Shown here: positions 1 through 64,000 of the stretch, one piece after another
Position numbering within the stretch: the first letter of the stretch is position 1
Layout: each line of letters begins with the position of its first letter
From: Prorocentrum cordatum
Lineage: Eukaryota > Sar > Dinophyceae > Prorocentrales > Prorocentraceae
DNA: 64,000 nt
Direction of reading: 5' to 3'
NCBI GenBank assembly: GCA_963575745.1
Contig: CAUYUJ010022544.1
Location: 18,501 to 82,500, forward strand
The notes under the pieces: model-generated
Told to the model about the DNA's origin: nothing
The model's input: only the letters and a program-made list of their open reading frames with translations
The model's database searches: none
Position numbers and translations under genes: made by a program

Positions 1-927
1 CAGGTGAAAGCACGATTTAGCGGGCGCGCCAGGGGGGCTACGTAGATTGCGCGATAGAGGACGACGTAAACTAGAGTAGGAGAGGAGACGATGCGACCTA
101 GCGCCCTAACTCATCTTCCACATCATCAACTGCCCCCGTCATGGGACAGCTGGTGATATGGAAGAGGTGAGGTTGGGTTGGCCTCCTGTGGTTGCTCGGG
201 CCTGGATGTGAGCAGGAGTTGATTAACGGCTCCAATATGGCTCTTGTATGTTGTGCTGCTACGTGTCGTGCCATGGCGAAGCCTCCAACAACAATCCAGG
301 TGCCAGCGATAGCCCTCCAAGAGGCCCACGAGAAGCATCCCACGATACCCTCGCATGCACCCCCGAGGCTCCTGACCCACAGGCCAGGCAACGTGGCACG
401 ACCCTTGCCGAACCCATGAGCTGCCATGGTGGTTGGCAGAATGGAACCAGTCGCTTGAATAACGAGGAAGGGGCCGATGGAAGACGAAGCGAGTCAGGGA
501 TACGATGGGGAAACTTGAGACAAGGACGATGACAAGGACAATCATCAGGATAGACAGGGAGGCGAATGAGGACACGAATGGAGGACGAGGGGGCGATGAC
601 ATGAGGTAGATGAATACCGAGAAAAAAGTGGTTAGGTTGCGTGTTTTTTTGTTGTTATGATTGGTCGCCGTGTTATCTTTCCCACCGCCTCGACTCCCCC
701 TCACGCTCTGACACTTTCTCCTGTCTCGCAGGCTGGCCCGTCCGAGCGGGTCGAATGCCTGGCTGCGAGCTGGACCCCAGGAGGAGGATGAGGGCTCTGG
801 ATGGGGGCGGTCTGAGATGGGGTGGTGGGGGGCGGTTGGCGGGGAACCATGTGGTTGGCCAAACGGGGTGGGGGGGTCCTTGCTATCCTCATCCCACTCC
901 TGCGTACATTCCTCCTCCACCGCCTCC
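1..927. other. 3' flank without recognisable gene
   Basis: Nothing supportable is seen here. Reading frames exist on both strands but none resembles a known family or continues the coding frame of the gene that stops at 928-930. The sequence probably holds the 3' untranslated region and downstream spacer of that minus-strand gene. Confidence 0.5.
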
Positions 928-3900
928 TCAGAGCTTGACCCTCATGGCCAAGGCGTCTTTCACCATCTTGGCGAGGAGGGCGGGCAGGAGCTGCTGGTAG
1001 TCCTGCACATACTTGCGGACCTCCCTGATCTCGCCCTGCACCTTGGTGCGCAGGCCCGCGGCCTGCTTCTCATTCCGGAAATGGTACATCAGGACGCCCT
1101 GGAACTTGATGCGGCGGGCTCCGTAGATCTGCTGCTTGGCGTCGTCCACGACGACAGCCTCTTTCTCGACCATCGCAGTGTCGCAATACTTCTCATAAAG
1201 ATCCAGGGTCTCAGGGATTCCAACCGAGAGTGGCATCGATGATGGTGCCCCCTGTCACTGATCGAAACGCCTTGGGGGCGACGATGGGCGGGCAAGGGTG
1301 GGGCGATGGCGAGAGGCGGGGGCATTCGCCGCGATAGCGGCCCCCCGAGGAAGAGCGGACCGCGGACACCCAGGACGCGAGAAACTGAACAACCCAAAAC
1401 GCGTTGCATTGGGGAGCGCGGTGGCGACATGGGGGCACCATCAACGTTGCGCAATTCGATTGGCACCGCCTGCTGCAATCCAGACGTCGCATCGACCAGC
1501 GCATTGGGGTCCGCCTTCAGCACGGTCTTGGACGCGTGCTCCGAGAACTCAGCCCAGGTCTCACCTCTGAACGCGTCCACCCAGTACTCCCCGTTGTCCA
1601 TGCCGCCGTTCAGCGGCTTGATTTCATTCAGCTTGACCTCGAGGGCAGCCTTGCTCTTCTTGATGTAGGCGCCGTGCAGCTCAGTCAGGAACTTGGTCGC
1701 GTCGTCAAGCATCTTACTCGCAGCGGCGGGGTGGTCTGCATCGGCGCTGGCGGAGATGAGCTCGTGGAGCTGCTTCGTGCACCTGTCCAGTGACACAACC
1801 AGGTCGAAGTTGTTCGCCGTCGCCCTGTCATCCATGCAAGAGCCGTGGGCCGTCAACTCCTGCAGCAGACCGTCGATCGTGATAGTCTTGTTGATCATCG
1901 ACACCTTGGCTTGCACGCCGTCGATGGTCGTGCCGCACTGCGTGGTCAACCCTTCTGCAGCAATGATAAGTTCACGGAGCTTGGCATTCGAAGTTGGTCT
2001 TCCCGATCTCCATCGCCACGTACTCTGCGACATTGTCGGCCAGGCCGACCGCCGCGATGGCAATCGCATGGTCGCGGGGGACGTTGAGCTCGCGAATGGC
2101 GTTGACCATGGCGTTGCACTCAGTCAGCTTAAACTCTCGCAACCACGCCGTCTCCAGGCCAGCGGCGGCCGACTTGGCCATCTCCTTCATCTGCTTGGTC
2201 AGCTCGGCCAGCTTGACGGCGAGTCCCATGTCCCGCAACTTCGCACCGAGGGACATCATCGTCTGGTTCAACTCCTCGGCCATGGGATAGAGGATGACTG
2301 CTTCGGAGAGTACTGCCTGCCAATCCTGGATGAACTTCTCGCTCACATTGTCGGGCGTCGCACAAGCGGCCATGAAGACCTTGCTCTTGCCCAGGATGGT
2401 TCCCAGCGCCGTGTCTAACAGATTGGCAGTGGCAGCAGGCGGCAGCTTCTCCTTGAACTCGCCGAGCCTGGCGATTGCATCCTGCACCCGCGGAACGAAC
2501 TCCGCTGGGTCATCGGTCAGCGCGGCAAAGACGGCGACGACGTCGTCGTACTGGGACGCCAGCTTGTTGACATCCTTGGCGCAGCGGACGTACCCCTGCA
2601 GCCTGGAGTTCCAGAAGTCAGTGGCCTCAATTGCTGCAGCCACCAAGGCAGTCACAGTCCTCGAAGCCTTGCCCATGTGCGAACTCAGCAACAGCATGTC
2701 GTCCTGGAGGGTTTGGGAGCGCAGCCGTGCATCGAAGCCATGGCATCGTTACTCAACCACGCCGTGGGCCTCGACCAAGAGACCCCCACCGAGGAAAACA
2801 GTCAACGGCCCTTGGCACCGACAACCCAAACGCCGCAAGCTCCGTAGACACTACATATATACGCAAAAACTAAACATCATACATACGCACGTGTAGCCCA
2901 GGAAACGAATGGCTAATCGTAGCTAGCGGCGGTTGGGTGTCGAATCGGTGTGTGCGCAAAGCACACTTTAAGGCCACTGTCCAAATGCTGCCCGCGGAGG
3001 CCGTCCGAGCCCAGAGCTACGAGACAGCCCCAGATCGTGTTCCACTCTTCCAAGGCCGCTGCAACCGCGTTCTCCGCCTCCACGAGGTCAATGTCAGCAA
3101 GGGAATCTCGGCAATGCGCCGCCAAGCTGATCACCTCGGACACGGTGTCGGGCCCCTGGCGGATCAATTGGATGAACACTTTCTCGAAAACGACCTTGTT
3201 GAAGAGCTGGATTTTGTGGCACATCTGTTCTCCGCACGCTGCCACACAAGGGGCCTTGGGGTCGAACGCCATCTCGTCGCCCATGCCCCACGGCTTGCAG
3301 ATCTTGATCACGAGGCTCCAGTTCTTCTCGGCGATGACGGCTTGCAGCCTCTTCGTCACCAGGGCGGTCTGCACGACGTCGGGCCACTCCACGGACTCCT
3401 GCATCATCTTGTCGATGTGGGGCGTGAGCTCGCTCATCGGCGTGACCTTGATGGACTCAGGGGCGCACTTCTCCGCAGACTCCGCCAACTTGATGAGATT
3501 CGCCATCAGCGCAGCGTCCAGGTTCGCCTGCTCGTTGGAAGATGCCCTCATTCTCCCGAGCGCCTTCTTGGCCCCTGACATGGTGCGCCCATCCAGCTTG
3601 CCAGTCATGATGGCAACCAGGTTGAGCTTGGTCTTCCACTTCTCGAGGCATCCTGGCGGGGTCGGGTTTGCACGCAGACTCTGCCAACGCGCTCGTGAGA
3701 GCTCGGCACCGCGCAGCACCGCACGGCCACCGTGCAGGGGCTGTTCCCACGAGTGCGAGGCCCAACGCTGCATGGTTCCAGTTCGGGACCAGGGCGAACC
3801 GACGCATGCCGACCCCCAAAGGCGACAGGCCCCCTCCCCCAATACAGCACATTCCCAGCTCACGGTGGCAACGAGGATAGGCCGCAAACGTTCAGAACCC

Positions 3901-5427
3901 GACGAAAGGCCATACACATTTGAAACAAGACCCGAATGAGTCCTGCAGTCTCGCCAGATCCTGGAGCCAAGCTGCCTCTGGTCAGGCCGCTTGCATGGCT
4001 CAGTCGCGATGCGGCAACGCTGCGAGCGCCATCATCGGAGTCTCCGTCTGCGTCGGCACTTCCTGGAGTCCCTGCAGAGGAGCGAACGGACGCGAGAGGG
4101 CCAGCCTTAGTCGGCGTAGCATACATGCCAGGGCAACTTCCGCCAAGAGAGCTACAGCCTGAGACCGCGGCCGCCGCCGCGGCGCCATCACTGAAGACAT
4201 CATCATCTGATTGACACTCGCCTGCCCCAGGTTGGCCGCCCCCCCCTCTGTCGCCATGTAGTCCAGCATCGGGCCTGACTCCGTTCTTCTCCTTGTTGAA
4301 TTTGTCCAAGAACTCCTCCACGGTCTGAGTGTGCATGTTCTCGTCTTTCAATAGAAGCTGGCGCGTGCCGACGTCGTCGATCGTCTTGCCGTGGAAGTGG
4401 GCGAGGTAACTATTGGCCTGGTTGCTCCACAGATTGTTGGCGGCTGACATGTGGGCGACTTCCTTGCCGACATTCGTCTCGAGGATGATTTCCAGGCTCC
4501 GGAATGGCCGAGACTCGTCCCTGAAGCACATCACTGTTTCGTCCTTGGATGGGTCCTGCTCCGACGGCACCTTGACTGTCGGGAGGTGGCTCGTCGACGA
4601 CTTCGGCAGCTGCTTCTTCTGCTTCGCGGCCTGCCTGAGCTCCTTGTCGTTGGCGCAGACGAAGGCCCTCGTCACCCTCAGCCTGCATGTCACCTCGGAG
4701 GTCACAGACGCGCGATCGCGAGGCGCGCCGCCAGACTCCCTGAGAGTCCGAGCCTGCGAGACAGCGGCCTGCGCATCCTTGACGCTGGCGTTCTGCTCAC
4801 ACAACTCCTGCCACGTCCAGTGCGCGAAGGCGAGGTCCCACAACTCGAAGCACTCCTGGCAGCCATCGTCGAGCGGCACCTGGGAGCCGCCTGGGGACGT
4901 CTTGTAGCGGGCCCACTTCTTGTCCTGCTGGGGGGGCAAGTGGCAGCATGCGCAACCTATAACCTGTCTTCCTGAGTGCCCTTGGAGGCACACCTTCCTA
5001 ACAAAAGCTCTCACCGACCACCCCTACGTAGGCATTGCAGCCCACCGCGGCGGCCTGACCAGCGAATAACACTCAGACAAAAAGTGAAACCACGCCCCAA
5101 CCAGGGGCACCGTGCTTTTGGGCTAGGTTTGAAGGGCATGCGGCGACTTGCTTCATCCCAACAATCCTTGGCTTTCGCATGGCACAGCCCGCACTTGCAG
5201 CCGTCGCCCATCATGCGCTTCTTCTTGGGGTTCACCGCGGGCGGCGGAGCGTCGAAGTCGCCAGCGCCGCCGCTGCTGGCAGCAGGTGCAGAGCGCTTCC
5301 TGGCCGCCTTGGAAGAGGCAGCTGCCACGGACAGGCCGCCGCTGCCTCCCCCAGACATCGGCAGCTCGGATGCTGCCAAGGAAGACAGCTGTGAAGTGGC
5401 AGCGAACAAAAAACAAAAACAGTACAC
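928..5427 (-). CDS. Multi-exon hypothetical dinoflagellate protein
   Basis: Unknown function. Exons inferred from the minus strand are 5427(or a later Met near 5358)-5152, 4927 to roughly 4100, 3652-2967, 2703-1446 and 1251-928, ending at a TGA at 928-930. Exon 1 ends in a Cys cluster (CKCGLCHAKAKDCW) and exon 2 starts with QDKKWARYKT followed by CQEC, so a zinc-binding module spans the first intron. The rest is predicted mostly helical, acidic and Lys-rich, without membrane segments. Two single-base frame breaks are visible: near 1987 (KTNF to NAKLREL) and at the CCC near 4271 (NGVRP to MLDYMATEGG). Both are repaired by removing one base. I recall similar Cys-rich/helical proteins as multi-copy hypothetical families in dinoflagellate gene sets, but this is unverified. 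The exact exon 2 to exon 3 junction is unresolved. Confidence 0.6.
1252..1445 (-). other. Intron bounded by a 13-bp inverted repeat
   Basis: The intron separates exons ending LQQAVPIELRN and beginning GAPSSMPLSV. Proposed donor is GTTGAT at 1445 and acceptor GACAG ending at 1252; both sides are phase 0. A perfect 13-bp inverted repeat, TGATGGTGCCCCC, lies at 1240-1252 and, as its complement, at 1431-1443. This layout resembles introner elements, which are transposon-like introns. The exact splice sites are inferred. Confidence 0.5.
2704..2966 (-). other. Intron, GT-AG
   Basis: This 263-bp intron has donor GTGTGC directly after an AAA codon and acceptor CCTCCAG. Phase is 0 on both sides, giving a join of DSGLK to DDMLLLSSHMG. 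No inverted repeat is seen at its ends, unlike two other introns of this gene. Confidence 0.55.
4928..5151 (-). other. GC-AG intron with 16-bp terminal inverted repeats
   Basis: This 224-bp intron has donor GCAAGT, a GC-type donor frequent in dinoflagellates, and acceptor CCCCAG. Phase is 0, joining KDCWDE to QDKKWARY. Sequence GCAAGTCGCCGCATGC at its 5' end (5136-5151) is matched at 14 of 16 positions by the reverse complement of 4936-4951 near its 3' end. The donor is therefore part of the inverted repeat. This is what an introner, an intron derived from a DNA transposon, looks like. No target duplication could be made out. Confidence 0.6.
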
Positions 5428-7251
5428 TGCTGCTGAGGGCAGCTCTGATCCAACAATGCAATGGCATTCGAACGGAGCCCTGATCTAGAATGGACCTCTG
5501 ACACCAAGGGCGAGAGATGACGGGCCTCCCAGTCGTCGCAGCTGGACACCGCCCCCGAACACACAGCAGGACTCAACATGCATCACGCTTGGACTTCCTT
5601 CAGGCAGAACAGACATTACTCAAGACATGGCTGGGGCCCCGTAGCAGGCTGCTTGCTGCGTGGCCTGAAGAAGGCCCATACAGGCATGGAGAATGCCTCG
5701 TGCACCAATGGGGACGATCGCAGAAGACAGCTGTAGGGGCACGGGGAGGTCGTGGTTATTAGGCCTCGGTGGAGCTATCCCCCCCTTACCCCGTTTGTTG
5801 CCGTAGCCGTTTCCTAACAGGCCCCATTCCGATTTCCACCTCCCCCTTTTTCCCCCGTGTTCGGTCGCTTCGCCATGGGCGTCGACCGAGCGGGGGGCAG
5901 TTGCAGCCCCCAAAGGGTTCTGGGCCCGCGATGCGTTGGGGCTTGGGCGGGGGTCTTGACAACTTGCCGCGTTAAAGGGTAGTGCTTGCGACAGATTACA
6001 TGCCCCCAGAGAAGTCCACGGACCCCCCATGGGGGAGTCCAACAGGGGTTCGTGGACTCCCCCCCAGGGGGGGGTCTGTGCACTCCTAGGGGGTGGCATT
6101 TCTGCAGCACATTGTGGACGCATCCTGGCCCTGTCGTGGGGTCCTATGGGGGCTCTATCGGAGCCTGCTTAGGGGGCCTAAGATGGACCTCTAGGAGGCG
6201 CTCCATAAATTTCAAGCCCCCCCCCCCCCCCAACCACGCAGCAAGCAGCCGTCATAGCTCGGGGTGGGGGTCTTCGCTGAGGACAGCCTCTCGATGACCA
6301 TGTAGAGCAGCAGACCTGTCGCACTGAGTATGCTTCTGGTTTCAACGCCGCCGAACCGACGGGGGAAGAAGGCACAAACAGCAAACTTCATATCCGTCTG
6401 TTGCGCGTTTTTCAAAGCCGCCGAACCGACTGAAAATTGTGTCACCCACCAGCCCCAAAGCCTCGGCGCCCACAGCCCTCTGGGGACACAGCTAAACATT
6501 GCTAGACACGTGTTCGACGCTGTCGACGCTAGGCTAACCCCCGCAAGCTACCCACCTACAACCCCCTTAACACATCAGCCTTGCATCAGATTTTCCACGC
6601 AGTTGTTCAAGCCATCGCGCCCCCCCAGGAATGTGGGCGCCAGACTTAAGGGACCGATGCATTTCTTGGGGCCCTGGCCCCGCGTGCGATGACTCCTTCG
6701 CCCCCGTTCTAGGACGGACGTTGTTGAGTTGTACGTTTAAGCGGGGTTCTCGAGGAAGAGGGCCAGGGGAGCGACAGAGGCGGTCGTTCTTCGTCGCTCA
6801 GGCGCTCTCGCCGCCAGATAACACTGCGCAGCTGCGGCTCGCAGAGACACAACTACACTCGCAGGAGTTCGAGGAGGGCCCCGACCAAGCCCGCGGGATC
6901 CTCCTCGTTCTTTAACTTGCGATTCACCCCCCATTGATCGTGCTACTCATGTCGCTCCTCCGCCCCCCTCCTCCTCATCCTCCTTCACCCTCCGCCACCC
7001 CCCTCCCGCGTCGGCAATCGCCCCCTCCTGGACGGCGCCCTCCGAACTCTCGCCGAGCCCAGCCTGATCGCTGGCCAGTCGAGCAGCCGATTGAGATGGC
7101 GAAACGACTGAAACCAAACCAGGAACCGTTAAACTTCGCACCACACGGTGGATACCATAAACCAGGGAACTCACGTCGATAGCCTGAAAGTTGACACCAT
7201 CCAACCCATCTCAACCAGCTGATCGCACCGAAACTCACTTCCTACGCCCTG
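5428..7251. other. Intergenic, no gene recognised
   Basis: GC-rich spacer between two minus-strand genes. It has homopolymer C/G runs (for example near 6060-6075 and 6221-6231) and one hairpin-forming inverted repeat. No reading frame has convincing features. It should contain the promoter of the gene ending at 928, but dinoflagellates lack an obvious TATA box and none is seen. Confidence 0.45.
6013..6058. repeat. Inverted repeat (hairpin)
   Basis: Arms at 6013-6026 and 6045-6058 match at 13 of 14 positions as reverse complements, with core AGTCCACG(G/A)ACCCC and an 18-base loop. It may be a relic of a small element. Function unknown. Confidence 0.45.
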
Positions 7252-7929
7252 CTAGTCCGAGCTGTACTCCTCAGAGTCGTTCCCTTGCCCCACGACGGCC
7301 GCTGGTTGGCCATGCAGGGGGATGCGCTTGAGCTCGGCGATGGTGACAGCCTTGGTGAGGAGATGGGCTGGCTTCGCGTGGATCGTGACGTCTTTGTTCT
7401 TGAGCTAGGTCGAGCATAATATATTAGATAGGGACGTCGTATAGGAGGCTTGTAAAACGGACAATAGAGTAGAGCATATAGGAGCAGAGGAGACCGACGC
7501 TGAAATAACTAAAGTAAACTAAGGGGCCCCAGGGCCAGAAATTGCATGTGTCTTCCCGCTGCTAGAGGTGACATTCCCTGGTGGGAATTGAGCAAGGAGC
7601 AAGGGATAATAAGAGAGAGGGGAATATCAGCACACGGAGCATAACATAGCTCGCCCGAACAGGGTAACATTGGACTCGCAAGGGTAGAGCACAGCGGAGC
7701 AATGAGCATACAGGGGTACAGTAGACTAGAATAGAACATATAAATTGCAATCCTTGATCATCTTCGTCTGGGACGCCTCCACGCGCTTGGCCGAGATCTT
7801 CGCGATCCCTGGGATGATCACGATGCCCTTCTGCTTCAGCTCGCGCCTGCACACTGCCTCGAGCGCGCAGAGAACCCTCACGACGTCGTAGTGCGAAACC
7901 TTCTGACTGGGGGGCGCCGACGCTGACGA
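7252..7929 (-). CDS. HU-like basic nuclear DNA-binding protein (HLP/HCc type)
   Basis: Dinoflagellates package chromatin with bacterial-type HU-like proteins in addition to or instead of histones. Exon A (7929-7753) encodes a helical stretch with VVRVLCALEAVCRRELKQKG followed by IVIIPGIAKI, matching the HU helix and the conserved I/LPG turn before the beta arms. Exon B (7404-7252) encodes KNKDVTIHAKPAHLLTKAV...ELKRI, the C-terminal arm and helix, then an acidic tail ending EEYSSD and TAG. The two join in frame as KMIK-LKNKDV. The 5' end is not settled: sequence upstream on the minus strand to an ATG at 8944-8946 (MAAQGPLPQQ...) may be the first exon, with the repeat element at 7945-8622 in the intron. 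Family assignment rests on motif recognition. Confidence 0.7.
7405..7752 (-). other. Intron of the HU-like gene, possible GA-AG type
   Basis: The acceptor is clear (GACCTAG before CTCAAGAAC). To keep the HU frame, the donor must lie after ATCAAG, making the intron start GATTGC rather than GT or GC. GA donors have been described in dinoflagellates. Internal sequence is rich in short CTAT/GTAC words and has no coding potential. Confidence 0.45.
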
Positions 7930-7944
7930 CTTGAACAATGACCA

Positions 7945-8622
7945 AATTGTTGACGCTTCGCGGCTCCCCACCAGCCCATCCAGAAACGATGCCCAGAGGA
8001 ATTGCCTCGATCAGGGAAGTGGGCAGCACACAGAAGAAGCCATTATGAGGCATCTTTGGATATCTTGAGCCATCTTGGAGGTCATCGTGGCCCCCCCCCA
8101 GGCGCTCTTGGGGTCATCTTAACCAGTGCCCCCCCAAGAGGCCAACATGTGGCCAAAACCTTAGTACAATCAATGATTGGACATTCTCGTCGAGGCCTCT
8201 TGGAGCATCTTGGGTGCATCTGGGTGGTCTTTTGGGGCCTCTTGGCGGTCTCTTGGGAGCCTCTTGAGGGCATCCTGAGGGCCGCTTGGGGCGTCCTGGC
8301 CACCTCTTGGGGCCCTCTTGGGGCACCTTCGGGGGCCTTAAGTGTCATCTGTGGGCCATCTTGGGTGCGATCGATCGCAGGAGGGGGTACTAATTACAGC
8401 CCCCCCCTCAGGATGCCAAAATGGTGCCAAAACCACAGTAAACCAAATGATTTTGGCGTCCTCGCCGAGGCCGTTTTGGACGCCCCGACGGCTCGCGGGC
8501 CCCCCCGTCCAGGTCCAGGGGAGGGGGCAGGGGGAGGGGTAAACCCCTCCCCGAAGGGGAACAAGGATGGGTGGACGAGGACACTCTCTAAACCACCGAC
8601 GCCCAGAGGGCTGGTGGGACAA
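7945..8622 (-). repeat. ~680-bp interspersed element with terminal inverted repeats, copy 1
   Basis: Reverse complement of the element at 11888-12570. Ends carry CCCCACCAGCCC at 7966 and GGGCTGGTGGGA near 8611-8622; similarity to copy 2 runs on through CGCGAAGCG-CAACAATTT to about 7945. The interior is a degenerate string of CTTGGGGCCTCTTGG words, then a conserved segment with CTCGCCGAGGCCGTTTTGG and GGGGAGGGGGCAGGGGGAGG. It encodes no protein and lies immediately 5' of the HU-like exon on the transcribed strand, so it is probably intronic. Confidence 0.65.
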
Positions 8623-9400
8623 GATTTGCAAGTCGTCGTCGACCCCCCCCCCCTCCCCCCGCCTCGCCAGTGGGCGCCTCGGGGCCGCGGCGAGGGCGAC
8701 GTCGAGGAGGGGGGAAGGGCGGCGAGGGAAGTCGACGACGACGCCGACGAAGACAGGGATGGGAACCTTCGCCCCAGCTGCGCCGACACGGCCCCACATG
8801 TTCTCGGTCTCCTCGCTGACCGCCAGGTGCAGGGAGCCCTTGTCTAGGGCCCTCTTGTGCGGGGCGAGCTTGGCAGGAGCAGGACCACCAGCGGCGCCAG
8901 CTGCGTCTCCGTGAGGCTGCTGCGGAAGAGGGCCTTGAGCAGCCATCGCGCCAGGAGAGACGCGTGCCTTGGACGCTCCTTGCCTGGGCGAGGAACGGGG
9001 GCTCTCTCCAGAGCAAGAAGCTTGATCCTGGAAGCCCACTGGGGTTGGCGGGCAGGGAGGTGGGGAGCGAGAACAGAGCAATGTTGCCAGAACCCCTGAA
9101 CTCCACGACTCCGAAACTCTCCAGCCTCGCCGCAAACAGGAATGCCAGAACCGCCGAGGAGAACAGCTCCCTCCACCTGGCCCAACGGCGGCCATCCTGA
9201 CATCAGTGCGACGAGAGCCTGCTGCAATGAGGCCGACCCCAGCCAGGGCAGTAGAGCAACCCACAACGTGCACGAACTACCAGATCGCAATCAGGACAAG
9301 GGTGGGCGGGGGGGGGGGACTTAGGGCACGCAGCCACGACAGCATATGTACACGCAAGTGGTATACGCCGATGCATGTATACATGGCTTAAGTGCTGCCT
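8623..9400. other. Possible 5' exon of the HU-like gene; otherwise unassigned
   Basis: On the minus strand, a frame from ATG at 8944-8946 to about 8640 encodes an Ala/Pro/Gly-rich segment (MAAQGPLPQQPHGDAAGAAG...) that could be the N-terminal extension of the HU-like protein. The splice phase into the exon at 7929 could not be matched. The remainder shows nothing recognisable. Confidence 0.25.
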
Positions 9401-9402
9401 GG

Positions 9403-9536
9403 ACCTACTTTTGACTTACTTTGGACCTACTTTTGACCTACTTTAGACCTACTTGCGAACTGCCGTAACCTACTTTTGACCTACTTGTGATCTACTTTTG
9501 ACCTACTTGTGACCTACTTGTGACCTACTTTTGCAC
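9403..9536 (+). repeat. Minisatellite, ~11-bp unit GACCTACTTTT
   Basis: About a dozen degenerate copies of GACCTACTTTT / GACCTACTTGT lie in a row. Scattered relatives (GACCTATC, GACCTACTTTT) continue to about 9855. No function seen. Confidence 0.75.
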
Positions 9537-10810
9537 ATGACGGAGTGTGGTCAAGCGACGTGCCGCCATTGGCGCAACGGAAGACAACGTTTAATGAGCA
9601 TGGGTTTGCTAACCTAGTTGCCAGGTCTGATGGGGCTGGCAGAAGCTCGCCGGACCTATCTCGAAACCAAGGCTTGGTCACTGACCTATCTGCAGAATGG
9701 GAGGCCGACCCCCCCGACCTACTTTTTAGCTATATGTATCGAGCACGGAGATAGGAAAAGAAGGTCGAGTGCCCCAGCGCGGGTGCCAAAGTAGGTTCCG
9801 AAGTAGGTCGGGGACCACGTCGGGGGTCCAAACTAACTCTTTGGACCTATCGTCGTCGCCACGACCTCATCCACCCTTGCCTTTATCTGCCCACGGCCTC
9901 CTCCTCCCCTCTGGCACCCCTCCCGCTCTCCATCCCCCATCGCCTCCCAATTCGCATCCACCCGTCCTCGTCGCCTCTGCTCCCTCTCCCATTTGCGATC
10001 TGCAAGCTAGTGATGCTTCACAGTAACTTCTAATGTGTAGTGGTAACAATAGCACAACACAGTGGGGGAATACTGTACATGTTTGCGGGGGCACGGAATA
10101 CTTGAGTGACTGCATAGCAAAATTTGCGTTGGACAGAGAGTGTTGGGGGAAAGGCGAGGGTAGTCCACGGTGTGTGGCAATTCGGCAGTGGACACCAAAC
10201 GTGATTTTGGCCATAGTTTGCCCATGTCGGGCAGCTTTTTTGGGGGGGGGCTTTTGGGCGTGTATATTCTGTCGCAGAGAGGTCCGAACCCCTTGGGGGA
10301 CCCCACGTGGGACCTTACAGGAGGTAACACGCACCTGCGCTCCTAAGGGACACTTGGTTAGTAGGCGTTTAAGGTGCCGTATCATTCCAAGGGCGATTGG
10401 TTCTACTCGAGAGGGGTGGGAGGAGGACTAAATACAACCCTTGTTTTCTAAAGTGGTTGGCGGTCGCACCCCGCGACCATTCATCTTTGTTCAACCTCGA
10501 ACGTTCGGCAGGGCCCACGGGGCAAGTACCCCCTGCCACCAGCTCAGCTTATCTCAACGAAGGGCTGCGGCTGGCAATCTTTAAAATTGCGGGCAGCGCA
10601 AGTGGCCAGGCAGACTGAAACCCACTCTGCTGCACATGCAGCTTTCGAATGTATTGCGAGCTGATGTTGACGCTGCATGGTCGTCCTCCTCCCATTCCTT
10701 CTCCCCCCCCCTCCTTGTTTCAATATGCACCGATGTCGTCATCGAACCCCTTCCCAGCTACCCTCGCAGCCACCCTGCCTCGGTCGCAGCATCGACCATA
10801 GCTAGGGCCA
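9537..10810. other. Intergenic, no gene recognised
   Basis: Contains decayed relatives of the 11-bp minisatellite to about 9855, then unremarkable spacer. A small palindromic stretch (GGGACCCCACGTGGGACC) is near 10296-10313. No frame with family features on either strand. Confidence 0.4.
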
Positions 10811-11880
10811 TCATTGCTCAAACTCCTGCAGCAAATCACTGGGGCGCTCTAGCAGGTCACCAAGGGCCGCGCCTGGATCTTCGACAGTGCGAGCTGGCTC
10901 GCGCCAGTCATGCATGCCCTGGGCCCTGGATACCTCGGCATCGGAACGGCACGAGGGGCGCGACTCGCTCTGATCCGACCTCAGCGCCCAATTACGCCGC
11001 TTCTTAGGCGCCTGCATCCAGCCGCTCGCACTCACAGGATCAGAGGTCAGCCTGGCTGGCGTCTCAAGAGTCGGCCGCATGACATCAGGGCTCTTTGGCG
11101 AACGCTCACCAGCTGCGCGCTTCAAAGAAGAGTCGCCTGACGGTGCAATCTGCTGCAAGGGCACCTCATCAGCGCTATCTGAAACCTGAATGATTGTGTT
11201 TCGGCAGCCTGGGAGATCAAACGGGAAGCGGCGAGACGGCGGCCCTTGCGCGCCGTCAGCCGCAGCAAAACAAGCCGACGCAACTGCAACCTGCTTGGCG
11301 CCAGAAACATCATCGGGCTCTGGCGCCGCCGAGCCACCAATCGCAGAACTCGGACCCTTTGTGAAACGAGACTGGCCTTCATGATTGCTGGCGGCAGGGC
11401 GCCCGTCAGAATCTGCCTCGCTCGCCGCGAGCGTGGCGGGGGCCTCTGACGCGACACCCTTGCGCGGCTCCTCTGATGCTCCGTGAGCCCGTCCGCCAGA
11501 GTCGATTGCACCATCTGTTGGGTAGCGTGGATGACTATCCGCATGAGGCTCAGGATTACGATGTTTTGGTGTCCCTGCACGATGGATCACTGTAGCGGGT
11601 TCGGCGGGCTCTGAAGGGATCTCGGGATTCTGTCCTGGAGTTGCGGATGTGGGGCTTCCTCCGATAATGAATAACGTGCACGGGAGTTCGACATCAAGCC
11701 GCTTCTCATAGCCCATGGGTTTGCTCGGGTCCGTCATCACTAAGTTCAGCCATCCACTCACTTCGCAAGACATTATTGGCCAACGGGGCGCGGTGAGAGA
11801 AATGCCTGCGCGCGCCCGCTGCCCTGGAAACTTTCGACCCGAACGGCGACGTAATGACGGCGATGCATTGCCGACTACAA
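10811..11880 (-). CDS. Hypothetical, mostly disordered protein (3' exon)
   Basis: Open minus-strand frame of about 350 codons ending at TGA 10811-10813. The first ~80 residues look foldable (WPIMSCEVSGWLNLV, then KPMGYEKRLDVELPCTLFIIGG). The rest is rich in Pro, Ser, Ala, Glu and Lys/Arg, with SPKSPDVMRP and a basic APKKRRN patch that could be a nuclear localisation signal, and ends DLLERPSDLLQEFEQ. No start codon is convincing: the frame runs back into the repeat element beginning at 11888, where GGATTCGCAG offers a 3' splice site. I read it as the last exon of a gene whose intron holds that element. Product not recognised. Confidence 0.4.
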
Positions 11881-11887
11881 CTGCGAA

Positions 11888-12570
11888 TCCCACCAGCCCT
11901 CTGGGCGTCGGTGGTTTAGAGGGCTTCCTCTTCCACATGCCCGTCTTCCCCTTCGGGGAGGGCGTTACCCCTCCCCCTACCCCCTCCACTGGACCTGGGC
12001 GGGGGGCCCCGCGAGTCGCCTGAGCGTCCAAAACGGCCTCGGCGAGGAAGCCAACATCATTTGCTTTACGTTGGCGTTGGCCACATGTTGGCACCCTGAG
12101 GGGGGACTGCAATTAGACTTTTCCCCGTCCTGTAATTGATCTCGCCCAAGACGGCCCATCGATGGCCCCGAAGGCCCCCAGGGGTGTCCCAGGAGGGCCC
12201 CACGAGGTGGCCAGGCAGCCCCAAGAGGCCCTCAGGATGCCCCCAAGAGGTTCCCAAGAGACCCCCAAGAGGCCCCAAGAGACCCCCCAGAGGCACCCAA
12301 GAAGCTCCAAGAGGCCTCGGCGAGAATGCCCAATCATTGATGCTACTAAGGTTTTAGCCACATGGTGGCCTCTTGGGGGGGGCACTGATTAAGATGACTT
12401 TAAGAGTGCCTGGGGGGGCCCACGATGACCTCCCAGACGGCTCAAGATACCCCAAGACGTCTCATACTGCCTTCCTCTGCGTGCTGCCCACTTCCCTGGT
12501 CGAGGCAATTCCTCGGGGCATCGTTTCTGGATGGGTTGGTGGGGATTCGCGAAGCGCCAACAATTTAGTC
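11888..12570 (+). repeat. ~680-bp interspersed element with terminal inverted repeats, copy 2
   Basis: Left end TCCCACCAGCCCT and right end GGGTTGGTGGGGA are inverted repeats. Both are embedded in a longer match, GCGAATCCC...GGGGATTCGC. It carries the same blocks in the same order as copies 1 and 3: the GGCGTCGGTGGTTTAG end, GGGGAGGGCGTTACCCCTCC, GCGTCCAAAACGGCCTCGGCGAGG, a degenerate array of CCCCAAGAGGCCC words at 12166-12330, then GGCATCGTTTCTGGATGGG. No coding capacity. Confidence 0.7.
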
Positions 12571-13017
12571 CTAAGAGCTGTTTCCTAAGGGACCGTGGCC
12601 ATGCACGAACTTAGACACTACCTAGTCATATGGTTTAAGCGGGTTGGATAGCGGGTGTCATCTAATGGTCTACATTTTGGATGCAGTTGATCGCTCATTC
12701 GGGGTATCATTGCTACCGTGGGTCGCAGCGACAGATGAGCGCCGCAAGGGCGCGGACCACTCGGGGGAGGGCGGGCGGGGAGGGGAGAGGCGATAGGCTC
12801 TTCTTAAGGACGGAGGGGAGGGGGGATGATTTGACTATAGCTAGCTGGCTCGGTGCAACCTGAGAGCGGCGTCGGCAGACAGCGCGTGCAGGCGCAGCGC
12901 CGACGCGCGAACAGAACACATGCTTGCCACCAGGATGCGTGACATCTCGGGGCGATGCGCAATGCGTCCCCCTTCGCCAGCTCGCAGGGTAAATCTGCCA
13001 GCAGAAAGGGGCGCATG
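12571..13017. other. Spacer / 3' flank
   Basis: Lies between the right end of the repeat element and the stop codon of the large minus-strand gene. No gene recognised; it probably holds that gene's 3' UTR. Confidence 0.4.
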
Positions 13018-16000
13018 CTAAACTCCCATCGCGTACCCCGACAAATCCAGAGACTCGCTCTCCTCGCCATCAGCAAGGGCGCGTTCAAAACTGAGGAGCT
13101 TCCTCCCTGCGTCAGTGGCCTCAAGACCGCTGCGCGCCAACAATCTCTGGTCGCGGTCCAAGGCTCGGAGCCGCGCGTTGTCTGTGTGCTCGACCTTCCT
13201 GTGGCATCCGTGGCCATCGACCAGCCATGCCGCGAGGAAGCCGCACGGCCTCCCTCCTTTCATCACTCCACCCGCAACTCTCTTCAACCTGGAGGTTCGC
13301 GTCAGGACGCACCCGTGCTTGGAGCAGACTGCCTCGAAACAGTTCTTCGACTCATAGTAGCTGATCTTCCCCGTGCCCACGTGAACAGTTGCCTCGGCAG
13401 GTCTCTGGCCGCCGCGCACAGGAGGCCCAGCGGCAAGTGGCGGAACCAGCTCTGGCGGCAGTGGAGCGGCCCCCGCCGGCGGCAGCTCCTCAGGCGGCGG
13501 CAGCGGGGGCGGCGGCGGTGGCGGCTCTCCTGAACCCGATGCCGCTGAACTGGCAGCCCCGCCGCCATCGCCTCCACTGGGGCCAGAAGAAGAAGAAGAA
13601 GAACCAGTGTCGCCGCCAGCTCCGTCGGCCCCGTCATCGGGGATCATGGCCAGAAACATGTCCATTAACTCATCCAAGTCGCTGCGTGGCTCGACACCCT
13701 CGCCACCCGTGCCGCCTCCCTCAGCGCCCTCGTCCTTGGTGAGGTCCTCCTCGGGGTCGCAGCTGTCGCCGTCTGCCAGCGCCTGTGAGCCCGACGCAAC
13801 TGAAGACCAATCAGGGGCAGAAGTATCTTTCACGTTCGTGCCCCTCTTCTCCCGCAAGGGCGGCCAGGCATGGTAGACAGGGCTGGCGCTCTCAACTGAT
13901 ACAATGTCTGGCGAAAGATACGGCAGAGCCAAGCTGGTAGAGCAAATCTGGAAGAACTCGACTGTCCACTTGGTGTTCAAGGACATTTCGCTGAAGGCCT
14001 GCATCTCTGTGTAGAAGCTGCCGACAGCCTGCGGCATATTGGGGGGCGCCGAGGGATCCCCTATGAAACCGTTTGCCCTCAACCCTCTGCATTGCCAGAC
14101 ACAAACACCTCAATGCCAAGGGGGGCGGGGGCTGGGAAATACGCGAGGCGCGCGCACTGGAAATGCATCGGCTATGCGGCTACGCGTCGGGGCGCACAGG
14201 AAAAGCATTTAACCTGGAGAAACGCATGGCAGACTGGAACATCCCGCGAGCCTTCAACTTGATCTTCCGCTCATCCTCAGGCTGAGCAGCTGGCTTCTGC
14301 AATTTGCTGAAGGTCGGCCGAAATGGGCTCAAGTACATCGCGGCGACGTGGAACCACAGTTCCACAGGGGGTCCCTCGGCGCCCCCCAATGGCGAACCCT
14401 CAAACCGACACACGATGAAGCCATCGACCAGCAATGCTCGCATCGAAGATCGCGGTGGGCAGGCGGCCTTGAGATGGACCAAGTACTTATTCCGAAACTT
14501 CCACATGCGCAGCCCATCCCCTTGACAAATGCAGATGCCAGCCTTCATGCACGGAGTGAGGAGCGCAGCTGGGGCATCGACAGGAGCGCAATCGCCCCTC
14601 ATGATTGTGCGGTGTCTCTGCGACCATTGTTGCTCTAGGTACTGCCCTAAGTTGCATTTGCTGAACGCCTCCGCCCACGCAACGCCAACTTTCGCATGCT
14701 GCTCTGAAGGGGGGCGCACGAAGTAGCAATGACCACGGCCCTCGCATGGCATTGGAACAATATCAGACTGCCGCAATATAGGTATTTGCCTGCGGAGCTC
14801 CTCCACGAAACCAGCGCCACTGCCAACCTCGAACTCAGAAAGCGTGTCCTGAATATCCTTCTCCTGCTGGGCAAACCGCTGCCGATTCTGTGAACTCAAC
14901 TCCTTGGCAACGGCCACGTGGCAAGATACATCCATGAATGAAGTGCCCCCTGGGAGAAGGCTCACCACGTCGCCGCTCGTCGACTGCACGCGATTGGCCT
15001 GCGCCTGCCGCGTTGCCCGAAGTCTCATGGCAGCGCGCTGCTTCTCGTTCAGTCCGAACGCCCCTGCCTTGGGGCCAGCGCGCTCAGCCCTGGCAGCGAC
15101 AGTGGCGAGGTTGCCATCACATACAAGTCTGTTCCAATCGTCACCGCCCCGTTGTTTGATCTCTCTGTACTGGGCGCTCAGGGCTCTGATGTCACAACCT
15201 CTCATCCCTCCCGCAGCCGAAGTCGCCGTGCTCACATGGGCCCTCCAAGAGCCCCCTGGCCTCATGCGCTTCTTCTCCTGCGCGGGCTCGTCGGGCACGG
15301 CGTCCTCCACCCCCCTCCCTTGCAACGTGAGGGCACGGCGAATGGGCAACGTGCGCATGCCATTCCGACCCCGCCAATCCGCCACCGCGCCGTTGGGCGC
15401 GGCGGCAGGTTGGCGAGGTCGGAATGCGTATTCCTTCAAGCACCCGTGGGGAGTCCATGAAGGGCCATGGCCTCACAGTGCCAAACATTATTGGGCCTGT
15501 CGCGTGCCCCCTGGGGTTCCTCGCAGCGTCTCGCGCGATTTTGTTGGGCCTGGTGGAATGCCCGATATGGGGCGGGAGGGCATCGCGCGGCCCTCGAGAC
15601 GGCCCTGGAAGAACCCAGGTCGCCCGACGATCGCCCCAAGACGCTCAAGATGGCCTCAAGATGGCCCAAGAGGCCTCCGAGACGCCCAAACAGGGCCCCA
15701 AGAGCCAAGAGGGCCTTGAGATACCAACATAATGCATATTCCACGTGTGGTTCAATGCTCTGGGCGTCGATTATTCCAGCTCCCGACGCTCCACGACTGT
15801 CCAAGGTGTCCTCAGGACCGCCTCAAGACGGCCCACGAGGCCCCCCAGGCGGACCCCAGCACTACCCAAATCAGGCTCCAAGGCGGCTCCAGAGGCGCCC
15901 AAGACGACCCCAGAGGGTTTAAAGACAACCCCACGGAGGGCCCAGAGAGGGGGAACACGAACCGAAAATCCGAGCCCCCGCCCCAAGAGGCCCCCATGAG

Positions 16001-19000
16001 GCATCACGGAGGCCCCGAGAGCCCCCCCGAGAAGCCCCAACAGATCCCCAGGAGGCCCCGAAGACGCCTTCAGAAACCCCAGAACGGCCCCCAAGAGGCT
16101 TCAAACTTGTCACCAACCGAGAGGCCTCGCGCGACATCCCAACGAGCACCCAACAGACAGGCTTCCGACCCACAACCCAGGCTGGCGAGATGGGGAGGCC
16201 GTCAGATAAGTTATCTTCACGCCCCCGCCGCTCCCCCCCACCACCACCCCAAACATTGCGCACCGTCGTTCGGACTCAGAATTGCGCGTGTCACTCACCC
16301 CTCCCCCGTCCGCAAACATAACTTCGCGCTAACCCTCGACCTGGCGCCCCCTGAGCGCCCGATTCTCGCATCCCTGTCCTGCTCGCTCGCACTGGTCTCA
16401 TGGCGGTGCTGGCCAGACCAAGGTCGCGTCCTCTGAAGAGTGCGAGCCTGCTGCATCAGCCACTCGGCGGAGGCGTCCTCGATGTTGAGCGTGTGTGTGT
16501 GGGTTGACCTCTGCTCCAGCTGGCGTCGGACGGCAGCGTGCTTCGCCTCCACGCAGGTGATGTCCACCTGAATGAGCATGGCGAGGGCGAGCAGCACCTC
16601 CCAGAGGTCCTGGCCAACCAAGTCAGGGAAGCGGGCGCACAAATCTTTACCCCACGGCCCCTTCATACAGTCTGGGGTTCGGTTCAACGACTGCGCCCTG
16701 CTGCTATCCACGAGCAGCCCGAAGACTCTGAAGTGGAAGAGGGAGTGGTTCGACACGTGGAGCTGCTCCACCAGCGCGCCTTCCCGCGCGAGCAGGCGGA
16801 ACGCCAGACAGTTGAACTCCTCTGTGTAGCACCTCTCTGGAAACGAACGCCAGTGATGCGGCCCAAGCCAGATCGCCTGGAGCTCTTTGAAGAAATTTTC
16901 CTCCAGTATGAGCTCGCACGCGGTGACGATCCTGTAGTCCCTAGCGCCTAGTCCTGGAAGGCGTCCCATCTGATGCGACCTCGCCACGGCCGCCCTCTGG
17001 CTGAGCTCCCAGCGCAGGCTAGCCATGTCCAGCTGGTCGTGGAGCATGCGCATGATGGGATTGAGCGCGCACCTCAACAACATCAGGTCAGGCAAGGGAT
17101 CTCTGGACAACCATTCGAGCGTCAACTTCCTGTCCTTGGCGTTCTTCTCTGCGAAGCTCGGCTCCGAGTCAGCGCGGCCAGTGTTGTCGACGACCTCATG
17201 TCGGTCAGCTGGAGCAGCGTCGGCGGGTACCTCCGCATCTGGCCCGTGATGGACGTGCGCGACATCATCGACCCCGCCGTCGTCCAACACACCAGCAGCA
17301 CCATCGGCGCCCACCGCCCCGCCAATAGGGCCCGCGGGAGGTAATTCTTTGCCGAGGGTTCGAGAAAACAAAGGATACGTCGCAGACGCCAGCCCGTGTA
17401 TTGCTTCGAGGCGCCCCCAAAAATCAATTGCGATCTCTGAGCCCGTCCACCGATGTCTCGGCCACACGCTAGGCTTCGCGCTCACCAGGGCGAAACTGAG
17501 ACCGTTCTCGATGACGCTTGCCACTGCAGCTACGTCGATGTCGGTCACAAGCCCGTGTGGCACGCATACCTCGACGTAATCTCGATTCCTCCAGTCGCCG
17601 CGTGGAAGGCAAGCGACAACTACTTTCTTCACCTCCCTGTCAGGGCCAGTCTCGAAAAAACATCTTGATGACAGATCTCCTGTACTTAACAGCGTCATCT
17701 GGCAGCCCCTCGGGGACGAGCTTGATCCTGGACTTGATCACGTGCCTCAAGCACTTCCTAAAATGATTCAAATAGCCGCTGAGCTGCAAGGACAGGGATG
17801 CGTGAATCACAGACGAAATCGTGCGAGGCATGAGACTCTCAAACGTCTTGCTGTGGATACCTGCTGCCACGTGAACTTCGCAGAACAAGTGCAGGGACTC
17901 CCATCCATGTCGGTCAGACGCGATGCTGTTCTCCACGACGATGTTGGGCTTCGCAGAGTCAGAGCAGCAGAAGCGCATCCGTTGTTTGAAGCCGTCGCTG
18001 TATGTGGACACCGCGCAACTCCGTAGCACTGCTTTCTTGCACACTGGCGCAGCCGTCGACTCCATCGGCTGCAGGGGGCACACCGTATTCAGATACAGCC
18101 GCACTGGGATATCGCCAACATTGACGAGCAACCACACTGCTTGGTTAATCTGCATGAGCTTCGTGACCATCGCAGCACTTCGTTCGTGAGCAGCGAGGGC
18201 GTGCATGAGCCGCAGTGCCCTGCCAAACGGCAGGGGGACAAGAGCGTGGAGATTGACATCACTTGCGGATCCTGCAGCAGCATCCCCCCTCAGCGTCGTC
18301 TTCATGGGGGTCTCGTCGTAGCGTGACGTGTCGACGTACAGCAGGCACCGTTCTCTGCCGAGCGACTCCACCAGGGCGCCCTCGAGCTTCTTCCGCAACT
18401 GAACCTGGCACAAGAAATACGCCTCAGCAAAGCGGTGAAGCGCTTTCTGCAGGACCTGGCGGTCGTGGCCTGTCTGCCTGGCGATCTGAGACCAGTTCAG
18501 CACGAGCCCAGAGGACATGCACCAATGTCGAGCCACATCCAGGATGATAGGACGCTGCACAGCACCAGGTGACATCCCCATTGCGACGCACGACTCAAGG
18601 TGAAGTGATAATGGGCTGGGCGGCGCAAGGGATACAACAGAAACTGGCATGCTCTTATCCCAGTCCCTCACGATCACACCCGTGTGTCTGGTCACCAGTT
18701 CTGCCGCGGGCGCATGAGAATCAGACTCCGTGGGCCTTAGTGGCGAGTCCAACTCCACTGATTGTGAATCCAAATCATCTGATACGGAACGCACCCACGA
18801 CGCTGGACGACCTGTTCTCGATCTTTTCTGTGTCGGCTGGGGTGCCAGAGTGTCGTCCAGCGCATTCAACAACATGTTCGGCTCGGCGGCGGCTGATGCA
18901 TCTGCTGGGGCCAAGCTGGCTGCGTCGATGGCCGCCACCGAGCCCCACGGGTCCTCTTCGGGCGGTTCGGGCTCCAGTGCGACTGTCGCTGCCACGGCAG

Positions 19001-19052
19001 CCCACATTATGAAGACTATGGACATATATGAATGAACATGATGGGCTATCAT
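13018..19052 (-). CDS. Large multi-domain protein of unknown function, dinoflagellate multicopy family
   Basis: Start chosen at the first ATG (19050-19052) 3' of a spliced-leader relic. Exons: 19052-16448, 15277-14214, 14086-13018 (stop TAG), about 1,580 residues. Exon 1 starts with a short hydrophobic stretch (SIVFIMWAAVAATVA), then has an acidic/Ser-rich region. Recognisable family signatures follow: YVDTSRYDETPMK, AGIHSKTFESLM, CLPRGDWRN, RHRWTG, and LRRQLEQRSTHTHTL-like spacing before AEWLMQQ. Exon 2 begins EKKRMRPGGSWRAH. Exon 3 has a Gly/Pro-rich linker (eight prolines in EPPPPPPPLPPP) and a Cys/His module, KISYYESKNCFEAVCSKHG...GRPCGFLAAWLVDGHGC. I recall this architecture from many dinoflagellate predictions with no assigned function. 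One frame break sits in a T6 run on the coding strand (17655-17660); five Ts would restore MFFETGPD. Confidence 0.65.
14087..14213 (-). other. Intron, GT-AG, 127 bp
   Basis: Donor CCAG|GTTAAA and acceptor AATGCAG| keep phase 2, joining MRFS(R) to GLRANGFIGD. This is one of the cleanest splice assignments in the window because both neighbouring frames close shortly after the proposed sites. Confidence 0.65.
15278..16447 (-). other. 1.17-kb intron loaded with CCCAAGAGGCC-type repeats
   Basis: Proposed donor is CAG|GCTCGC (GC type) and acceptor GCGCAG|, phase 0, joining AEWLMQQ to EKKRMRPGGSW. The interior at 15590-16110 consists of degenerate CCCCAAGAGGCC words like those in the ~680-bp element but without its conserved ends. 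The donor is the least certain part. Confidence 0.5.
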
Positions 19053-19078
19053 GTTCCCAGAGCGAGGGGCCAGAACCT

Positions 19079-19100
19079 CTCGAGCCAAAATGGCTAAGGA
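19079..19100 (-). promoter_or_regulatory. Relic of the dinoflagellate spliced leader (DinoSL)
   Basis: Read on the minus strand, TCCTTAGCCATTTTGGCTCGAG matches the conserved 22-nt dinoflagellate spliced leader (TCCGTAGCCATTTTGGCTCAAG) at 20 of 22 positions. It lies 26 bases upstream of the ATG of the large minus-strand gene. A leader is added to mRNA by trans-splicing and is not normally in the gene. Its presence in genomic DNA indicates that a processed, trans-spliced mRNA was reverse transcribed and reinserted. Confidence 0.8.
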
Positions 19101-20700
19101 CGGGATGGTGTGCAGGGTGAACAAAGGGGGCGTGGGGTGGGTCACCGTTCCGCGAAAATGTACAGACGCGGCGAATGATTATTGGGAGATATGGGAGAGG
19201 CATTTTTGGGGCGTCGACCGCACTGTGCTGGGGGTCTCTCGGCAAGGCGCAACATTGCAGCTTGGCCCACGTTAGTTGGCCTGGAACGTCGTTCGGCGAG
19301 GCGCAGCATCGTGATGCAGCAACGGGAGTCGCAGACATAGTAAGCTCTGGGCGAGGCGCGGAATTGTAAGGACTGTCTCTAGGCGAAACTCAATTTTGCA
19401 TTGGCGTTTGAAGGTTTTGCGTCGCGCGTGCCCTCTCAAACATGGGGTGCGTGGGATGTCCTATGTTCGAAGCTGGGGCACGACTCATTATACATGGGGG
19501 GGACGTGTAAACGTGGCCATGGGAATTACGTTTTGCGATTTCGAAGCACTACGTGCTACTGTTGTCAGAAATGCATGTGGCGGCGCTTGAAATACATATA
19601 GCGCCGCACTGTCGAATCATGTTTCACTTTGCCCAGGTTAGGCTTTAACAGGCCCTGGGACCAACGAACAAACACAAGCAATCCAGGCCATAACTTGTTT
19701 GCACATGTGGCCTGCGCGCAACGACCGTCCTGCGCGGGCGTCGCGTATCCGACTCTCTGTCATACTGCCAAAATCGCACTCGCACTCCTCCTCCCCCCCC
19801 CTCCCAAAGCAACGTCGGACACCGGCGGTTTCTTACGGGGGAAAGCAGGTGATAATGAGGTGGGGAAGTAAGATTTGCGGGGGGGGGGGTACAACGAGGT
19901 GACCTGAATGGAATCACCGAAGAGCGCGCATATTGCTAATGGGACGAAGGAGTAGACACATCGGGGCAACGTTTAGAACGAGGCCAAGTATAACGAAATA
20001 CTGCAGGTGGCTAAACGACTTACTTTGTAACATGATTTGTCTCGCGCGTGGGCCCCTCGCCTTCTTGAAGGGCGAGCGGGCGGGCTGGGCGTACCTATTT
20101 TTAACGATATGCACGAAGTTATTTTAAACCTATGTTTGACCTATCTGGCACTTTCTTCATACATGAGGCCTTACCAGGGGCGGGCACATCATAAGCCTGG
20201 GCCATCTTTGGGCCTGGCTGCAGCGGCACGAGGCGGAGCCGCACGAGGTTGCTCGCAGTTGCGCTTGGTGGAGGGTCGCGAGGCGCTCGACCGTCCAGGA
20301 AAGGCCGCGCTCTCTCTGCGGGTCCTGGGTGTGCAGTCGGACCGAGGACAAGATAGCATCCTTCAAGAAGATGAGGCCCTCCGCCGGCCGACACGAAGAG
20401 CATTCGAGGGTACCCTCCCCCAGGATGCACAAGCACATCCAACAAACACGCAGCACATGAGGGTATGCCCTCCCCAGGCTTCGACTTTTCCCAACGCTGC
20501 GGCCGGCGTCTCCGCCGCCCGTGGCGCCCGCAGCGGCCGCCACCGCCGCCGGGGGGTGGGGCTCTCTCACACGGGGCACGCGCGCGGGCGACGCGAGGCC
20601 AAAGGCGCCGACACCCGGGGCCGCGGTCACTCGTGCCAGGCTGCCTGTGATGCGCCAATGTTCCACCACCACTACCATAGGTACAACGGGGGAGAAGGGA
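19101..20700. other. Spacer; no gene recognised
   Basis: Upstream flank of the large minus-strand gene. Degenerate copies of a GGCGAGGCGCAGCAT-like word occur at about 19240-19400. A GC-rich segment at 20560-20650 recurs, diverged, at 20885-20975. A long plus-strand frame through 20037-21452 is not accepted because it crosses the TCC array and these repeats. Confidence 0.4.
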
Positions 20701-20975
20701 GGATTGGGAGGTCCTCCTCCTCCTCCTCCCCCTCCTCCTCCTCCTCCTCCTCCTCCTCCTCCTCCTCCTCCTCCTCGATCCTCCTCGTCGTCGTCCTCCT
20801 CCTCCTCCTCCTGCTCCTACCTGCGGTAATTGGCGATGGGAGATCCGCCCATCAGCCTGGCTGGGAGGCGCGCCGCCGCCGGGGCTCTCGCACGGCGCGC
20901 GCGGGCGGCGCGATGCCCAAGGCGCCGACACCCCGTGGCCGCGGTCACTCGTGCCAGGCGGCCTGGCTGGGCGGC
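20560..20975 (+). repeat. Duplicated ~90-bp GC-rich segment flanking a TCC array
   Basis: Segments at about 20560-20650 and 20885-20975 share GGGGCTCTC-CACGG, GGCGCCGACACCC and GCCGCGGTCACTCGTGCCAG in the same order and orientation. The TCC array at 20713-20818 lies between them. Confidence 0.6.
20713..20818 (+). repeat. (TCC)n microsatellite
   Basis: Nearly pure TCC repeat with a CTCGATCC interruption and a CGTCGTCGT stretch, ending CTCCTGCTCCTAC. Other TCC arrays in the window carry the same TCGATCC variant. Confidence 0.9.
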
Positions 20976-21060
20976 CCCGCGGGCCGACGCGCGCGGGAGC
21001 GGTCTCGGGAGGCAGCGCCCGTGAGACGACGCCAGGGCGGGGATGACTGCGCACCAGGCC

Positions 21061-21210
21061 ACCCCACCCCAACCCGAAGGCCCGAATTTGACCCATTTTT
21101 CGGGTTGGGGGGGTACGGGTTCCGTGTGTTTTTGTTTCACTGTTCCCCGACCCCCCCCACTGGAAATGGAGGGCAAAATGAGGCCTTCGGGTTGGGTTGG
21201 GTTGGGGTGG
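21061..21210 (+). repeat. ~150-bp MITE-like element, copy A
   Basis: Left arm ACCCCAACCCGAAGGCC (21066-21082) is the reverse complement of the right arm GGCCTTCGGGTTGGG plus extra TTGGG units (21182-21206). Between them lies a block with GGGGGGTACGGGTTCC, TGTTCCCCGACCCCCCCCAC and TGGAAATGGAGGGCAAA. The same block and arms recur at 31622-31775. No coding capacity. Confidence 0.7.
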
Positions 21211-21607
21211 TTTGGGTGGGTGGTGAGGGGATCACATGCTTATGTTTTGTGCGGCGACGGCGGCCCACACCACGATGCAGTGGCTTCCGCACCGTGCCCG
21301 CGGGTGGATCCCGAGGCCCCGCGGGGAGGCAAGAGAGCCGCGGCCCCCAGCGTGCCCGCGGCTCCAGCTCCGCACGCCGTGCCCGCGAGGATCACAGAGG
21401 GGTCAAAAAATCCACCCCCATAATAACCACCCCGACACGCGAAGTCGTTTAGGAAACGCGCCCAAAGAAGGACTCGAACAGGGCAGGGCTGCTTAGTAAA
21501 CGCCAAGGGCCGTTCAGTAAACGAGTAAACGCCAATTGTCCGGTCTGGGTGGTTTTTCCTCCCTTGGTAATGATACCAGAGAAAAAAGCCAATCCGATTT
21601 TTTGGGG

Positions 21608-21993
21608 GGGGCTATGGGGCTTTAGGGCTTTAGGGCTATGGGGCTATAGGGTTATAGGGCGATGTGGCCATAGGGATATAGGGCTAGAAGCCTTTAGGGC
21701 TATGGGGCTATAGGGCTACAGGGCTATAGGGCTATAGGGCTAAGGGCTATAAGGCGATTCGGGCTATAGGGCTATAGGGTTATAGGGCTATATACGGCTA
21801 TAGGGCTTTAGGACCATAGGGCTATAGGGCTATAGGGCTATAGGGCTATAGGGCTATAGGGCTATGGGGCTATTGGGCTATTGGGCTATTGGGCTATTGG
21901 GCTATTGGGCTATAGGGCTAAAGGGCTATAGGGTTATAGTGCTATAGGGATATAGGGCGATTAGGCTATTGGGCTATAGGGATATAGGGCTAG
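21608..21993 (+). repeat. Satellite, 9-bp unit GGGCTATAG
   Basis: About 40 copies of GGGCTATAG with point variants (GGGCTTTAG, GGGCTATTG, GGGATATAG). A block of GGGCTATTG variants at 21866-21911 shows local homogenisation. Confidence 0.9.
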
Positions 21994-22140
21994 GCACCCC
22001 CGGGCACTTCTGGGCACCCCGGGCACCTGGGCACCCCTGGGCACCCGGGCACCCCCGGGCACCCCCGGGCACCCCCGGGCACCCGGCCACCCGGCCACCG
22101 AAATCGGTCACACACCTGGGCACCCGGGCACCCGGCCCCG
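21994..22140 (+). repeat. Satellite, ~10-bp unit GGGCACCCCC
   Basis: Copies of GGGCACCCCC / GGGCACCCGG / GGCCACCC directly abut the GGGCTATAG array, sharing the GGGC start. The two arrays may have a common origin. The end carries two copies of CACCGAAAT. Confidence 0.85.
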
Positions 22141-23221
22141 GCCACCGAAATGGGCCGCTCACCTCACCTCAGCTTTATATCCGCTAGGACCCCTACAGAG
22201 GCAAGCTCTGATTGGGGAACATCGGGAGAGGATAAACCGAGAATGTCTGAGATCCGGCGGTTCTGGAGGATGTTCACGAGCGAGGAACATATCCATGTCC
22301 ATGCCCTCGCGGTCTGGATTCCGAGGCGCGATCCCATGGACACGTGATCCCGTGGATACGTTCCGAGCGGGGCATCCGCGCAAAGCCGCCCCGTATCCAT
22401 GGGGTCGCGGCCGAGGAGTCGCGACCGCGATCCCGCAGAAACAGATCTGACTCCCGCCCCCGAGATTTATCGGGCCCCGCGGCCTCCTCAGAGCATTCCG
22501 AAGACGCTCCAAGAGTGTTCCGGAACGCTCTGGGACGGATGCATCCTCGTCCTAGCCCCATTCGATCCCGGGGGGTCTTCGTGGGAAGGGCCGAGAAGTG
22601 CCATCAAGCCCTACGGAAGGGCACTTGGCCGACCTCGTGAGCCAGGCCAGGCTCAGGATGAGGCTGGATGGAGCGTTGTGGAAGCCATGACAATGGACAC
22701 TCAAACAATCCGATCACTGAGTTAAAGATGTGTCTAAAATAAATAGAAAGAGATATAATATGGAAACACGTTTCAAACATCTGGAAGTTACTTGGCAACA
22801 CGCTTCCTCTCCATTGATCGACCCCCACAACAGGAGCGGGACCAGACAAGACTGCGCCGGCCTCTGGTCACAGACATACCAGCGCCGATGCCGGACGGAA
22901 CCCTCCGGGGTTGCAGTCCGAAGCTGCACGGGGTCGCACGGGCGAGAACGGGTCCTGTGGGGAACGGGTCCTGGACCCCGCGAGGCCTCCCCCGGGGACG
23001 AGCTCTTCGTCCTGAGCCGTTGTCTGACAGCCTGCAGGCCCGCGGAGGGCCCCGAGAGCCCGAAGACGGTGGAGCACCTACGTGGCCCGTCTCCCTCAGG
23101 ACCCGCTGTCCCCCATGGCGACCGAGCGAGGGCAGCACTGCGAGCGGGCCAACACGGCCAGAGACCAGCAGCAGCGCACGAGCAGTGCTCGGGAGCAGCA
23201 CTGCCCTCCTTTCCGTCGAAC
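22141..23221. other. Spacer; no gene recognised
   Basis: Moderately GC-rich unique-looking sequence with several GGATCCG/CGCGATCCC words but no frame with family features. It ends at the TCC array flanking the retrotransposon's 3' side. Confidence 0.4.
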
Positions 23222-23370
23222 CTCCTCCTCCTCATGTTCCTCCCCCTCCTCCTCCTCCTCGATCCTCCTCCCCCCCCCTCCTCCTCGATCCTTTTTCTCC
23301 TCCTCCTCCTCCTCCTCCTCCTCCTCCTCCTCCTCCTCCTCCTCCTCCTCCTCCTCCTCCTCCCCCTCCT
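23222..23370 (+). repeat. (TCC)n array at the 3' side of the retrotransposon
   Basis: TCC repeats with CTCGATCC interruptions near 23258 and 23285, then a purer block. The variant structure resembles the array at 29684-29880 on the other side of the retrotransposon. Confidence 0.9.
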
Positions 23371-23485
23371 CCTTTTTGACTCGGCCCGAGCCCACCCTCA
23401 ACAATCGATGATCGAAGGGGCAACGTGGACCCATTCGGTCCGTAAGAAAATAATAATAAATAACATCCTCACGTCCGTTACACAA

Positions 23486-24091
23486 TCAGGCAACAAGGCC
23501 CCGCCATTCGGCGGTGGGCGTCTTAATTGGCCAGCTGGGGGAGAGCAGCCCTTTGGGCCCCTTGGGCCAAGGCAACTTCCTCCTCCTCAGCAGCCCTAGC
23601 TGCTGCCTATTGACACTGCGACACGATTCTTGGAGCCCTTGGGTCTTGGTCCCTGCAGTGTAGTGTCCACAGCGGCTGCACCACACACAAGGGACCCCCG
23701 TGGCCAACTGTCTGGCGACCAAGAGGCGGAGGGGGCGGGCAGGGGGGGGAGGGGGCGAAAGGAGGGAGAGGAATGCAGGGGACAAAGAGTCGCAGGCAGT
23801 GGCCTTGGCTCTGGCCAAGGTTTGGAACCCCCTGGCGCATCTGGAACACCTCCACCACTTCCCAGTCCAAAGGAACTGGTGGGTCTCATTACTCGCGGCG
23901 ATTCCAGTCTGGTCCCTGGGGGCCCTGTGGACCTTCTCGAGGGTCCCGAAAAGGTCCCTGGGCCTGGCCCACAAGTTTAAAACGGAAACAAAAACAGAGC
24001 ACACACGGAACCAAAGTTTTGACAGACGCACATGATTATGGAAATCTGTCGCGTCTGTACATTCCCTTGCAGCCTTTTTGTGCGGCCTCAT
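23486..24091 (-). CDS. LINE C-terminal Cys-rich region
   Basis: Continues the retrotransposon polyprotein in another frame after the RNase H. Two Cys motifs are visible: WWRCSRCARGF near 23848 and CVWCSRCGHYT near 23665-23695, with a further Cys after GLQES. Together they could bind one or two zinc ions. Similar CxxCG-Y tails are, from memory, common at the ends of dinoflagellate LINE proteins. The coding portion starts about 24035. Confidence 0.5.
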   Translation of the reverse strand: MRPHKKAARECTDATDFHNHVRLSKLWFRVCSVFVSVLNLWARPRDLFGTLEKVHRAPRDQTGIAASNETHQFLWTGKWWRCSRCARGFQTLARAKATACDSLSPAFLSLLSPPPPPARPLRLLVARQLATGVPCVWCSRCGHYTAGTKTQGLQESCRSVNRQQLGLLRRRKLPWPKGPKGLLSPSWPIKTPTAEWRGLVA

Positions 24092-24759
24092 CTGCTAATT
24101 TATTGCCCTCACTCAGCCAACGTTCTTGTTGGCTCTCATCAGCTCGACCTTGTACGTCGATGGTGTGGGCCTTCACCTTGACTAACTCCCACGAGAAACC
24201 TCCTGCTGCCGCCCAAGTGCGAATCATCCTCCAGAATCCTCCGAACTTGTTGGCAGGCCCCGCACTAAGGCCCGCGTCGCTGGCTCCCGTGATCAAGGCC
24301 GCGCAATCCGCATACAGGCTGGTCCGCTCGTGCCCTTTCAAATGTCCTACACTAGCAAGGAGCCCGAAGTGTTCTGCCATGACTGCTGACTGGGAGCTCT
24401 TGAGGCAGTGGGCCTCTGATCCCCCTGATAAGTTCACCCATCGCAGTAACCTCCACCACCGCCCATCCACCCCTAGCAATGTCGTATTCCTGGGGATACA
24501 TCACAGAACCGTCGATGAACAGGTTGTGGGCCCCCTCGATCATGAAGGGGGAGATGGCTTCAGAATTGGCTCCGAAATAATTGTACTGGGCTTCCTTGGG
24601 GGGGGGGACAGCGATTGTTGGCTTTTCGCACCACAGAGAGGCAAACAAGGGGCCATCTGGGCCTGACTCCCTCCCAGCCCCCAGCACTTCGGGATCGCAT
24701 TCCGACCTCGCTGGTTCGCCAAGCGGGCAATGCAAAACACGGTGGTGGACGGTGTCCAA
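24036..24759 (-). CDS. LINE RNase H domain (frame-broken)
   Basis: RNase H degrades the RNA strand during reverse transcription. The first half is in one frame (NLFIDGSVMYPQ with the first catalytic Asp, then GGWAVVEV). The second half continues one base later, with AVMAEHFGLL (catalytic Glu), SLYADCAALI (Asp) and KVKAHT ... GNKLADEAAQKG (His and last Asp). All four acidic residues are therefore present if the break near 24450 is repaired by removing one base. It follows the RT region directly. Confidence 0.7.
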
Positions 24760-24846
24760 GGCCCCACAGCGTGGGTAAGTTGGTTCCAGCTTGGATCCCC
24801 ATTTATGTAGTGTAGCCCCCGTAGTGCACCCCCGCAGAATATCCTC

Positions 24847-26764
24847 CTAACCCAACCTTTGCCATCGAAGCTGTTGTTCGAGGAGTTCTGAAACTGCCTC
24901 GGGTGCGTGGTCCACAAGCCGTCCTGCACAGTTAGTAACGGCCCTGGCATCTGCAGGGTCCCCCCCAAGGATATGAGTAACAGTTGCCCTGGAGGGTTTC
25001 TCGCAAATCGTGTAAAACCAAAAAAATCCTACCATCTCGGGCGGGGTCACAGTCAGAGAAATGTTGGCCCCTTTGGTGGAAGTAAATTCGGCTGGACTTG
25101 TCCAATCCCACTCAACCACACTGGTCCAAAGCAGCATGTCCGCCACAGGGTTGGTGCCGCGTCGCCTCCAGCCACGGGCCCCCTCTGCGTTGAGCTGCTC
25201 TCGACTCGGCCTGAAGACTCGGTGGGGAATCTTCGGGCAGAGATTGTCTACTGCCCTCCGCTGTTGGTCGGTGGCTGTCCACCATTCCCTAGCATATCTC
25301 GACGCAACCTCGCCGGCGTGGAAAAGTGGGCCCTTCGCAGGCTGCAGTGCCCATTGGAAGTCTACTTGGGCCCCTGGCACGAAGTTTCCCAGAGCCTGGG
25401 CCCCCAGGGTCCGCAGATGCTTGATATTCCTAAGATGCAGGCCCACCACATCACACCCGTAAGTCATGGAGGGCTTCTGGCCGCAGAAGAAAAGTTGTCC
25501 TGTTTCCTTCATCCCAGCACACCCCCTGAGGTTGTCTATGTTTGCTTTGCGTCGTAAACCCACCTTCCACCTTTTCCGTCGTTGCCTCAGACCTTTCCTC
25601 CCCGTTCCCTCGTCGATGAACCGTCGTTTCGTAGTGCCCTCTCCCAAACTGAAATCCACCCCAAGGTTGACTGCCGTGTCTGTCAGAACTCCAGCGTACT
25701 TGCCCAGGACTGACTTACCCTTCTCCAGCACCTCTGCTGAGTTCGACAGGAAACGTAATTTGTGCCACGCCAGCGGCAAGCCCAGACGGGCGGCACATGC
25801 ATCAAAAACCTGGCGGGCGAGGGTCGCAAGCTGGTTGAGGCAATCCTGAGGTAGGAGGGCTGAAGGCTCAAAGCGAAGATCGTCAACGCGCATGAGGAGG
25901 CCCGTGTTGGCGGGTTGGGCAACTTCACTAACTGTCGGTAACATGTAACCTTTAATCTCATATGTAGCAGCGCTGCTTTCCGCCACAATCCCCCTTGCGG
26001 GGTAGATCTTGGGCGAGCAAGCGTTGCCCAGCATAATTACCCTGGGCCAGGTGCAACTGTTGATGGCCGCGCGCAGGGCAAAAAGCGGGAAGTCGCACAA
26101 ACTGGCTTCCTCCCGCAGCTGGGCATGCGAAATATGTTCGTAGCACTGTCTGAGGTCCGCCAAGAGGGTCGCCACTGCCTGGCCAGAACCGTCGGCAAGG
26201 GCCCCCTTCACAGCCTGCCTCCACACACCGTCGGTGACGGCCCTCCCCGAGGCCATGTTGAAGGCCTTGTGTCGGCCTGCTTTAACTTCCCAGTCGGCAC
26301 AGTGGGTCCCCAAGGTCCTCGAATATAGCCTTGTGTAAGAGTGGAAGAAGCCGATCGGTCTCCTCCCTTTTTTCTGGCTTCTTGAAAAGCCGAACAAGAA
26401 GGACCTGGAGCCTTGCGGGCGCGTTCCCTCCCAGATTTTGAAGCGCATAGGGCCCAGGGAGTACCTCCCTAGCCCCATCGGAGAGTAGCCCAAAGTGCCT
26501 CGGGTGGATTCCGTCCGTCGCAATAGCATTTGCTTTGAAACGCCGTGCCGCCTTGCGAAGCTCTTCTCCGCACGGCGCTGCTGGGACAGAGCTCCCTGGT
26601 GGTGGCTGCGGCTGTCGGCGCTCCCGTGGTCGGTCGGAGCCTTTCCAGGCTGCCTTCCACTGATCCTGCTGGGCCTGGAAACGCGCTTCAAAAGAGGCAC
26701 TCAACTCACCAGATGGCAGGGTAAGTGTCCTCGGTGAAGTCGGCTGCGTTCTCGGCGTAGGCAT
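24847..26764 (-). CDS. LINE reverse transcriptase (frame-broken)
   Basis: Upstream part in one frame (26764 to about 26370): GEELRKAARRFKANAIATDGIHP, the region before the RT palm, then VLLVRLFKKPEK. The remainder in a second frame (about 26370-24847): RRPIGFFHSYTRLYSR, motif A ADLRQCYEHI with catalytic Asp, a motif B-like ARGIVAESSAATYE, and motif C RVDD at 25879-25890. It then runs through thumb/connection sequence to a stop at 24847-24849. The catalytic Asp triad is intact. It copies element RNA into DNA at the nicked target. Confidence 0.8.
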
Positions 26765-26789
26765 GGGCCCACCTCGCCCCCCCCCCCCC

Positions 26790-27546
26790 CCTGAAGGGCT
26801 TCAGCGCACCATTGTTTCCATTTGGCGATCTTAACGGTTTTCTCCTCGGAGAAACTGAGGCCCCGAATTACCGTGGAGAAGTTTATCCACAACGACAGTT
26901 CCATACTCTGCTCACCCGGTGGTTCCTGGCCCCATGCCCGCCGGCACGCATGTTGGAGAATAGGTATCCCGAAAAACCCTCCTTGCTTCCAGCGATGGGG
27001 GGGGAGGGGTCTGCACGCCCTTTCGCCCCTTGCTCTAAAAGCTTCGCAAAGCACGGGCTGTCGGTCGGAGTCGGGAATTTAGTGATAAGGGCCCGTATCT
27101 CGGTGAGCCTCCTGGCAAACCAGTCCAGGGCCCTGGAAATGCTGGGGGCCGAGTTGGCCCTGGTCAGCAGCAGCTTCCTGAGGGGTATTTCCTGGAAAAC
27201 ATACTCCGACCCACCAGCCAGCTTTCTGTTGTTCCCGCCCCCACTCCTCCAGGCACCGTCGGAGTCCTGCACGCCGCAACGCAGGTCCTGCCAGGCTCCG
27301 GCGGCCCAGGTTCCGCGCACCTGATCCAGCAGAGCCTGCAAACGTGGTAGGCCCCCCTCCTTAACATTCCTGAAGGTACCGTTGTCGTTCCTGTATCCCT
27401 AAGTACCCCTCAATAGTCTCAAGCAAATCGCAATAGTCGGGCGGCTGGGGGAAAGGCCCCAGGATCCGAGCATGACCGATCTTTTTATATTTCTGAAGCC
27501 TCAAGACCGTAGCGGTACCAGGGTCCTCCAAAAGCTGTAAATACAC
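26790..27546 (-). CDS. LINE endonuclease-RT linker, in shifting frames
   Basis: Minus-strand coding remains evident but the frame changes: a segment from about 27546 (LLEDPGTATVLRLQKYKKIG), one from about 27341 (LLDQVRGTWAAG ... RALDWFARRLTEIRAL), and one from about 27054 containing SLWINFSTVIRGLSFSEEKTVKIAKWKQWC. This is the usual spacer between endonuclease and RT, without enzymatic motifs. Confidence 0.45.
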
Positions 27547-27549
27547 AGG

Positions 27550-28195
27550 TCAGTGGTCGGGGATGTCGCTGCTGTAATCAACCCTGGCCCGATTGGTCCC
27601 TTGGCCCATGTGGCTCAACGCGAAGTTGTCCAGGCAGGAGGTGCGCCCCCCTTTGGAGTAGGTGACTTCTCCTGCTGGCCATTCCACTCGGCCGCCAAAT
27701 CGGATGGGGTCTATCGCAGCCCTCAATACGTCAGGGTGCACGTTGAAGCCCCCACCAGCTATGAACGGGATCCCCCCACGGAGGATGTGGCTACCCAAGT
27801 CCATCCCAAGCCGTAGGTTGTGCGGCCCCATGCCTGCGCTGCCCTCCCAGTAGTTGCAATAGAGCCCGATGAGCCCCCACTTCCTGGATCTGTAAAACGC
27901 ATGCATGCATCTACCTGGTGCGATGATGCCGAGTCTGCAAGGGTCTACCCAAAGATCTAAATGCTTCCTGGCGATGATAGCCACGCCTCCGCAGGGGCAT
28001 CCCTCGGCTGACATGAGGCATGGCGTCCAGAAGCTCTGCCACCCCTGCTTCAGCAGGGCCGCTTTCACTTCAAAAGTCTGGGCTGCCTGCAGTTCGTGCT
28101 CCTGTACGAGCACAATCTCAGCTTTGCACTGAGGTGGGAAGTTCCTCGCGTTGCTCCACGAGGTGCCATTAATCGTACAAATCTACACAGTTCTT
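27550..28195 (-). CDS. LINE APE-type endonuclease
   Basis: Exonuclease-endonuclease-phosphatase fold that nicks target DNA. Visible motifs: INGTSWSNARNF at the start (about 28190), LVQEHEL with the metal-binding Glu, GGVAIIAR, FIAGGGFNVHPD, SCLDNFALS and SSDIPDHWPV with the terminal Asp-His. In the family the third motif is normally GDFN. Here GGFN stands in its place, so the catalytic Asp is missing, and the protein as read is probably inactive. Confidence 0.75.
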
Positions 28196-28237
28196 GCCCC
28201 AGCTGTTCGCCCAGCTGGGAAAGCGCGCGCGTGGGTG

Positions 28238-28238
<1 letters not shown>

Positions 28239-28271
<33 letters not shown>

Positions 28272-28289
28272 GGGGAGGGGGGGGGGGGG
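28239..28289 (+). repeat. G-rich homopolymer tract
   Basis: A G run broken by a single T and a single A interruption. It lies between ORF1 and the endonuclease of the LINE and prevents reading the frame across. Length is likely unreliable in any assembly. Confidence 0.9.
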
Positions 28290-28472
28290 CTGTTCAGCGG
28301 GACCTGGATCTCGCCTTGGACCTCCCCTCGCCATCCCTTTTCTGCTCATTATCACTGGGCGGCCTTGGCACCTCCTTGGTAGCTGACGTCAGCTCCTCTG
28401 GGGTTACACACTTGGCCTGCTCTCCGTTCTGGGGCCCACCAATAGCTGCCAGGGTCTTGGAGTCCATGCTCC

Positions 28473-29411
28473 CTACTCCTGGCGCACTCTGGTTCGGCTC
28501 CCCTGGCGGCACTGGGGTGAGAGTTGCGTCGTTCCCACTGGCTTGCGCAGGCAGGGACGGAGGCACAGGGGAGGGCGCCTTGCCCTGTGGGTCTGACGCG
28601 GCTCCCCCCCCCCGACATGCTTTCCTATTGCAGTTGCCAAGGCTGAGAAAGCTGTGACTAGCGCAGGGTCGGAGGCCGCGGCTTGGCCCATGCTGGAGAG
28701 GGCTGCCTGCAAACCTCCAAAATTATCAGTGGCTGCCGTCTGCGGGTTCTGCTGGGTGATTCTCGCTTTTGCCATCCACATATGTTGCTCTTGTTCCAGC
28801 TCAGCAATTTGTTGGTTGACCTTGGTGATCTCATTCTCGACAGTCTGGACCGCATCCAACTTTTTGGTAAGGAAAGATCTGGCCTCCTCCACAGCTGTCT
28901 TCGCGGCTTCGAGGTTGGCCCTCTGCGTCTCCAAGGCCTTCTGCTTGAGACTGAGCTTCTTCGTTGCACTCTGGGCCATCTGCGACGGGGTCTTGTTCGC
29001 GTCCCGCTTGAGCCTGAGGTCCTCAAGCATTTTGCGGGCCTTCTCTACACAGTCTGGGAGCTGATTCGTCCTCTCGGCAGCATCGACGAAGTGCTGCAGC
29101 TGGGTGATCATTTGGCCGTAGTCCGTTGCCTGCACCGCAGGCTGTGTTGCTGTAGGTACACAAGCGCTGCTGGATCCTGCAGAGACACTTGAGACCTGCC
29201 ATGGCGGTTGGTCACCCGAACTGCCTTGTAGTTGTTTCTTCTTCTTCTTCTCTGATGCTCCCTGGGACGTCCAGTGCTGGCCACATTGCCAACACCACTC
29301 CTTGTTAAAAGAAACACTGACCCCGCATTGGCAAGCCCAGGAGTGGGAACGTACTGTGTCTGGCTGCGTCCCCTTCTTCCCTTTCTTCCCCTGTTTGGCT
29401 CCTTTGCCCAT
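28473..29411 (-). CDS. LINE ORF1-like protein with zinc ribbon and coiled coil
   Basis: 312-residue frame from ATG at 29409-29411. The N-terminus is basic (MGKGAKQGKKGKKG), followed by a Cys cluster, CQCGVSVSFNKEWCWQCG, that should form a zinc ribbon. Residues ~125-225 form a long Lys/Glu/Gln/Ala-rich coiled coil (KALETQRANLEAAKTAVEEA, then ENEITKVNQQIAELEQEQ). The C-terminal 50 residues are Arg/Pro-rich and may be out of frame. By position and features it is the nucleic-acid-binding ORF1 of the LINE. Start is the first Met and fits the lysine-rich leader. Confidence 0.65.
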   Translation of the reverse strand: MGKGAKQGKKGKKGTQPDTVRSHSWACQCGVSVSFNKEWCWQCGQHWTSQGASEKKKKKQLQGSSGDQPPWQVSSVSAGSSSACVPTATQPAVQATDYGQMITQLQHFVDAAERTNQLPDCVEKARKMLEDLRLKRDANKTPSQMAQSATKKLSLKQKALETQRANLEAAKTAVEEARSFLTKKLDAVQTVENEITKVNQQIAELEQEQHMWMAKARITQQNPQTAATDNFGGLQAALSSMGQAAASDPALVTAFSALATAIGKHVGGGEPRQTHRARRPPLCLRPCLRKPVGTTQLSPQCRQGSRTRVRQE

Positions 29412-29683
29412 GGTGGGCGACGAGTGATGTGACTCGAGACGACGGGCCGCCCCCAGGAGCCTGAGAAGAAGTCTGTCCCGTCCTCGCTGCTCTCTAGCAC
29501 GGCGGTGCCACGCGGGTTCTCGGGGTCGGGGCGTCCTGCGGGCGCCTGCGGCTGACGGCGCGACTTGCGCCTCGGCGCGCGAGGCTGGGCTGGATGGCGG
29601 CGGGCCGCGCTGCGGCGGCGGGGTGACGACACGGCGACGACCCCTGGCCGCGCGGCTGGCCTCCTCAGCCCAATGCCTTTCAT

Positions 29684-29880
29684 CCTCCTCCTCCTCCTCC
29701 TCCTCCTCGATCCTCCTCCTCCTCCTCGATCCTGCTCCTCCTCTTCGATCCTCCTCCTCGATCCTCCTCCTCCTCCTCGATCCTCCTCCTCCTCCTCATC
29801 CTCCTCCTCCTCGATCCTCCTCCTCCTCCTCCTCCTCCTCCTCCTCGATCCTCTCCTCCTCGATCCTCCTCCTCGAACCC
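29684..29880 (+). repeat. (TCC)n / TCGATCC array at the 5' side of the LINE
   Basis: TCC repeats interrupted about ten times by TCGATCC, giving a higher-order pattern CTCCTCGATCCTCCTC. It lies about 270 bp outside the LINE's ORF1 start. Confidence 0.9.
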
Positions 29881-30636
29881 CCCTGCCTCTCTCCGCGGGC
29901 TGTGGCACCACGGCCGGCCGCACCGGCCCCACGACTACCCCCCCCGTCGGGGCGACGCAAGACTCGGGTTAGGGTTCGGCGGCAACTCGTGGGAGCCTCC
30001 CACACCATCTTACCGGCTCTTGCGAATCGACGCTAATCGACGCCAGTGGACGCTAAATCGAAGCTGATCGACGCCAGCCGACGCCGAATCGGCGCTGCCT
30101 CCCAGCTCCCAGACGCTAATGGACGCCAGTCGACGCTAAAGACGGAAATAACAGGGTACGCCAGGCTTCCATGACTTGCTACCGAATCAGGGGGACTCGG
30201 GCTGGCCCGACGGGGACATCACAAAAACGACGCGGCCCAGTGTGAAATTCGACGCGGGCTCTCGCTGCAGACATCCAACGCTCGTGTTAGAGGGACTCGG
30301 GTTGGCCCGACGGGGACATCATAAAAATGACGCGACCCTGTCTGAAGGTTGACGCGGCCCCCGCTGCACAAGTCCCACGAAAACTGGACCGCCAGAATTC
30401 GGGACGGGCCCATCAAAAAGCGAGGCGAGCCCGAGTTCCTGCGTGCTCGAGTCTTACGTTTCCCCGACTCTGGACCCGACGACCGCCCCCACAGTCTTGT
30501 TGTTGTTGTTGTTGTTGTTGGGCCTCTGGGGGAGTTCTCGTCGTCGCGGCTGCACTCCGCTTCGAGTTTCTCACCAGAACGCGCCCCAGGCCGAATCAAA
30601 GCCTTGGGCGACTCGGAGGAAAATTGGGCCAACGGA
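29881..30636. other. Spacer with degenerate short repeats
   Basis: At 30020-30140 are loose copies of (A)CGACGCTAATCGACGCCAG. At about 30195-30260 and 30300-30365 two ~55-bp segments match, sharing GGCCCGACGGGGACATCA-AAAAA-GACGCG. A (TTG)n run of eight is at 30497-30520. No gene recognised. Confidence 0.5.
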
Positions 30637-31395
30637 CTGTCAGCCTTTCTGGCCTCCAGGGGGCCGCCTCTGGGACCCAGGACCGCCGAGAAACGGGCTC
30701 GGGATCAGAAAAGCAGTCGCCGAGCAAGGGGTCGCTGTCAGCCTTTCTGGCCTCCAGGGGGCCGCCTCTGGGACCCAGGACCGCCGAGAAACGGGCTCGG
30801 GATCAGAAAAGCAGTCGCCGAGCAAGGGGTCGCTGTCAGCCTTTCTGGCCTCCAGGGGGCCGCCTCTGGGACCCAGGACCGCCGAGAAACGGGCTCGGGA
30901 TCAGAAAAGCAGTCGCCGAGCAAGGGGTCGCTGTCAGCCTTTCTGGCCTCCAGGGGGTCGCCTTTGGGACCCAGGACCGCCAGAAAACGGCTCAGGATCA
31001 GAAAAGCAGTCGCAGAGCAGGGGGTCGCTGTCACCCTTTCTGGCCTCCAGGGGGCCGCCTCTGGGACCCAGGACCGCCGAGAAACGGCTCAGCAAGGGGT
31101 CGATGTCGCCCTTTCTAGCCTCCAGGGGGCTGCCTTTGGGGCCCACGACTGCCGAGAAACGGCTCAGGATCAGAAAAGCCGTCGCTAAGGAAGGGGTCGC
31201 TGTCGCCCTTTCTGGCCTCCAGGGGGCCGCCTTTGGGATCCAGGACCGCCAAACACTGTCTCAGGATCAGAAAAACCGTCGCCGAGCAAGGGGTCGCTGT
31301 CGCCCTTTCTGGCCTCCAGGGGGCCGCCTCTGGGATCCAGGACCGCCGAGAAACGGCTCAGAATCAGAAAAGCCGTCCCTGAGCAAGGGGTCGCG
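30637..31395 (+). repeat. Tandem array, 98-bp unit, about 8 copies
   Basis: Units start with CTGTCAGCCTTTCTGGCC at 30637, 30735, 30833 and 30931 (exactly 98 bp apart), then 31028, about 31102, 31199 and 31296. The first four are nearly identical. Later ones diverge (CTGTCGCCC, CGATGTCGCC), and the sixth unit is preceded by a shortened copy lacking the GATCAGAAAAGC part. Long open frames on both strands across it are a by-product of the repeat. Confidence 0.9.
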
Positions 31396-31621
31396 AGAGC
31401 CTCGGGGGCCGGCGACTCGAACAAGCATCGGAGTGTCGGAGGGCTTGGTCTGCGCTAAGGGGGCCTCCCTCGACTGCGGGGCCGCCTCCGCTCCCAGATC
31501 TCATCCGGCGTCGCCTTCCTGCTTTCGAGTCAGGCTGGGTCGGGCATGTTCCCCTTACAGGCGGATTTGGGGGGAAAAACTTACAGTAGTCAGCAAATAC
31601 CCCAAATATGACTACCTACCA

Positions 31622-31775
31622 GACCAACCCAACCCAACCCGAAGACCCGAACTTGACCCGAATTTCGCGTCGGGGGGGTACGGGTTCCATCGGTGGTTTT
31701 GTCAACGTTCCCCGACCCCCCCCACACTGGAAATGGAAGGCAAAGTGAGGAGGCCTTCGGGTTGGGTTGGGGTGG
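31622..31775 (+). repeat. ~150-bp MITE-like element, copy B
   Basis: Left arm CCAACCCAACCCAACCCGAAG, right arm GGCCTTCGGGTTGGGTTGGGG, interior GGGGGGGTACGGGTTCC ... GTTCCCCGACCCCCCCCACA ... TGGAAATGGAAGGCAAAGTG. Same order and orientation as copy A at 21061-21210. Confidence 0.7.
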
Positions 31776-31789
31776 CTTGGTGGGTGCTG

Positions 31790-33187
31790 AAAATCATGAA
31801 AGATATTCGACAAATCGTCCACCGCCCAAGTGAAAGCCATGCCCATCCCGGTCGCCCAGCTCCGCGAATGTCGCGCCGCACGCGGCGCCGGGCGCGGCCC
31901 TGGAGGAGGCCCCCACTTCAGCGCAGGCGCTGAGGAGGGAAGCGCGTGTGCAGTGCGGGCGCGGTCGCAAGAAGCCATCGCAAGAGGCCCAACCCTGAGC
32001 ACCCGCACGCGGGGCACACCTGAGGGGAAGCCCGGAGCACCTGGAGCGCATCAGCTTCTGAGCGGCCGCGGGAAGTCACCGCGCAGCGCGCGGATCGAAG
32101 AAACCCGGGGCACCCTGGCGAAAGGCACTTGGTTTCTTGACGCGCGCCTCCACTGTATGGAACGACAAGCGGGCCCCCTGCCGATGCAACGCTGGAGGGC
32201 ACCGAGCGGGGGCTCCCGGATAGCCGCAACGCCTGCGTCGGGGGGCCGGGGGCTGGCGGGGCCAGGGACAGGCCGCGCCCAGGAAGACGGGGCGGCTCCT
32301 CGGAAGGGCGCCCGCCTTCTCGAAGCTCGTGCTCCGCACGCCCTCGCAGAGCTGGAGGGCCTTCTGATCCAGGTCGCCCTCTGCGACTCTTCCGAGCTTG
32401 TGGGCGGGGGAGGGGAGACAGAAGGAGGGACCCCCGAATCCAGTGCGTATGATAATGCGCGGCTCAAACTGCGAATCGGAGACGGTAGGCGAAGATCGAA
32501 TGATGTGATTCAGGCTTCGCCAATGCAGATACAACGAGTGGATGGTGGACTGCTGCAGCAATCCCAAGCGGCGGAACATCGTGGTGCACGCCATCTTGGG
32601 ACCCATTGGCCCATCGGCCGTAAATCTCCATGAGGTGCTGCAGAACACCAGTGGCCCCCCTGAGGACATCGTGGAACAACGCTGGCAGGCCACTGCGCAC
32701 CAACACCCACATGGCCGATTCCAGAAACCCTGAACCTGAGACCGTTGTCATCTCTTGGGGGCGTAGCTTTTACTTCCGCCGCCTTCCGCCGGCCTTCCGC
32801 CGACTCCGCTGGCGGAGGCGGCCTCGTTGTACTTCCGCCGCCTTCCGCTGCCCTTCCGCCGCCTCCCGCCGAGGAAAAGATGGCAACTCCTTCGACCCTC
32901 GAAGGCGAGGCCTTCGAGAGGCCGGCCCTGGACAGGGCGGCCGGCGTCCGTGTAGCCGAGACGCGGCGCAGGGGCGAGAGAGGACGTCCGGGCGCGCGCG
33001 CGGCTCTGCGGCCGCGGCGTCGCCGGGGCTCTCCCAGATGCCCGCGGCGTGGTAGACCATCTTCCAGCCGTCGCCCGTGGACTGACCCCGGAGTGGGCGG
33101 CGGCGGCGGCGACGGGGCCGCGCCCCCTGGCCTCCCATGCGCTACCCACAAGGCGTTCGCCAGGAGGGAGCCAGAGCGAGTAGGGAG
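31790..33187. other. Unassigned; possible minus-strand exon at 32464-32751
   Basis: A minus-strand frame at 32751-32464 (MTTVSGSGFLESAMWVLV...FHDVLRGATGVLQHLMEIYGRW) has a protein-like composition and could be an exon. No family or splice partners were identified. At 32773-32875 CTTCCGCCGCCTTCCGC words form a degenerate tandem. The rest is GC-rich spacer. Confidence 0.3.
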
Positions 33188-33468
33188 CAACTCCTCCTCC
33201 TCCTCCTCCTCCTCCTCCTCCTCCTCCTCCTCCTCCTCCTCCTCCTCCTCCTCCTCCTCCTCCTCCTCCTCCCCCTCCTCTCCTCCCCTCCTCCTCCTCC
33301 TCCTCCTCCTCCTCCTCCTCCTCCTCCTCCTCCTCCTCCTCCTCCTCCTCTCCTCCTCCTCCTCCTCCTCCTCCTCCTCTCCTCCTTCCTCCTCCTCCTC
33401 CTCCTCCTCCTCCTCCTCCTCCTCCTCCTCCTCCTCCTCCTCCTCCTCCTCCTCCTCCTCTCCTCCTC
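33188..33468 (+). repeat. (TCC)n array, about 280 bp
   Basis: Almost pure TCC with five TCTCC/TTCC slips. It is the longest pure microsatellite of this class in the window. Open frames through it encode poly-Ser, poly-Leu or poly-Pro and are not genes. Confidence 0.95.
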
Positions 33469-33724
33469 CCCCGTCTCCGCATCCGTCTCCTCCTGCGGCT
33501 GCACTCCCCTCGCCCAGGTCGGCACGCCCCTCGCACGTCTGGTGCCCCACATCGAATGCCGTCCCCCGCCCGCGGGCGTCTCCTGCCACTCACACGTCTC
33601 GCGCATCCCCACCCTGCTGAGTTGTTTCGGCTAGCGCGCAGCACGCACGCACATCATCCAAGGAACTGGTCCGCGCGCGGATGGGACGGCGACAAAGATG
33701 AGCACTGCTTTTTAGGGGGGGGTC

Positions 33725-34211
33725 CCGCCCCTCACACGCCTCGTACCCCACGGGAAGTTCCAACTACGTTCTCAGTGGTTCGCAGGGCGTCCCCGCGCCC
33801 ACTTCGGCACACATCCCTCAAGCACTTCGCGCATCCATCAGGAGCTCCACGTCGGGCCTCGTTGGATGTGTTCGCATGCCGCTCCCCGCCCATTTCGGCA
33901 CGCCCCTCACTCGGATCGTGCCCCCACAGGATGCTCCACCTACCGCGGCTATGGCATCAGTGGGTGCGTCCGCATGGCGTCCCCGCGCCCATTTAGGCAC
34001 ACACGCACAAGCACACAAACACAAACACTGACAAGCACACACCAACAAACAAACAAACAAACAAACAAACAGACAGGCAAACAAACAAATAAACAAACAA
34101 ACAAACAAACAAACAAGCAAACACAAAACACGTAACATTCTCTCGATCTCTCCCATCCCTCTCACACACACACACACACCACGCACAGACAAAACACACG
34201 CACGCACGCAG

Positions 34212-34254
<43 letters not shown>

Positions 34255-34422
34255 CACACACACAGCCACACACACACACACATACACATACACACACACG
34301 CACACACACACACACAAACCCGCACGCACACGCACACGCACACGCACACGCACACGCACACGCACACGCACGCGCACACGCACACGCACGCGCACACGCA
34401 CACGCACACGCACACGCACACG

Positions 34423-34457
<35 letters not shown>

Positions 34458-34790
34458 GCAGACACACACACACACACACACACAACACACACATGGTGTC
34501 CCCGCGCCCATGCCGGCTCACGCTTGAGGGTGCTCCACCTATGGCACTGTTGAGTGGGCCATCATTGCGCTCCCCAACAAAATTCAGCACACCCTCACAA
34601 TGTTCGTGCCCCATGGGTACGGCACCTGTTGTGGCGCATGCACAGCGTCCCCTGTCTACTCTAGCACGCCCTCACACGTTTTGCCCCGGCAAGCAGCTCC
34701 AAGCACGGCATCAGTGAGGGAGCCCGCATAGCGTCCCCCTGCCAATTCAGGCACCTCCTGACACTTTTCGCGCCCTTCAGGGAGTTCAGC
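33725..34790 (+). repeat. Degenerate ~100-bp repeats around GCGTCCCCGCGCCCATTT
   Basis: Related units begin at about 33788, 33886, 33976, 34496, 34648 and 34731, each with (G)CGTCCCCG(CG)CCCA-TT-GGCAC followed by CCCTCAC and GTGCCCC. The AAAC/CACG/CA microsatellites sit inside one of these units. Confidence 0.6.
34014..34489 (+). repeat. Compound microsatellite (AAAC)n, (CACG)n, (CA)n
   Basis: Three consecutive tracts: AAAC/AAAT repeats to about 34135, CGCACGCA repeats around 34197-34253, then alternating CACACA and CACACG to 34489. Open frames across it encode Val-Cys or Thr-Lys-Gln strings and are not genes. Confidence 0.95.
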
Positions 34791-37544
34791 ATGCCTCTGT
34801 GCCCTTGCTCCGCAGCCGAACATCCACACTGCCCTGCAGCACGCAATCAATGAAGTCAGGGCCACACACTGCGCTACACGAAGCTGCATGGGGTTGGATC
34901 CTTCGAAAAGCTCACTTGTGCGATATCCCCTCCCCCTCTACTAAGGAAATTCATCATTCCTGCCAGGATCCGCTCAACAAATTTCCTGGTGACCTTCCCC
35001 GGCAACATTCTCACTGGTTTTGCGAGCCGCGAGCGGCCGCGACCAGCAAGGGGGCCACCCGAGTGTCAACATTGGAGATGCGAGGACAAGCATGCACGGC
35101 ATATGTCAGGACGACCATCGCTGTATTTGCAAGCGCTCGGCGGCTATGTGCCCAAGCACCCCCAGGTCTGGTTGCTGCTCCTGCGCCGTAACCACAAGCA
35201 CCCCAATTATCTTCCACACCAAGCAATACTGTCAACTCCACAAAAGGACCTTCAAATAATACTATCCATACCACCCCTACTCCTACCCCCAGCGGAATAA
35301 CTACAGACCAAGGGCGCCGAGGGGAGCTAGCAAAGATGATTTGGGAATGTGCCTGGTTATCCCACCTTGAGCCTGTTGCCCCTTGGCGTCAGTCATCCCA
35401 ATTCTTACGAGCTGCCCCCTGGAGCTTCAGCCACACAGCGTGTGATTCCTGTGGGTACCTGCAAACCGAGCTCCAGCGCAGGCGCGCGAAGTGCATATCT
35501 CGTGGCGGGGTCAGTGTGCAGAGACGTCGGATGGTCTGTGCGACGGGAGACCGAGTGGGCATTCTGGGAACAGAACAAGCGCTCCGTTGCCATGTGGCCG
35601 AGGCTGAGAAGCCGGGATGCGTACGCCAGCGTTGACATCCTCGGGGGTCCACATCTACTTCCGTCTGCCTTCCACCAGCATCCTCCAGGGGCGAGATGCC
35701 AACACCTGAATCCCTCGACGGCGACCTGTATGCTTGTGAATTCGCAAAAAAACACGAGTATCAATCGATTGGTTCCCTTGCGGAGCAATCCAGTCTGGCT
35801 TGCCGCGAGTGCCCCGGGCGCGCGAGGCCCCAGCTGCAGCAAGGCAGAGGCCCGTGCGCCGCCGATTCAAGGCGCCTCTGGGGGTAGCACCTCGACTGTG
35901 GGCGCCGCTGCCGCACGGGTGGGGGCGTGGGCGGGCCCAGGCCTCTGGGCGTCTTCCCGCGGTCACGGTCGCTGAGAAGACGTGTTCAGGCACAGGGGCC
36001 ACCAGGTAACGGCCCGCGACTGGTCTCTTCTTTCTGGACCAGACATGCCCTGGGGCCGGGGTCCAGAGGTTCAGGGGGCCCGCGCGGTAAACGGACCGAT
36101 GGCGACGGCGGAGGCCGGAGGAGTCGGCGGCGACTTGCGATCGCCATCATCCCCAGCCCCTCTCGAGGCCTCGAACTGGTTGGCCGCCACCACCTCGGCA
36201 CGGCCCGCGTCGAGGCGCTCGACGCAGACGAGCCTGGCGGAGTCGCCGCGGAAGTCGATAGCGGGCCTGCCCCCTCTGGGCACCCGAGGAGGAGTCTGGA
36301 GAGAGGGCCAGGCGGCCACGTTGCAGTCTTCCCTGACCCAGCTCGCCCAGAGGGCTCTCACTGCTTGCATCATCTCACCTGCCACCGTGCCGCACGGAGT
36401 GGAGCGCGCACAGGTCCCTCAGAGTCCCCGGTTGTGGAACACTGCACGTGCTCTTTGAGGGGCCTGGGCCGCCGAACTCTGGGTGCTTCTGGGCGCCCGC
36501 GGGATTTGTTCGATGTTCTTTTCAAAAGCCCGAGGAGCACGGCTTGGAACCCAAGCTTCCACGATGCTCCAAAGGGGAACAAGGGCCATCTTGGAGCCCT
36601 CTTGGAAGTATCTTGGGTTGTCTTGGGGGCCGTGGGGGTCGTCCCGAGAAGCAAAAACACCTCCCAGCTTTTCCTTCAACATGTTCGGCTGAAGGCGCCG
36701 AAGACAGCCCAAGCCTCGCATGCTTCCACAACCACCCCATCGCCATCCTCCTTCTGCCCCTTTCCGTCGTCCACCAGTATCCTCCTTCTTCTCCACTTCC
36801 TCCTCTGCCTCCCTCCTCCTCTTCCACCTCTAAATCCTCTCGGTCTTTGGCGCACCACGTCCCGCTCCGTAACACGTGGCGCAAAACAAGGGGTGACTCC
36901 GATGCAGCGGAAAGGACTTCCCGAACGAAACCTTGGAGCCGCGGGCAACCCAGCTCTTCAGAAGGCTCAGGGATATGCTAGCTCCTCTCAGCAAGGAGCC
37001 TGACCTTCTTGTTGCCGAACGCCCGGCATAAACTGCACCAGATTATGCCTCCATCCCCGCACCTGAGTCGATGCATGGGATGTGCGAGCCGAGCAGCTCA
37101 GGGGAGGCCTGAACATGGAAACGCACAGATGGCGCCTCGAGACCAGTCTCTGGCGCCGCATCTCATGCAGGCGGATCTCTTGCCCACCTCGATTATCCGA
37201 TGCCCGTTTGGCTCAGGCACCAGCTCGAGAACTTTGGGAGGATTGAGCCTCGGCCGAGGCCCCATAGACACGGGCCAAAAGCAGGGCCCGACCCCGAACC
37301 TGGAGGTCCTTGGCCTTGAGCTCATTCATTCATTCAGGCTGGACCAAGTGCTGCTGTGCTCCTAGCTTGGCCACACGGTCGGTTCGCGATTCCCTCGCCA
37401 GGCCCACCAGGCCGCGCCTTGGGCGCTAGCGTTGGCCCGAAACTGGTGACTTCGAATATTGACAACTGTGACCTCAGCTGTGAGATCTGAAGCCTTGGTA
37501 AGAAGAGCTGCCCCCACAGCTCGGCATACGCTACATTATCTAAA
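34791..37544. other. Unassigned region, no gene supported
   Basis: Plus-strand frames at 35336-35635, 35349-35975 and 35927-37003 are open but show no motifs and overlap minus-strand frames of similar length. A fragment of the CTTGGGGCC-word repeat appears at 36575-36650. If a gene exists here its exons are too short or too diverged for me to see. Confidence 0.35.
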
Positions 37545-38340
37545 TCCCACCAGCCCTTTAGGACGTAGGTGGTTTAGGGAGGTTCCTCTTCCAACCCTCT
37601 TCTTCCCCTGCGGGGAGGGGTTTACCCCTTCCCCCTACCCCCTCCCCTGGTCCTGGATGGGGCCGGTCGCGGGTAGTTCGAGCGCCCAAAACGGCCTCGG
37701 CGAGGAAGCCAGAATCATTGGTTTGAATATGGTTTTGGCCCCATTTTGGCCTTTTGGGGGGGGGCAGCGCTAATTGGCACCCCCCTCTTCTTTGATCGAT
37801 CTCCTCCCAGATCGCCCCAAGAGGAGCCCAGGAGGCCCCAAGAGGTCCCAAGATGGCCCCAAGAGGCCCCCAAGAGGCCAGCAAGAAGCCCCTCAAGAGA
37901 ACCCCAAGCGGCCCCAAGAGGCCCCCCCGAGGCGCCCAAGACACCCAAGAGCCCCCCAGGACCGCCAAGAGACCCCCAAGACGAGAGATACCCCAAGAGG
38001 CTCCGAGAGGCATCGACGAGAACACTGGCCCTTTTGCTTGCCCTCCTTCTCCTGCTCCTCCCTCCTCCTCCTCCTCATCCTCCTCATTCTCCTTTTTCAT
38101 CCTCCTCCTCCTCCTCCTCCTCCTCATCATCATCATCATCAACATCATCATCATCATCATCATCATCATCTTCTTCTTCATCATCATCATCACCATCATC
38201 ATCAGCATCATCATCAGCAGCATCATCAGCATCAGCATCATCATCATCATCAGCATCATCATCAGAGTCATCATCATCCTCATCACCGCCACCACCACCA
38301 CCATCATCATCATACTCTTCATCAACATCAGCATTATCAG

Positions 38341-38393
<53 letters not shown>

Positions 38394-38560
38394 GATTCAT
38401 CCTCCTTCTCCCCGCTCCCTCATCCATCCATCCAGCCTCCTCCTCCCTCCTTCGTACGGTTCGGCCGTCCCCCTCTTTGCTCCCGTACTTTCCTGATCAC
38501 ATCAACTCGCCTGGACATCGCTTCTGGATGGGATGGTGGGGATACTTTTTTGATCGCAAC
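37545..38560 (+). repeat. ~680-bp element, copy 3, expanded by a microsatellite
   Basis: Starts TCCCACCAGCCCTTTAGGACG-AGGTGGTTTAGGG and contains the same blocks as copy 2 (GCGCCCAAAACGGCCTCGGCGAGG, then CCCCAAGAGGCC words at 37806-38020). It ends CATCGCTTCTGGATGGGATGGTGGGGA near 38542. A TCC/TCA array of about 300 bp occupies what should be its right part. Confidence 0.6.
38096..38396 (+). repeat. (TCC)n to (TCA)n compound array
   Basis: CTCCTCCTCC passes into CATCATCATC with CAG, CTT and ACC interruptions. It lies within element copy 3. Confidence 0.9.
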
Positions 38561-39060
38561 CGCAAACGGACAGCCGCGCGGCGTCGTGAAGTCGTGCGAA
38601 GAGCGTCTGTCGGTGCAGGAGCACAACGCAACTGTCGCCAGGCTGGTGGGGATATTTTGTTTGGTCGCGGCCGCGAGACGACGGTCAGGCGGCAAGAGCA
38701 GCAAAGTCGGGGACGCGAGCTAAGCTTATTAGCTACAGCAGGCACAGGCCGGCCGGTCCACTCACACAGCAGCCGCGAAGCTGAAAGGGGGAGCTGACGG
38801 CGGACGGCATCACTGGTGGGGATACTTTTTTTGGTCGGCGGCTCCGAGGCAACGGACAAGGAGCGGAAGCGGCGTCCGGGTCACGGTACGGGGCTACTTG
38901 CATGACAATTGCCGCCAGCCGGGGTCGGCAGACAGACTCGCAGTTGCACGTGCACAGAACAAAATGAACTAAATTCCCAGGGCAAACGCACTTAGGCGCC
39001 GCAGCCCGAACCAGAATGGGCAGGCTACTGGTGGGGATACTTTTTTGATTCGCGGCCCGC
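38528..39060 (+). repeat. Four dispersed copies of CTGGTGGGGATACTTTTTT-GATCGC
   Basis: Copies at about 38531-38556, 38645-38672, 38813-38840 and 39029-39055. The first is the right end of element copy 3, so the later copies may be truncated ends of further insertions. Confidence 0.6.
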
Positions 39061-39544
39061 AAGGAGAAGTCCAGAGGGCGGCATGACCGATGCTGGGGCA
39101 CAGCGACGGATAATTGGCGCGACACCGCGCAGAGTGCACCTGCAGATAATTTAGAGAGAGGCGGCCACGGGTCAACCCGCAGGCGGGGGCAAACCGAAGC
39201 CCTGCCGAAAGCACGCGGACCCCAAAAGTCGCTGAGCGCGTGCCAGCAGAAGAGGGCAACCGCGACTGAGCAGGTGGAACCAGGCCGGACCCGCAGGTGG
39301 AGTACCGACCGGCAGCCTGAGGAGGGGGAGGCAGGGAGGCGCGAGAAGAGAAAGAGCGCAACCTAAGGGGAAGCGTGGCGGATCCACTCACTTGACACCC
39401 AGCGCGTGAGCGTCAGCGTAAACGCCGGCCACACACAAGCCACCGAGGGGGGTCAGGCCAGTGAGCATACTTCACGAACTGGCAGGTGACGCAAGAGGAA
39501 AGGCCTTCAGCCAGCGCCTCTGCATCACGGCCCGCACCCCCGAA

Positions 39545-40120
39545 CAAAGCCTGGGTGGGGTTATTTCAGCCGACCGCAGGCGAGGGCGCCCACGGGGGCC
39601 GCGGGTACCATAGCGGCGTGGTGCCTCGGCTCCCAGGAGGCGCAAACTGTGGCCAGAGCCACCAGCTAGCTGAGACGGCAAGGCGGTGCCTTCGGCCGTC
39701 GACCCTGTCCGTCGCGGGCCGGCAAAGCGGCCAAAACCGTGGGTGAGCATACGTCGGCCGACCGCGCGGGCTACGCACCCAGGTGCATGTGGGTCAACAG
39801 TGGTAGTCGCTCCAGAGAGCGACGACATGGAAGCCACTGCGCATTGCTGGACTCCAAAGGATGGGGCACTTGAGTGGGCCGCGGCCAGCGTCCGATGCGT
39901 CCCGGCCCGCACACGGCACGGGCAAAGTGACTGGGTCAAGCGTGTCGGGAAGCGGTGGGGAAACGCCTTCAGCGAGTCTGCTCGGTGCTCCACGGGCCGT
40001 CAATGCGGCCAAAACCGACGGTGGGATTATTTCGGCCGACCGTGCGGGCTAAAGGCCCACGAGTACGTGGGCGTCTATCGCGGTAGTGGGGGGTGTACCT
40101 TAACCCCAGGAGGTAACACC
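39545..40120 (+). repeat. Three diverged ~105-bp repeats with TCGGCCGACCG
   Basis: Segments near 39545, 39720 and 40000 share GGCCAAAACCG (last two), (TTATTTC)GGCCGACCG-GCGGGC and a CCACG...GTGGG...TAGCGG tail. Function unknown. Confidence 0.5.
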
Positions 40121-40283
40121 AGACTGCCCCCGCGGCCCGCCGCTGCGGTGAAACACGCCCTGCCGCTGGCTGTGCCGACAGGTGTGGCCGCTTAGTGGGA
40201 ACCCAGCGGCCATGGGGCCCGCCGCGACTGGTCTTGCCGGTGCGCGGGGGGCCCTGCGATAGCCGCCCCCCTCGGGCTCTGTG

Positions 40284-40445
40284 CTGTGGCGACGAGGAAG
40301 GGGGGTTAGCAGCCGATAGCCGCTGGTCTTGAGGGTAGAAGCAGCGGCGACGAGGAAGGGGGGAAGCAGCCGATAGCCGCTGGACAACGGAAAGGAAGTG
40401 GCGACGAGGAACGGGGAGATGCAGCCGATTGCCGCGGGACTTGAA
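40284..40445 (+). repeat. Minisatellite with GCAGCCGATAGCCGCTGG core, left array
   Basis: Core copies at 40309-40326, 40366-40383 and, varied, 40421-40438, a period of 57 and 55 bp. Each is preceded by GGCGACGAGGAAGGGGGG. The same core and spacing recur at 63537-63904, on the far side of the large coding block and in the same orientation. Confidence 0.8.
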
Positions 40446-40565
40446 AGCGAAACAAGAGGCGGGGGAGAGCGGCCGGAGCCGCAAGGCCAAGTCCGAAGTG
40501 GGAGCGCCCCAGGGGGGGGGACGAGCCCACGGTATACGGGCGCGGCTAGCCTTCCGTGAAGGGGG

Positions 40566-41150
40566 TCACACGTTGTCCCGGGAGCCCAAGGCTGCGCGCC
40601 TTGGGGGCTCTGGGCTGCGTCGGCCCTGCCCTGGGCAGGGGGCCCCTGTCAGGCCAGTTGCCGGGCTACCAGCGTGCGAGTCCCCTTCCTCGCTGTCGCT
40701 TGTCAGCGTATTGCTCGTCACTTTTCGGGGCGGTCCTCTTTTCCCTGCTTCCCCACGCAGCGCCTCTCCATGAACTCTCCTGGCAGTCCCACCCTTCCCA
40801 GCGCGGCCTTGGGCGCCATGGGGCTCCAGAGCTGGATGCCCCCGACCAGGTGGTCTCCCTGTAGTCGGTGTACGCTGGCGGGACGGCTGCGTCAGCTCTG
40901 GGCTTGCTCCACGGGCACTGCTGCACAGCCCCGATGTGTGTGCTGGAGGACGGGGTCTGTTCGCAATGGCTTGTCCTGTCGGGTGGGGCCGGAGGGGGGG
41001 GTACTGTCCTGCTGCTGTCGGCCCAAGGGTATGGTGGCCCTCGCTATCTTGCCCCTTGGGTGCGTTGGTCCTTGCGCTGCGCTGTAGTAGGCTACGATAC
41101 TTATCAGTGACCTTTTGCCATTCCACCCGGAGCTGGTGGTCCCTTACCAT
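40566..41150 (-). CDS. Giant block ORF, last (disordered)
   Basis: About 195 residues, rich in Pro, Gly, Arg and Ser. It opens with RVEWQKVTDKYRSLLQRS, a short foldable helix, then is disordered to the stop at 40566-40568. Not recognised. It is the 3'-most coding piece before the left minisatellite. Confidence 0.35.
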   Translation of the reverse strand: MVRDHQLRVEWQKVTDKYRSLLQRSARTNAPKGQDSEGHHTLGPTAAGQYPPLRPHPTGQAIANRPRPPAHTSGLCSSARGASPELTQPSRQRTPTTGRPPGRGHPALEPHGAQGRAGKGGTARRVHGEALRGEAGKRGPPRKVTSNTLTSDSEEGDSHAGSPATGLTGAPCPGQGRRSPEPPRRAALGSRDNV

Positions 41151-41192
41151 CTTGTAGGCGTCGTAGCCCGCTGCTTCCCACGCCCGCAGAAA

Positions 41193-41765
41193 TTATTCGC
41201 AAAGCTCCGGTGTGTTCCTCTTGGAGTCCGAGTGGATGCGGACCCAAGGCAGACCTTGCAGGCTGCCTGCCCTGCGGACCCAAGCTGTCCACGCCCCGTC
41301 GAATGCGCCTCCGAGCGTCTTCTGCAGTCTGATGACCTTCTCTCGGGCTGGCTCGTCCCTCTGGATGTCGGCCTCGTCGATGGACCTCATGTACATGGGA
41401 AGCCCTCCCAGGGGGTCGTCTTGATGTGGAGGTGGGAGTGGATCGGCCTGTGGGCGAGGCCGTCTCTCTGGGCCTCTGTCCTGCCCGGGGCTGGGCGCCG
41501 GGCGGGTCTCGCGCGCTGACGCTGCGAGCTCAGGGATAGACTCCCGACGGCAGTCTGGCTTGCTCCCTGCCCCTCTTAGTTTCCTGTTGTCACTGACTTC
41601 TTCCATGTCCTCCCGGGAGCGGGCCGTTGCGTACGGCGCCCAGGTGGCCGCTTCCTCCTTCGCAGGGGGGTCTGTCCACAGCACTGTCCGCCTGTGGGAA
41701 CCATCTCTGTCGCTGGGGCCGTCGGATTCGGTTTCCTCGGCCTGCTGCGGGGGGCTGCCGACCAT
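41193..41765 (-). CDS. Giant block ORF, unknown
   Basis: Charged, low-complexity N-terminal half (Asp/Arg/Pro-rich). The last 60 residues look foldable: GGLPMYMRSIDEADIQRD, then EKVIRLQKTLGGAFDGAWTAWV. No family recognised. Confidence 0.35.
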   Translation of the reverse strand: MVGSPPQQAEETESDGPSDRDGSHRRTVLWTDPPAKEEAATWAPYATARSREDMEEVSDNRKLRGAGSKPDCRRESIPELAASARETRPAPSPGQDRGPERRPRPQADPLPPPHQDDPLGGLPMYMRSIDEADIQRDEPAREKVIRLQKTLGGAFDGAWTAWVRRAGSLQGLPWVRIHSDSKRNTPELCE

Positions 41766-41793
41766 GGAGACGGCCCTGTCTGGTGGATTGTCC

Positions 41794-42546
41794 TCATCCC
41801 AGTCTACCTCGAGTGGGTTGTCGCCAATACCGCGGGAGTCCCTGCCAGGGGATGGTTCCTCCGTTTATCTCCTTGCTCGCTTTTGTGGCTCCTGGGGGCT
41901 GCTGGCGGAAGTCATCGCCAGGGGCGCGGCCGTCCGAGGCTGGTGGGCGCGTTTGCCAGACAGCGGCGGGGGAGCGGTCTCCCGTGTCGTTGCTGCTCCC
42001 GGCGTTGCGTTCGCCAGCGAGGAACTCCAGCGTTCCCCCTGCGAGATCGTCCTTCCTCAGGGATAAGAAGCGGTGCAGCGTGTCCAACGGCTGCCGTCGG
42101 GGGTCTTGTCCTCTTTGGCTATTGAGCGCGTCGGAGAAGGAGCGCCAGGCCTCCTGGAACTTCTCATTCCTCCCAACCAGCTGCGCGATGGCATTGGCTG
42201 CGGCAGCTCTCTGTCCGCCCCGCGGGATGCGTGGGGGATCTCTATTCTTGGGGATCTGGTCCCCGTAAATGGAGTGCTGGAAGCGCAGCAGCTGGTTGTG
42301 TGACCATTCCGATTCATCGCTGTCTTCACCCACTTTGTCCCCATTCCTTTCCCCACCGAAAGTCGACCACCGGATGTAGACCTCGTGGTTCCATTCCAGC
42401 AGAAACTTCACAAGTTTGCGGACTGGGCTGCACGACTGCCCCCCTTCCAGGCGGAGGGTCGTGTGCGTGGGTAGCTGGGGGGCGCTGGGTGGTGGGAGCG
42501 CGGGCAGAGCGCACCAGAATGTAGCACTGTCATTGGGGATCCTCAC
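41794..42546 (-). CDS. Giant block ORF, unknown
   Basis: About 250 residues. The middle has a plausible helical domain (LVKFLLEWNHEVYIRW; NQLLRFQHSIYGDQIPKN; ANAIAQLVGRNEKFQEAWRS). The C-terminus is Pro/Gly/Arg-rich. No motifs known to me. Confidence 0.4.
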   Translation of the reverse strand: MRIPNDSATFWCALPALPPPSAPQLPTHTTLRLEGGQSCSPVRKLVKFLLEWNHEVYIRWSTFGGERNGDKVGEDSDESEWSHNQLLRFQHSIYGDQIPKNRDPPRIPRGGQRAAAANAIAQLVGRNEKFQEAWRSFSDALNSQRGQDPRRQPLDTLHRFLSLRKDDLAGGTLEFLAGERNAGSSNDTGDRSPAAVWQTRPPASDGRAPGDDFRQQPPGATKASKEINGGTIPWQGLPRYWRQPTRGRLG

Positions 42547-43400
42547 TGCCCGTGATCCGAGCCCGGGGGGGGGGGGCGCCTGCGGTGGAGCCCTCGTTTG
42601 TAGCTGTGCTGGCAGGAGAGAGGTGTGCAGTCATGTCGTAGGTGTCCCAATCCTCAGCGCCTTCACTAGTCGCCGCCGTGACGGGGCTGGGGGGGCATAT
42701 CTCGTTCGAGCATGAGTCCAGCACTTTGTTGAGTGTGCTGGGTGCGATGTCCCAGATGTGCACCAGGCATCTCCTGCAGGCCCAGCTGGCGTTCCATTGT
42801 CTTTTGGTCCACAGCGATGGCATTGCTTCCCACTCTGGGAGGCCTGTGCGGTAAAAGTATTCGGCGCATTCTTCAGGGCGCCAAATGAAGCACCCCAGGG
42901 CGGGTGTGCCTGCCGGCCATTCGAGACCTGGGGAGCGCGGGGGACAAAAGTCGCACTTGGCCGAGAAGCATTTGCCACGGTGCGCCTCTGCACCGAACCT
43001 GCCGTCTGACAGCCTTTGCGGTGGCAGCGTGGTGCCTACGTAGGTGGGGCGGTAGTGGCGCGGCGTACGAAGTAGGAGTCCCTTGAGGGAGACCGAGGCT
43101 GCTGCGTCCTTCGGTTCCTGCAACCCCAGTGGGAGCCTGTCCAAGGATGGGAGGGTTCTTGCCCTCTTCTGCTCCCGGTTGTCCAGTAGCCTGCGCTTGT
43201 GCTCCTGCAGTAACCATTGCATGGACTTCTTGCTGATGCGCTCCAAGGGGTCAGGCTCGGGGAGGGAAATGCCTTTCTTCTCCAATGAGGCAACCCAACA
43301 GCGTTCGCAGAGCCATCTGCAGTTTTCCCCCTTCGTGTGCGCCTGCAGGCGGTTCTGGGCGAGTAGCTCACGGGTGTAGTCGTCCTCCCAGGTGCCTGCA
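42530..43400 (-). CDS. Giant block Cys-rich ORF
   Basis: The frame is open upstream of the first usable start to about 43400, where it reads ENCRWLCERCWV. Further Cys pairs follow: CFSAKCDFC, CFIWRPEECAEYF, WACRRCLVH and CSNEICPP. These spacings suggest two or three zinc-binding modules, perhaps a divergent zinc finger for RNA or DNA. No established family was recognised. Confidence 0.45.
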
Positions 43401-43411
43401 GAACCGTGGAG

Positions 43412-44041
43412 TCACCCGCTGTGGCATCCGTCGCAGTTGTACGTGGCCTCCTTCTGTAGCCTGCTGGAGCGCCCATCGTGCACCACGGGGGGAACCAGCG
43501 TAGTACCTGGGGCGGGTGAGGCGGGGATGTCTTCGTCGAGGCGGTGGTTGGAGACGGCCTGCCCTCCGCCTATGTACTGCAAGTCCTCCATGGTTCGCGG
43601 GCATCCCAGCCCAATCTCCGACCCTGCCAGCGCAGTGTGAAGCAGGCAGATGGAGCACTCTCCGTCGTGCAACCGGTTCACGTCAGCTGGCTGCACAATG
43701 TCTTCTAGTACGCGCAGGGGGGCTTCCGAAACGAAATCGTGCGTCTCCATCCCTGCCCACGTCTTCGGACAGCCGTGCTTGTCAGCAATCTCGTGGTGGT
43801 GGGCGTAAGTGGCCAGGGTACTCGTGTGACGTATGACTTTGGCGAGCTTGGTGTGGAGATCCCCGAGGTCCGCCAGCTGGTAGACCCACGTCGTGGCGAA
43901 CTGCGTGCGGAACTCTTTGTGTGCTTCCTGCCATGGGAGGCAAAGGCCCATCATTGCTTCGAAAATGTCCCCGGTGACCTCGGGGTTTGGGAAGGGCCAT
44001 AGCGTGGCCCGGGGCTCACGTAACTGCAGCATCACGACCAC
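43412..44041 (-). CDS. Giant block ORF with Cys motifs
   Basis: About 210 residues. The N-terminal half is helical with aromatic residues (TWVYQLADLGDLHTKLAKVI). The C-terminal half has CSICLLHTALAGSEIGLGC and ends YNCDGCHSG. CSIC at this spacing resembles the start of a RING-like finger but the His/Cys pattern is incomplete in this frame. Confidence 0.4.
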   Translation of the reverse strand: MVVMLQLREPRATLWPFPNPEVTGDIFEAMMGLCLPWQEAHKEFRTQFATTWVYQLADLGDLHTKLAKVIRHTSTLATYAHHHEIADKHGCPKTWAGMETHDFVSEAPLRVLEDIVQPADVNRLHDGECSICLLHTALAGSEIGLGCPRTMEDLQYIGGGQAVSNHRLDEDIPASPAPGTTLVPPVVHDGRSSRLQKEATYNCDGCHSG

Positions 44042-44074
44042 CAGTAATACCCTGAGTGCGTGGGGGAAAAGCGG

Positions 44075-44491
44075 CTACCCGCCAGCACCGATAAGCGCGT
44101 CTGTGAGCTCCGTGTCGATCCCCTCGTGCTTGAGCAAGGCGTTCAGGTTCTCCATTCCTGGATGCACCCTGTGCCGACGACACCTGCAGGCAGTAAAGCT
44201 CCATGCCGCTGGAAACTGTTGGAGCGTGTCACGGGGGGTGCAATGACTTTTCCTCTTGGGGGCCCGGTTGGAGCCCACCATGTGGGGTAGTGGTGGGAGA
44301 GACTCATACGCGACCCCAAACTGCTTGTCGTTCCATGGCGTGCCGAGCCCGAGGAACCAGACAATGGCCGCCCACGTGAGGTTGTATACGAGGTTGCTCG
44401 CATCGATCCCAACTTCCACGTCAAGGCAGTGACCCAGGTGGCTCCATGCTTTCCTATCTAGACTGCCTGGTTGTCTGGGCGTGGCCCCCAT
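44075..44491 (-). CDS. Giant block ORF, unknown
   Basis: 138 residues with a hydrophobic core (IDASNLVYNLTWAAIVWFLG), then a basic CRCRRHRVHPG segment. It follows the helicase C-terminus in another frame and may be its continuation. Not recognised. Confidence 0.35.
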   Translation of the reverse strand: MGATPRQPGSLDRKAWSHLGHCLDVEVGIDASNLVYNLTWAAIVWFLGLGTPWNDKQFGVAYESLPPLPHMVGSNRAPKRKSHCTPRDTLQQFPAAWSFTACRCRRHRVHPGMENLNALLKHEGIDTELTDALIGAGG

Positions 44492-46555
44492 TTGCCATTG
44501 GTGGGGGTGTAGTCCGGAGATGGTGTACAGCAGGATGCCCGTGAGTGGGTCGTCGACCAGCGTCTGGATGCTGTCCGAGAGGGCGGCCCCAAGCTTCGCC
44601 CACGAAGTGGTGCTGCGATGCGGTCCGTGAACGAGCTCTCCAATTTGGCCTTGGCCTTCCTGATGGCGTCGTCCAGGCCCTTTACACTGTCGTCCCCGTC
44701 ATGTGTGCGAGCAGCTGGGATCCAAGACTCCAGGTCCTTGATGGGGTCGAATCCCTCGCCACAGTGAAGGGCGGTACGGTTGCCCATGTCGCTCTCGTGG
44801 AAGCGGACCCAGAGCCCGGCCATCCTCCCATACTCCGAGAGTTCCCTGAGGTGCGATCCCGTGGCGGTGCCGAACACTCTTCCATCCCCGATTATGACAA
44901 CGCGTGACGTGGCACGCGTGATAGCGACATTGAACCTGTGGGGATTCTCCATGACACCCCAGTCGTGGAAGTAGTTGGACCGCGTGGTCAGGTAGATCAC
45001 AATGTCTGCCTCACCGCCCTGGCTAGAGTCGATGGTGGAGATGCTGAGCCTGCCGCTGGCCAGGTATTTCCCGGCTACCTGGCATATCCCTTGGATGTGT
45101 AGCCCGATGCCGTTGAGTGGTGAGCTCCACTGATCGGAAACCTGCTCGTGGCCTCGCTGGTCCCGGGGGTGGAGAGGGGGGTCGCTCGGCCCTATAAACT
45201 CGCCTTTGCCATCGCCCTTGTCCTTATTCCTAGCCTGCCCGAGGGGGCCGATGATGCTGCGACCTGACTGGGGCCAGCCCTTCTCGCGCACCGCACACTG
45301 AAGTTGGTAGCCTACCACGACCAGGACTGTGGTCCCATTTTCCATGTCCGGTATGAGGGCCCTCACCACGTCCACCGTCTGCGCGGCCTCTGGGATGTTT
45401 GCGTAGCCAGAGTGAAGATTGGATGTGACCTCGACTGAGGGGTTGTCGACCAGGAGGAACCAGTGCCTTTCATCCGAGGGTTGCGGTGGGGGTTGAAGGT
45501 CCCGTAGTAACGTATCCATGTCGCCTGTGGTGGTCTTGGCCGATTCAGCCAACGCCCAGAGCCTCCCTTTGTCCCAGGGTCGTACCTGCTGCCACGGTAG
45601 TCCTTCCACGATCGGTCTCTGCGTCAGTGGATTGATGAGCCCTGTCCGAATAGCCTTGTTGTAGAAGGCCACGTTCGGCCACGACAGGAGAAGAGGATGC
45701 ATACGGTAGCATAGGTCCAGTTTTACAACTGCAGGGTTACCCCCGCCCAGTGCATTGCACAGCTTATCGAATATGGAGAGACACAGTCCCCTTATCCGCC
45801 GCCTTCCTGGAGAGGGCAGTGGGGGGAAGCTGCCTGGGGTAGCCGACCAGTAGTAGGCGCCCTCCCGAACGTATGACACTGACGAGGGACATTGCCGCCA
45901 TGAGTTCGTGAGCCTGTCCCGCCTCGTCGATGATTAGCAGAGCCGTTGGTACCAGCTTCAGCGACTCAGCCGCCTCGCGGGTGGCGATAATCAGCTTGGC
46001 GTCGCTTAGCAGCTGAGAGCGGAAGGACAGGAGCTCCTTGGACGGCCCATTCTGCTTGGGAGGGCGGTCGTGGGTCCTCTGAAAGTGTCCCACTGGGGTG
46101 AGGGACGCAATCTTAGGCGCCACTCGGGCGTCCTTCGCGAGCCTGACACACCTGTTGGGAAAGCTGGTCTCGCCAGCCAGTCTATTCTCCTCGTGCGCAA
46201 TCCCGAGCCCGATGGCAGTCTGATCGGCTGCCGTGTTCGATCCGGCTGTGAGGGCCACAGATTGCCTCGCAGGAAACGAACTAGCCCATGCGTCCATGGT
46301 GGCCACCGTGAATAGAGTCTTGCCAGTCCCTGGGGGTCCATGTACAATCGTCACGTGGTGTCGGATGGTGGCAGTCAGTGCTTTGGCAGCGTTCTCGTTT
46401 AGTCGGTGCCGTCTGGCGGCGTCGTTGAGGCTGCCAAGGGGAGGAAGGTTGCGTACTCGCTGGGGGGCCTGCCCGATGGACCCATCGACCTCATCGTCTG
46501 TGAATGGTGTGGCGGCTTGCGCCTTGCTGTGATGCTGCAGCCTCGTGTCTTCCAC
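44458..46555 (-). CDS. UPF1-like SF1 helicase
   Basis: Superfamily 1 RNA/DNA helicase of the UPF1/SETX/IGHMBP2 type. In one frame: Walker A GPPGTGKT (46316-46339), motif II DEAGQ (45914-45928) and motif III GYPRQLPPT (about 45818-45844). After a frame change: CYRMHP (about 45694-45711), YQLQ, motif V TIDSSQGGEAD (about 45004-45036) and motif VI RFNVAITRAT (about 44908-44937). All core motifs are present. The break lies at a G4 run on the coding strand (45788-45791); three Gs give KGLCLSIFDKL, which fits the family. Coding upstream at 46600-46835 (LDRAPSKLQYWRIYQAIS) probably belongs to the same protein. It could unwind element RNA or cDNA. Position downstream of an RT on the same strand is unusual. 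Confidence 0.85.
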
Positions 46556-46599
46556 CGCCGCTACGCCCGGCAGGCACTGCGCTCTGCTCTCAAGGGTGG

Positions 46600-46835
46600 C
46601 CCTCGCCCTTGCCAGGAGGGAAATGCTGCATGCCCTCGTATTCTCCCCTTCGTTTGCCCTTAGCCTGTCTCTCCGTTGGGTGGTCCGCTGATTGAGGTAG
46701 AACGTTTTTCACATCCAGTGGAGAGCCCACCAAGTCGTCCGATGCTTGCTGCAGCTTGCAGATCTCACTGATGGCCTGGTAGATTCTCCAGTACTGCAGC
46801 TTCGACGGCGCTCTGTCCAGTCGGAACAGGACTTA
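46600..46835 (-). CDS. N-terminal extension of the helicase ORF
   Basis: An open frame without an ATG reads VLFRLDRAPSKLQYWRIYQAI, then ICKLQQASDDLVGSPLDVKNVL, then turns basic and stops at about 46600. LDR-P---YWRI phrases of this type lie just upstream of helicase domains in UPF1-like proteins. I infer it is a helicase segment separated by a frame break. Confidence 0.4.
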
Positions 46836-47123
46836 TCCCTCGCCGTCTGCGTTTGATTCCTTGCCGAGAGCCCGAAGCTCCTCTGCCTGCTTGGGGTCGC
46901 ACCACGCCAGAGCTTGGTTGGTGGGATACCTTGCGCCTTCCCTAAGCTCCATTACGACGCACTCGTTGCTGGGGATGTGGCCACCAAATTCCGGGGGCCA
47001 CACGAGCCTGAGGGAGGCGACCTGGTCCTCTGACGGATTGGTGAGGCCGACGAGCAGCGCCCGAGACTGCGAGTCCTGACCCCGTCCATTCCCTTGAGCG
47101 ACAGCCTGAATGCACTTGGCCAT
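46833..47123 (-). CDS. Giant block ORF, unknown small piece
   Basis: 97 residues, RALLVGLTNPSEDQVASLRLVWPPEFGGHIP then YPTNQALAWCDPKQAEELRALG. Protein-like composition, no recognised family. It lies between the zinc-finger region and the helicase. Confidence 0.35.
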   Translation of the reverse strand: MAKCIQAVAQGNGRGQDSQSRALLVGLTNPSEDQVASLRLVWPPEFGGHIPSNECVVMELREGARYPTNQALAWCDPKQAEELRALGKESNADGEG

Positions 47124-47176
47124 TGCAGGTGTCGGAGTGTCTTCCCATCCTGGGGGGGGGGAACGCGTGGCGAAGC

Positions 47177-48000
47177 TTATTTTTTATCGCGCGCGCGGCA
47201 AGCCGACAGCTCGTGCGTGGGGGTGACCGCCACTTTCACGGCACAGCTCTTCTTGCGTGCAAGGTCGGTTCTGGCTTTTACTGAGCCGTCCCATGTCGTC
47301 TCCGCGGGGGCCATGGTCTCCGTCCATACCAGTCTGGACAGAAAGATACCCCTCTGTCGTAGGTCCTGCTCCCAGTGTTTTGGCAGGTTGACTCCTTCTG
47401 CGATTTTCCCCAGGGGGGCGCGCAGACGGAACTGGGCTGCAGGGCGTTCCGCTGGCACGGAGAACATCTGCACGATGGCCTTGGCTGCGGTATCAGCTGG
47501 GGGGTCTGGGGGCGTCGGCGAGGCGAGCGGGTGGCGGCCGCTGGTCCAGCCGAAGTCCCCCCCCCGTAGCGACCCGCCCCGTTCGGTGGGGTCTTGCGAC
47601 GATGCCCTGCTGGACCCGGCCAGCCTGTCGCACAGGTTTGGGGGGGGCGGCTCCTCTGCGCGGATGCGAGGGGGAGGCGGGCCGCTCCCTCCCAAAGTCC
47701 TTATGTTGAGCCATGGGTTAATCCCCCCGCCACGTCGGTATAGGTCTGCCGGCCGCAGGTTGGCAGACGGGATCGCGTCGGTGGGGGTGATGAAACTGAA
47801 GTCGTCGTCCCGAAATGGAAAGTCGACCAGTGCGTGGTCCCAGTCATCCGGGAACGTCCAGCCCGGTAGGTGCACGCGGCCCTCTTCCACGTCCGGACAG
47901 GGGAATTCCCACCCTGGCCACGCGTGTCTCTCGATTTCAAGATTGGCGATGCAGTCTCTGGTCCCCCCTCGGGTCCGGGCCCAGAGGTTGCCTGCCTGAG
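47177..48000 (-). CDS. Giant block ORF, unknown
   Basis: The frame runs open from about 48000 (CIANLEIERHAWPGWEFPCPD, then VHLPGWTFPDDWDHALVDF), through a Pro/Gly-rich linker, to a basic C-terminus (RKKSCAVKVAVTPTHELSACRARDKK). The Trp-rich start looks like a folded domain. Not recognised. Confidence 0.4.
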
Positions 48001-48086
48001 TATAGCTCCTGGGGTAAGGCCACCCGTGCTCCTTCTGCTTTGCGGCCTCCTGGTAATGTTCGGTACTCCTGAGATGCGCCTTGCCG

Positions 48087-49256
48087 TCACAGTGCTTCTG
48101 ACAGACCTCGCGCCATCAGCCCTTCTCGCCTTCCCCGATGGATCTTGCCCCCCCCTTCGAAGGTGACCTCGTCAGGCCATTGGGCGGAGTCAGAGTCGGG
48201 AAAAGGGGAGTCGCGAACGGTTATCTCGTCGCCTGGCTCAAGTCTGTTGTTGGCCCCGAGAGTAGTGGTGTGCAACCGACATTCGCGGCAGAAGGTCGAC
48301 GACCAGCACGTGGTAGGAGGGTTGTCAGTCCTTGGGCATGGGAACCACCCTCTGCCAGGAGGCATCCACGCCGCGCGGCTATGTGTGGACTGCAGCACCA
48401 CCAGTCTGTCATCTGGGTTGCAGTGCCTGCTGACAACCGGGAGCCTCCGGATTTCGCCTCCAGCTCTGTCTGCGTGCCTTTGCGCGTGGGGACCGGCAGC
48501 CCCGCAAATTGCCCCGGCCGGCGGGGGATTCGGGTTGCACATGTGGCAACGGTCACGCCGTACGGTCCACGCAGCCGTTTCGTCATGTCTGCCAACCCTG
48601 GAGGGGTCGCTCTCAGCCTGCTCGTCCTCATCGCTCCCTTCGTGGGGGTCCATGTTTGGGGTGGCCAGCCCGCGCAGGATGAGAGCGGCCGCGTCGCTTG
48701 CTTCCAGGGGGGCGGCAGTAAGGTTGACGCAGTAGCGGAAGGAGATCTGGTGTAACACTTTGGCCAGCAGCGGTTGGTGCACGCCCTCGCTTGCGATGGC
48801 TTGGGCCAGGGTTGGCGGGTCGTCGGGCCCACGCATGGTGTCCCAGACGAGAGCGGCCGCCGGGCACCAGTGCCAGACGCGTTCGGTCGTGGCTTCTCCC
48901 AGCCCACAGAGTGGACAACGTCCGTACGGCCCTTCCCTGATCGGCGGCCTCAAGAGTCCCCCCGAGCTAGCGCAGGCGCAAGCTTGTGCTCTCAGAGAGG
49001 GGGGGGGACTGTCAGGGGGAAGCGTTTGCCAGAGGGCGAGGGTGTGGGGTCCGTTGCCGATGCATCTGCTACACCAGGCAGTCCCCTCGTCGTTCGGGCC
49101 GGCTGTGATCCACACTCTGCTGGCCGGCGCCCCGCAGGGACATCTGCGGGGTACTCTCTCGTCATTCCCCCTGCGTCTTGCCGGGCCTGGCAGGCCGTTA
49201 CTGAGCACCCTTAGCACGTGGTACGCACAGGTGAAGGTGACGCAATACCGTAGCAA
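48087..49256 (-). CDS. RT C-terminal zinc finger region (zf-RVT-like)
   Basis: Continues the reverse transcriptase after a frame change near 49260. Cys motifs: RRCPCGAP...WCSRCIG, then GRCPLCGLGEATTERVWHWCP, the latter matching the zf-RVT finger that follows many non-LTR reverse transcriptases (CPLCG...E...H.....CP). More Cys pairs lie further on (CHMCNPN, CRECRLH). Probably binds element RNA or target DNA. Confidence 0.65.
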   Translation of the reverse strand: MLRYCVTFTCAYHVLRVLSNGLPGPARRRGNDERVPRRCPCGAPASRVWITAGPNDEGTAWCSRCIGNGPHTLALWQTLPPDSPPPSLRAQACACASSGGLLRPPIREGPYGRCPLCGLGEATTERVWHWCPAAALVWDTMRGPDDPPTLAQAIASEGVHQPLLAKVLHQISFRYCVNLTAAPLEASDAAALILRGLATPNMDPHEGSDEDEQAESDPSRVGRHDETAAWTVRRDRCHMCNPNPPPAGAICGAAGPHAQRHADRAGGEIRRLPVVSRHCNPDDRLVVLQSTHSRAAWMPPGRGWFPCPRTDNPPTTCWSSTFCRECRLHTTTLGANNRLEPGDEITVRDSPFPDSDSAQWPDEVTFEGGGKIHRGRREGLMARGLSEAL

Positions 49257-49263
49257 CTGCCAC

Positions 49264-51366
49264 TCACCCAGAGGGCTGCCATCTTCTCCCTTGGCTGGCT
49301 TTTTGAAGCCAGGCGGTGAAGTGATGACTGTTCATCTGCGCCCAGGCCGCCACATAGGTGATTCTGCCGTATTGCCTGCCCTCCAGTAGGTGGGGTCGTT
49401 GCCTCAAAGCGAGTAGGGCCTGGGCGGCCTTTCGATCAGTGATCATTTTGGGCCGCGGGGAATGTGCCTCTGGGGCCTGGGCTGCTCGGCCACTCCAGTT
49501 CAGCAGCTCGTTCCACCTGGTGCTGGCTCGCTTCCTGAGTGCGCAGGGCCCCCAGAAGTCCCCGAGTGCGAACGCTCTTGCGGCAACAGCGCGGGCTGTT
49601 GCTGCAGGGCACCTAGGTGTGCCCTGCACTTGGAAGCGCATGCCGAGTCCGGTCAGGACTATGTCGGGGACCCAGGAGGCCCCGGCCAGCCCGAGGGCAG
49701 TTCTCAACTGGGCACACAGCTCACGCTCCTGCGTCACGTCCAGGGTGGCGTAGTGTGCAGCGTAAGGGGCCAGAGAAACCAGATACGCGTTCCACGTAGC
49801 GGCCGTCCTGGAAGGGGGCATCTTGGCCAGGTGCAGCGCAAGGGATCTCTCCCTCATCCTGGGGAGGGGGCGGTTCCACGTGCCCTTGCGTAAAACCTCT
49901 TCTTGCTCTCCTGTGAGTCCTCCGTTCAGCGGAGGTTCGTCGCCCTCTGCTGCTCTGGATACTACTACTGCCCCCAGGTACGGCCATTGCTCCCTCACCG
50001 CCGATCCTCCAAAGGGGGTGTGCTCCATGAGTGTGCGCCACCATCCTTGGCCTCCCGCAGGTACGAGCGCCGTCTTGAACGTGCAGCTGCAGGCGCGTTG
50101 ATAGTGCGTGCACCGGATGGGACCACGATCCCCCATGTAGCTGTCAATCAAAGCCTGGATCAAGAGCGCAGGAAGACCCGAGATGAGCACGTTGTCTCCA
50201 TCCTGCTCAAAGTGTACGGGGACCTCCTCCAGCGCCGCGCGGATGCCGGGGGAGTCATCGGTGCGCGCCCCTCTGCATCTATGCGCTTCGACCAGGAGCC
50301 CGGCGGCCTTGGCGGCCCAGGGGAGTGCGATTGCTGCGCGTAGAGCTTGTCTTGTTGTGCTTACAAGCGCGGCGAGGTCGTCTACGTACGTGGGGTCGTC
50401 CTCTCCTGTGATGGATGCAATGGCGCTTATGAGAGGGTCATATCCCAAGCTCCACAGGAGGGGGGGGGCGGTGCCCCCCATGCCTACGGATCTGAGTAGG
50501 CGGCGCTCTGGTCCTTTGTACTTGCCCTTACACGTCTTCACATTCCGCTCGATAACCAATGCTTTCAAGGCGTCGAGTAGCCACGAGGGGAGCCCCCACC
50601 TCTGTAGGAGGGCGTCAACCCATTGGAGCGAAATCCTTTCGAACGATTTGTTCCGATCGCAGAAGATGACGGCAGCGCAGGGGGCCTCGCCCAAACCGGA
50701 GGCGGCGCGCTCGATGTAGCCCTCCACCACCGCGTGATGCTGCTCGAGGAGGGCGGCCCAACAAGGACCCGGTGCGGTTGGTGGTTTGGGGGTAGCGCTC
50801 AAGTGCTGTGTGACCTTGGTGATGTTGGGGCCACGCTGCCCCCCTCTCTTGGCCGCTCGATTGGGACTGAGGAGTGGTTCGACGACTGCGCCGAGAAGGT
50901 CGGCCAGGGATGCCCCGCAGAGGCGCCGTATGCAGGTGGGGAGTTGGAGCGGCCTCATGTCGCTGGGCCCTTCAGCGCCCGGTTTCTTCCCAATCCAGAC
51001 CAGGAGGTCGACTGAGGGCCGCAGTACCTCATCGATGAGGGTAGGGTTGAGATCCGCTGCGTACCATGCCTGGGCGAGGAGGCAGGCGACGAACCTTGCG
51101 CCTGGGTGAAAGGCTTCGCACGGGATTCCGTCAACCCCTGGCGCGCTCCCGCTGGGGGTGAGGACGGTGGCAGCTAGCTTTGCCCAACAGGGAGCAGGTC
51201 GACTGGATACGTCAGTGCCAGGGTGTCCCAAAAAGTACTGATCAAGGGGCCGGCCAGCCGAACTGGGAAGAGGGGGGGCGGAATGCCAAATCGAGCTGCG
51301 GCTGTCCCACAGTACCTTGTCAACCTGATTGGGCCTATCGTGCCAGTTACCGTCGTGGTCCCTCAC
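49264..51366 (-). CDS. Reverse transcriptase of the giant element
   Basis: Non-LTR-type RT, 700 residues in this frame. PGVDGIPCEAF (residues 76-86), SDMRPLQLPTCIRR (135-148), motif A FCDRNKSFERIS (235-246, Asp 237), motif B GMGGTAPPLLW (295-305), motif C TYVDDLAALV (326-335; YVDD codons 50377-50388). The thumb and a long C-terminal region follow. The catalytic triad is intact. It overlaps the end of the endonuclease frame by 20 bases. The two frames join as KKTHAILGVRDHDGNW if one A is removed from the A6 run at 51386-51391, so a single endonuclease-RT polyprotein is likely. Confidence 0.9.
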   Translation of the reverse strand: MRDHDGNWHDRPNQVDKVLWDSRSSIWHSAPPLPSSAGRPLDQYFLGHPGTDVSSRPAPCWAKLAATVLTPSGSAPGVDGIPCEAFHPGARFVACLLAQAWYAADLNPTLIDEVLRPSVDLLVWIGKKPGAEGPSDMRPLQLPTCIRRLCGASLADLLGAVVEPLLSPNRAAKRGGQRGPNITKVTQHLSATPKPPTAPGPCWAALLEQHHAVVEGYIERAASGLGEAPCAAVIFCDRNKSFERISLQWVDALLQRWGLPSWLLDALKALVIERNVKTCKGKYKGPERRLLRSVGMGGTAPPLLWSLGYDPLISAIASITGEDDPTYVDDLAALVSTTRQALRAAIALPWAAKAAGLLVEAHRCRGARTDDSPGIRAALEEVPVHFEQDGDNVLISGLPALLIQALIDSYMGDRGPIRCTHYQRACSCTFKTALVPAGGQGWWRTLMEHTPFGGSAVREQWPYLGAVVVSRAAEGDEPPLNGGLTGEQEEVLRKGTWNRPLPRMRERSLALHLAKMPPSRTAATWNAYLVSLAPYAAHYATLDVTQERELCAQLRTALGLAGASWVPDIVLTGLGMRFQVQGTPRCPAATARAVAARAFALGDFWGPCALRKRASTRWNELLNWSGRAAQAPEAHSPRPKMITDRKAAQALLALRQRPHLLEGRQYGRITYVAAWAQMNSHHFTAWLQKASQGRRWQPSG

Positions 51367-52816
51367 TCCTAGAATGGCGTGGGTCTTTTTTATATATTTC
51401 CCGCCCGGTCCTGTAGTGGGCCGCGAGGGGGGGGCGTTCTGCTCCTGGGCCTCGCTGGACGGGGGATAGGTGCATCGCCCTTCTCTGCGTGACCTCAGCG
51501 TCCCAAGTCTTGAGCCGGAGGCCTGCCTGATCTGGGGTTAGGTCGTGTGCGTCCCATCCAAACTCGTGTAACCAAGCTGCAAGGGCCCCCACTGGGCGGG
51601 TGACTTGCTGTCTCTGGCTGGCTGCCGCCAGCAGCAGCCCCGTTGAGGCTCGCGCTCTGTGCGACTTCCACTTTTTCCACCAGTCCTGTAGGGCCGAGGA
51701 GAGGGCGTGCCTCCCGAATCTCATGAGGGTGGGAAGGACTGGGGGGAGGAAAGTGCGGTCATCTGGACCTCCCGGCGCTGGAGCGGGGTCGCTGGGCAAG
51801 CGAGAGGCGTCGCCATCGCCGTTGTCCGGGTGATGGTCGGGGAACCCACCTGGGCGGGCCGGCCCGATCCAGTCTGAGGGCTGGATTAGGCCGCAAAGGT
51901 TGACAGTAGGCACGCCGAAGAGGATCTCCAGGTCTGCGTAGATCCTGCGGAGCTCCACGCGCGCGGCAGTTGGGAGTTTTCTCAAATCTGCCGCCCTCAT
52001 GGTGTCATCCCTTCTCGCTCTCCTTGTGCCCTGGGGGTCAAGCGAAATTAGGGCATGATCTGATAGAGTGAGCCGCCACAGCTTCCAGGGGTCATAGGCG
52101 TGGATGTGGCTGATTGGGCAGGCACAGATGTCAATTTGGGACTCACTTTCCTTGTCAATCCTGGTTGGGCCGTGCATGTGAATGGCGACGGAGCCAGAGC
52201 TGGTTAGGATGCCCCTCGAGAGGGCCGCATCCTCTACCTCTCCGTCCCTCCGATGTTGAAGCTGCAGGTTGACGTCCGCTCCCCAGTAGGTGTCGAGTGG
52301 CCCCCACCGTTCCGCAGCCGACGCGATCTCCGCAAGGGTCCCTTCCTTCCTGGTGGGGGGGAGGTAGATGGACACAAGGCGAATTCTCCTTTCGCCCTGC
52401 TGCACTATCGCGGCTACTGCACAGCCCGGCACCATGTCTTGCTGATCCAGGACGGGGGTTCCGTGCGGGAGGAGAATCCCCAGCCCACCAGCCAGTCCTC
52501 CTGCAGGCCCCAGGAATCCCGGGGAGGCGACCACCGCCCACGCCGGGAACATGGTCTTCCACACCTCGGCCTCATGTTCGGACCAATGGGTATCCTGAAT
52601 GAGGGCCATTCTATTGTTCAAAGTGACCTGCGTAAGAAGGGCGTGCTTGACCTGGTTCTTGCTGGCGGTGCAGCTTCTGAAGTACCTAACATTCCAGCTA
52701 GAGAACCTGGGGAGACAGGCATGGGGGGTGGCGTTGAAGGCGCGCATCGCGCCGTCAAGGGACAGGGCGCCGCACAAGTCGTCGCATGTGGGGTGCGTCC
52801 AGGGTGCATGGTGCAA
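51347..52816 (-). CDS. APE-type endonuclease of the giant element
   Basis: Endonuclease-exonuclease-phosphatase fold for target nicking. Motifs: FSSWNVRYF (38-46), ALIQDTHWSEHE (71-82; the family usually has Glu where QDTH has Asp), GGLGILLPHG, YWGADVNLQ (177-185, the GDxN motif), SQIDICACP (226-234) and LTLSDHALISLD (249-260, the SDH motif). All key positions are filled, with one conservative Glu-to-Asp change. Residues beyond 300 form the linker to the RT. No ATG is convincing, and the frame is open upstream towards the methyltransferase stop at 52991. Confidence 0.85.
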   Translation of the reverse strand: MHHAPWTHPTCDDLCGALSLDGAMRAFNATPHACLPRFSSWNVRYFRSCTASKNQVKHALLTQVTLNNRMALIQDTHWSEHEAEVWKTMFPAWAVVASPGFLGPAGGLAGGLGILLPHGTPVLDQQDMVPGCAVAAIVQQGERRIRLVSIYLPPTRKEGTLAEIASAAERWGPLDTYWGADVNLQLQHRRDGEVEDAALSRGILTSSGSVAIHMHGPTRIDKESESQIDICACPISHIHAYDPWKLWRLTLSDHALISLDPQGTRRARRDDTMRAADLRKLPTAARVELRRIYADLEILFGVPTVNLCGLIQPSDWIGPARPGGFPDHHPDNGDGDASRLPSDPAPAPGGPDDRTFLPPVLPTLMRFGRHALSSALQDWWKKWKSHRARASTGLLLAAASQRQQVTRPVGALAAWLHEFGWDAHDLTPDQAGLRLKTWDAEVTQRRAMHLSPVQRGPGAERPPLAAHYRTGREIYKKDPRHSRSEGPRR

Positions 52817-52990
52817 CAGCGCCCGTAGGCTCCTTGGAGCCCGAATGCTGCGGTGGCACCTTCCTCCAGTGCTTCGTTGAGCGCGCGACGTGCCTGGTCC
52901 CAGGCGCGCGCGCGCGCATTCCCGGAACTCGAAGGTGCCGAGGAGGGGACCCCAACGCTCTGTGGAGCGTGTTGGGGTCCCTGGTAGAGT

Positions 52991-54360
52991 CTAGGGGCGC
53001 TGCATCTCTGGGAGAAGGGCTTCCTCACGTCTCATTTGCTCTGCGATGTCGTCTGGGAATGGGTGGTTCTGGAGCTGGGCCCACGGGCATTGTCTCCCTG
53101 CGCAGGTACGTGCTGCTACCCATGCTCCTGCTATCTGCTCGCCCGTAGGAGCTGGGGCCCGGGCCATGGCACTGGGCTCTCCCGCCCTCCACGCTTGCAT
53201 CGCAGTTACCACCCTGCGCTGGAGGCACCGCGGGTCGAAATGTATGCCGACAGCGTCGTATAGCGCCCTGCAGTTTATTCCGAGCCCACGGTAGTAACCC
53301 GCTAGGCCGGTGGCCCGGGCCCACTCCTCTGCGTTAGGGGGTCTGAGCCCATGGGCTCTTCCTTCTTTGACCAGCCATCTACCCCAGGCCTTGACCTTTT
53401 CCTCTGCGGCAGGGCTCTCCCTTTCCTTCCCCGACATCACCAGTCCGAGGCCTTCCGTGCATCCTTCGAACCGTTGTTCTGCCCCGCAATCTGCAAGTAT
53501 CTGAGTGGCTCCTAGTCTCAGTTCCGTTGAATTTCGTAGGGGCCATTTGTGAGTGCTGTCCTCGTTGTACAGGAGGCAGAGGAGATGAGTCTGGTAGCTC
53601 CTGGGCAGCATGGCGTCTGGGTCGTCTTGGGCCACTCTGGACTGTGTCCATGCGAGTATTCTTCCGTCGGGCCTGCAAGCCCATCTGGGTCCCCAGGGGC
53701 TGGGGAGACGGCGGTAAGTTATTGCATTGGAGGGAGGGGGGAAGTTCGCCATCCACAGCCTCTCCCTTGGGCTGGCCACGTGGTCTCCAGCGTTCATCTT
53801 GACAGCCCATTCCGGGCTGAGGTCGCCCATGGCGGCTCTCATGGCATCTCGGTGCGTCAGAAGCATGGAGGCCACATTTTCTATTACCACGAGTATGTTG
53901 ACGTCTGGTCTCCTTTTGTTGGCGAGGTACCACGCCGTAGGGATGGCGAAGAAATGGTGAGACTGTGCGCCTGCCAGTCCGTCCCTACCGGCGTGCCTGC
54001 CTGCGGCCGACAGGTTGTTACATGGCGGTCCTGCCACTATTAGGAGGGTGCTGCCTTGTTCCAGCGAGTCTAAGTGTATTTCCCACGGGGATCTGTTGTC
54101 CTGGGGATCTTTCCGTCTGAACAGGTCCCAGACGTCCTCTGCTATCTGTGTGTGCTGTGGGCCTCCGTCCTGGGGGTCTGGCGCGTTGGCCCATCTCCGC
54201 GCAACCGCATCAGCCGCCGTCCTGTTGTGCTCAACGAATACGGAAGTTCGGAATCTGTTGACTGCGTCTAGCTTTTGGGCGAGGTCTCCTATCGCGAGCC
54301 TGGCGGTACCCCACCCGTCGAACAGCGATACCAGATGTAACGGGCCCCCCCCCCGTCCGA
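52991..54360 (-). CDS. DNMT3-like cytosine-5 DNA methyltransferase
   Basis: Transfers methyl from S-adenosylmethionine to cytosine C5. Motif I HLVSLFDGWGTARL (SLFDG codons 54314-54328) binds AdoMet. FVEHN follows (motif II-like), then TLLIVAGPPCNNLS with the catalytic Pro-Cys (54008-54031), VIENVASM (motif VI, Glu for cytosine binding), and HVASPRERLWMANFP (motif VIII). A variable target region follows, then YRGLGINCRALYDAVGIHFDP, resembling motifs IX-X. PPCNNLS and SLFDG are closer to DNMT3 (PCNDLS, SLFDG) than to DNMT1. About 455 residues, ending TAG at 52991-52993. The frame is open across a G10 run (54345-54354) and lacks a clear ATG. It sits directly upstream of endonuclease-RT on the same strand. 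Confidence 0.85.
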
Positions 54361-54387
54361 GGTGGACTGGACCGCGGGTCCGACCCC

Positions 54388-54700
54388 TTATGTTCCTTGT
54401 TCCTGCTGCGCGAAATCCCGTTCAGTCGGCTCCTGGACCTGCAGTCTGCCCGTGATGTCATTGGCCGCCTGGTCGGGTTCTAGGCGGACCGTGCCTTGTT
54501 CGTGCAAGGACTGCAGGGTCTCCCGAATGGTGTCGTTGTCTAGTCCTGCTACCTGGTAGGAGGCCAGCACCTGATTGGGTGGGGCTATCGGGGCAAGCCC
54601 GGTTTCGCTGTCCCTGTGCTGCGACCAGACCTGTTGCAGGACGTCAGTAGGTTGCGGAGCTGCGGTGGGTCCATTGGGGGCGTGGGGGCTGGTTCTCGGT
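54388..54700 (-). CDS. Giant block ORF, tail upstream of the methyltransferase
   Basis: About 100 residues in a new frame following the ORF at 54644-55687: VLQQVWSQHRDSETGLAPIA, then YQVAGLDNDTIRETLQSLHEQGTVRLEP, a predicted helical domain, ending QQEQGT at a TAA (54388-54390). Could be the C-terminus of the preceding protein. Confidence 0.4.
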
Positions 54701-55687
54701 CTCACCCTCCTGGTTATCTCCCTTGTCCCTTGTTGGTCGGCTAATGTGCGCGTGCGTCCTCTTTCCGTTCGCGTCTGCGCCGGCGCTCTCGGACGGGTCA
54801 TCCACATCGCCATCAAGGTTGGGAGGTTGCCTCTCACGGCCCTCGAGGCCCTCGCCCCTACGGCTCCTGCTGTGCGTCCTCTCAGTGTCCCTCCTGGTCC
54901 CGCTTCTGCCTGGGTTCTCACTCTGCTCTGCGGGTTGCTGCTGCGGTTCGGTTCCTAGGGCACTTCTTGCTTGCGGTCGCTGATGCCCCGGAGCGCGTGT
55001 CCCTCTCTGCTGTGGGATCGGAGTGGTTTCTGTCCCAGCCGCTTGCGGTGGCTCCGGGGAACTCCCCAGGGTAGGCCCCCCCCTGAGATTGGGCCAGGTG
55101 GGATCGACCGATCTCAGTCTGGCGGGGCCGGAGCCAGGGCTATTCCCAGAGGCCACAGACAGTATTCCTTCTATTACCTCCGTGGTTAGAGTGGAAAGCG
55201 GGGCTGTGGGTCCTCCCGCGTCGAGGTTCCTGCCCACAGCTTCCTGCAGGTGCGCACGCGCGCCATCCGCCGAAAGGGCAGCATTCTTTGATGTAATGCT
55301 TCTTCCATTAAGGCTCCTCGTGCTGGCTGGGGGGTGCCGCGTCCAGTAGGCCTCGAATTGGGCGAAGAGCCTGTGCGCGACGCGTGCTCTTGTGAATGCT
55401 TGTCGCATTTTCTTTTCGAGTTGCACCATACACGTGCCCCAGCAGATGGCGCTTAGCACGGTTCTCCACTTTGCCTCGTCATTGCACCCCAGCCCACTCC
55501 ACTGTGCTGGCGGGCCTAGTGTGCGGAGCGTCTCGGCGGTGGTGTCGAGGAGCCGTTCCCATTGGCGTCTCATGCAGGGGGGTAAGTGAGTGCTCGGTCG
55601 GGGGGTGTCTCCTCTTCCCAGTGGGTCTCCGGGTGGGGAACGCGCGACACTGTCTGGGGCTGGCCTCGCCGCGCCCGTCTGTACCAC
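54644..55687 (-). CDS. Giant block ORF, unknown, helical then disordered
   Basis: A foldable N-terminal half (RRQWERLLDTTAETLRTLG; WRTVLSAICWGTCMVQLEKKMRQAF; AHRLFAQFEAYWTR; LTTEVIEGILSVASGN) is followed by an Arg/Ser/Gln-rich disordered tail. By position before the enzymes it could be a gag-like or RNA-binding protein, but no motif proves it. Confidence 0.4.
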   Translation of the reverse strand: MVQTGAARPAPDSVARSPPGDPLGRGDTPRPSTHLPPCMRRQWERLLDTTAETLRTLGPPAQWSGLGCNDEAKWRTVLSAICWGTCMVQLEKKMRQAFTRARVAHRLFAQFEAYWTRHPPASTRSLNGRSITSKNAALSADGARAHLQEAVGRNLDAGGPTAPLSTLTTEVIEGILSVASGNSPGSGPARLRSVDPTWPNLRGGPTLGSSPEPPQAAGTETTPIPQQRGTRAPGHQRPQARSALGTEPQQQPAEQSENPGRSGTRRDTERTHSRSRRGEGLEGRERQPPNLDGDVDDPSESAGADANGKRTHAHISRPTRDKGDNQEGETENQPPRPQWTHRSSATY

Positions 55688-56928
55688 TGGCGTCCTGTCT
55701 CGCCTGCCGGCTGGCGACCGTCGGGATTGCCCCCCATACTTTCGTCTGCCAGGCCGCTATTCTCTGCTTGCGGGGTAGGAGGTGCAGTCACCGTGCGTGA
55801 GCTTCTCGCCCGTTCCGGCTGGGGGACCTGTCCCTGTGGAAGCGGCCCCCCGGAGCTAGCTTCTGTTTGCCGCGCCTGTGGGGGTCTTGCTTCCGATGGC
55901 GCGTCTGAGCGCGGGGGGGCCTGCGTTCGTTGGCTCTGCCCTCTCGTCTGCTCGGTCTCACGACGTCCCTCATCCGCCTCCTGCATAGGCTCGTCTGTAG
56001 CGCCCCCACTTAGAGAGGCGTTCACGGAGGAACCTCCTGGGGAAGCAGAGGATGTAGCATTGCCTTCTCTGCTGTCACCTTGCCGTCGTCTCGGAATGCC
56101 TGGTGCCGTTTGGGAGTCCTGGCTGCTGTGGCGCTCTGCTTGCGGTGCCCCTGCTTGCGCGGCTGCCCCTGGGCTTGACTTTTGGCCCGGCGGGGAGCCG
56201 GGTGGGTTATGTGGTTCCCGTGGCGCGCTTCGATGCGACGCTTGTGGCTCGCTCCGTTCTCTGCGGTGAACTCCTTGTGCGTGGCCCTGCCTGGCCCGCG
56301 TACTCTGTGCCCCAGTCTCACCCGTGAGGTTCGCGCTGCTGTCCCTATGAGTCCTTCGGGGCCTGGGGGCCCTCCCTGGGTCGTGCCGCAACCTGTCTTC
56401 GCTGGCTTCCCTTCTGAGCCTCTCGTCCATGGCCTGGGCGCCTTCTAACGTGCCTGGCACCAACCTGTGTGCAGCGTCGCTGTCAACGTCTGCTCCCCGG
56501 CCCCCAGGGACCTCAAGCCAGGGGCGGTGGGCAGTGTATGTGAGGTCTGGCTCAGGTGATAGCCACTGAGCGAACGGGAGTTGTCTGGTGACCTTTTCCT
56601 TTATGCCTAATTCCCTGATGAACTGGTTTAGGTGGTCTCTTTCCAGCGTAGCAGGGTCCGTTAGCTGAAGCATCCAGATGGCAGCGTATAGGTCCCAATT
56701 GTATCTTCTGATGGGTATGCCTTCGTCCTGTCGCCGCTGCTCGAGTACCAGCCTGGTTTGAATACTTCTTGCCAGGTCGCGCGTGCTCTGCTCATCGATA
56801 CACGCCTGGAACTTACCGAGCATGCCTTGCGCGCACGCGACTGCGTCGCTGTCTGCTCTGACCAGTGCGCCATCTGCGCGGGCTCTTAGCCGCATCTTGT
56901 GCGCGAGCACTTCAGCAAGGGGGGGCAT
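55570..56928 (-). CDS. Giant block ORF, unknown, helical then disordered
   Basis: Residues 1-150 look folded (RADSDAVACAQGMLGKFQACIDE; RYNWDLYAAIWMLQLTDPATLERDHLNQFI; RELGIKEKVTRQLPFAQW). The remaining 300 are Arg/Gln/Ser/Pro-rich and disordered. It overlaps the start of the next ORF in another frame. Not recognised. Confidence 0.4.
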   Translation of the reverse strand: MPPLAEVLAHKMRLRARADGALVRADSDAVACAQGMLGKFQACIDEQSTRDLARSIQTRLVLEQRRQDEGIPIRRYNWDLYAAIWMLQLTDPATLERDHLNQFIRELGIKEKVTRQLPFAQWLSPEPDLTYTAHRPWLEVPGGRGADVDSDAAHRLVPGTLEGAQAMDERLRREASEDRLRHDPGRAPRPRRTHRDSSANLTGETGAQSTRARQGHAQGVHRRERSEPQASHRSAPREPHNPPGSPPGQKSSPGAAAQAGAPQAERHSSQDSQTAPGIPRRRQGDSREGNATSSASPGGSSVNASLSGGATDEPMQEADEGRRETEQTRGQSQRTQAPPRSDAPSEARPPQARQTEASSGGPLPQGQVPQPERARSSRTVTAPPTPQAENSGLADESMGGNPDGRQPAGETGRQWYRRARRGQPQTVSRVPHPETHWEEETPPDRALTYPPA

Positions 56929-57350
56929 GTTCTCGGTCGAGCTGGGCCTGGTAGAGAGTCGACTGCCGCATGCCTTCTTGGGGGTATTATCGATTCTCGA
57001 GGCTGGCTAGTGCTGATTCCCAGGTCTTGAGGTGTTGGTCTGGGCGTCGATGCAGCGTCCAGTTTCGCTAGATGCACGGTCCCGTGCAGTAGCTGTATAG
57101 CTACTCTTATCAGCGGTCGGTCCGCCCCACGGCTGGCCGCTCTCAAATCGGCGTCCGCTGGCAGGGCGATGGTGATCCACATAGGGGTGGAGGTGTAAAG
57201 GTGTCCGTCTTCTCCGCTCGCAGTGACCGACACAGCTCCGCCCGCCGCCACCGCCGCTGAGAGGTGTTCCCCTGGGTGAAGTATGGCGCTATAGTCCCGC
57301 AGACCGCCCCTGCCTTCCACCGTCACTCGCCGCGCAGGATGGCCCCTCAA
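56886..57350 (-). CDS. Giant block ORF, unknown
   Basis: 154 residues with a beta-rich middle (LSAAVAAGGAVSVTASGEDG; TPMWITIALPADADL; RPLIRVAIQLLHGTVHLAKL), then a short basic tail. Possibly continuous with the ORF at 57347-57877 after frame repair. Not recognised. Confidence 0.35.
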   Translation of the reverse strand: MRGHPARRVTVEGRGGLRDYSAILHPGEHLSAAVAAGGAVSVTASGEDGHLYTSTPMWITIALPADADLRAASRGADRPLIRVAIQLLHGTVHLAKLDAASTPRPTPQDLGISTSQPRESIIPPRRHAAVDSLPGPARPRTCPPLLKCSRTRCG

Positions 57351-57877
57351 AGCCGCACTCCACCTCGCGGAGCCATTCCTCTGGGATGTCCGGGGGGGGG
57401 GATTCTTGCCATGCTGTCTCCTTGTCCTCTGGTCGTTCCCTCAGGGAGTGGCCATGCTCTGGTGTGCGAGCTGGCTCCGGCCGAGCCGATCGCCGCCGAG
57501 AACATCCGTGACCTGGTGTGGCTTGGGATCCAAGGGTCGGGGCGCATTGGCCGCGGTCTGGGGGGGCCAATCGGCCTTCCTTGCCGATCGAACGCTGTGA
57601 CCTCCAGTATCTGCGGTTGCACCGCTATCCTTGGAGCCTGTCGTGCTGTTTGCCCTGCTAAGGCCGCGATGTGCTCCGCTTGTGCCCTAGGTGCTCCTGC
57701 GTCTCCCCTGCTTTGCTCTCTGGTGGGGGTGGCTGGGAACATCCTCGCCACCTGCGCGCCCACTGTGATGCAGCTTGTTCCGCAAAAGGCCGCAGACATA
57801 TTAGCCGCAGCCCCAAGTCGGATTCTGACCTGCGTCATGCGTTGATGGTCCCCCGTGTCCGGAAACCAAGCGAACAC
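57347..57877 (-). CDS. Giant block ORF, unknown
   Basis: 176 residues, AWFPDTGDHQRMTQVRIRLG then AAFCGTSCITVGAQVARMFPA, followed by a Pro/Arg-rich region. It overlaps the next ORF by a few bases. No family recognised. The 58-95 bases upstream to 58096 are coding-like but frame-broken. Confidence 0.35.
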   Translation of the reverse strand: MFAWFPDTGDHQRMTQVRIRLGAAANMSAAFCGTSCITVGAQVARMFPATPTREQSRGDAGAPRAQAEHIAALAGQTARQAPRIAVQPQILEVTAFDRQGRPIGPPRPRPMRPDPWIPSHTRSRMFSAAIGSAGASSHTRAWPLPEGTTRGQGDSMARIPPPGHPRGMAPRGGVRL

Positions 57878-58095
57878 TGCCGCGACTTGCTCGACAGCCC
57901 CTGCCCCGACTGTAGCCTCCGCGGCCCTTGCGATATCTTGCCTGCTGGTCTGCCCCAGGTCGGCGAGGTTCCATCTGAGGTGATGGCCGTCCTCAGGGTC
58001 CGAAAGTCTGATGAATGAAGGGCCCCCGTCCCATTCCCCTTCCAGGGGGATCCTTCGAGGGCAGCGCGCGGGAGAGCCGCTTGCTGATCCAAAGA

Positions 58096-59379
58096 CTAAG
58101 GGGAGTTCTTCCTAAGATATCTCAGTGTGGGGGCTGCGGTTGCCAGTGCAATGCAGGTGGCGGCTCTGGACACAGGGATGTGCACGGAGTCTGATGCCTC
58201 CCTGGATCTCCAGGTGCTCCCGCTGCTGCTGTCCCCGGCTAGGGCAGTCTGCGCCGCTACCTGCAGGGCCTCCATGTGGGGGTCGCTCTGTGCCAGGCCC
58301 CGCGTCGCTCCATTGTGAGCGCGCCGAATTACGTGGTGATATAGTGGCTCCAATCCCTCCCTCAGGAGGGTCTCGTCCCTAGGTAGGGATATTTTAATGG
58401 TAGCCCACTCAACGTTTACGGACGCTCGCTCCAGGTCATCAGTCATTCGCCTCCATCTTAGAATCTGGGCCACCACAGCGTCGTTTTTCTGGTCCGGCGT
58501 CAGTATGTGTAGAGCATCGCTGGTGTCCGGGTCCTCACCACCCCAATGCACCACCACTGAGGGTGGGTATACTGTTCTTTGGGGGTGGCTAGTGATGTCA
58601 AACTGTGCCGCCACCAGCTGCAGCAGTGGAGGACTGCTGCGCCCAGTTATGATCGGGTTTCCTATCGGGAGCAGGTGTGTGATCATATTGGTGGCTCTGT
58701 ATCCCCGTTGCGCGCTGGCGATGGCGATGAGTTCGGTTGGGTCCGGGCCCCCCGGGGCAGGGGCTCCATGTCCTGTCAGTGCCACGACCTTGCAGGAGCT
58801 CATTCCTGAGGCTGCCGCAGCCAGTGTGGCCTGCAGCTGGGACGCGTTGGCGTCCGCCACGACGATGGTTGGTGCGCCTTGCCCTTCGGCCTGGACGCCC
58901 CTACTGCAAACTAGTTCTTTGATCTGTTCATAGGCGCTCGGGCTAAACAAAGCCACGGCAGTGCCCGTGTCGTCCGCATGTCTGTCCCCGACCAACGGGG
59001 CTCTTGCAATAACGAGTTCAGCTCTTAGCTCCCTGACTGCTGCCATAAGGAGGGGTGTTGGGAAGGTTGCCGGCCCTCTTCTACTGGCGTCTCCTGGGGG
59101 ATGCCTGGCGAGGATGGCAGCCCATCTGCCCTGAGTAATGCTTGGGGGTGCGTTCACCCTTTTCTGGCTGGATGGGGGGGCTGGGGCATTATTGCCCCCC
59201 TGTTCCTCTTCGCCGTCGAGGTCGGAGGGTGGGGTAGTGCTGTCTGGCTCGTAGTCCATATCGTCCTCTACGTCCATGTCGTCAGGTTGCGCTGCGGGCC
59301 TCCTGCTGCCTTCAACGTGTTCCTGCATTCTCTGCGCGTCCCTGACCGTGACGTATGTGTCGGGCCTCCGTATCGTCAA
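58096..59379 (-). CDS. Giant block ORF, 427 residues, unknown
   Basis: An acidic N-terminus (DDMDVEDDMDYEPDSTTPPSD) is followed by an alpha/beta-looking core: VAVVREL-like helix AAVRELRAELVIARAPLVG, then PTIVVADANASQLQATLAAA, SSCKVVALTGHGAPAPGGPD and ITHLLPIGNPIITG. The alternation of hydrophobic strands and Gly turns resembles a nucleotide-binding fold, but no diagnostic motif is present. Ends TAG/TAA at 58096-58098. Confidence 0.45.
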   Translation of the reverse strand: MTIRRPDTYVTVRDAQRMQEHVEGSRRPAAQPDDMDVEDDMDYEPDSTTPPSDLDGEEEQGGNNAPAPPSSQKRVNAPPSITQGRWAAILARHPPGDASRRGPATFPTPLLMAAVRELRAELVIARAPLVGDRHADDTGTAVALFSPSAYEQIKELVCSRGVQAEGQGAPTIVVADANASQLQATLAAAASGMSSCKVVALTGHGAPAPGGPDPTELIAIASAQRGYRATNMITHLLPIGNPIITGRSSPPLLQLVAAQFDITSHPQRTVYPPSVVVHWGGEDPDTSDALHILTPDQKNDAVVAQILRWRRMTDDLERASVNVEWATIKISLPRDETLLREGLEPLYHHVIRRAHNGATRGLAQSDPHMEALQVAAQTALAGDSSSGSTWRSREASDSVHIPVSRAATCIALATAAPTLRYLRKNSP

Positions 59380-59394
59380 TAGGTCCGCTCTCAG

Positions 59395-60783
59395 TTAGTC
59401 CAGCTCCGCTGCTCTTGCAGTTGTAGCAGCTGCTAGCTCCCCATATGTGATGTGGGGGCTGATTGGGGTTAAGACCCCGCCCCACAGCTGCAGTGTTGCC
59501 TGCGTCTCTCTGGGGGGAGGGTGTCCTGGGAGCAGCGCCGCTATGCTGCCTCTGTCATTTGCTCTGCAATAGGGGCAGCGGACTGGCATGGCATTGTCTC
59601 CTCCTCTGAAGACCCCTGGCTGACTTAGTCCCCATTGTTCCAGGCATTCTTTATGGGACCTATGCCCGCATAGGCCAAGAACTTCCACCACCCCTCTGAG
59701 CTCCCCAGCACAGATGGTGCATGTCTGCTCACCTTCCCCGGTGTCCCATGCCGGGATGTGCTCTGGCTGGCCTGCCTGGAGGGCACCCTCCGCGTCGCCC
59801 GGTGGGTCAGCCGCACAAGCAATGGCCGAATAGAAGCTCCCCGTGAGGATCCGCGTTGTGGCGCGTGCCTCTTCCTCTGTTAAGCACGCCTGAAGTGAAG
59901 TAGTTTTGAGAAGGAGACATATCAGATGGTTCCCGAAGGGGGAGTAGGCGGTTGGGGGCTGTTCCCCCCTCTCTTCCAATAGGCGCCTAATGTCATTTCG
60001 GGTATGCACATCAGCGACTTGCAGCCATCTGGTGAGGACTTCGAAGGGCCGGTTGTCTATGCCTCGTACCTGGAGCACCGGTCTCAGTAGGGGGCCGTAG
60101 TGGGGCGCGAAGCAGAGCCACATGGCTCTCGATATCCAGCTCGCTGGGTCCAGTCGAGCTCTGGTCTCTCTGAGCAGTCCTTCTGCCAATGTCTGGGCCT
60201 CTGATCCGTTGAGGGAGGTGCGGTCTACATTATGTTGCCTGGTTCTGCCTGCCGCTTCGTCGTCTCTCTGCGTGGCGTCGAGCGTCCGTATCAAGGCGTC
60301 CAGGGTTCCTCCTCTACTGAATACCTGTGCGGCACCCCTGCCGCTGTCGCTAGTGTGTCCCCCGGGCTGCTGTCTGGTGCTCTCGTGCCACGGGGTGGCG
60401 ATGCTTTGTGCCCCTCCTCGTGCGGGGGAGGTGGGCTGCTGTCTACCTGCTATGCTGTCCCCGTGCCCGTTGGTTCGGTCCTGGGTCCGAACGCTACGCA
60501 GTCGCGCGCCGCTTTCGACCGCTTGTCTGTCTGCTGTTAGCACCGCTTCCTGGAGTTGCCCATGGGGGTCAAGCCACCTCATCATGCTTTCCTGTAGCGG
60601 GGGATCAATGCACCCACCCAGAAGGGGGGATGCGACTGTCCTTCCGATTTCTGTCGTCAGGCTGGCTGCCGCTAGTCCGAGCCTGCGCCGTGCCCCCATC
60701 CAGGGTAGCGACTCCCACCTATTGCCATCTTTCGCCAGCCCGCCTCGCCAGGGAGCTGGGGACCCCCGTGACTTCAAACGCAC
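59395..60783 (-). CDS. RING-H2 finger protein in the giant block
   Basis: 462 residues. A C-terminal RING-H2 finger has C355, C358, C372, H374, H377, C380, C403 and C406 (CTICAGEL ... LCGHRSHKECLEQW ... VRCPYCRAN), all eight zinc ligands in standard order. Such domains usually act as E3 ubiquitin ligases by binding E2 enzymes. The upstream half has a helical region (WISRAMWLCFAPHYGPLLRPV; RWLQVADVHTRNDIRRLLEE) and a disordered stretch. The frame continues the ORF at 60719-61174 after a one-base change. A retroelement-borne RING could target host silencing factors, which is inference. Confidence 0.7.
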   Translation of the reverse strand: MRLKSRGSPAPWRGGLAKDGNRWESLPWMGARRRLGLAAASLTTEIGRTVASPLLGGCIDPPLQESMMRWLDPHGQLQEAVLTADRQAVESGARLRSVRTQDRTNGHGDSIAGRQQPTSPARGGAQSIATPWHESTRQQPGGHTSDSGRGAAQVFSRGGTLDALIRTLDATQRDDEAAGRTRQHNVDRTSLNGSEAQTLAEGLLRETRARLDPASWISRAMWLCFAPHYGPLLRPVLQVRGIDNRPFEVLTRWLQVADVHTRNDIRRLLEERGEQPPTAYSPFGNHLICLLLKTTSLQACLTEEEARATTRILTGSFYSAIACAADPPGDAEGALQAGQPEHIPAWDTGEGEQTCTICAGELRGVVEVLGLCGHRSHKECLEQWGLSQPGVFRGGDNAMPVRCPYCRANDRGSIAALLPGHPPPRETQATLQLWGGVLTPISPHITYGELAAATTARAAELD

Positions 60784-61174
60784 GCTCGAGTGCGGCCCTT
60801 CCTTCTTCTGTCGCTGTTCCCCATATGAAGGGCACCACCAGTCGACTCCACGTCATGTTGGGTGGAATGTTGTCGTTCGCAACCTGGGTGCGGATGTCCT
60901 GGATTTCTTGCAGCGCTCTCCTGGCGTTTCCTTCACTTCTGCGAGGTGGGAACGCCGTCGCACTTGGCGTTGGGGCGCTCGTGGCGCGCGCGTCGCCACC
61001 CCTTCTTACGTTGCCCTGCTGGCGGTCTTCTCGGGCTACCGGGCCCCGATTCCTCTCGCTCTCGTCCGCAGGGCCATCGCCAATCGCAGAGCCTCCCCGC
61101 GCGGGGTTCCAGGGACCAGGCTGTATGCTATTAATCCCCCGCTGTCCGTGGCGGCCGCCACTACGGCTCTGCAC
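60719..61174 (-). CDS. Giant block ORF fragment, unknown
   Basis: Arg/Gly-rich start, then helical: RRALQEIQDIRTQVANDNIPP, TWSRLVVPFIWGTATEEGRAALERAF. It seems to be the middle of a longer protein spanning 63959 to 59395 through frame breaks. Confidence 0.4.
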   Translation of the reverse strand: MQSRSGGRHGQRGINSIQPGPWNPARGGSAIGDGPADESERNRGPVAREDRQQGNVRRGGDARATSAPTPSATAFPPRRSEGNARRALQEIQDIRTQVANDNIPPNMTWSRLVVPFIWGTATEEGRAALERAFEVTGVPSSLARRAGERWQ

Positions 61175-61653
61175 GCCACTTCCGTTGCTTCAATCGCCTC
61201 AGGGCTTGCGTCTGTCGCCCATGCCCTGTCTGCAGGAGTGATGACGAGGGCCTGGTCAATGAACGTGCCTCCGATTTCTCTTCGGAACCATTCCATGTCT
61301 CCGACCTGGAACCCTTCGAAGCAGCGTTGGTATCTGGTCCTTGGGCCCCGCGTGCCCTGAGTCGGGCCTCTCGCTGCAGGGGGCTGTGCCGGCATGTTGG
61401 CGGCGGGGGCGCTCAAGAGGCATCTCGGGACCCACTCGCGAAGCCGGCCGCCGAGGGGGTGCTGTCGCATGGTGTGCTGGATGCGCGTCGTCGCCTCTAT
61501 AGCCCATCCCATCGGCGCACAGCAGAGCCTGGCCAAAGAGCCGGCCGCTGCCCAGCATGCTCGCCCCATGGTCCTGGCGTGCCGGTCATTCGTCCTTCCG
61601 GCAGGCCACGCCCCCCGAGGTTCTCCATGTCGACCTCCGCTATGTGACGCCAT
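61036..61653 (-). CDS. Giant block ORF fragment, unknown
   Basis: From about 61600: GRACWAAAGSLARLCCAPMGWAIEATTRIQHTM, then RYQRCFEGFQVGDMEWFRREIGGTFIDQ and EAIEATEVACRAVVAAATD. It continues the big N-terminal ORF after a break at a G6 run near 61617. Not recognised. Confidence 0.4.
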   Translation of the reverse strand: MASHSGGRHGEPRGAWPAGRTNDRHARTMGRACWAAAGSLARLCCAPMGWAIEATTRIQHTMRQHPLGGRLREWVPRCLLSAPAANMPAQPPAARGPTQGTRGPRTRYQRCFEGFQVGDMEWFRREIGGTFIDQALVITPADRAWATDASPEAIEATEVACRAVVAAATDSGGLIAYSLVPGTPRGEALRLAMALRTRARGIGAR

Positions 61654-63959
61654 GCTGCGAGGAGCTCAGATATCAGCCAAGACGAAGAGAAATTGGTGGT
61701 CTCTGACGGGTGGCGCTCGTTGTCGACGTGGCTGGCGATGGGGGCGTAGCGAGCTCCCACCCTGGCCAGCTGGAACGTGAGCCTCGTGCCCAGCAGGTCC
61801 AGTGGGTGGTTGGGAGCTTCCAGCTCGGTGGTGGGAGAGCTGTCCACGTCGGTGGCCCATGCTGATCCTAGCCTGCGACACACGATGCTGCTACTCGTGT
61901 CCTGCCTCATGTACCAACATCCACAGTTTCCACATCTGCCTTTGGGATGAAAGAAATCCCCGCTCATGATCATTTGGGAGGTGCTGTTGACGGGCCACGG
62001 TCCTGTCGGATTGTCGCCTTCGAAGTCTCTGGGCCCCCCTATGCCAGGGGGCTGCGGTTCAGCGCTGTGAATAGCTGGTATAACCCACCCGTCGCGGCCT
62101 AGGCCCTGTTGCGGTGTTGAGAGGACATCTGTGCCAGCCTCGACCCAGTGCCCTCTGCTGATGGCCCAACGTCGGACTTCGCTGTGGTCCGGAAAGTGCA
62201 CGGCGTTGCGGCGACGCTCGTGGACTAGATGTTTGCAGATCCTGGCCTTTCGCTCCAAGTTCGCGTCAGCAGGTCCATTGTCCGCCGCGTCGGGCGCAGG
62301 GTCGCGCCGCCACCTGGACATACATAGGAGGGTTGGGAGAAAGATCTGGTCCGTAGGTTCGCACATCCCTATGTCCACGTAGAGGGCAGCGTGGTATAGA
62401 GTGTCGTATTCCGCTTCCGCCGCTAGGGTTTCCTCCTGTGTAGGCTCGTGAACATCTTGCATGTCAACCCCGATGTCCGGGTCTTGTGCGAGACTGGCAT
62501 AGCGGAAGGCAAGCACCTGAGCAGGGTCTGGCCCGACCCCACCCAGCCTAGCCTCGTGATCGGAGCCCGTGGTGGACCACACCAGCCATGTAAGGTCCAG
62601 GTGAGCCGTGGCCGACGCGACGCTGCGGATGCTCCCTGTGCCCCTCCGCTCCGTTTGGTTCCTGTCGGGCCGGTCCTCTCCACCTGCCGCTGGGGAACCG
62701 ACATTTCCCGGGGTGTGCCGGAGCCAACATCGCCTTATCAGCCCAACCAATCCTTCTTTCATTACTTGACTGCGGGGGGAGACCCTGTGCATCCTCAATG
62801 GCCCACCCCTAGGCTCGTGTCGCTCGAGAAGGGCTGAGAGGGGGCCTCCCCTCATGGTATTCCTAGGGTCCATCACTGTGGGGGCCTGGCAGGGAGCGTC
62901 GATGTGACGAGACACTTCCCCTCCCGGAGGCGGAGGAGGCCCAGACTGGGGGCCTTGCCCCCCTTGTCCGCGATTGTCCTCTCCTCCTGCGGGGCTGCGC
63001 GCCCCTGCCCTTCCAACTCGGGATGACCAGATGCGTGGTGGGGGGGCGGTTGGGCTGTGCTGGCCCCAAGCGTCCGAGTCCGAGGTGCTTTCATCGTCGG
63101 CACCCCAGTCGTGTGCCTCCTCAAACGGGAGCCTGTCGTCTTGCTCGTCTTCTCCTGGGTTCGACTCTCTTCCCGAGTCTGTCCCTGCCCTATTACCATG
63201 GCCGTGTTCCGCTTCGTGCTGCTGCCCCCCCCCCGTCCGCGCTGTCTCCCCTCGGGTTAAAAAGGGCACGGTGGGGGTTATCTCGAGGTCGTCCCCCGAG
63301 TCAGGCACCGGGATGGCCGCAGCTCGCTCCACGGCCGCTTCGGCTCGGGGGAGCCAAGCTGTGAAGGCAGTGGGGGAGGGCTGTGTCCCTCCCCTCTGCG
63401 TAGCTCCAATATAGGTGGCATTGCCCACCGCTGCTCCCTCGGAGGGCACGGGCGTGTGCGCCTCGGCATCACGGGGGGGTCTCTGAGCCGTGGCCAAGCC
63501 ATCCTGCGTCTCGCGAGGGGGAGAGGGAGGGGAGGTGCAGCCGATAGCCGCTGGATCTGATAAGTCGCACGCCACGGGAGGATGGGAGTGGGGGGAAGTG
63601 TGGCCGATAGCCACGTTCACTGGTGAAGTTGGAGGAGGAGAAAGGGAGGCGCAGCCGATAGCCGCTGGATCTGGTAAGATGCACGGAGATGGGGAATCAC
63701 CGTCGGGGAACGCTGGTCCTCTACTCGCAGCCTCTCTGCCATGGGGCTGTGGGAGAGCCGTCTCCGTTCTTGACGGTACTCCCCCAGCGCTGGACACTCC
63801 GCCGGCCGAACCCTGGCCGACCTGCCGCATTCCAGGTGAAGCGGCACATGAATCCTTCAACTCAGGGAAAATGAGAAGAGGAGGAGGTGCGGCCGATAGC
63901 CACGGCCACTGGTGGATCATAGGATGAGGGAGGGGGAGCATTGACGCCTCGATCCGCAC
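61497..63959 (-). CDS. Giant block N-terminal ORF (disordered, then Cys-containing domain)
   Basis: 820 residues, possibly 5'-truncated by the window edge. The first ~330 residues are Pro/Ser/Gly/Asp-rich and contain repeats DPAAIGCAS, NVAIGHTS and DPAAIGCTS, which are encoded by the minisatellite core itself. After about residue 390 the sequence looks folded: SRSQVMKEGLVGLIRRCWLR, LDLTWLVWSTT, AEAEYDTLYHAALYVDIGMCEP, FLPTLLCMSRWRR. A Cys cluster CGNCGCWYMRQDTSSSIVC near 61880-61935 may bind zinc. No family recognised. Confidence 0.45.
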   Translation of the reverse strand: MRIEASMLPLPHPMIHQWPWLSAAPPPLLIFPELKDSCAASPGMRQVGQGSAGGVSSAGGVPSRTETALPQPHGREAASRGPAFPDGDSPSPCILPDPAAIGCASLSPPPTSPVNVAIGHTSPHSHPPVACDLSDPAAIGCTSPPSPPRETQDGLATAQRPPRDAEAHTPVPSEGAAVGNATYIGATQRGGTQPSPTAFTAWLPRAEAAVERAAAIPVPDSGDDLEITPTVPFLTRGETARTGGGQQHEAEHGHGNRAGTDSGRESNPGEDEQDDRLPFEEAHDWGADDESTSDSDAWGQHSPTAPPPRIWSSRVGRAGARSPAGGEDNRGQGGQGPQSGPPPPPGGEVSRHIDAPCQAPTVMDPRNTMRGGPLSALLERHEPRGGPLRMHRVSPRSQVMKEGLVGLIRRCWLRHTPGNVGSPAAGGEDRPDRNQTERRGTGSIRSVASATAHLDLTWLVWSTTGSDHEARLGGVGPDPAQVLAFRYASLAQDPDIGVDMQDVHEPTQEETLAAEAEYDTLYHAALYVDIGMCEPTDQIFLPTLLCMSRWRRDPAPDAADNGPADANLERKARICKHLVHERRRNAVHFPDHSEVRRWAISRGHWVEAGTDVLSTPQQGLGRDGWVIPAIHSAEPQPPGIGGPRDFEGDNPTGPWPVNSTSQMIMSGDFFHPKGRCGNCGCWYMRQDTSSSIVCRRLGSAWATDVDSSPTTELEAPNHPLDLLGTRLTFQLARVGARYAPIASHVDNERHPSETTNFSSSWLISELLAAWRHIAEVDMENLGGRGLPEGRMTGTPGPWGEHAGQRPALWPGSAVRRWDGL
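63537..63904 (+). repeat. Minisatellite with GCAGCCGATAGCCGCTGG core, right array
   Basis: Exact cores at 63537-63554 and 63651-63668; variants (TGGCCGATAGCCACG, GCGGCCGATAGCCACGG) near 63598 and 63888. The first three are spaced about 57 bp apart, as in the left array at 40309-40438, and also follow GAGG-GAAAGGGAGG. Here the array is inside the N-terminal ORF. Confidence 0.8.
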
Positions 63960-64000
63960 CGTCCTGAGGAGGGTCAGTGTCCACCCTTGCCGGGGGGGAG

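Follow-up and report, generated by a model that had tools for sequence, protein, structure and literature searches.

The window analysed here, a stretch of 64,000 nucleotides from the dinoflagellate Prorocentrum cordatum, carries on its minus strand a coding path that runs from 63998 to 40572, as judged by a codon-usage Viterbi decode and sliding scores. This bears out the more than 23 kb of nearly continuous coding reported in a preliminary description of the same DNA, yet the decoded path is interrupted by 18 frameshift points and six in-frame stops (59397, 52993, 46835, 44077, 43414, and 41195). The decode finds no coding signal over the 2,120 nt that follow the coding end at 40572, and the window, when scanned, yielded neither Rfam families nor tRNAs. 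The features found along this path, and those lying directly behind it, are collected in Table 1. With high confidence, their order from 5' to 3' is: Pro-rich ORFs, a RING ORF, uncharacterised ORFs, a DNA methyltransferase (DNMT), ORF2, a UPF1-like helicase, and a 1.5-kb 3' UTR.

Table 1. Features of the element and its 3' surroundings, listed 5' to 3' along the minus strand (window coordinates).
Feature	Position	Strand	Evidence or remark
5'-most ORFs, Pro-rich then Cys-containing, no known domain	61036..63998	-	open frames, coding decode; cut at 64000 by gap
Four copies of the 15-nt hairpin-like word GYGGC-TATCG-GCYRC in the 5' ORF	63537..63903	-	repeat search
ORF with RING-H2 finger	59395..60852	-	zf-RING_2, E 3.9e-7, above cut-off (Pfam)
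Two overlapping frames, no Pfam match	57347..59394	-	open frames, coding decode
Pro/Arg-rich ORFs running into the methyltransferase	54644..57006	-	coding decode; no Pfam match above cut-off
Cytosine DNA methyltransferase ORF	52991..54421	-	DNA_methylase, E 0.017, below cut-off (Pfam); relatives P0001-P0003
ORF2, first part, EEP (endonuclease/exonuclease/phosphatase)	51347..52990	-	alignment of relatives P0124-P0127
ORF2, middle, reverse transcriptase with YVDD	49264..51537	-	RVT_1, E 2.1e-5, below cut-off (Pfam)
ORF2, putative zinc-finger region	48087..49331	-	motifs; alignment to relatives
ORF3, large protein, predicted UPF1-like SF1 helicase core at 44458-46708	42622..48088	-	AAA_11, E 1.1e-22 at 45764-46708, and AAA_12, E 9.9e-26 at 44458-45933, both above cut-off (Pfam)
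Coding end, no known domain, charged/Pro-rich at its end	40572..42621	-	decode; present in C5703 copy
3' UTR tandem repeat, 55-bp unit, three more hairpin-like words	40288..40444	-	repeat search
3' UTR and tail ending (A)6-G-TATCCCCACCAG	39028..40571	-	shared with other copies
Three short tail-bearing units outside the element, each ending in an A-run and TATCCCCACCA	38544..39027	-	stacked head-to-tail behind the element

The joint presence of RING, methyltransferase, reverse transcriptase (RT), and helicase on one strand, as originally described, is confirmed by Pfam matches, those to DNA_methylase and RVT_1 lying below cut-off. The stop at 52993, which closes the DNMT ORF, is also the end of relatives P0001 and P0002; P0003 was included in the DNMT alignment (A1) even though it ends early. 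The best match of the DNMT among PDB sequences is DNMT3A (E 0.0041), the first HhaI entry coming at 0.061, which weakly suggests the DNMT3-like affinity that had been proposed for it. An AlphaFold2 model of the protein (mean pLDDT 47) was too poor for use.

ORF2 would, very probably, be composed of an EEP endonuclease, the RT, a zinc finger, and a putative RNase H-like end, in this order, the last two names being our assumption from sequence motifs; no match to the RNase H-like part was found among PDB sequences. The endonuclease of the preliminary description gave no Pfam match in the window itself, and what speaks for it comes from relatives. P0124-P0127 align within window 52876-48129, and P0126, which is collinear with the window, has weak endonuclease matches (E 3.2e-4 and 0.0038), below the Pfam cut-off. 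The collinear single-frame relatives P0125 and P0126 have RVT_1 together with EEP-type matches, all below Pfam cut-offs, consistent with an EEP domain and an RT lying within one ORF, as in LINEs (non-LTR retrotransposons).

ORF3 is predicted to encode a UPF1-like superfamily 1 (SF1) helicase, combining AAA_11 with AAA_12 and coming closest to Upf1: the relative P0004, which is collinear with window 46784-43262 and has both domains too (Pfam), finds NAM7/Upf1 as its best PDB sequence match (3.2e-23). This ORF is damaged by the stops at 44077 and 43414. With P0004 as the query, the match is free of stops at 17 of 35 helicase places, and frames reach up to 2,502 aa. Thirty loci of the same genome are collinear with the helicase ORF of the window. 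The median helicase Ka/Ks is 0.21, with values below 0.5 in 60 of the 65 usable pairs (one of 66 pairs, outside the Ks limits, was dropped). Ka/Ks is 0.16-0.21 in the eight deepest pairs, and among the eight shallowest it is 0.42-0.83 in seven and 0.27 in one. Purifying selection has acted on the helicase over a long time.

The host assembly searched amounts to 4.13 Gb, and the matches listed for it comprise at least 88 places for RING, 89 for DNMT, 59 for RT, and 50 for the helicase, once second pieces of one place had been omitted (2 of 90, 1 of 90, 3 of 62, and 5 of 55 rows, respectively). The window is among the first three sets; its own helicase is not among the helicase matches listed. 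Same-strand pairs with RING before DNMT number 39 among the matches listed, the window being one, and those with DNMT before helicase number 18; the spacing is 4.8-5.95 kb in 35 of the former and 6.2-8.4 kb in 17 of the latter. All three genes occur together at 12 loci among the matches listed, including C15290 and C21211, apparent duplicates of each other, and C14167, where DNMT and helicase are 20.9 kb apart. Within 25 kb, the matches listed hold no opposite-strand RING-DNMT neighbours and two in reverse order; the latter have equal scores and are C15290 and C21211, probably a single duplicated locus. For DNMT and helicase there are one opposite-strand neighbour and none in reverse order, within the same distance and among the matches listed. 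Equal scores and lengths were also observed as such in three duplicate-looking contig pairs: C15290/C21211, C115/C18897, and C82/C13704.

Among the matches listed, RT places with at least 60% identity have a RING, DNMT, or helicase in the expected direction in 30 of 40 cases (window included), an opposite-strand neighbour within 20 kb in none of the 40, and no neighbour in ten. Below 60% identity, three of 19 have a DNMT 1.53-1.54 kb upstream, with P0001 as the query, and 16 have no neighbour among the matches listed. RT copies without neighbours had been held by the preliminary description to speak against its proposal, but a neighbour missing from the matches listed is not informative on this point. 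The three places with DNMT before RT belong to a related family of this genome, which at C19144 also has a DNMT 7.06 kb before a helicase. DNMT, EEP, and RT, followed by the adjoining start of the helicase ORF, were read directly in C5703, C14094, and C21864, with the helicase lying alongside; the DNA identity of these copies to the window is 94%, 82-87%, and 70%, respectively. Many copies repeat the gene order, and four have the 3' end in common.

This 3' end, placed by matching to other copies, lies at about 39027/39028 on the minus strand, and not at 40446, where the region had previously been bounded; the 5' end of the window copy is outside the window, inside a 5,000 N assembly gap at 64001-69000. 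The same 3' end is found in the window, C5703, C14094, and C8857 (in the last two as variants), and window 39028-48041 is 93% identical in C5703. C20607 matches neither end of the element, C21864 has no clear 3' end, and sequence L050, as read, stopped before the 3' end. In the tail, about 6-9 A residues precede a fixed word of about 13 nt, and a 23-nt tail word has 1,540 matches in the genome at two mismatches or fewer, the control having 0. The C5703 copy begins with a spliced-leader relic, seen in this copy only; the copy is preceded by TATCCCCACCAG on the 5' side, and TACCCCCACCAG follows its A-run. A target duplication is ambiguous here, since the duplicated word is the element's own tail as well. 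The C14094 copy, with a microsatellite in place of its 5' end, measures 25,750 bp end to end, and window 59886-64000 is recovered in it at 83% DNA identity. The window copy lacks about 840 bp at 48118/48120, the putative RNase H-like part, which is present in the three other copies read there. All copies read at length (C5703, C14094, C21864, and the window) are broken by frameshifts or stops, behind which assembly error may lie.

No long terminal repeats were found in 38500-64000, as in LINEs, and nothing in the 3' part of the window matches the 5' end of C5703 (L043 1681-2202), a short hairpin-like word being all that both end regions share. With terminal repeats lacking, readings as a DIRS or LTR element were given up. 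C5703 and C8857 each show a complete tail joined directly to another copy at an arbitrary position inside the element (window 42742 and 42050), and the neighbours starting there are read as 5'-truncated copies; a fixed 3' end combined with 5' truncations is again the pattern of a LINE. The 15-nt hairpin-like word occurs in both end regions of the window, and in the C5703 and C14094 copies as well. It resembled a covarying RNA hairpin, but the observed score is reached by 77 of 500 shuffles (7 distinct rows of 25); since the shuffles do not support covariation, our claim is limited to a word recurring in both end regions.

The giant retroelement of the preliminary description has held up: methyltransferase, RT, and helicase follow each other in one order and on a single strand in several copies, with 3' ends that match. 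On sequence grounds, we consider it highly probable that the region represents a single decayed member of an autonomous LINE family some 25-26 kb long. It might instead be a compact LINE-Dnmt lying beside RING and helicase repeats that are unrelated to it and were amplified separately, brought together by accident in repeat-rich DNA or by a large segmental duplication. Such an origin would fit the finding that just 39 of 88 RING and 18 of 50 helicase places have a DNMT partner among the matches listed, and also the three contig pairs that look like mutual duplicates. However, partners missing among the matches listed are to be expected, and this alternative is made very improbable by the near-constant spacing (35 of 39 and 17 of 18 pairs), the few exceptions within 25 kb (RING-DNMT, none opposite-strand and two reverse; DNMT-helicase, one and none), the order kept in a copy whose DNA identity is down to 70%, and the recurrence of parts of this order in the related family. 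Matching ends beside different flanks are partly seen, for the 3' side, in C5703, C14094, and C8857.

We give even less credence to an integrated virus-like or polinton-like DNA element carrying a LINE. Size and gene capture would be similar, and helicases and methyltransferases are common viral genes, but Pfam found no viral gene in 20 frames of the window, 38500-64000 holds only one 25-nt internal inverted pair (the 5' end being outside the window), RT and DNMT scans of viral contigs returned no relative, and the ends are LINE-like, with a tail, one 5' spliced-leader relic, and truncated neighbours. For the LINE itself, the head-to-tail stacks could stem from template jumping by the RT in one insertion, or else from repeated insertion at existing tails. 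The complete tails set against internal points of other copies in C5703 and C8857 would suit template jumping, but the same junctions are expected from a 5'-truncated copy inserting into the tail of an older one, and two were read in all; template jumping is a realistic possibility that we are nonetheless inclined to doubt.

In layout, the DNMT-EEP-RT core matches SymbioLINE-Dnmt, a dinoflagellate element described by de Mendoza et al. in 2018, in which the RT ORF is preceded by a DNMT ORF (PMC5890265). In both, an intronless cytosine methyltransferase ORF lies directly upstream of an EEP and RT ORF in a multicopy element, here in the window, C5703, C14094, and C21864. Contrary to the element of about 25 kb found here, which has both, no RING is described for SymbioLINE-Dnmt and the word 'helicase' is absent from the main text of that report, according to which it is without a poly-A tail and its DNMT belongs to a Symbiodinium-specific orphan lineage (PMC5890265). 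The insect LINEs TRAS and Jockey have also gained a superfamily 1 helicase (PMC6338049, PMC5563155), described as being of RNA-virus origin and, in TRAS, as part of the ORF2 protein (PMC6338049), whereas the helicase here is UPF1-like and has a separate, very large ORF. A LINE combining DNMT, UPF1-like helicase, and RING was not found in the literature searched. Terminons, the giant Penelope-like retroelements of rotifers, likewise have many extra genes, but their RT is of the Penelope-like class and not that of an EEP LINE. To our knowledge, few if any LINEs exceed about 25 kb, and an RNA of this size has several times the length of those made by usual LINEs.

As for the mechanism, the element RNA would be trans-spliced with the dinoflagellate spliced leader, as the relic in one copy suggests, and ORF2 would nick DNA and prime on the tail (A)nGTATCCCCACCAG, often inserting at pre-existing tails and so building head-to-tail stacks. 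The helicase may help the enzyme through a very long, GC-rich RNA or protect that RNA; new DNA may be methylated by the methyltransferase; and the RING protein may mark host factors for ubiquitination. The full picture, of a self-sufficient package of about 25 kb whose helicase lets the long RNA be copied or shields it from decay, whose methyltransferase marks the copies, whose RING protein disarms host factors, and which uses the host's spliced leader for its mRNA and its own earlier tails as landing sites to form genome-wide arrays, is a speculative one, unlikely to hold in every part.

Such a family would mean that a LINE can multiply in spite of a coding path of about 7,800 codons, a point of relevance to RT processivity, and that an RNA-surveillance-type helicase and a DNA methyltransferase are joined in one mobile element. 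The helicase MOV10 is UPF1-like. It restricts LINE1 in mammals (PMC10174503), which makes a LINE encoding a helicase of that kind notable. The lineage is one with DinoSL trans-splicing (PMC6050394) and, in Symbiodinium, unusual DNA methylation (PMC5890265); with helicase and methyltransferase in one element of such a lineage, an element-host arms race would become testable on defined proteins.

In the window copy, open frames and a codon-usage decode place coding on the minus strand from 63998 to 40572, directly followed by 2,120 nt in which the decode finds no coding signal. The preliminary description, which had reported almost continuous coding, was off as regards clean frames: the decode breaks the stretch at 18 frameshift points into 19 pieces, and six stops lie in frame. 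The stops at 44077 and 43414 are lesions, given that P0004, a protein relative of the helicase ORF, reads through both, and that at 52993 coincides with the ends of P0001 and P0002, relatives of the cytosine DNA methyltransferase (DNMT). Apart from the domains tabulated below, the 20 frames scanned gave nothing above the Pfam cut-off. A 5,000-N run lies immediately beyond the window end.

Domains recognized in the element copy of the window
Feature	Position	Strand	Basis
RING finger	59395-60852	minus	Pfam, 20 frames scanned
DNA methylase, weak	52991-54421	minus	Pfam, 20 frames scanned
Reverse transcriptase, weak	49264-51537	minus	Pfam, 20 frames scanned
UPF1-like helicase, clear	46708-44458	minus	Pfam, 20 frames scanned

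The proposal of a giant element joining RING, methyltransferase, endonuclease, reverse transcriptase (RT) and helicase is upheld by the same-strand order recurring across copies in the host assembly (4,128,499,153 bases, 21,875 contigs, with the window at C21695:18501-82500). The DNMT3 label given to the methyltransferase is unproven, and the roles of RING, methyltransferase and helicase for the element are putative. Own-genome searches scored the best 50 of 4,099 candidate places for the helicase, 89 of 1,825 for the DNMT, 88 of 2,354 for RING, and 59 of 4,010 for the RT; these sets are incomplete, as the window's own helicase is missing from the first. Among the scored places, 39 pairs, the window included, have RING ahead of DNMT on one strand, with a gap of 4.8-5.95 kb in 35; within 25 kb there are no opposite-strand neighbours and two in reverse order, those of contigs C15290 and C21211, apparently a single locus that was duplicated. 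DNMT precedes the helicase in 18 pairs of scored places (gap 6.2-8.4 kb in 17, 20.9 kb in one), with one opposite-strand and no reverse-order neighbour, and all three genes occur together at 12 loci, C15290/C21211 being entered twice. Of 40 scored RT places with at least 60% identity, 30 (window included) are accompanied, in the expected direction, by a RING, DNMT or helicase place, and none of the 40 has such a place on the opposite strand within 20 kb; below 60% identity, 0 of 19 have any such neighbour among the scored places.

The copy in contig C5703 aligns to the window over 39028-58193 and 63463-64000 with 92-95% DNA identity, lacking about 5.3 kb between 58193 and 63463; the 3' end had been placed at 40446, which is off, since this match starts at 39028. 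The order DNMT, EEP (endonuclease/exonuclease/phosphatase), RT, RNase H-like end and helicase ORF is kept in C14094 (82-87%) and C21864 (70%). All three copies contain, at 48118/48120, some 840-880 bp absent from the window copy and encoding the C-terminal end of ORF2, which is tentatively called RNase H-like from its motifs; a PDB sequence search gave no match for it. End to end, the C5703 copy measures 21,257 bp and that of C14094 25,750 bp, with about 5 kb of interior not read and the 5'-most stretch replaced by a microsatellite. A TACTAA-type microsatellite (L047:2200-2442, fetched from the 5' side of C14094) occupies the place of approximately the first 60 bp seen in C5703. Similarity to the window extends downstream beyond the query end at 44080 in 30 of 30 helicase loci that were compared.

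Each search of a protein collection of 5,772,631,384 entries scored the best 7,995 candidates, and among these the DNMT ORF has three relatives (43-48% identity) and EEP-RT four (41-55%), the latter in single frames of 1,579-1,811 aa on contigs of 18-27 kb. Of the 532 hits to the joined helicase query, a single one is full-length: P0004 (32% identity over 98%), with an E-value of 1.4e-130, whereas the next hit, a helicase, reaches 3.5e-25. The closest known system is SymbioLINE-Dnmt, described as a DNMT ORF followed by an EEP-RT ORF (PMC5890265); the main text describing it never uses the word helicase. Insect LINEs with SF1 helicases of viral derivation have been described (PMC6338049). A literature search of open-licence papers found no report of the present combination, which is not proof of absence.

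The element's 3' end in the window reads (A)6-G-TATCCCCACCAG, with near variants in C5703, C14094 and C8857. The tail word AATCAAAAAAGTATCCCCACCAG, which may be common to other families too, occurs 1,540 times in the genome at up to two mismatches, while its reversed form, used as control, has 0 occurrences. In the 5' flank of C5703, the stretch L043:2203-2330 carries GGTTTCGAATCC, a tRNA B-box-like word, and ends in TATCCCCACCAG adjoining the element; it is possibly a tRNA-derived SINE. The C5703 5' end reads TATCCCCACCAG-CCC-CTTTGGCTCAAG, and the spliced leader published for dinoflagellates has TTTGGCTCAAG as its final 11 nt (PMC6050394). Directly behind the C14094 tail, a stretch resembling the spliced leader apart from a 4-nt gap (L048:1693-1710, 3' flank) suggests that a further retrocopy begins there. 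The tails of C5703 and C8857 run straight into the interior of another copy. Behind the window element, three short units are stacked at 38544-39027, each ending in an A-run plus TATCCCCACCA, and may be SINE-like partners with the same tail as the LINE. In all these arrangements, existing tails would serve as insertion sites, or the RT would jump templates between tails. A 15-nt word that the window, C5703 and C14094 copies carry in the 5' ORF and again in the 3' UTR, and that also occurs in the 3' UTR of C1143, could possibly form a hairpin, for which covariation was tested and was not significant.

Elsewhere in the window, an inverted pair of about 680 bp (7940-8619 / 11888-12570, 85.5% identical) resembles 37543-37954 at 73-75%, and 30637-31394 is a tandem array of about 7-8 copies of a 97-98-bp unit.

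A related family in the host genome shares at least parts of this layout, as seen from the DNMT that P0001 as query locates 1.53-1.54 kb upstream of the RT in 3 of the 19 RT places below 60% identity, and from the same-strand DNMT 7.06 kb upstream of the helicase in C19144. The latter is one of 35 helicase places (35-38% identity, best 35 of 5,388 candidates) obtained with P0004, 17 of which are stop-free within the match, with frames up to 2,502 aa.

Selection on the helicase was assessed at the 12 of 30 loci with a stop-free match of at least 450 aa, using 65 of 66 pairs. The median Ka/Ks is 0.21, with values below 0.5 in 60 of the 65 pairs; at the largest depth (eight pairs, Ks 1.3-1.45) the ratio is 0.16-0.21, and in the eight shallowest pairs it is 0.42-0.83 in seven cases and 0.27 in one. 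Such values are what a gene shows when selection maintains it in active lineages while single copies decay, which argues that the helicase is a working part of the element.
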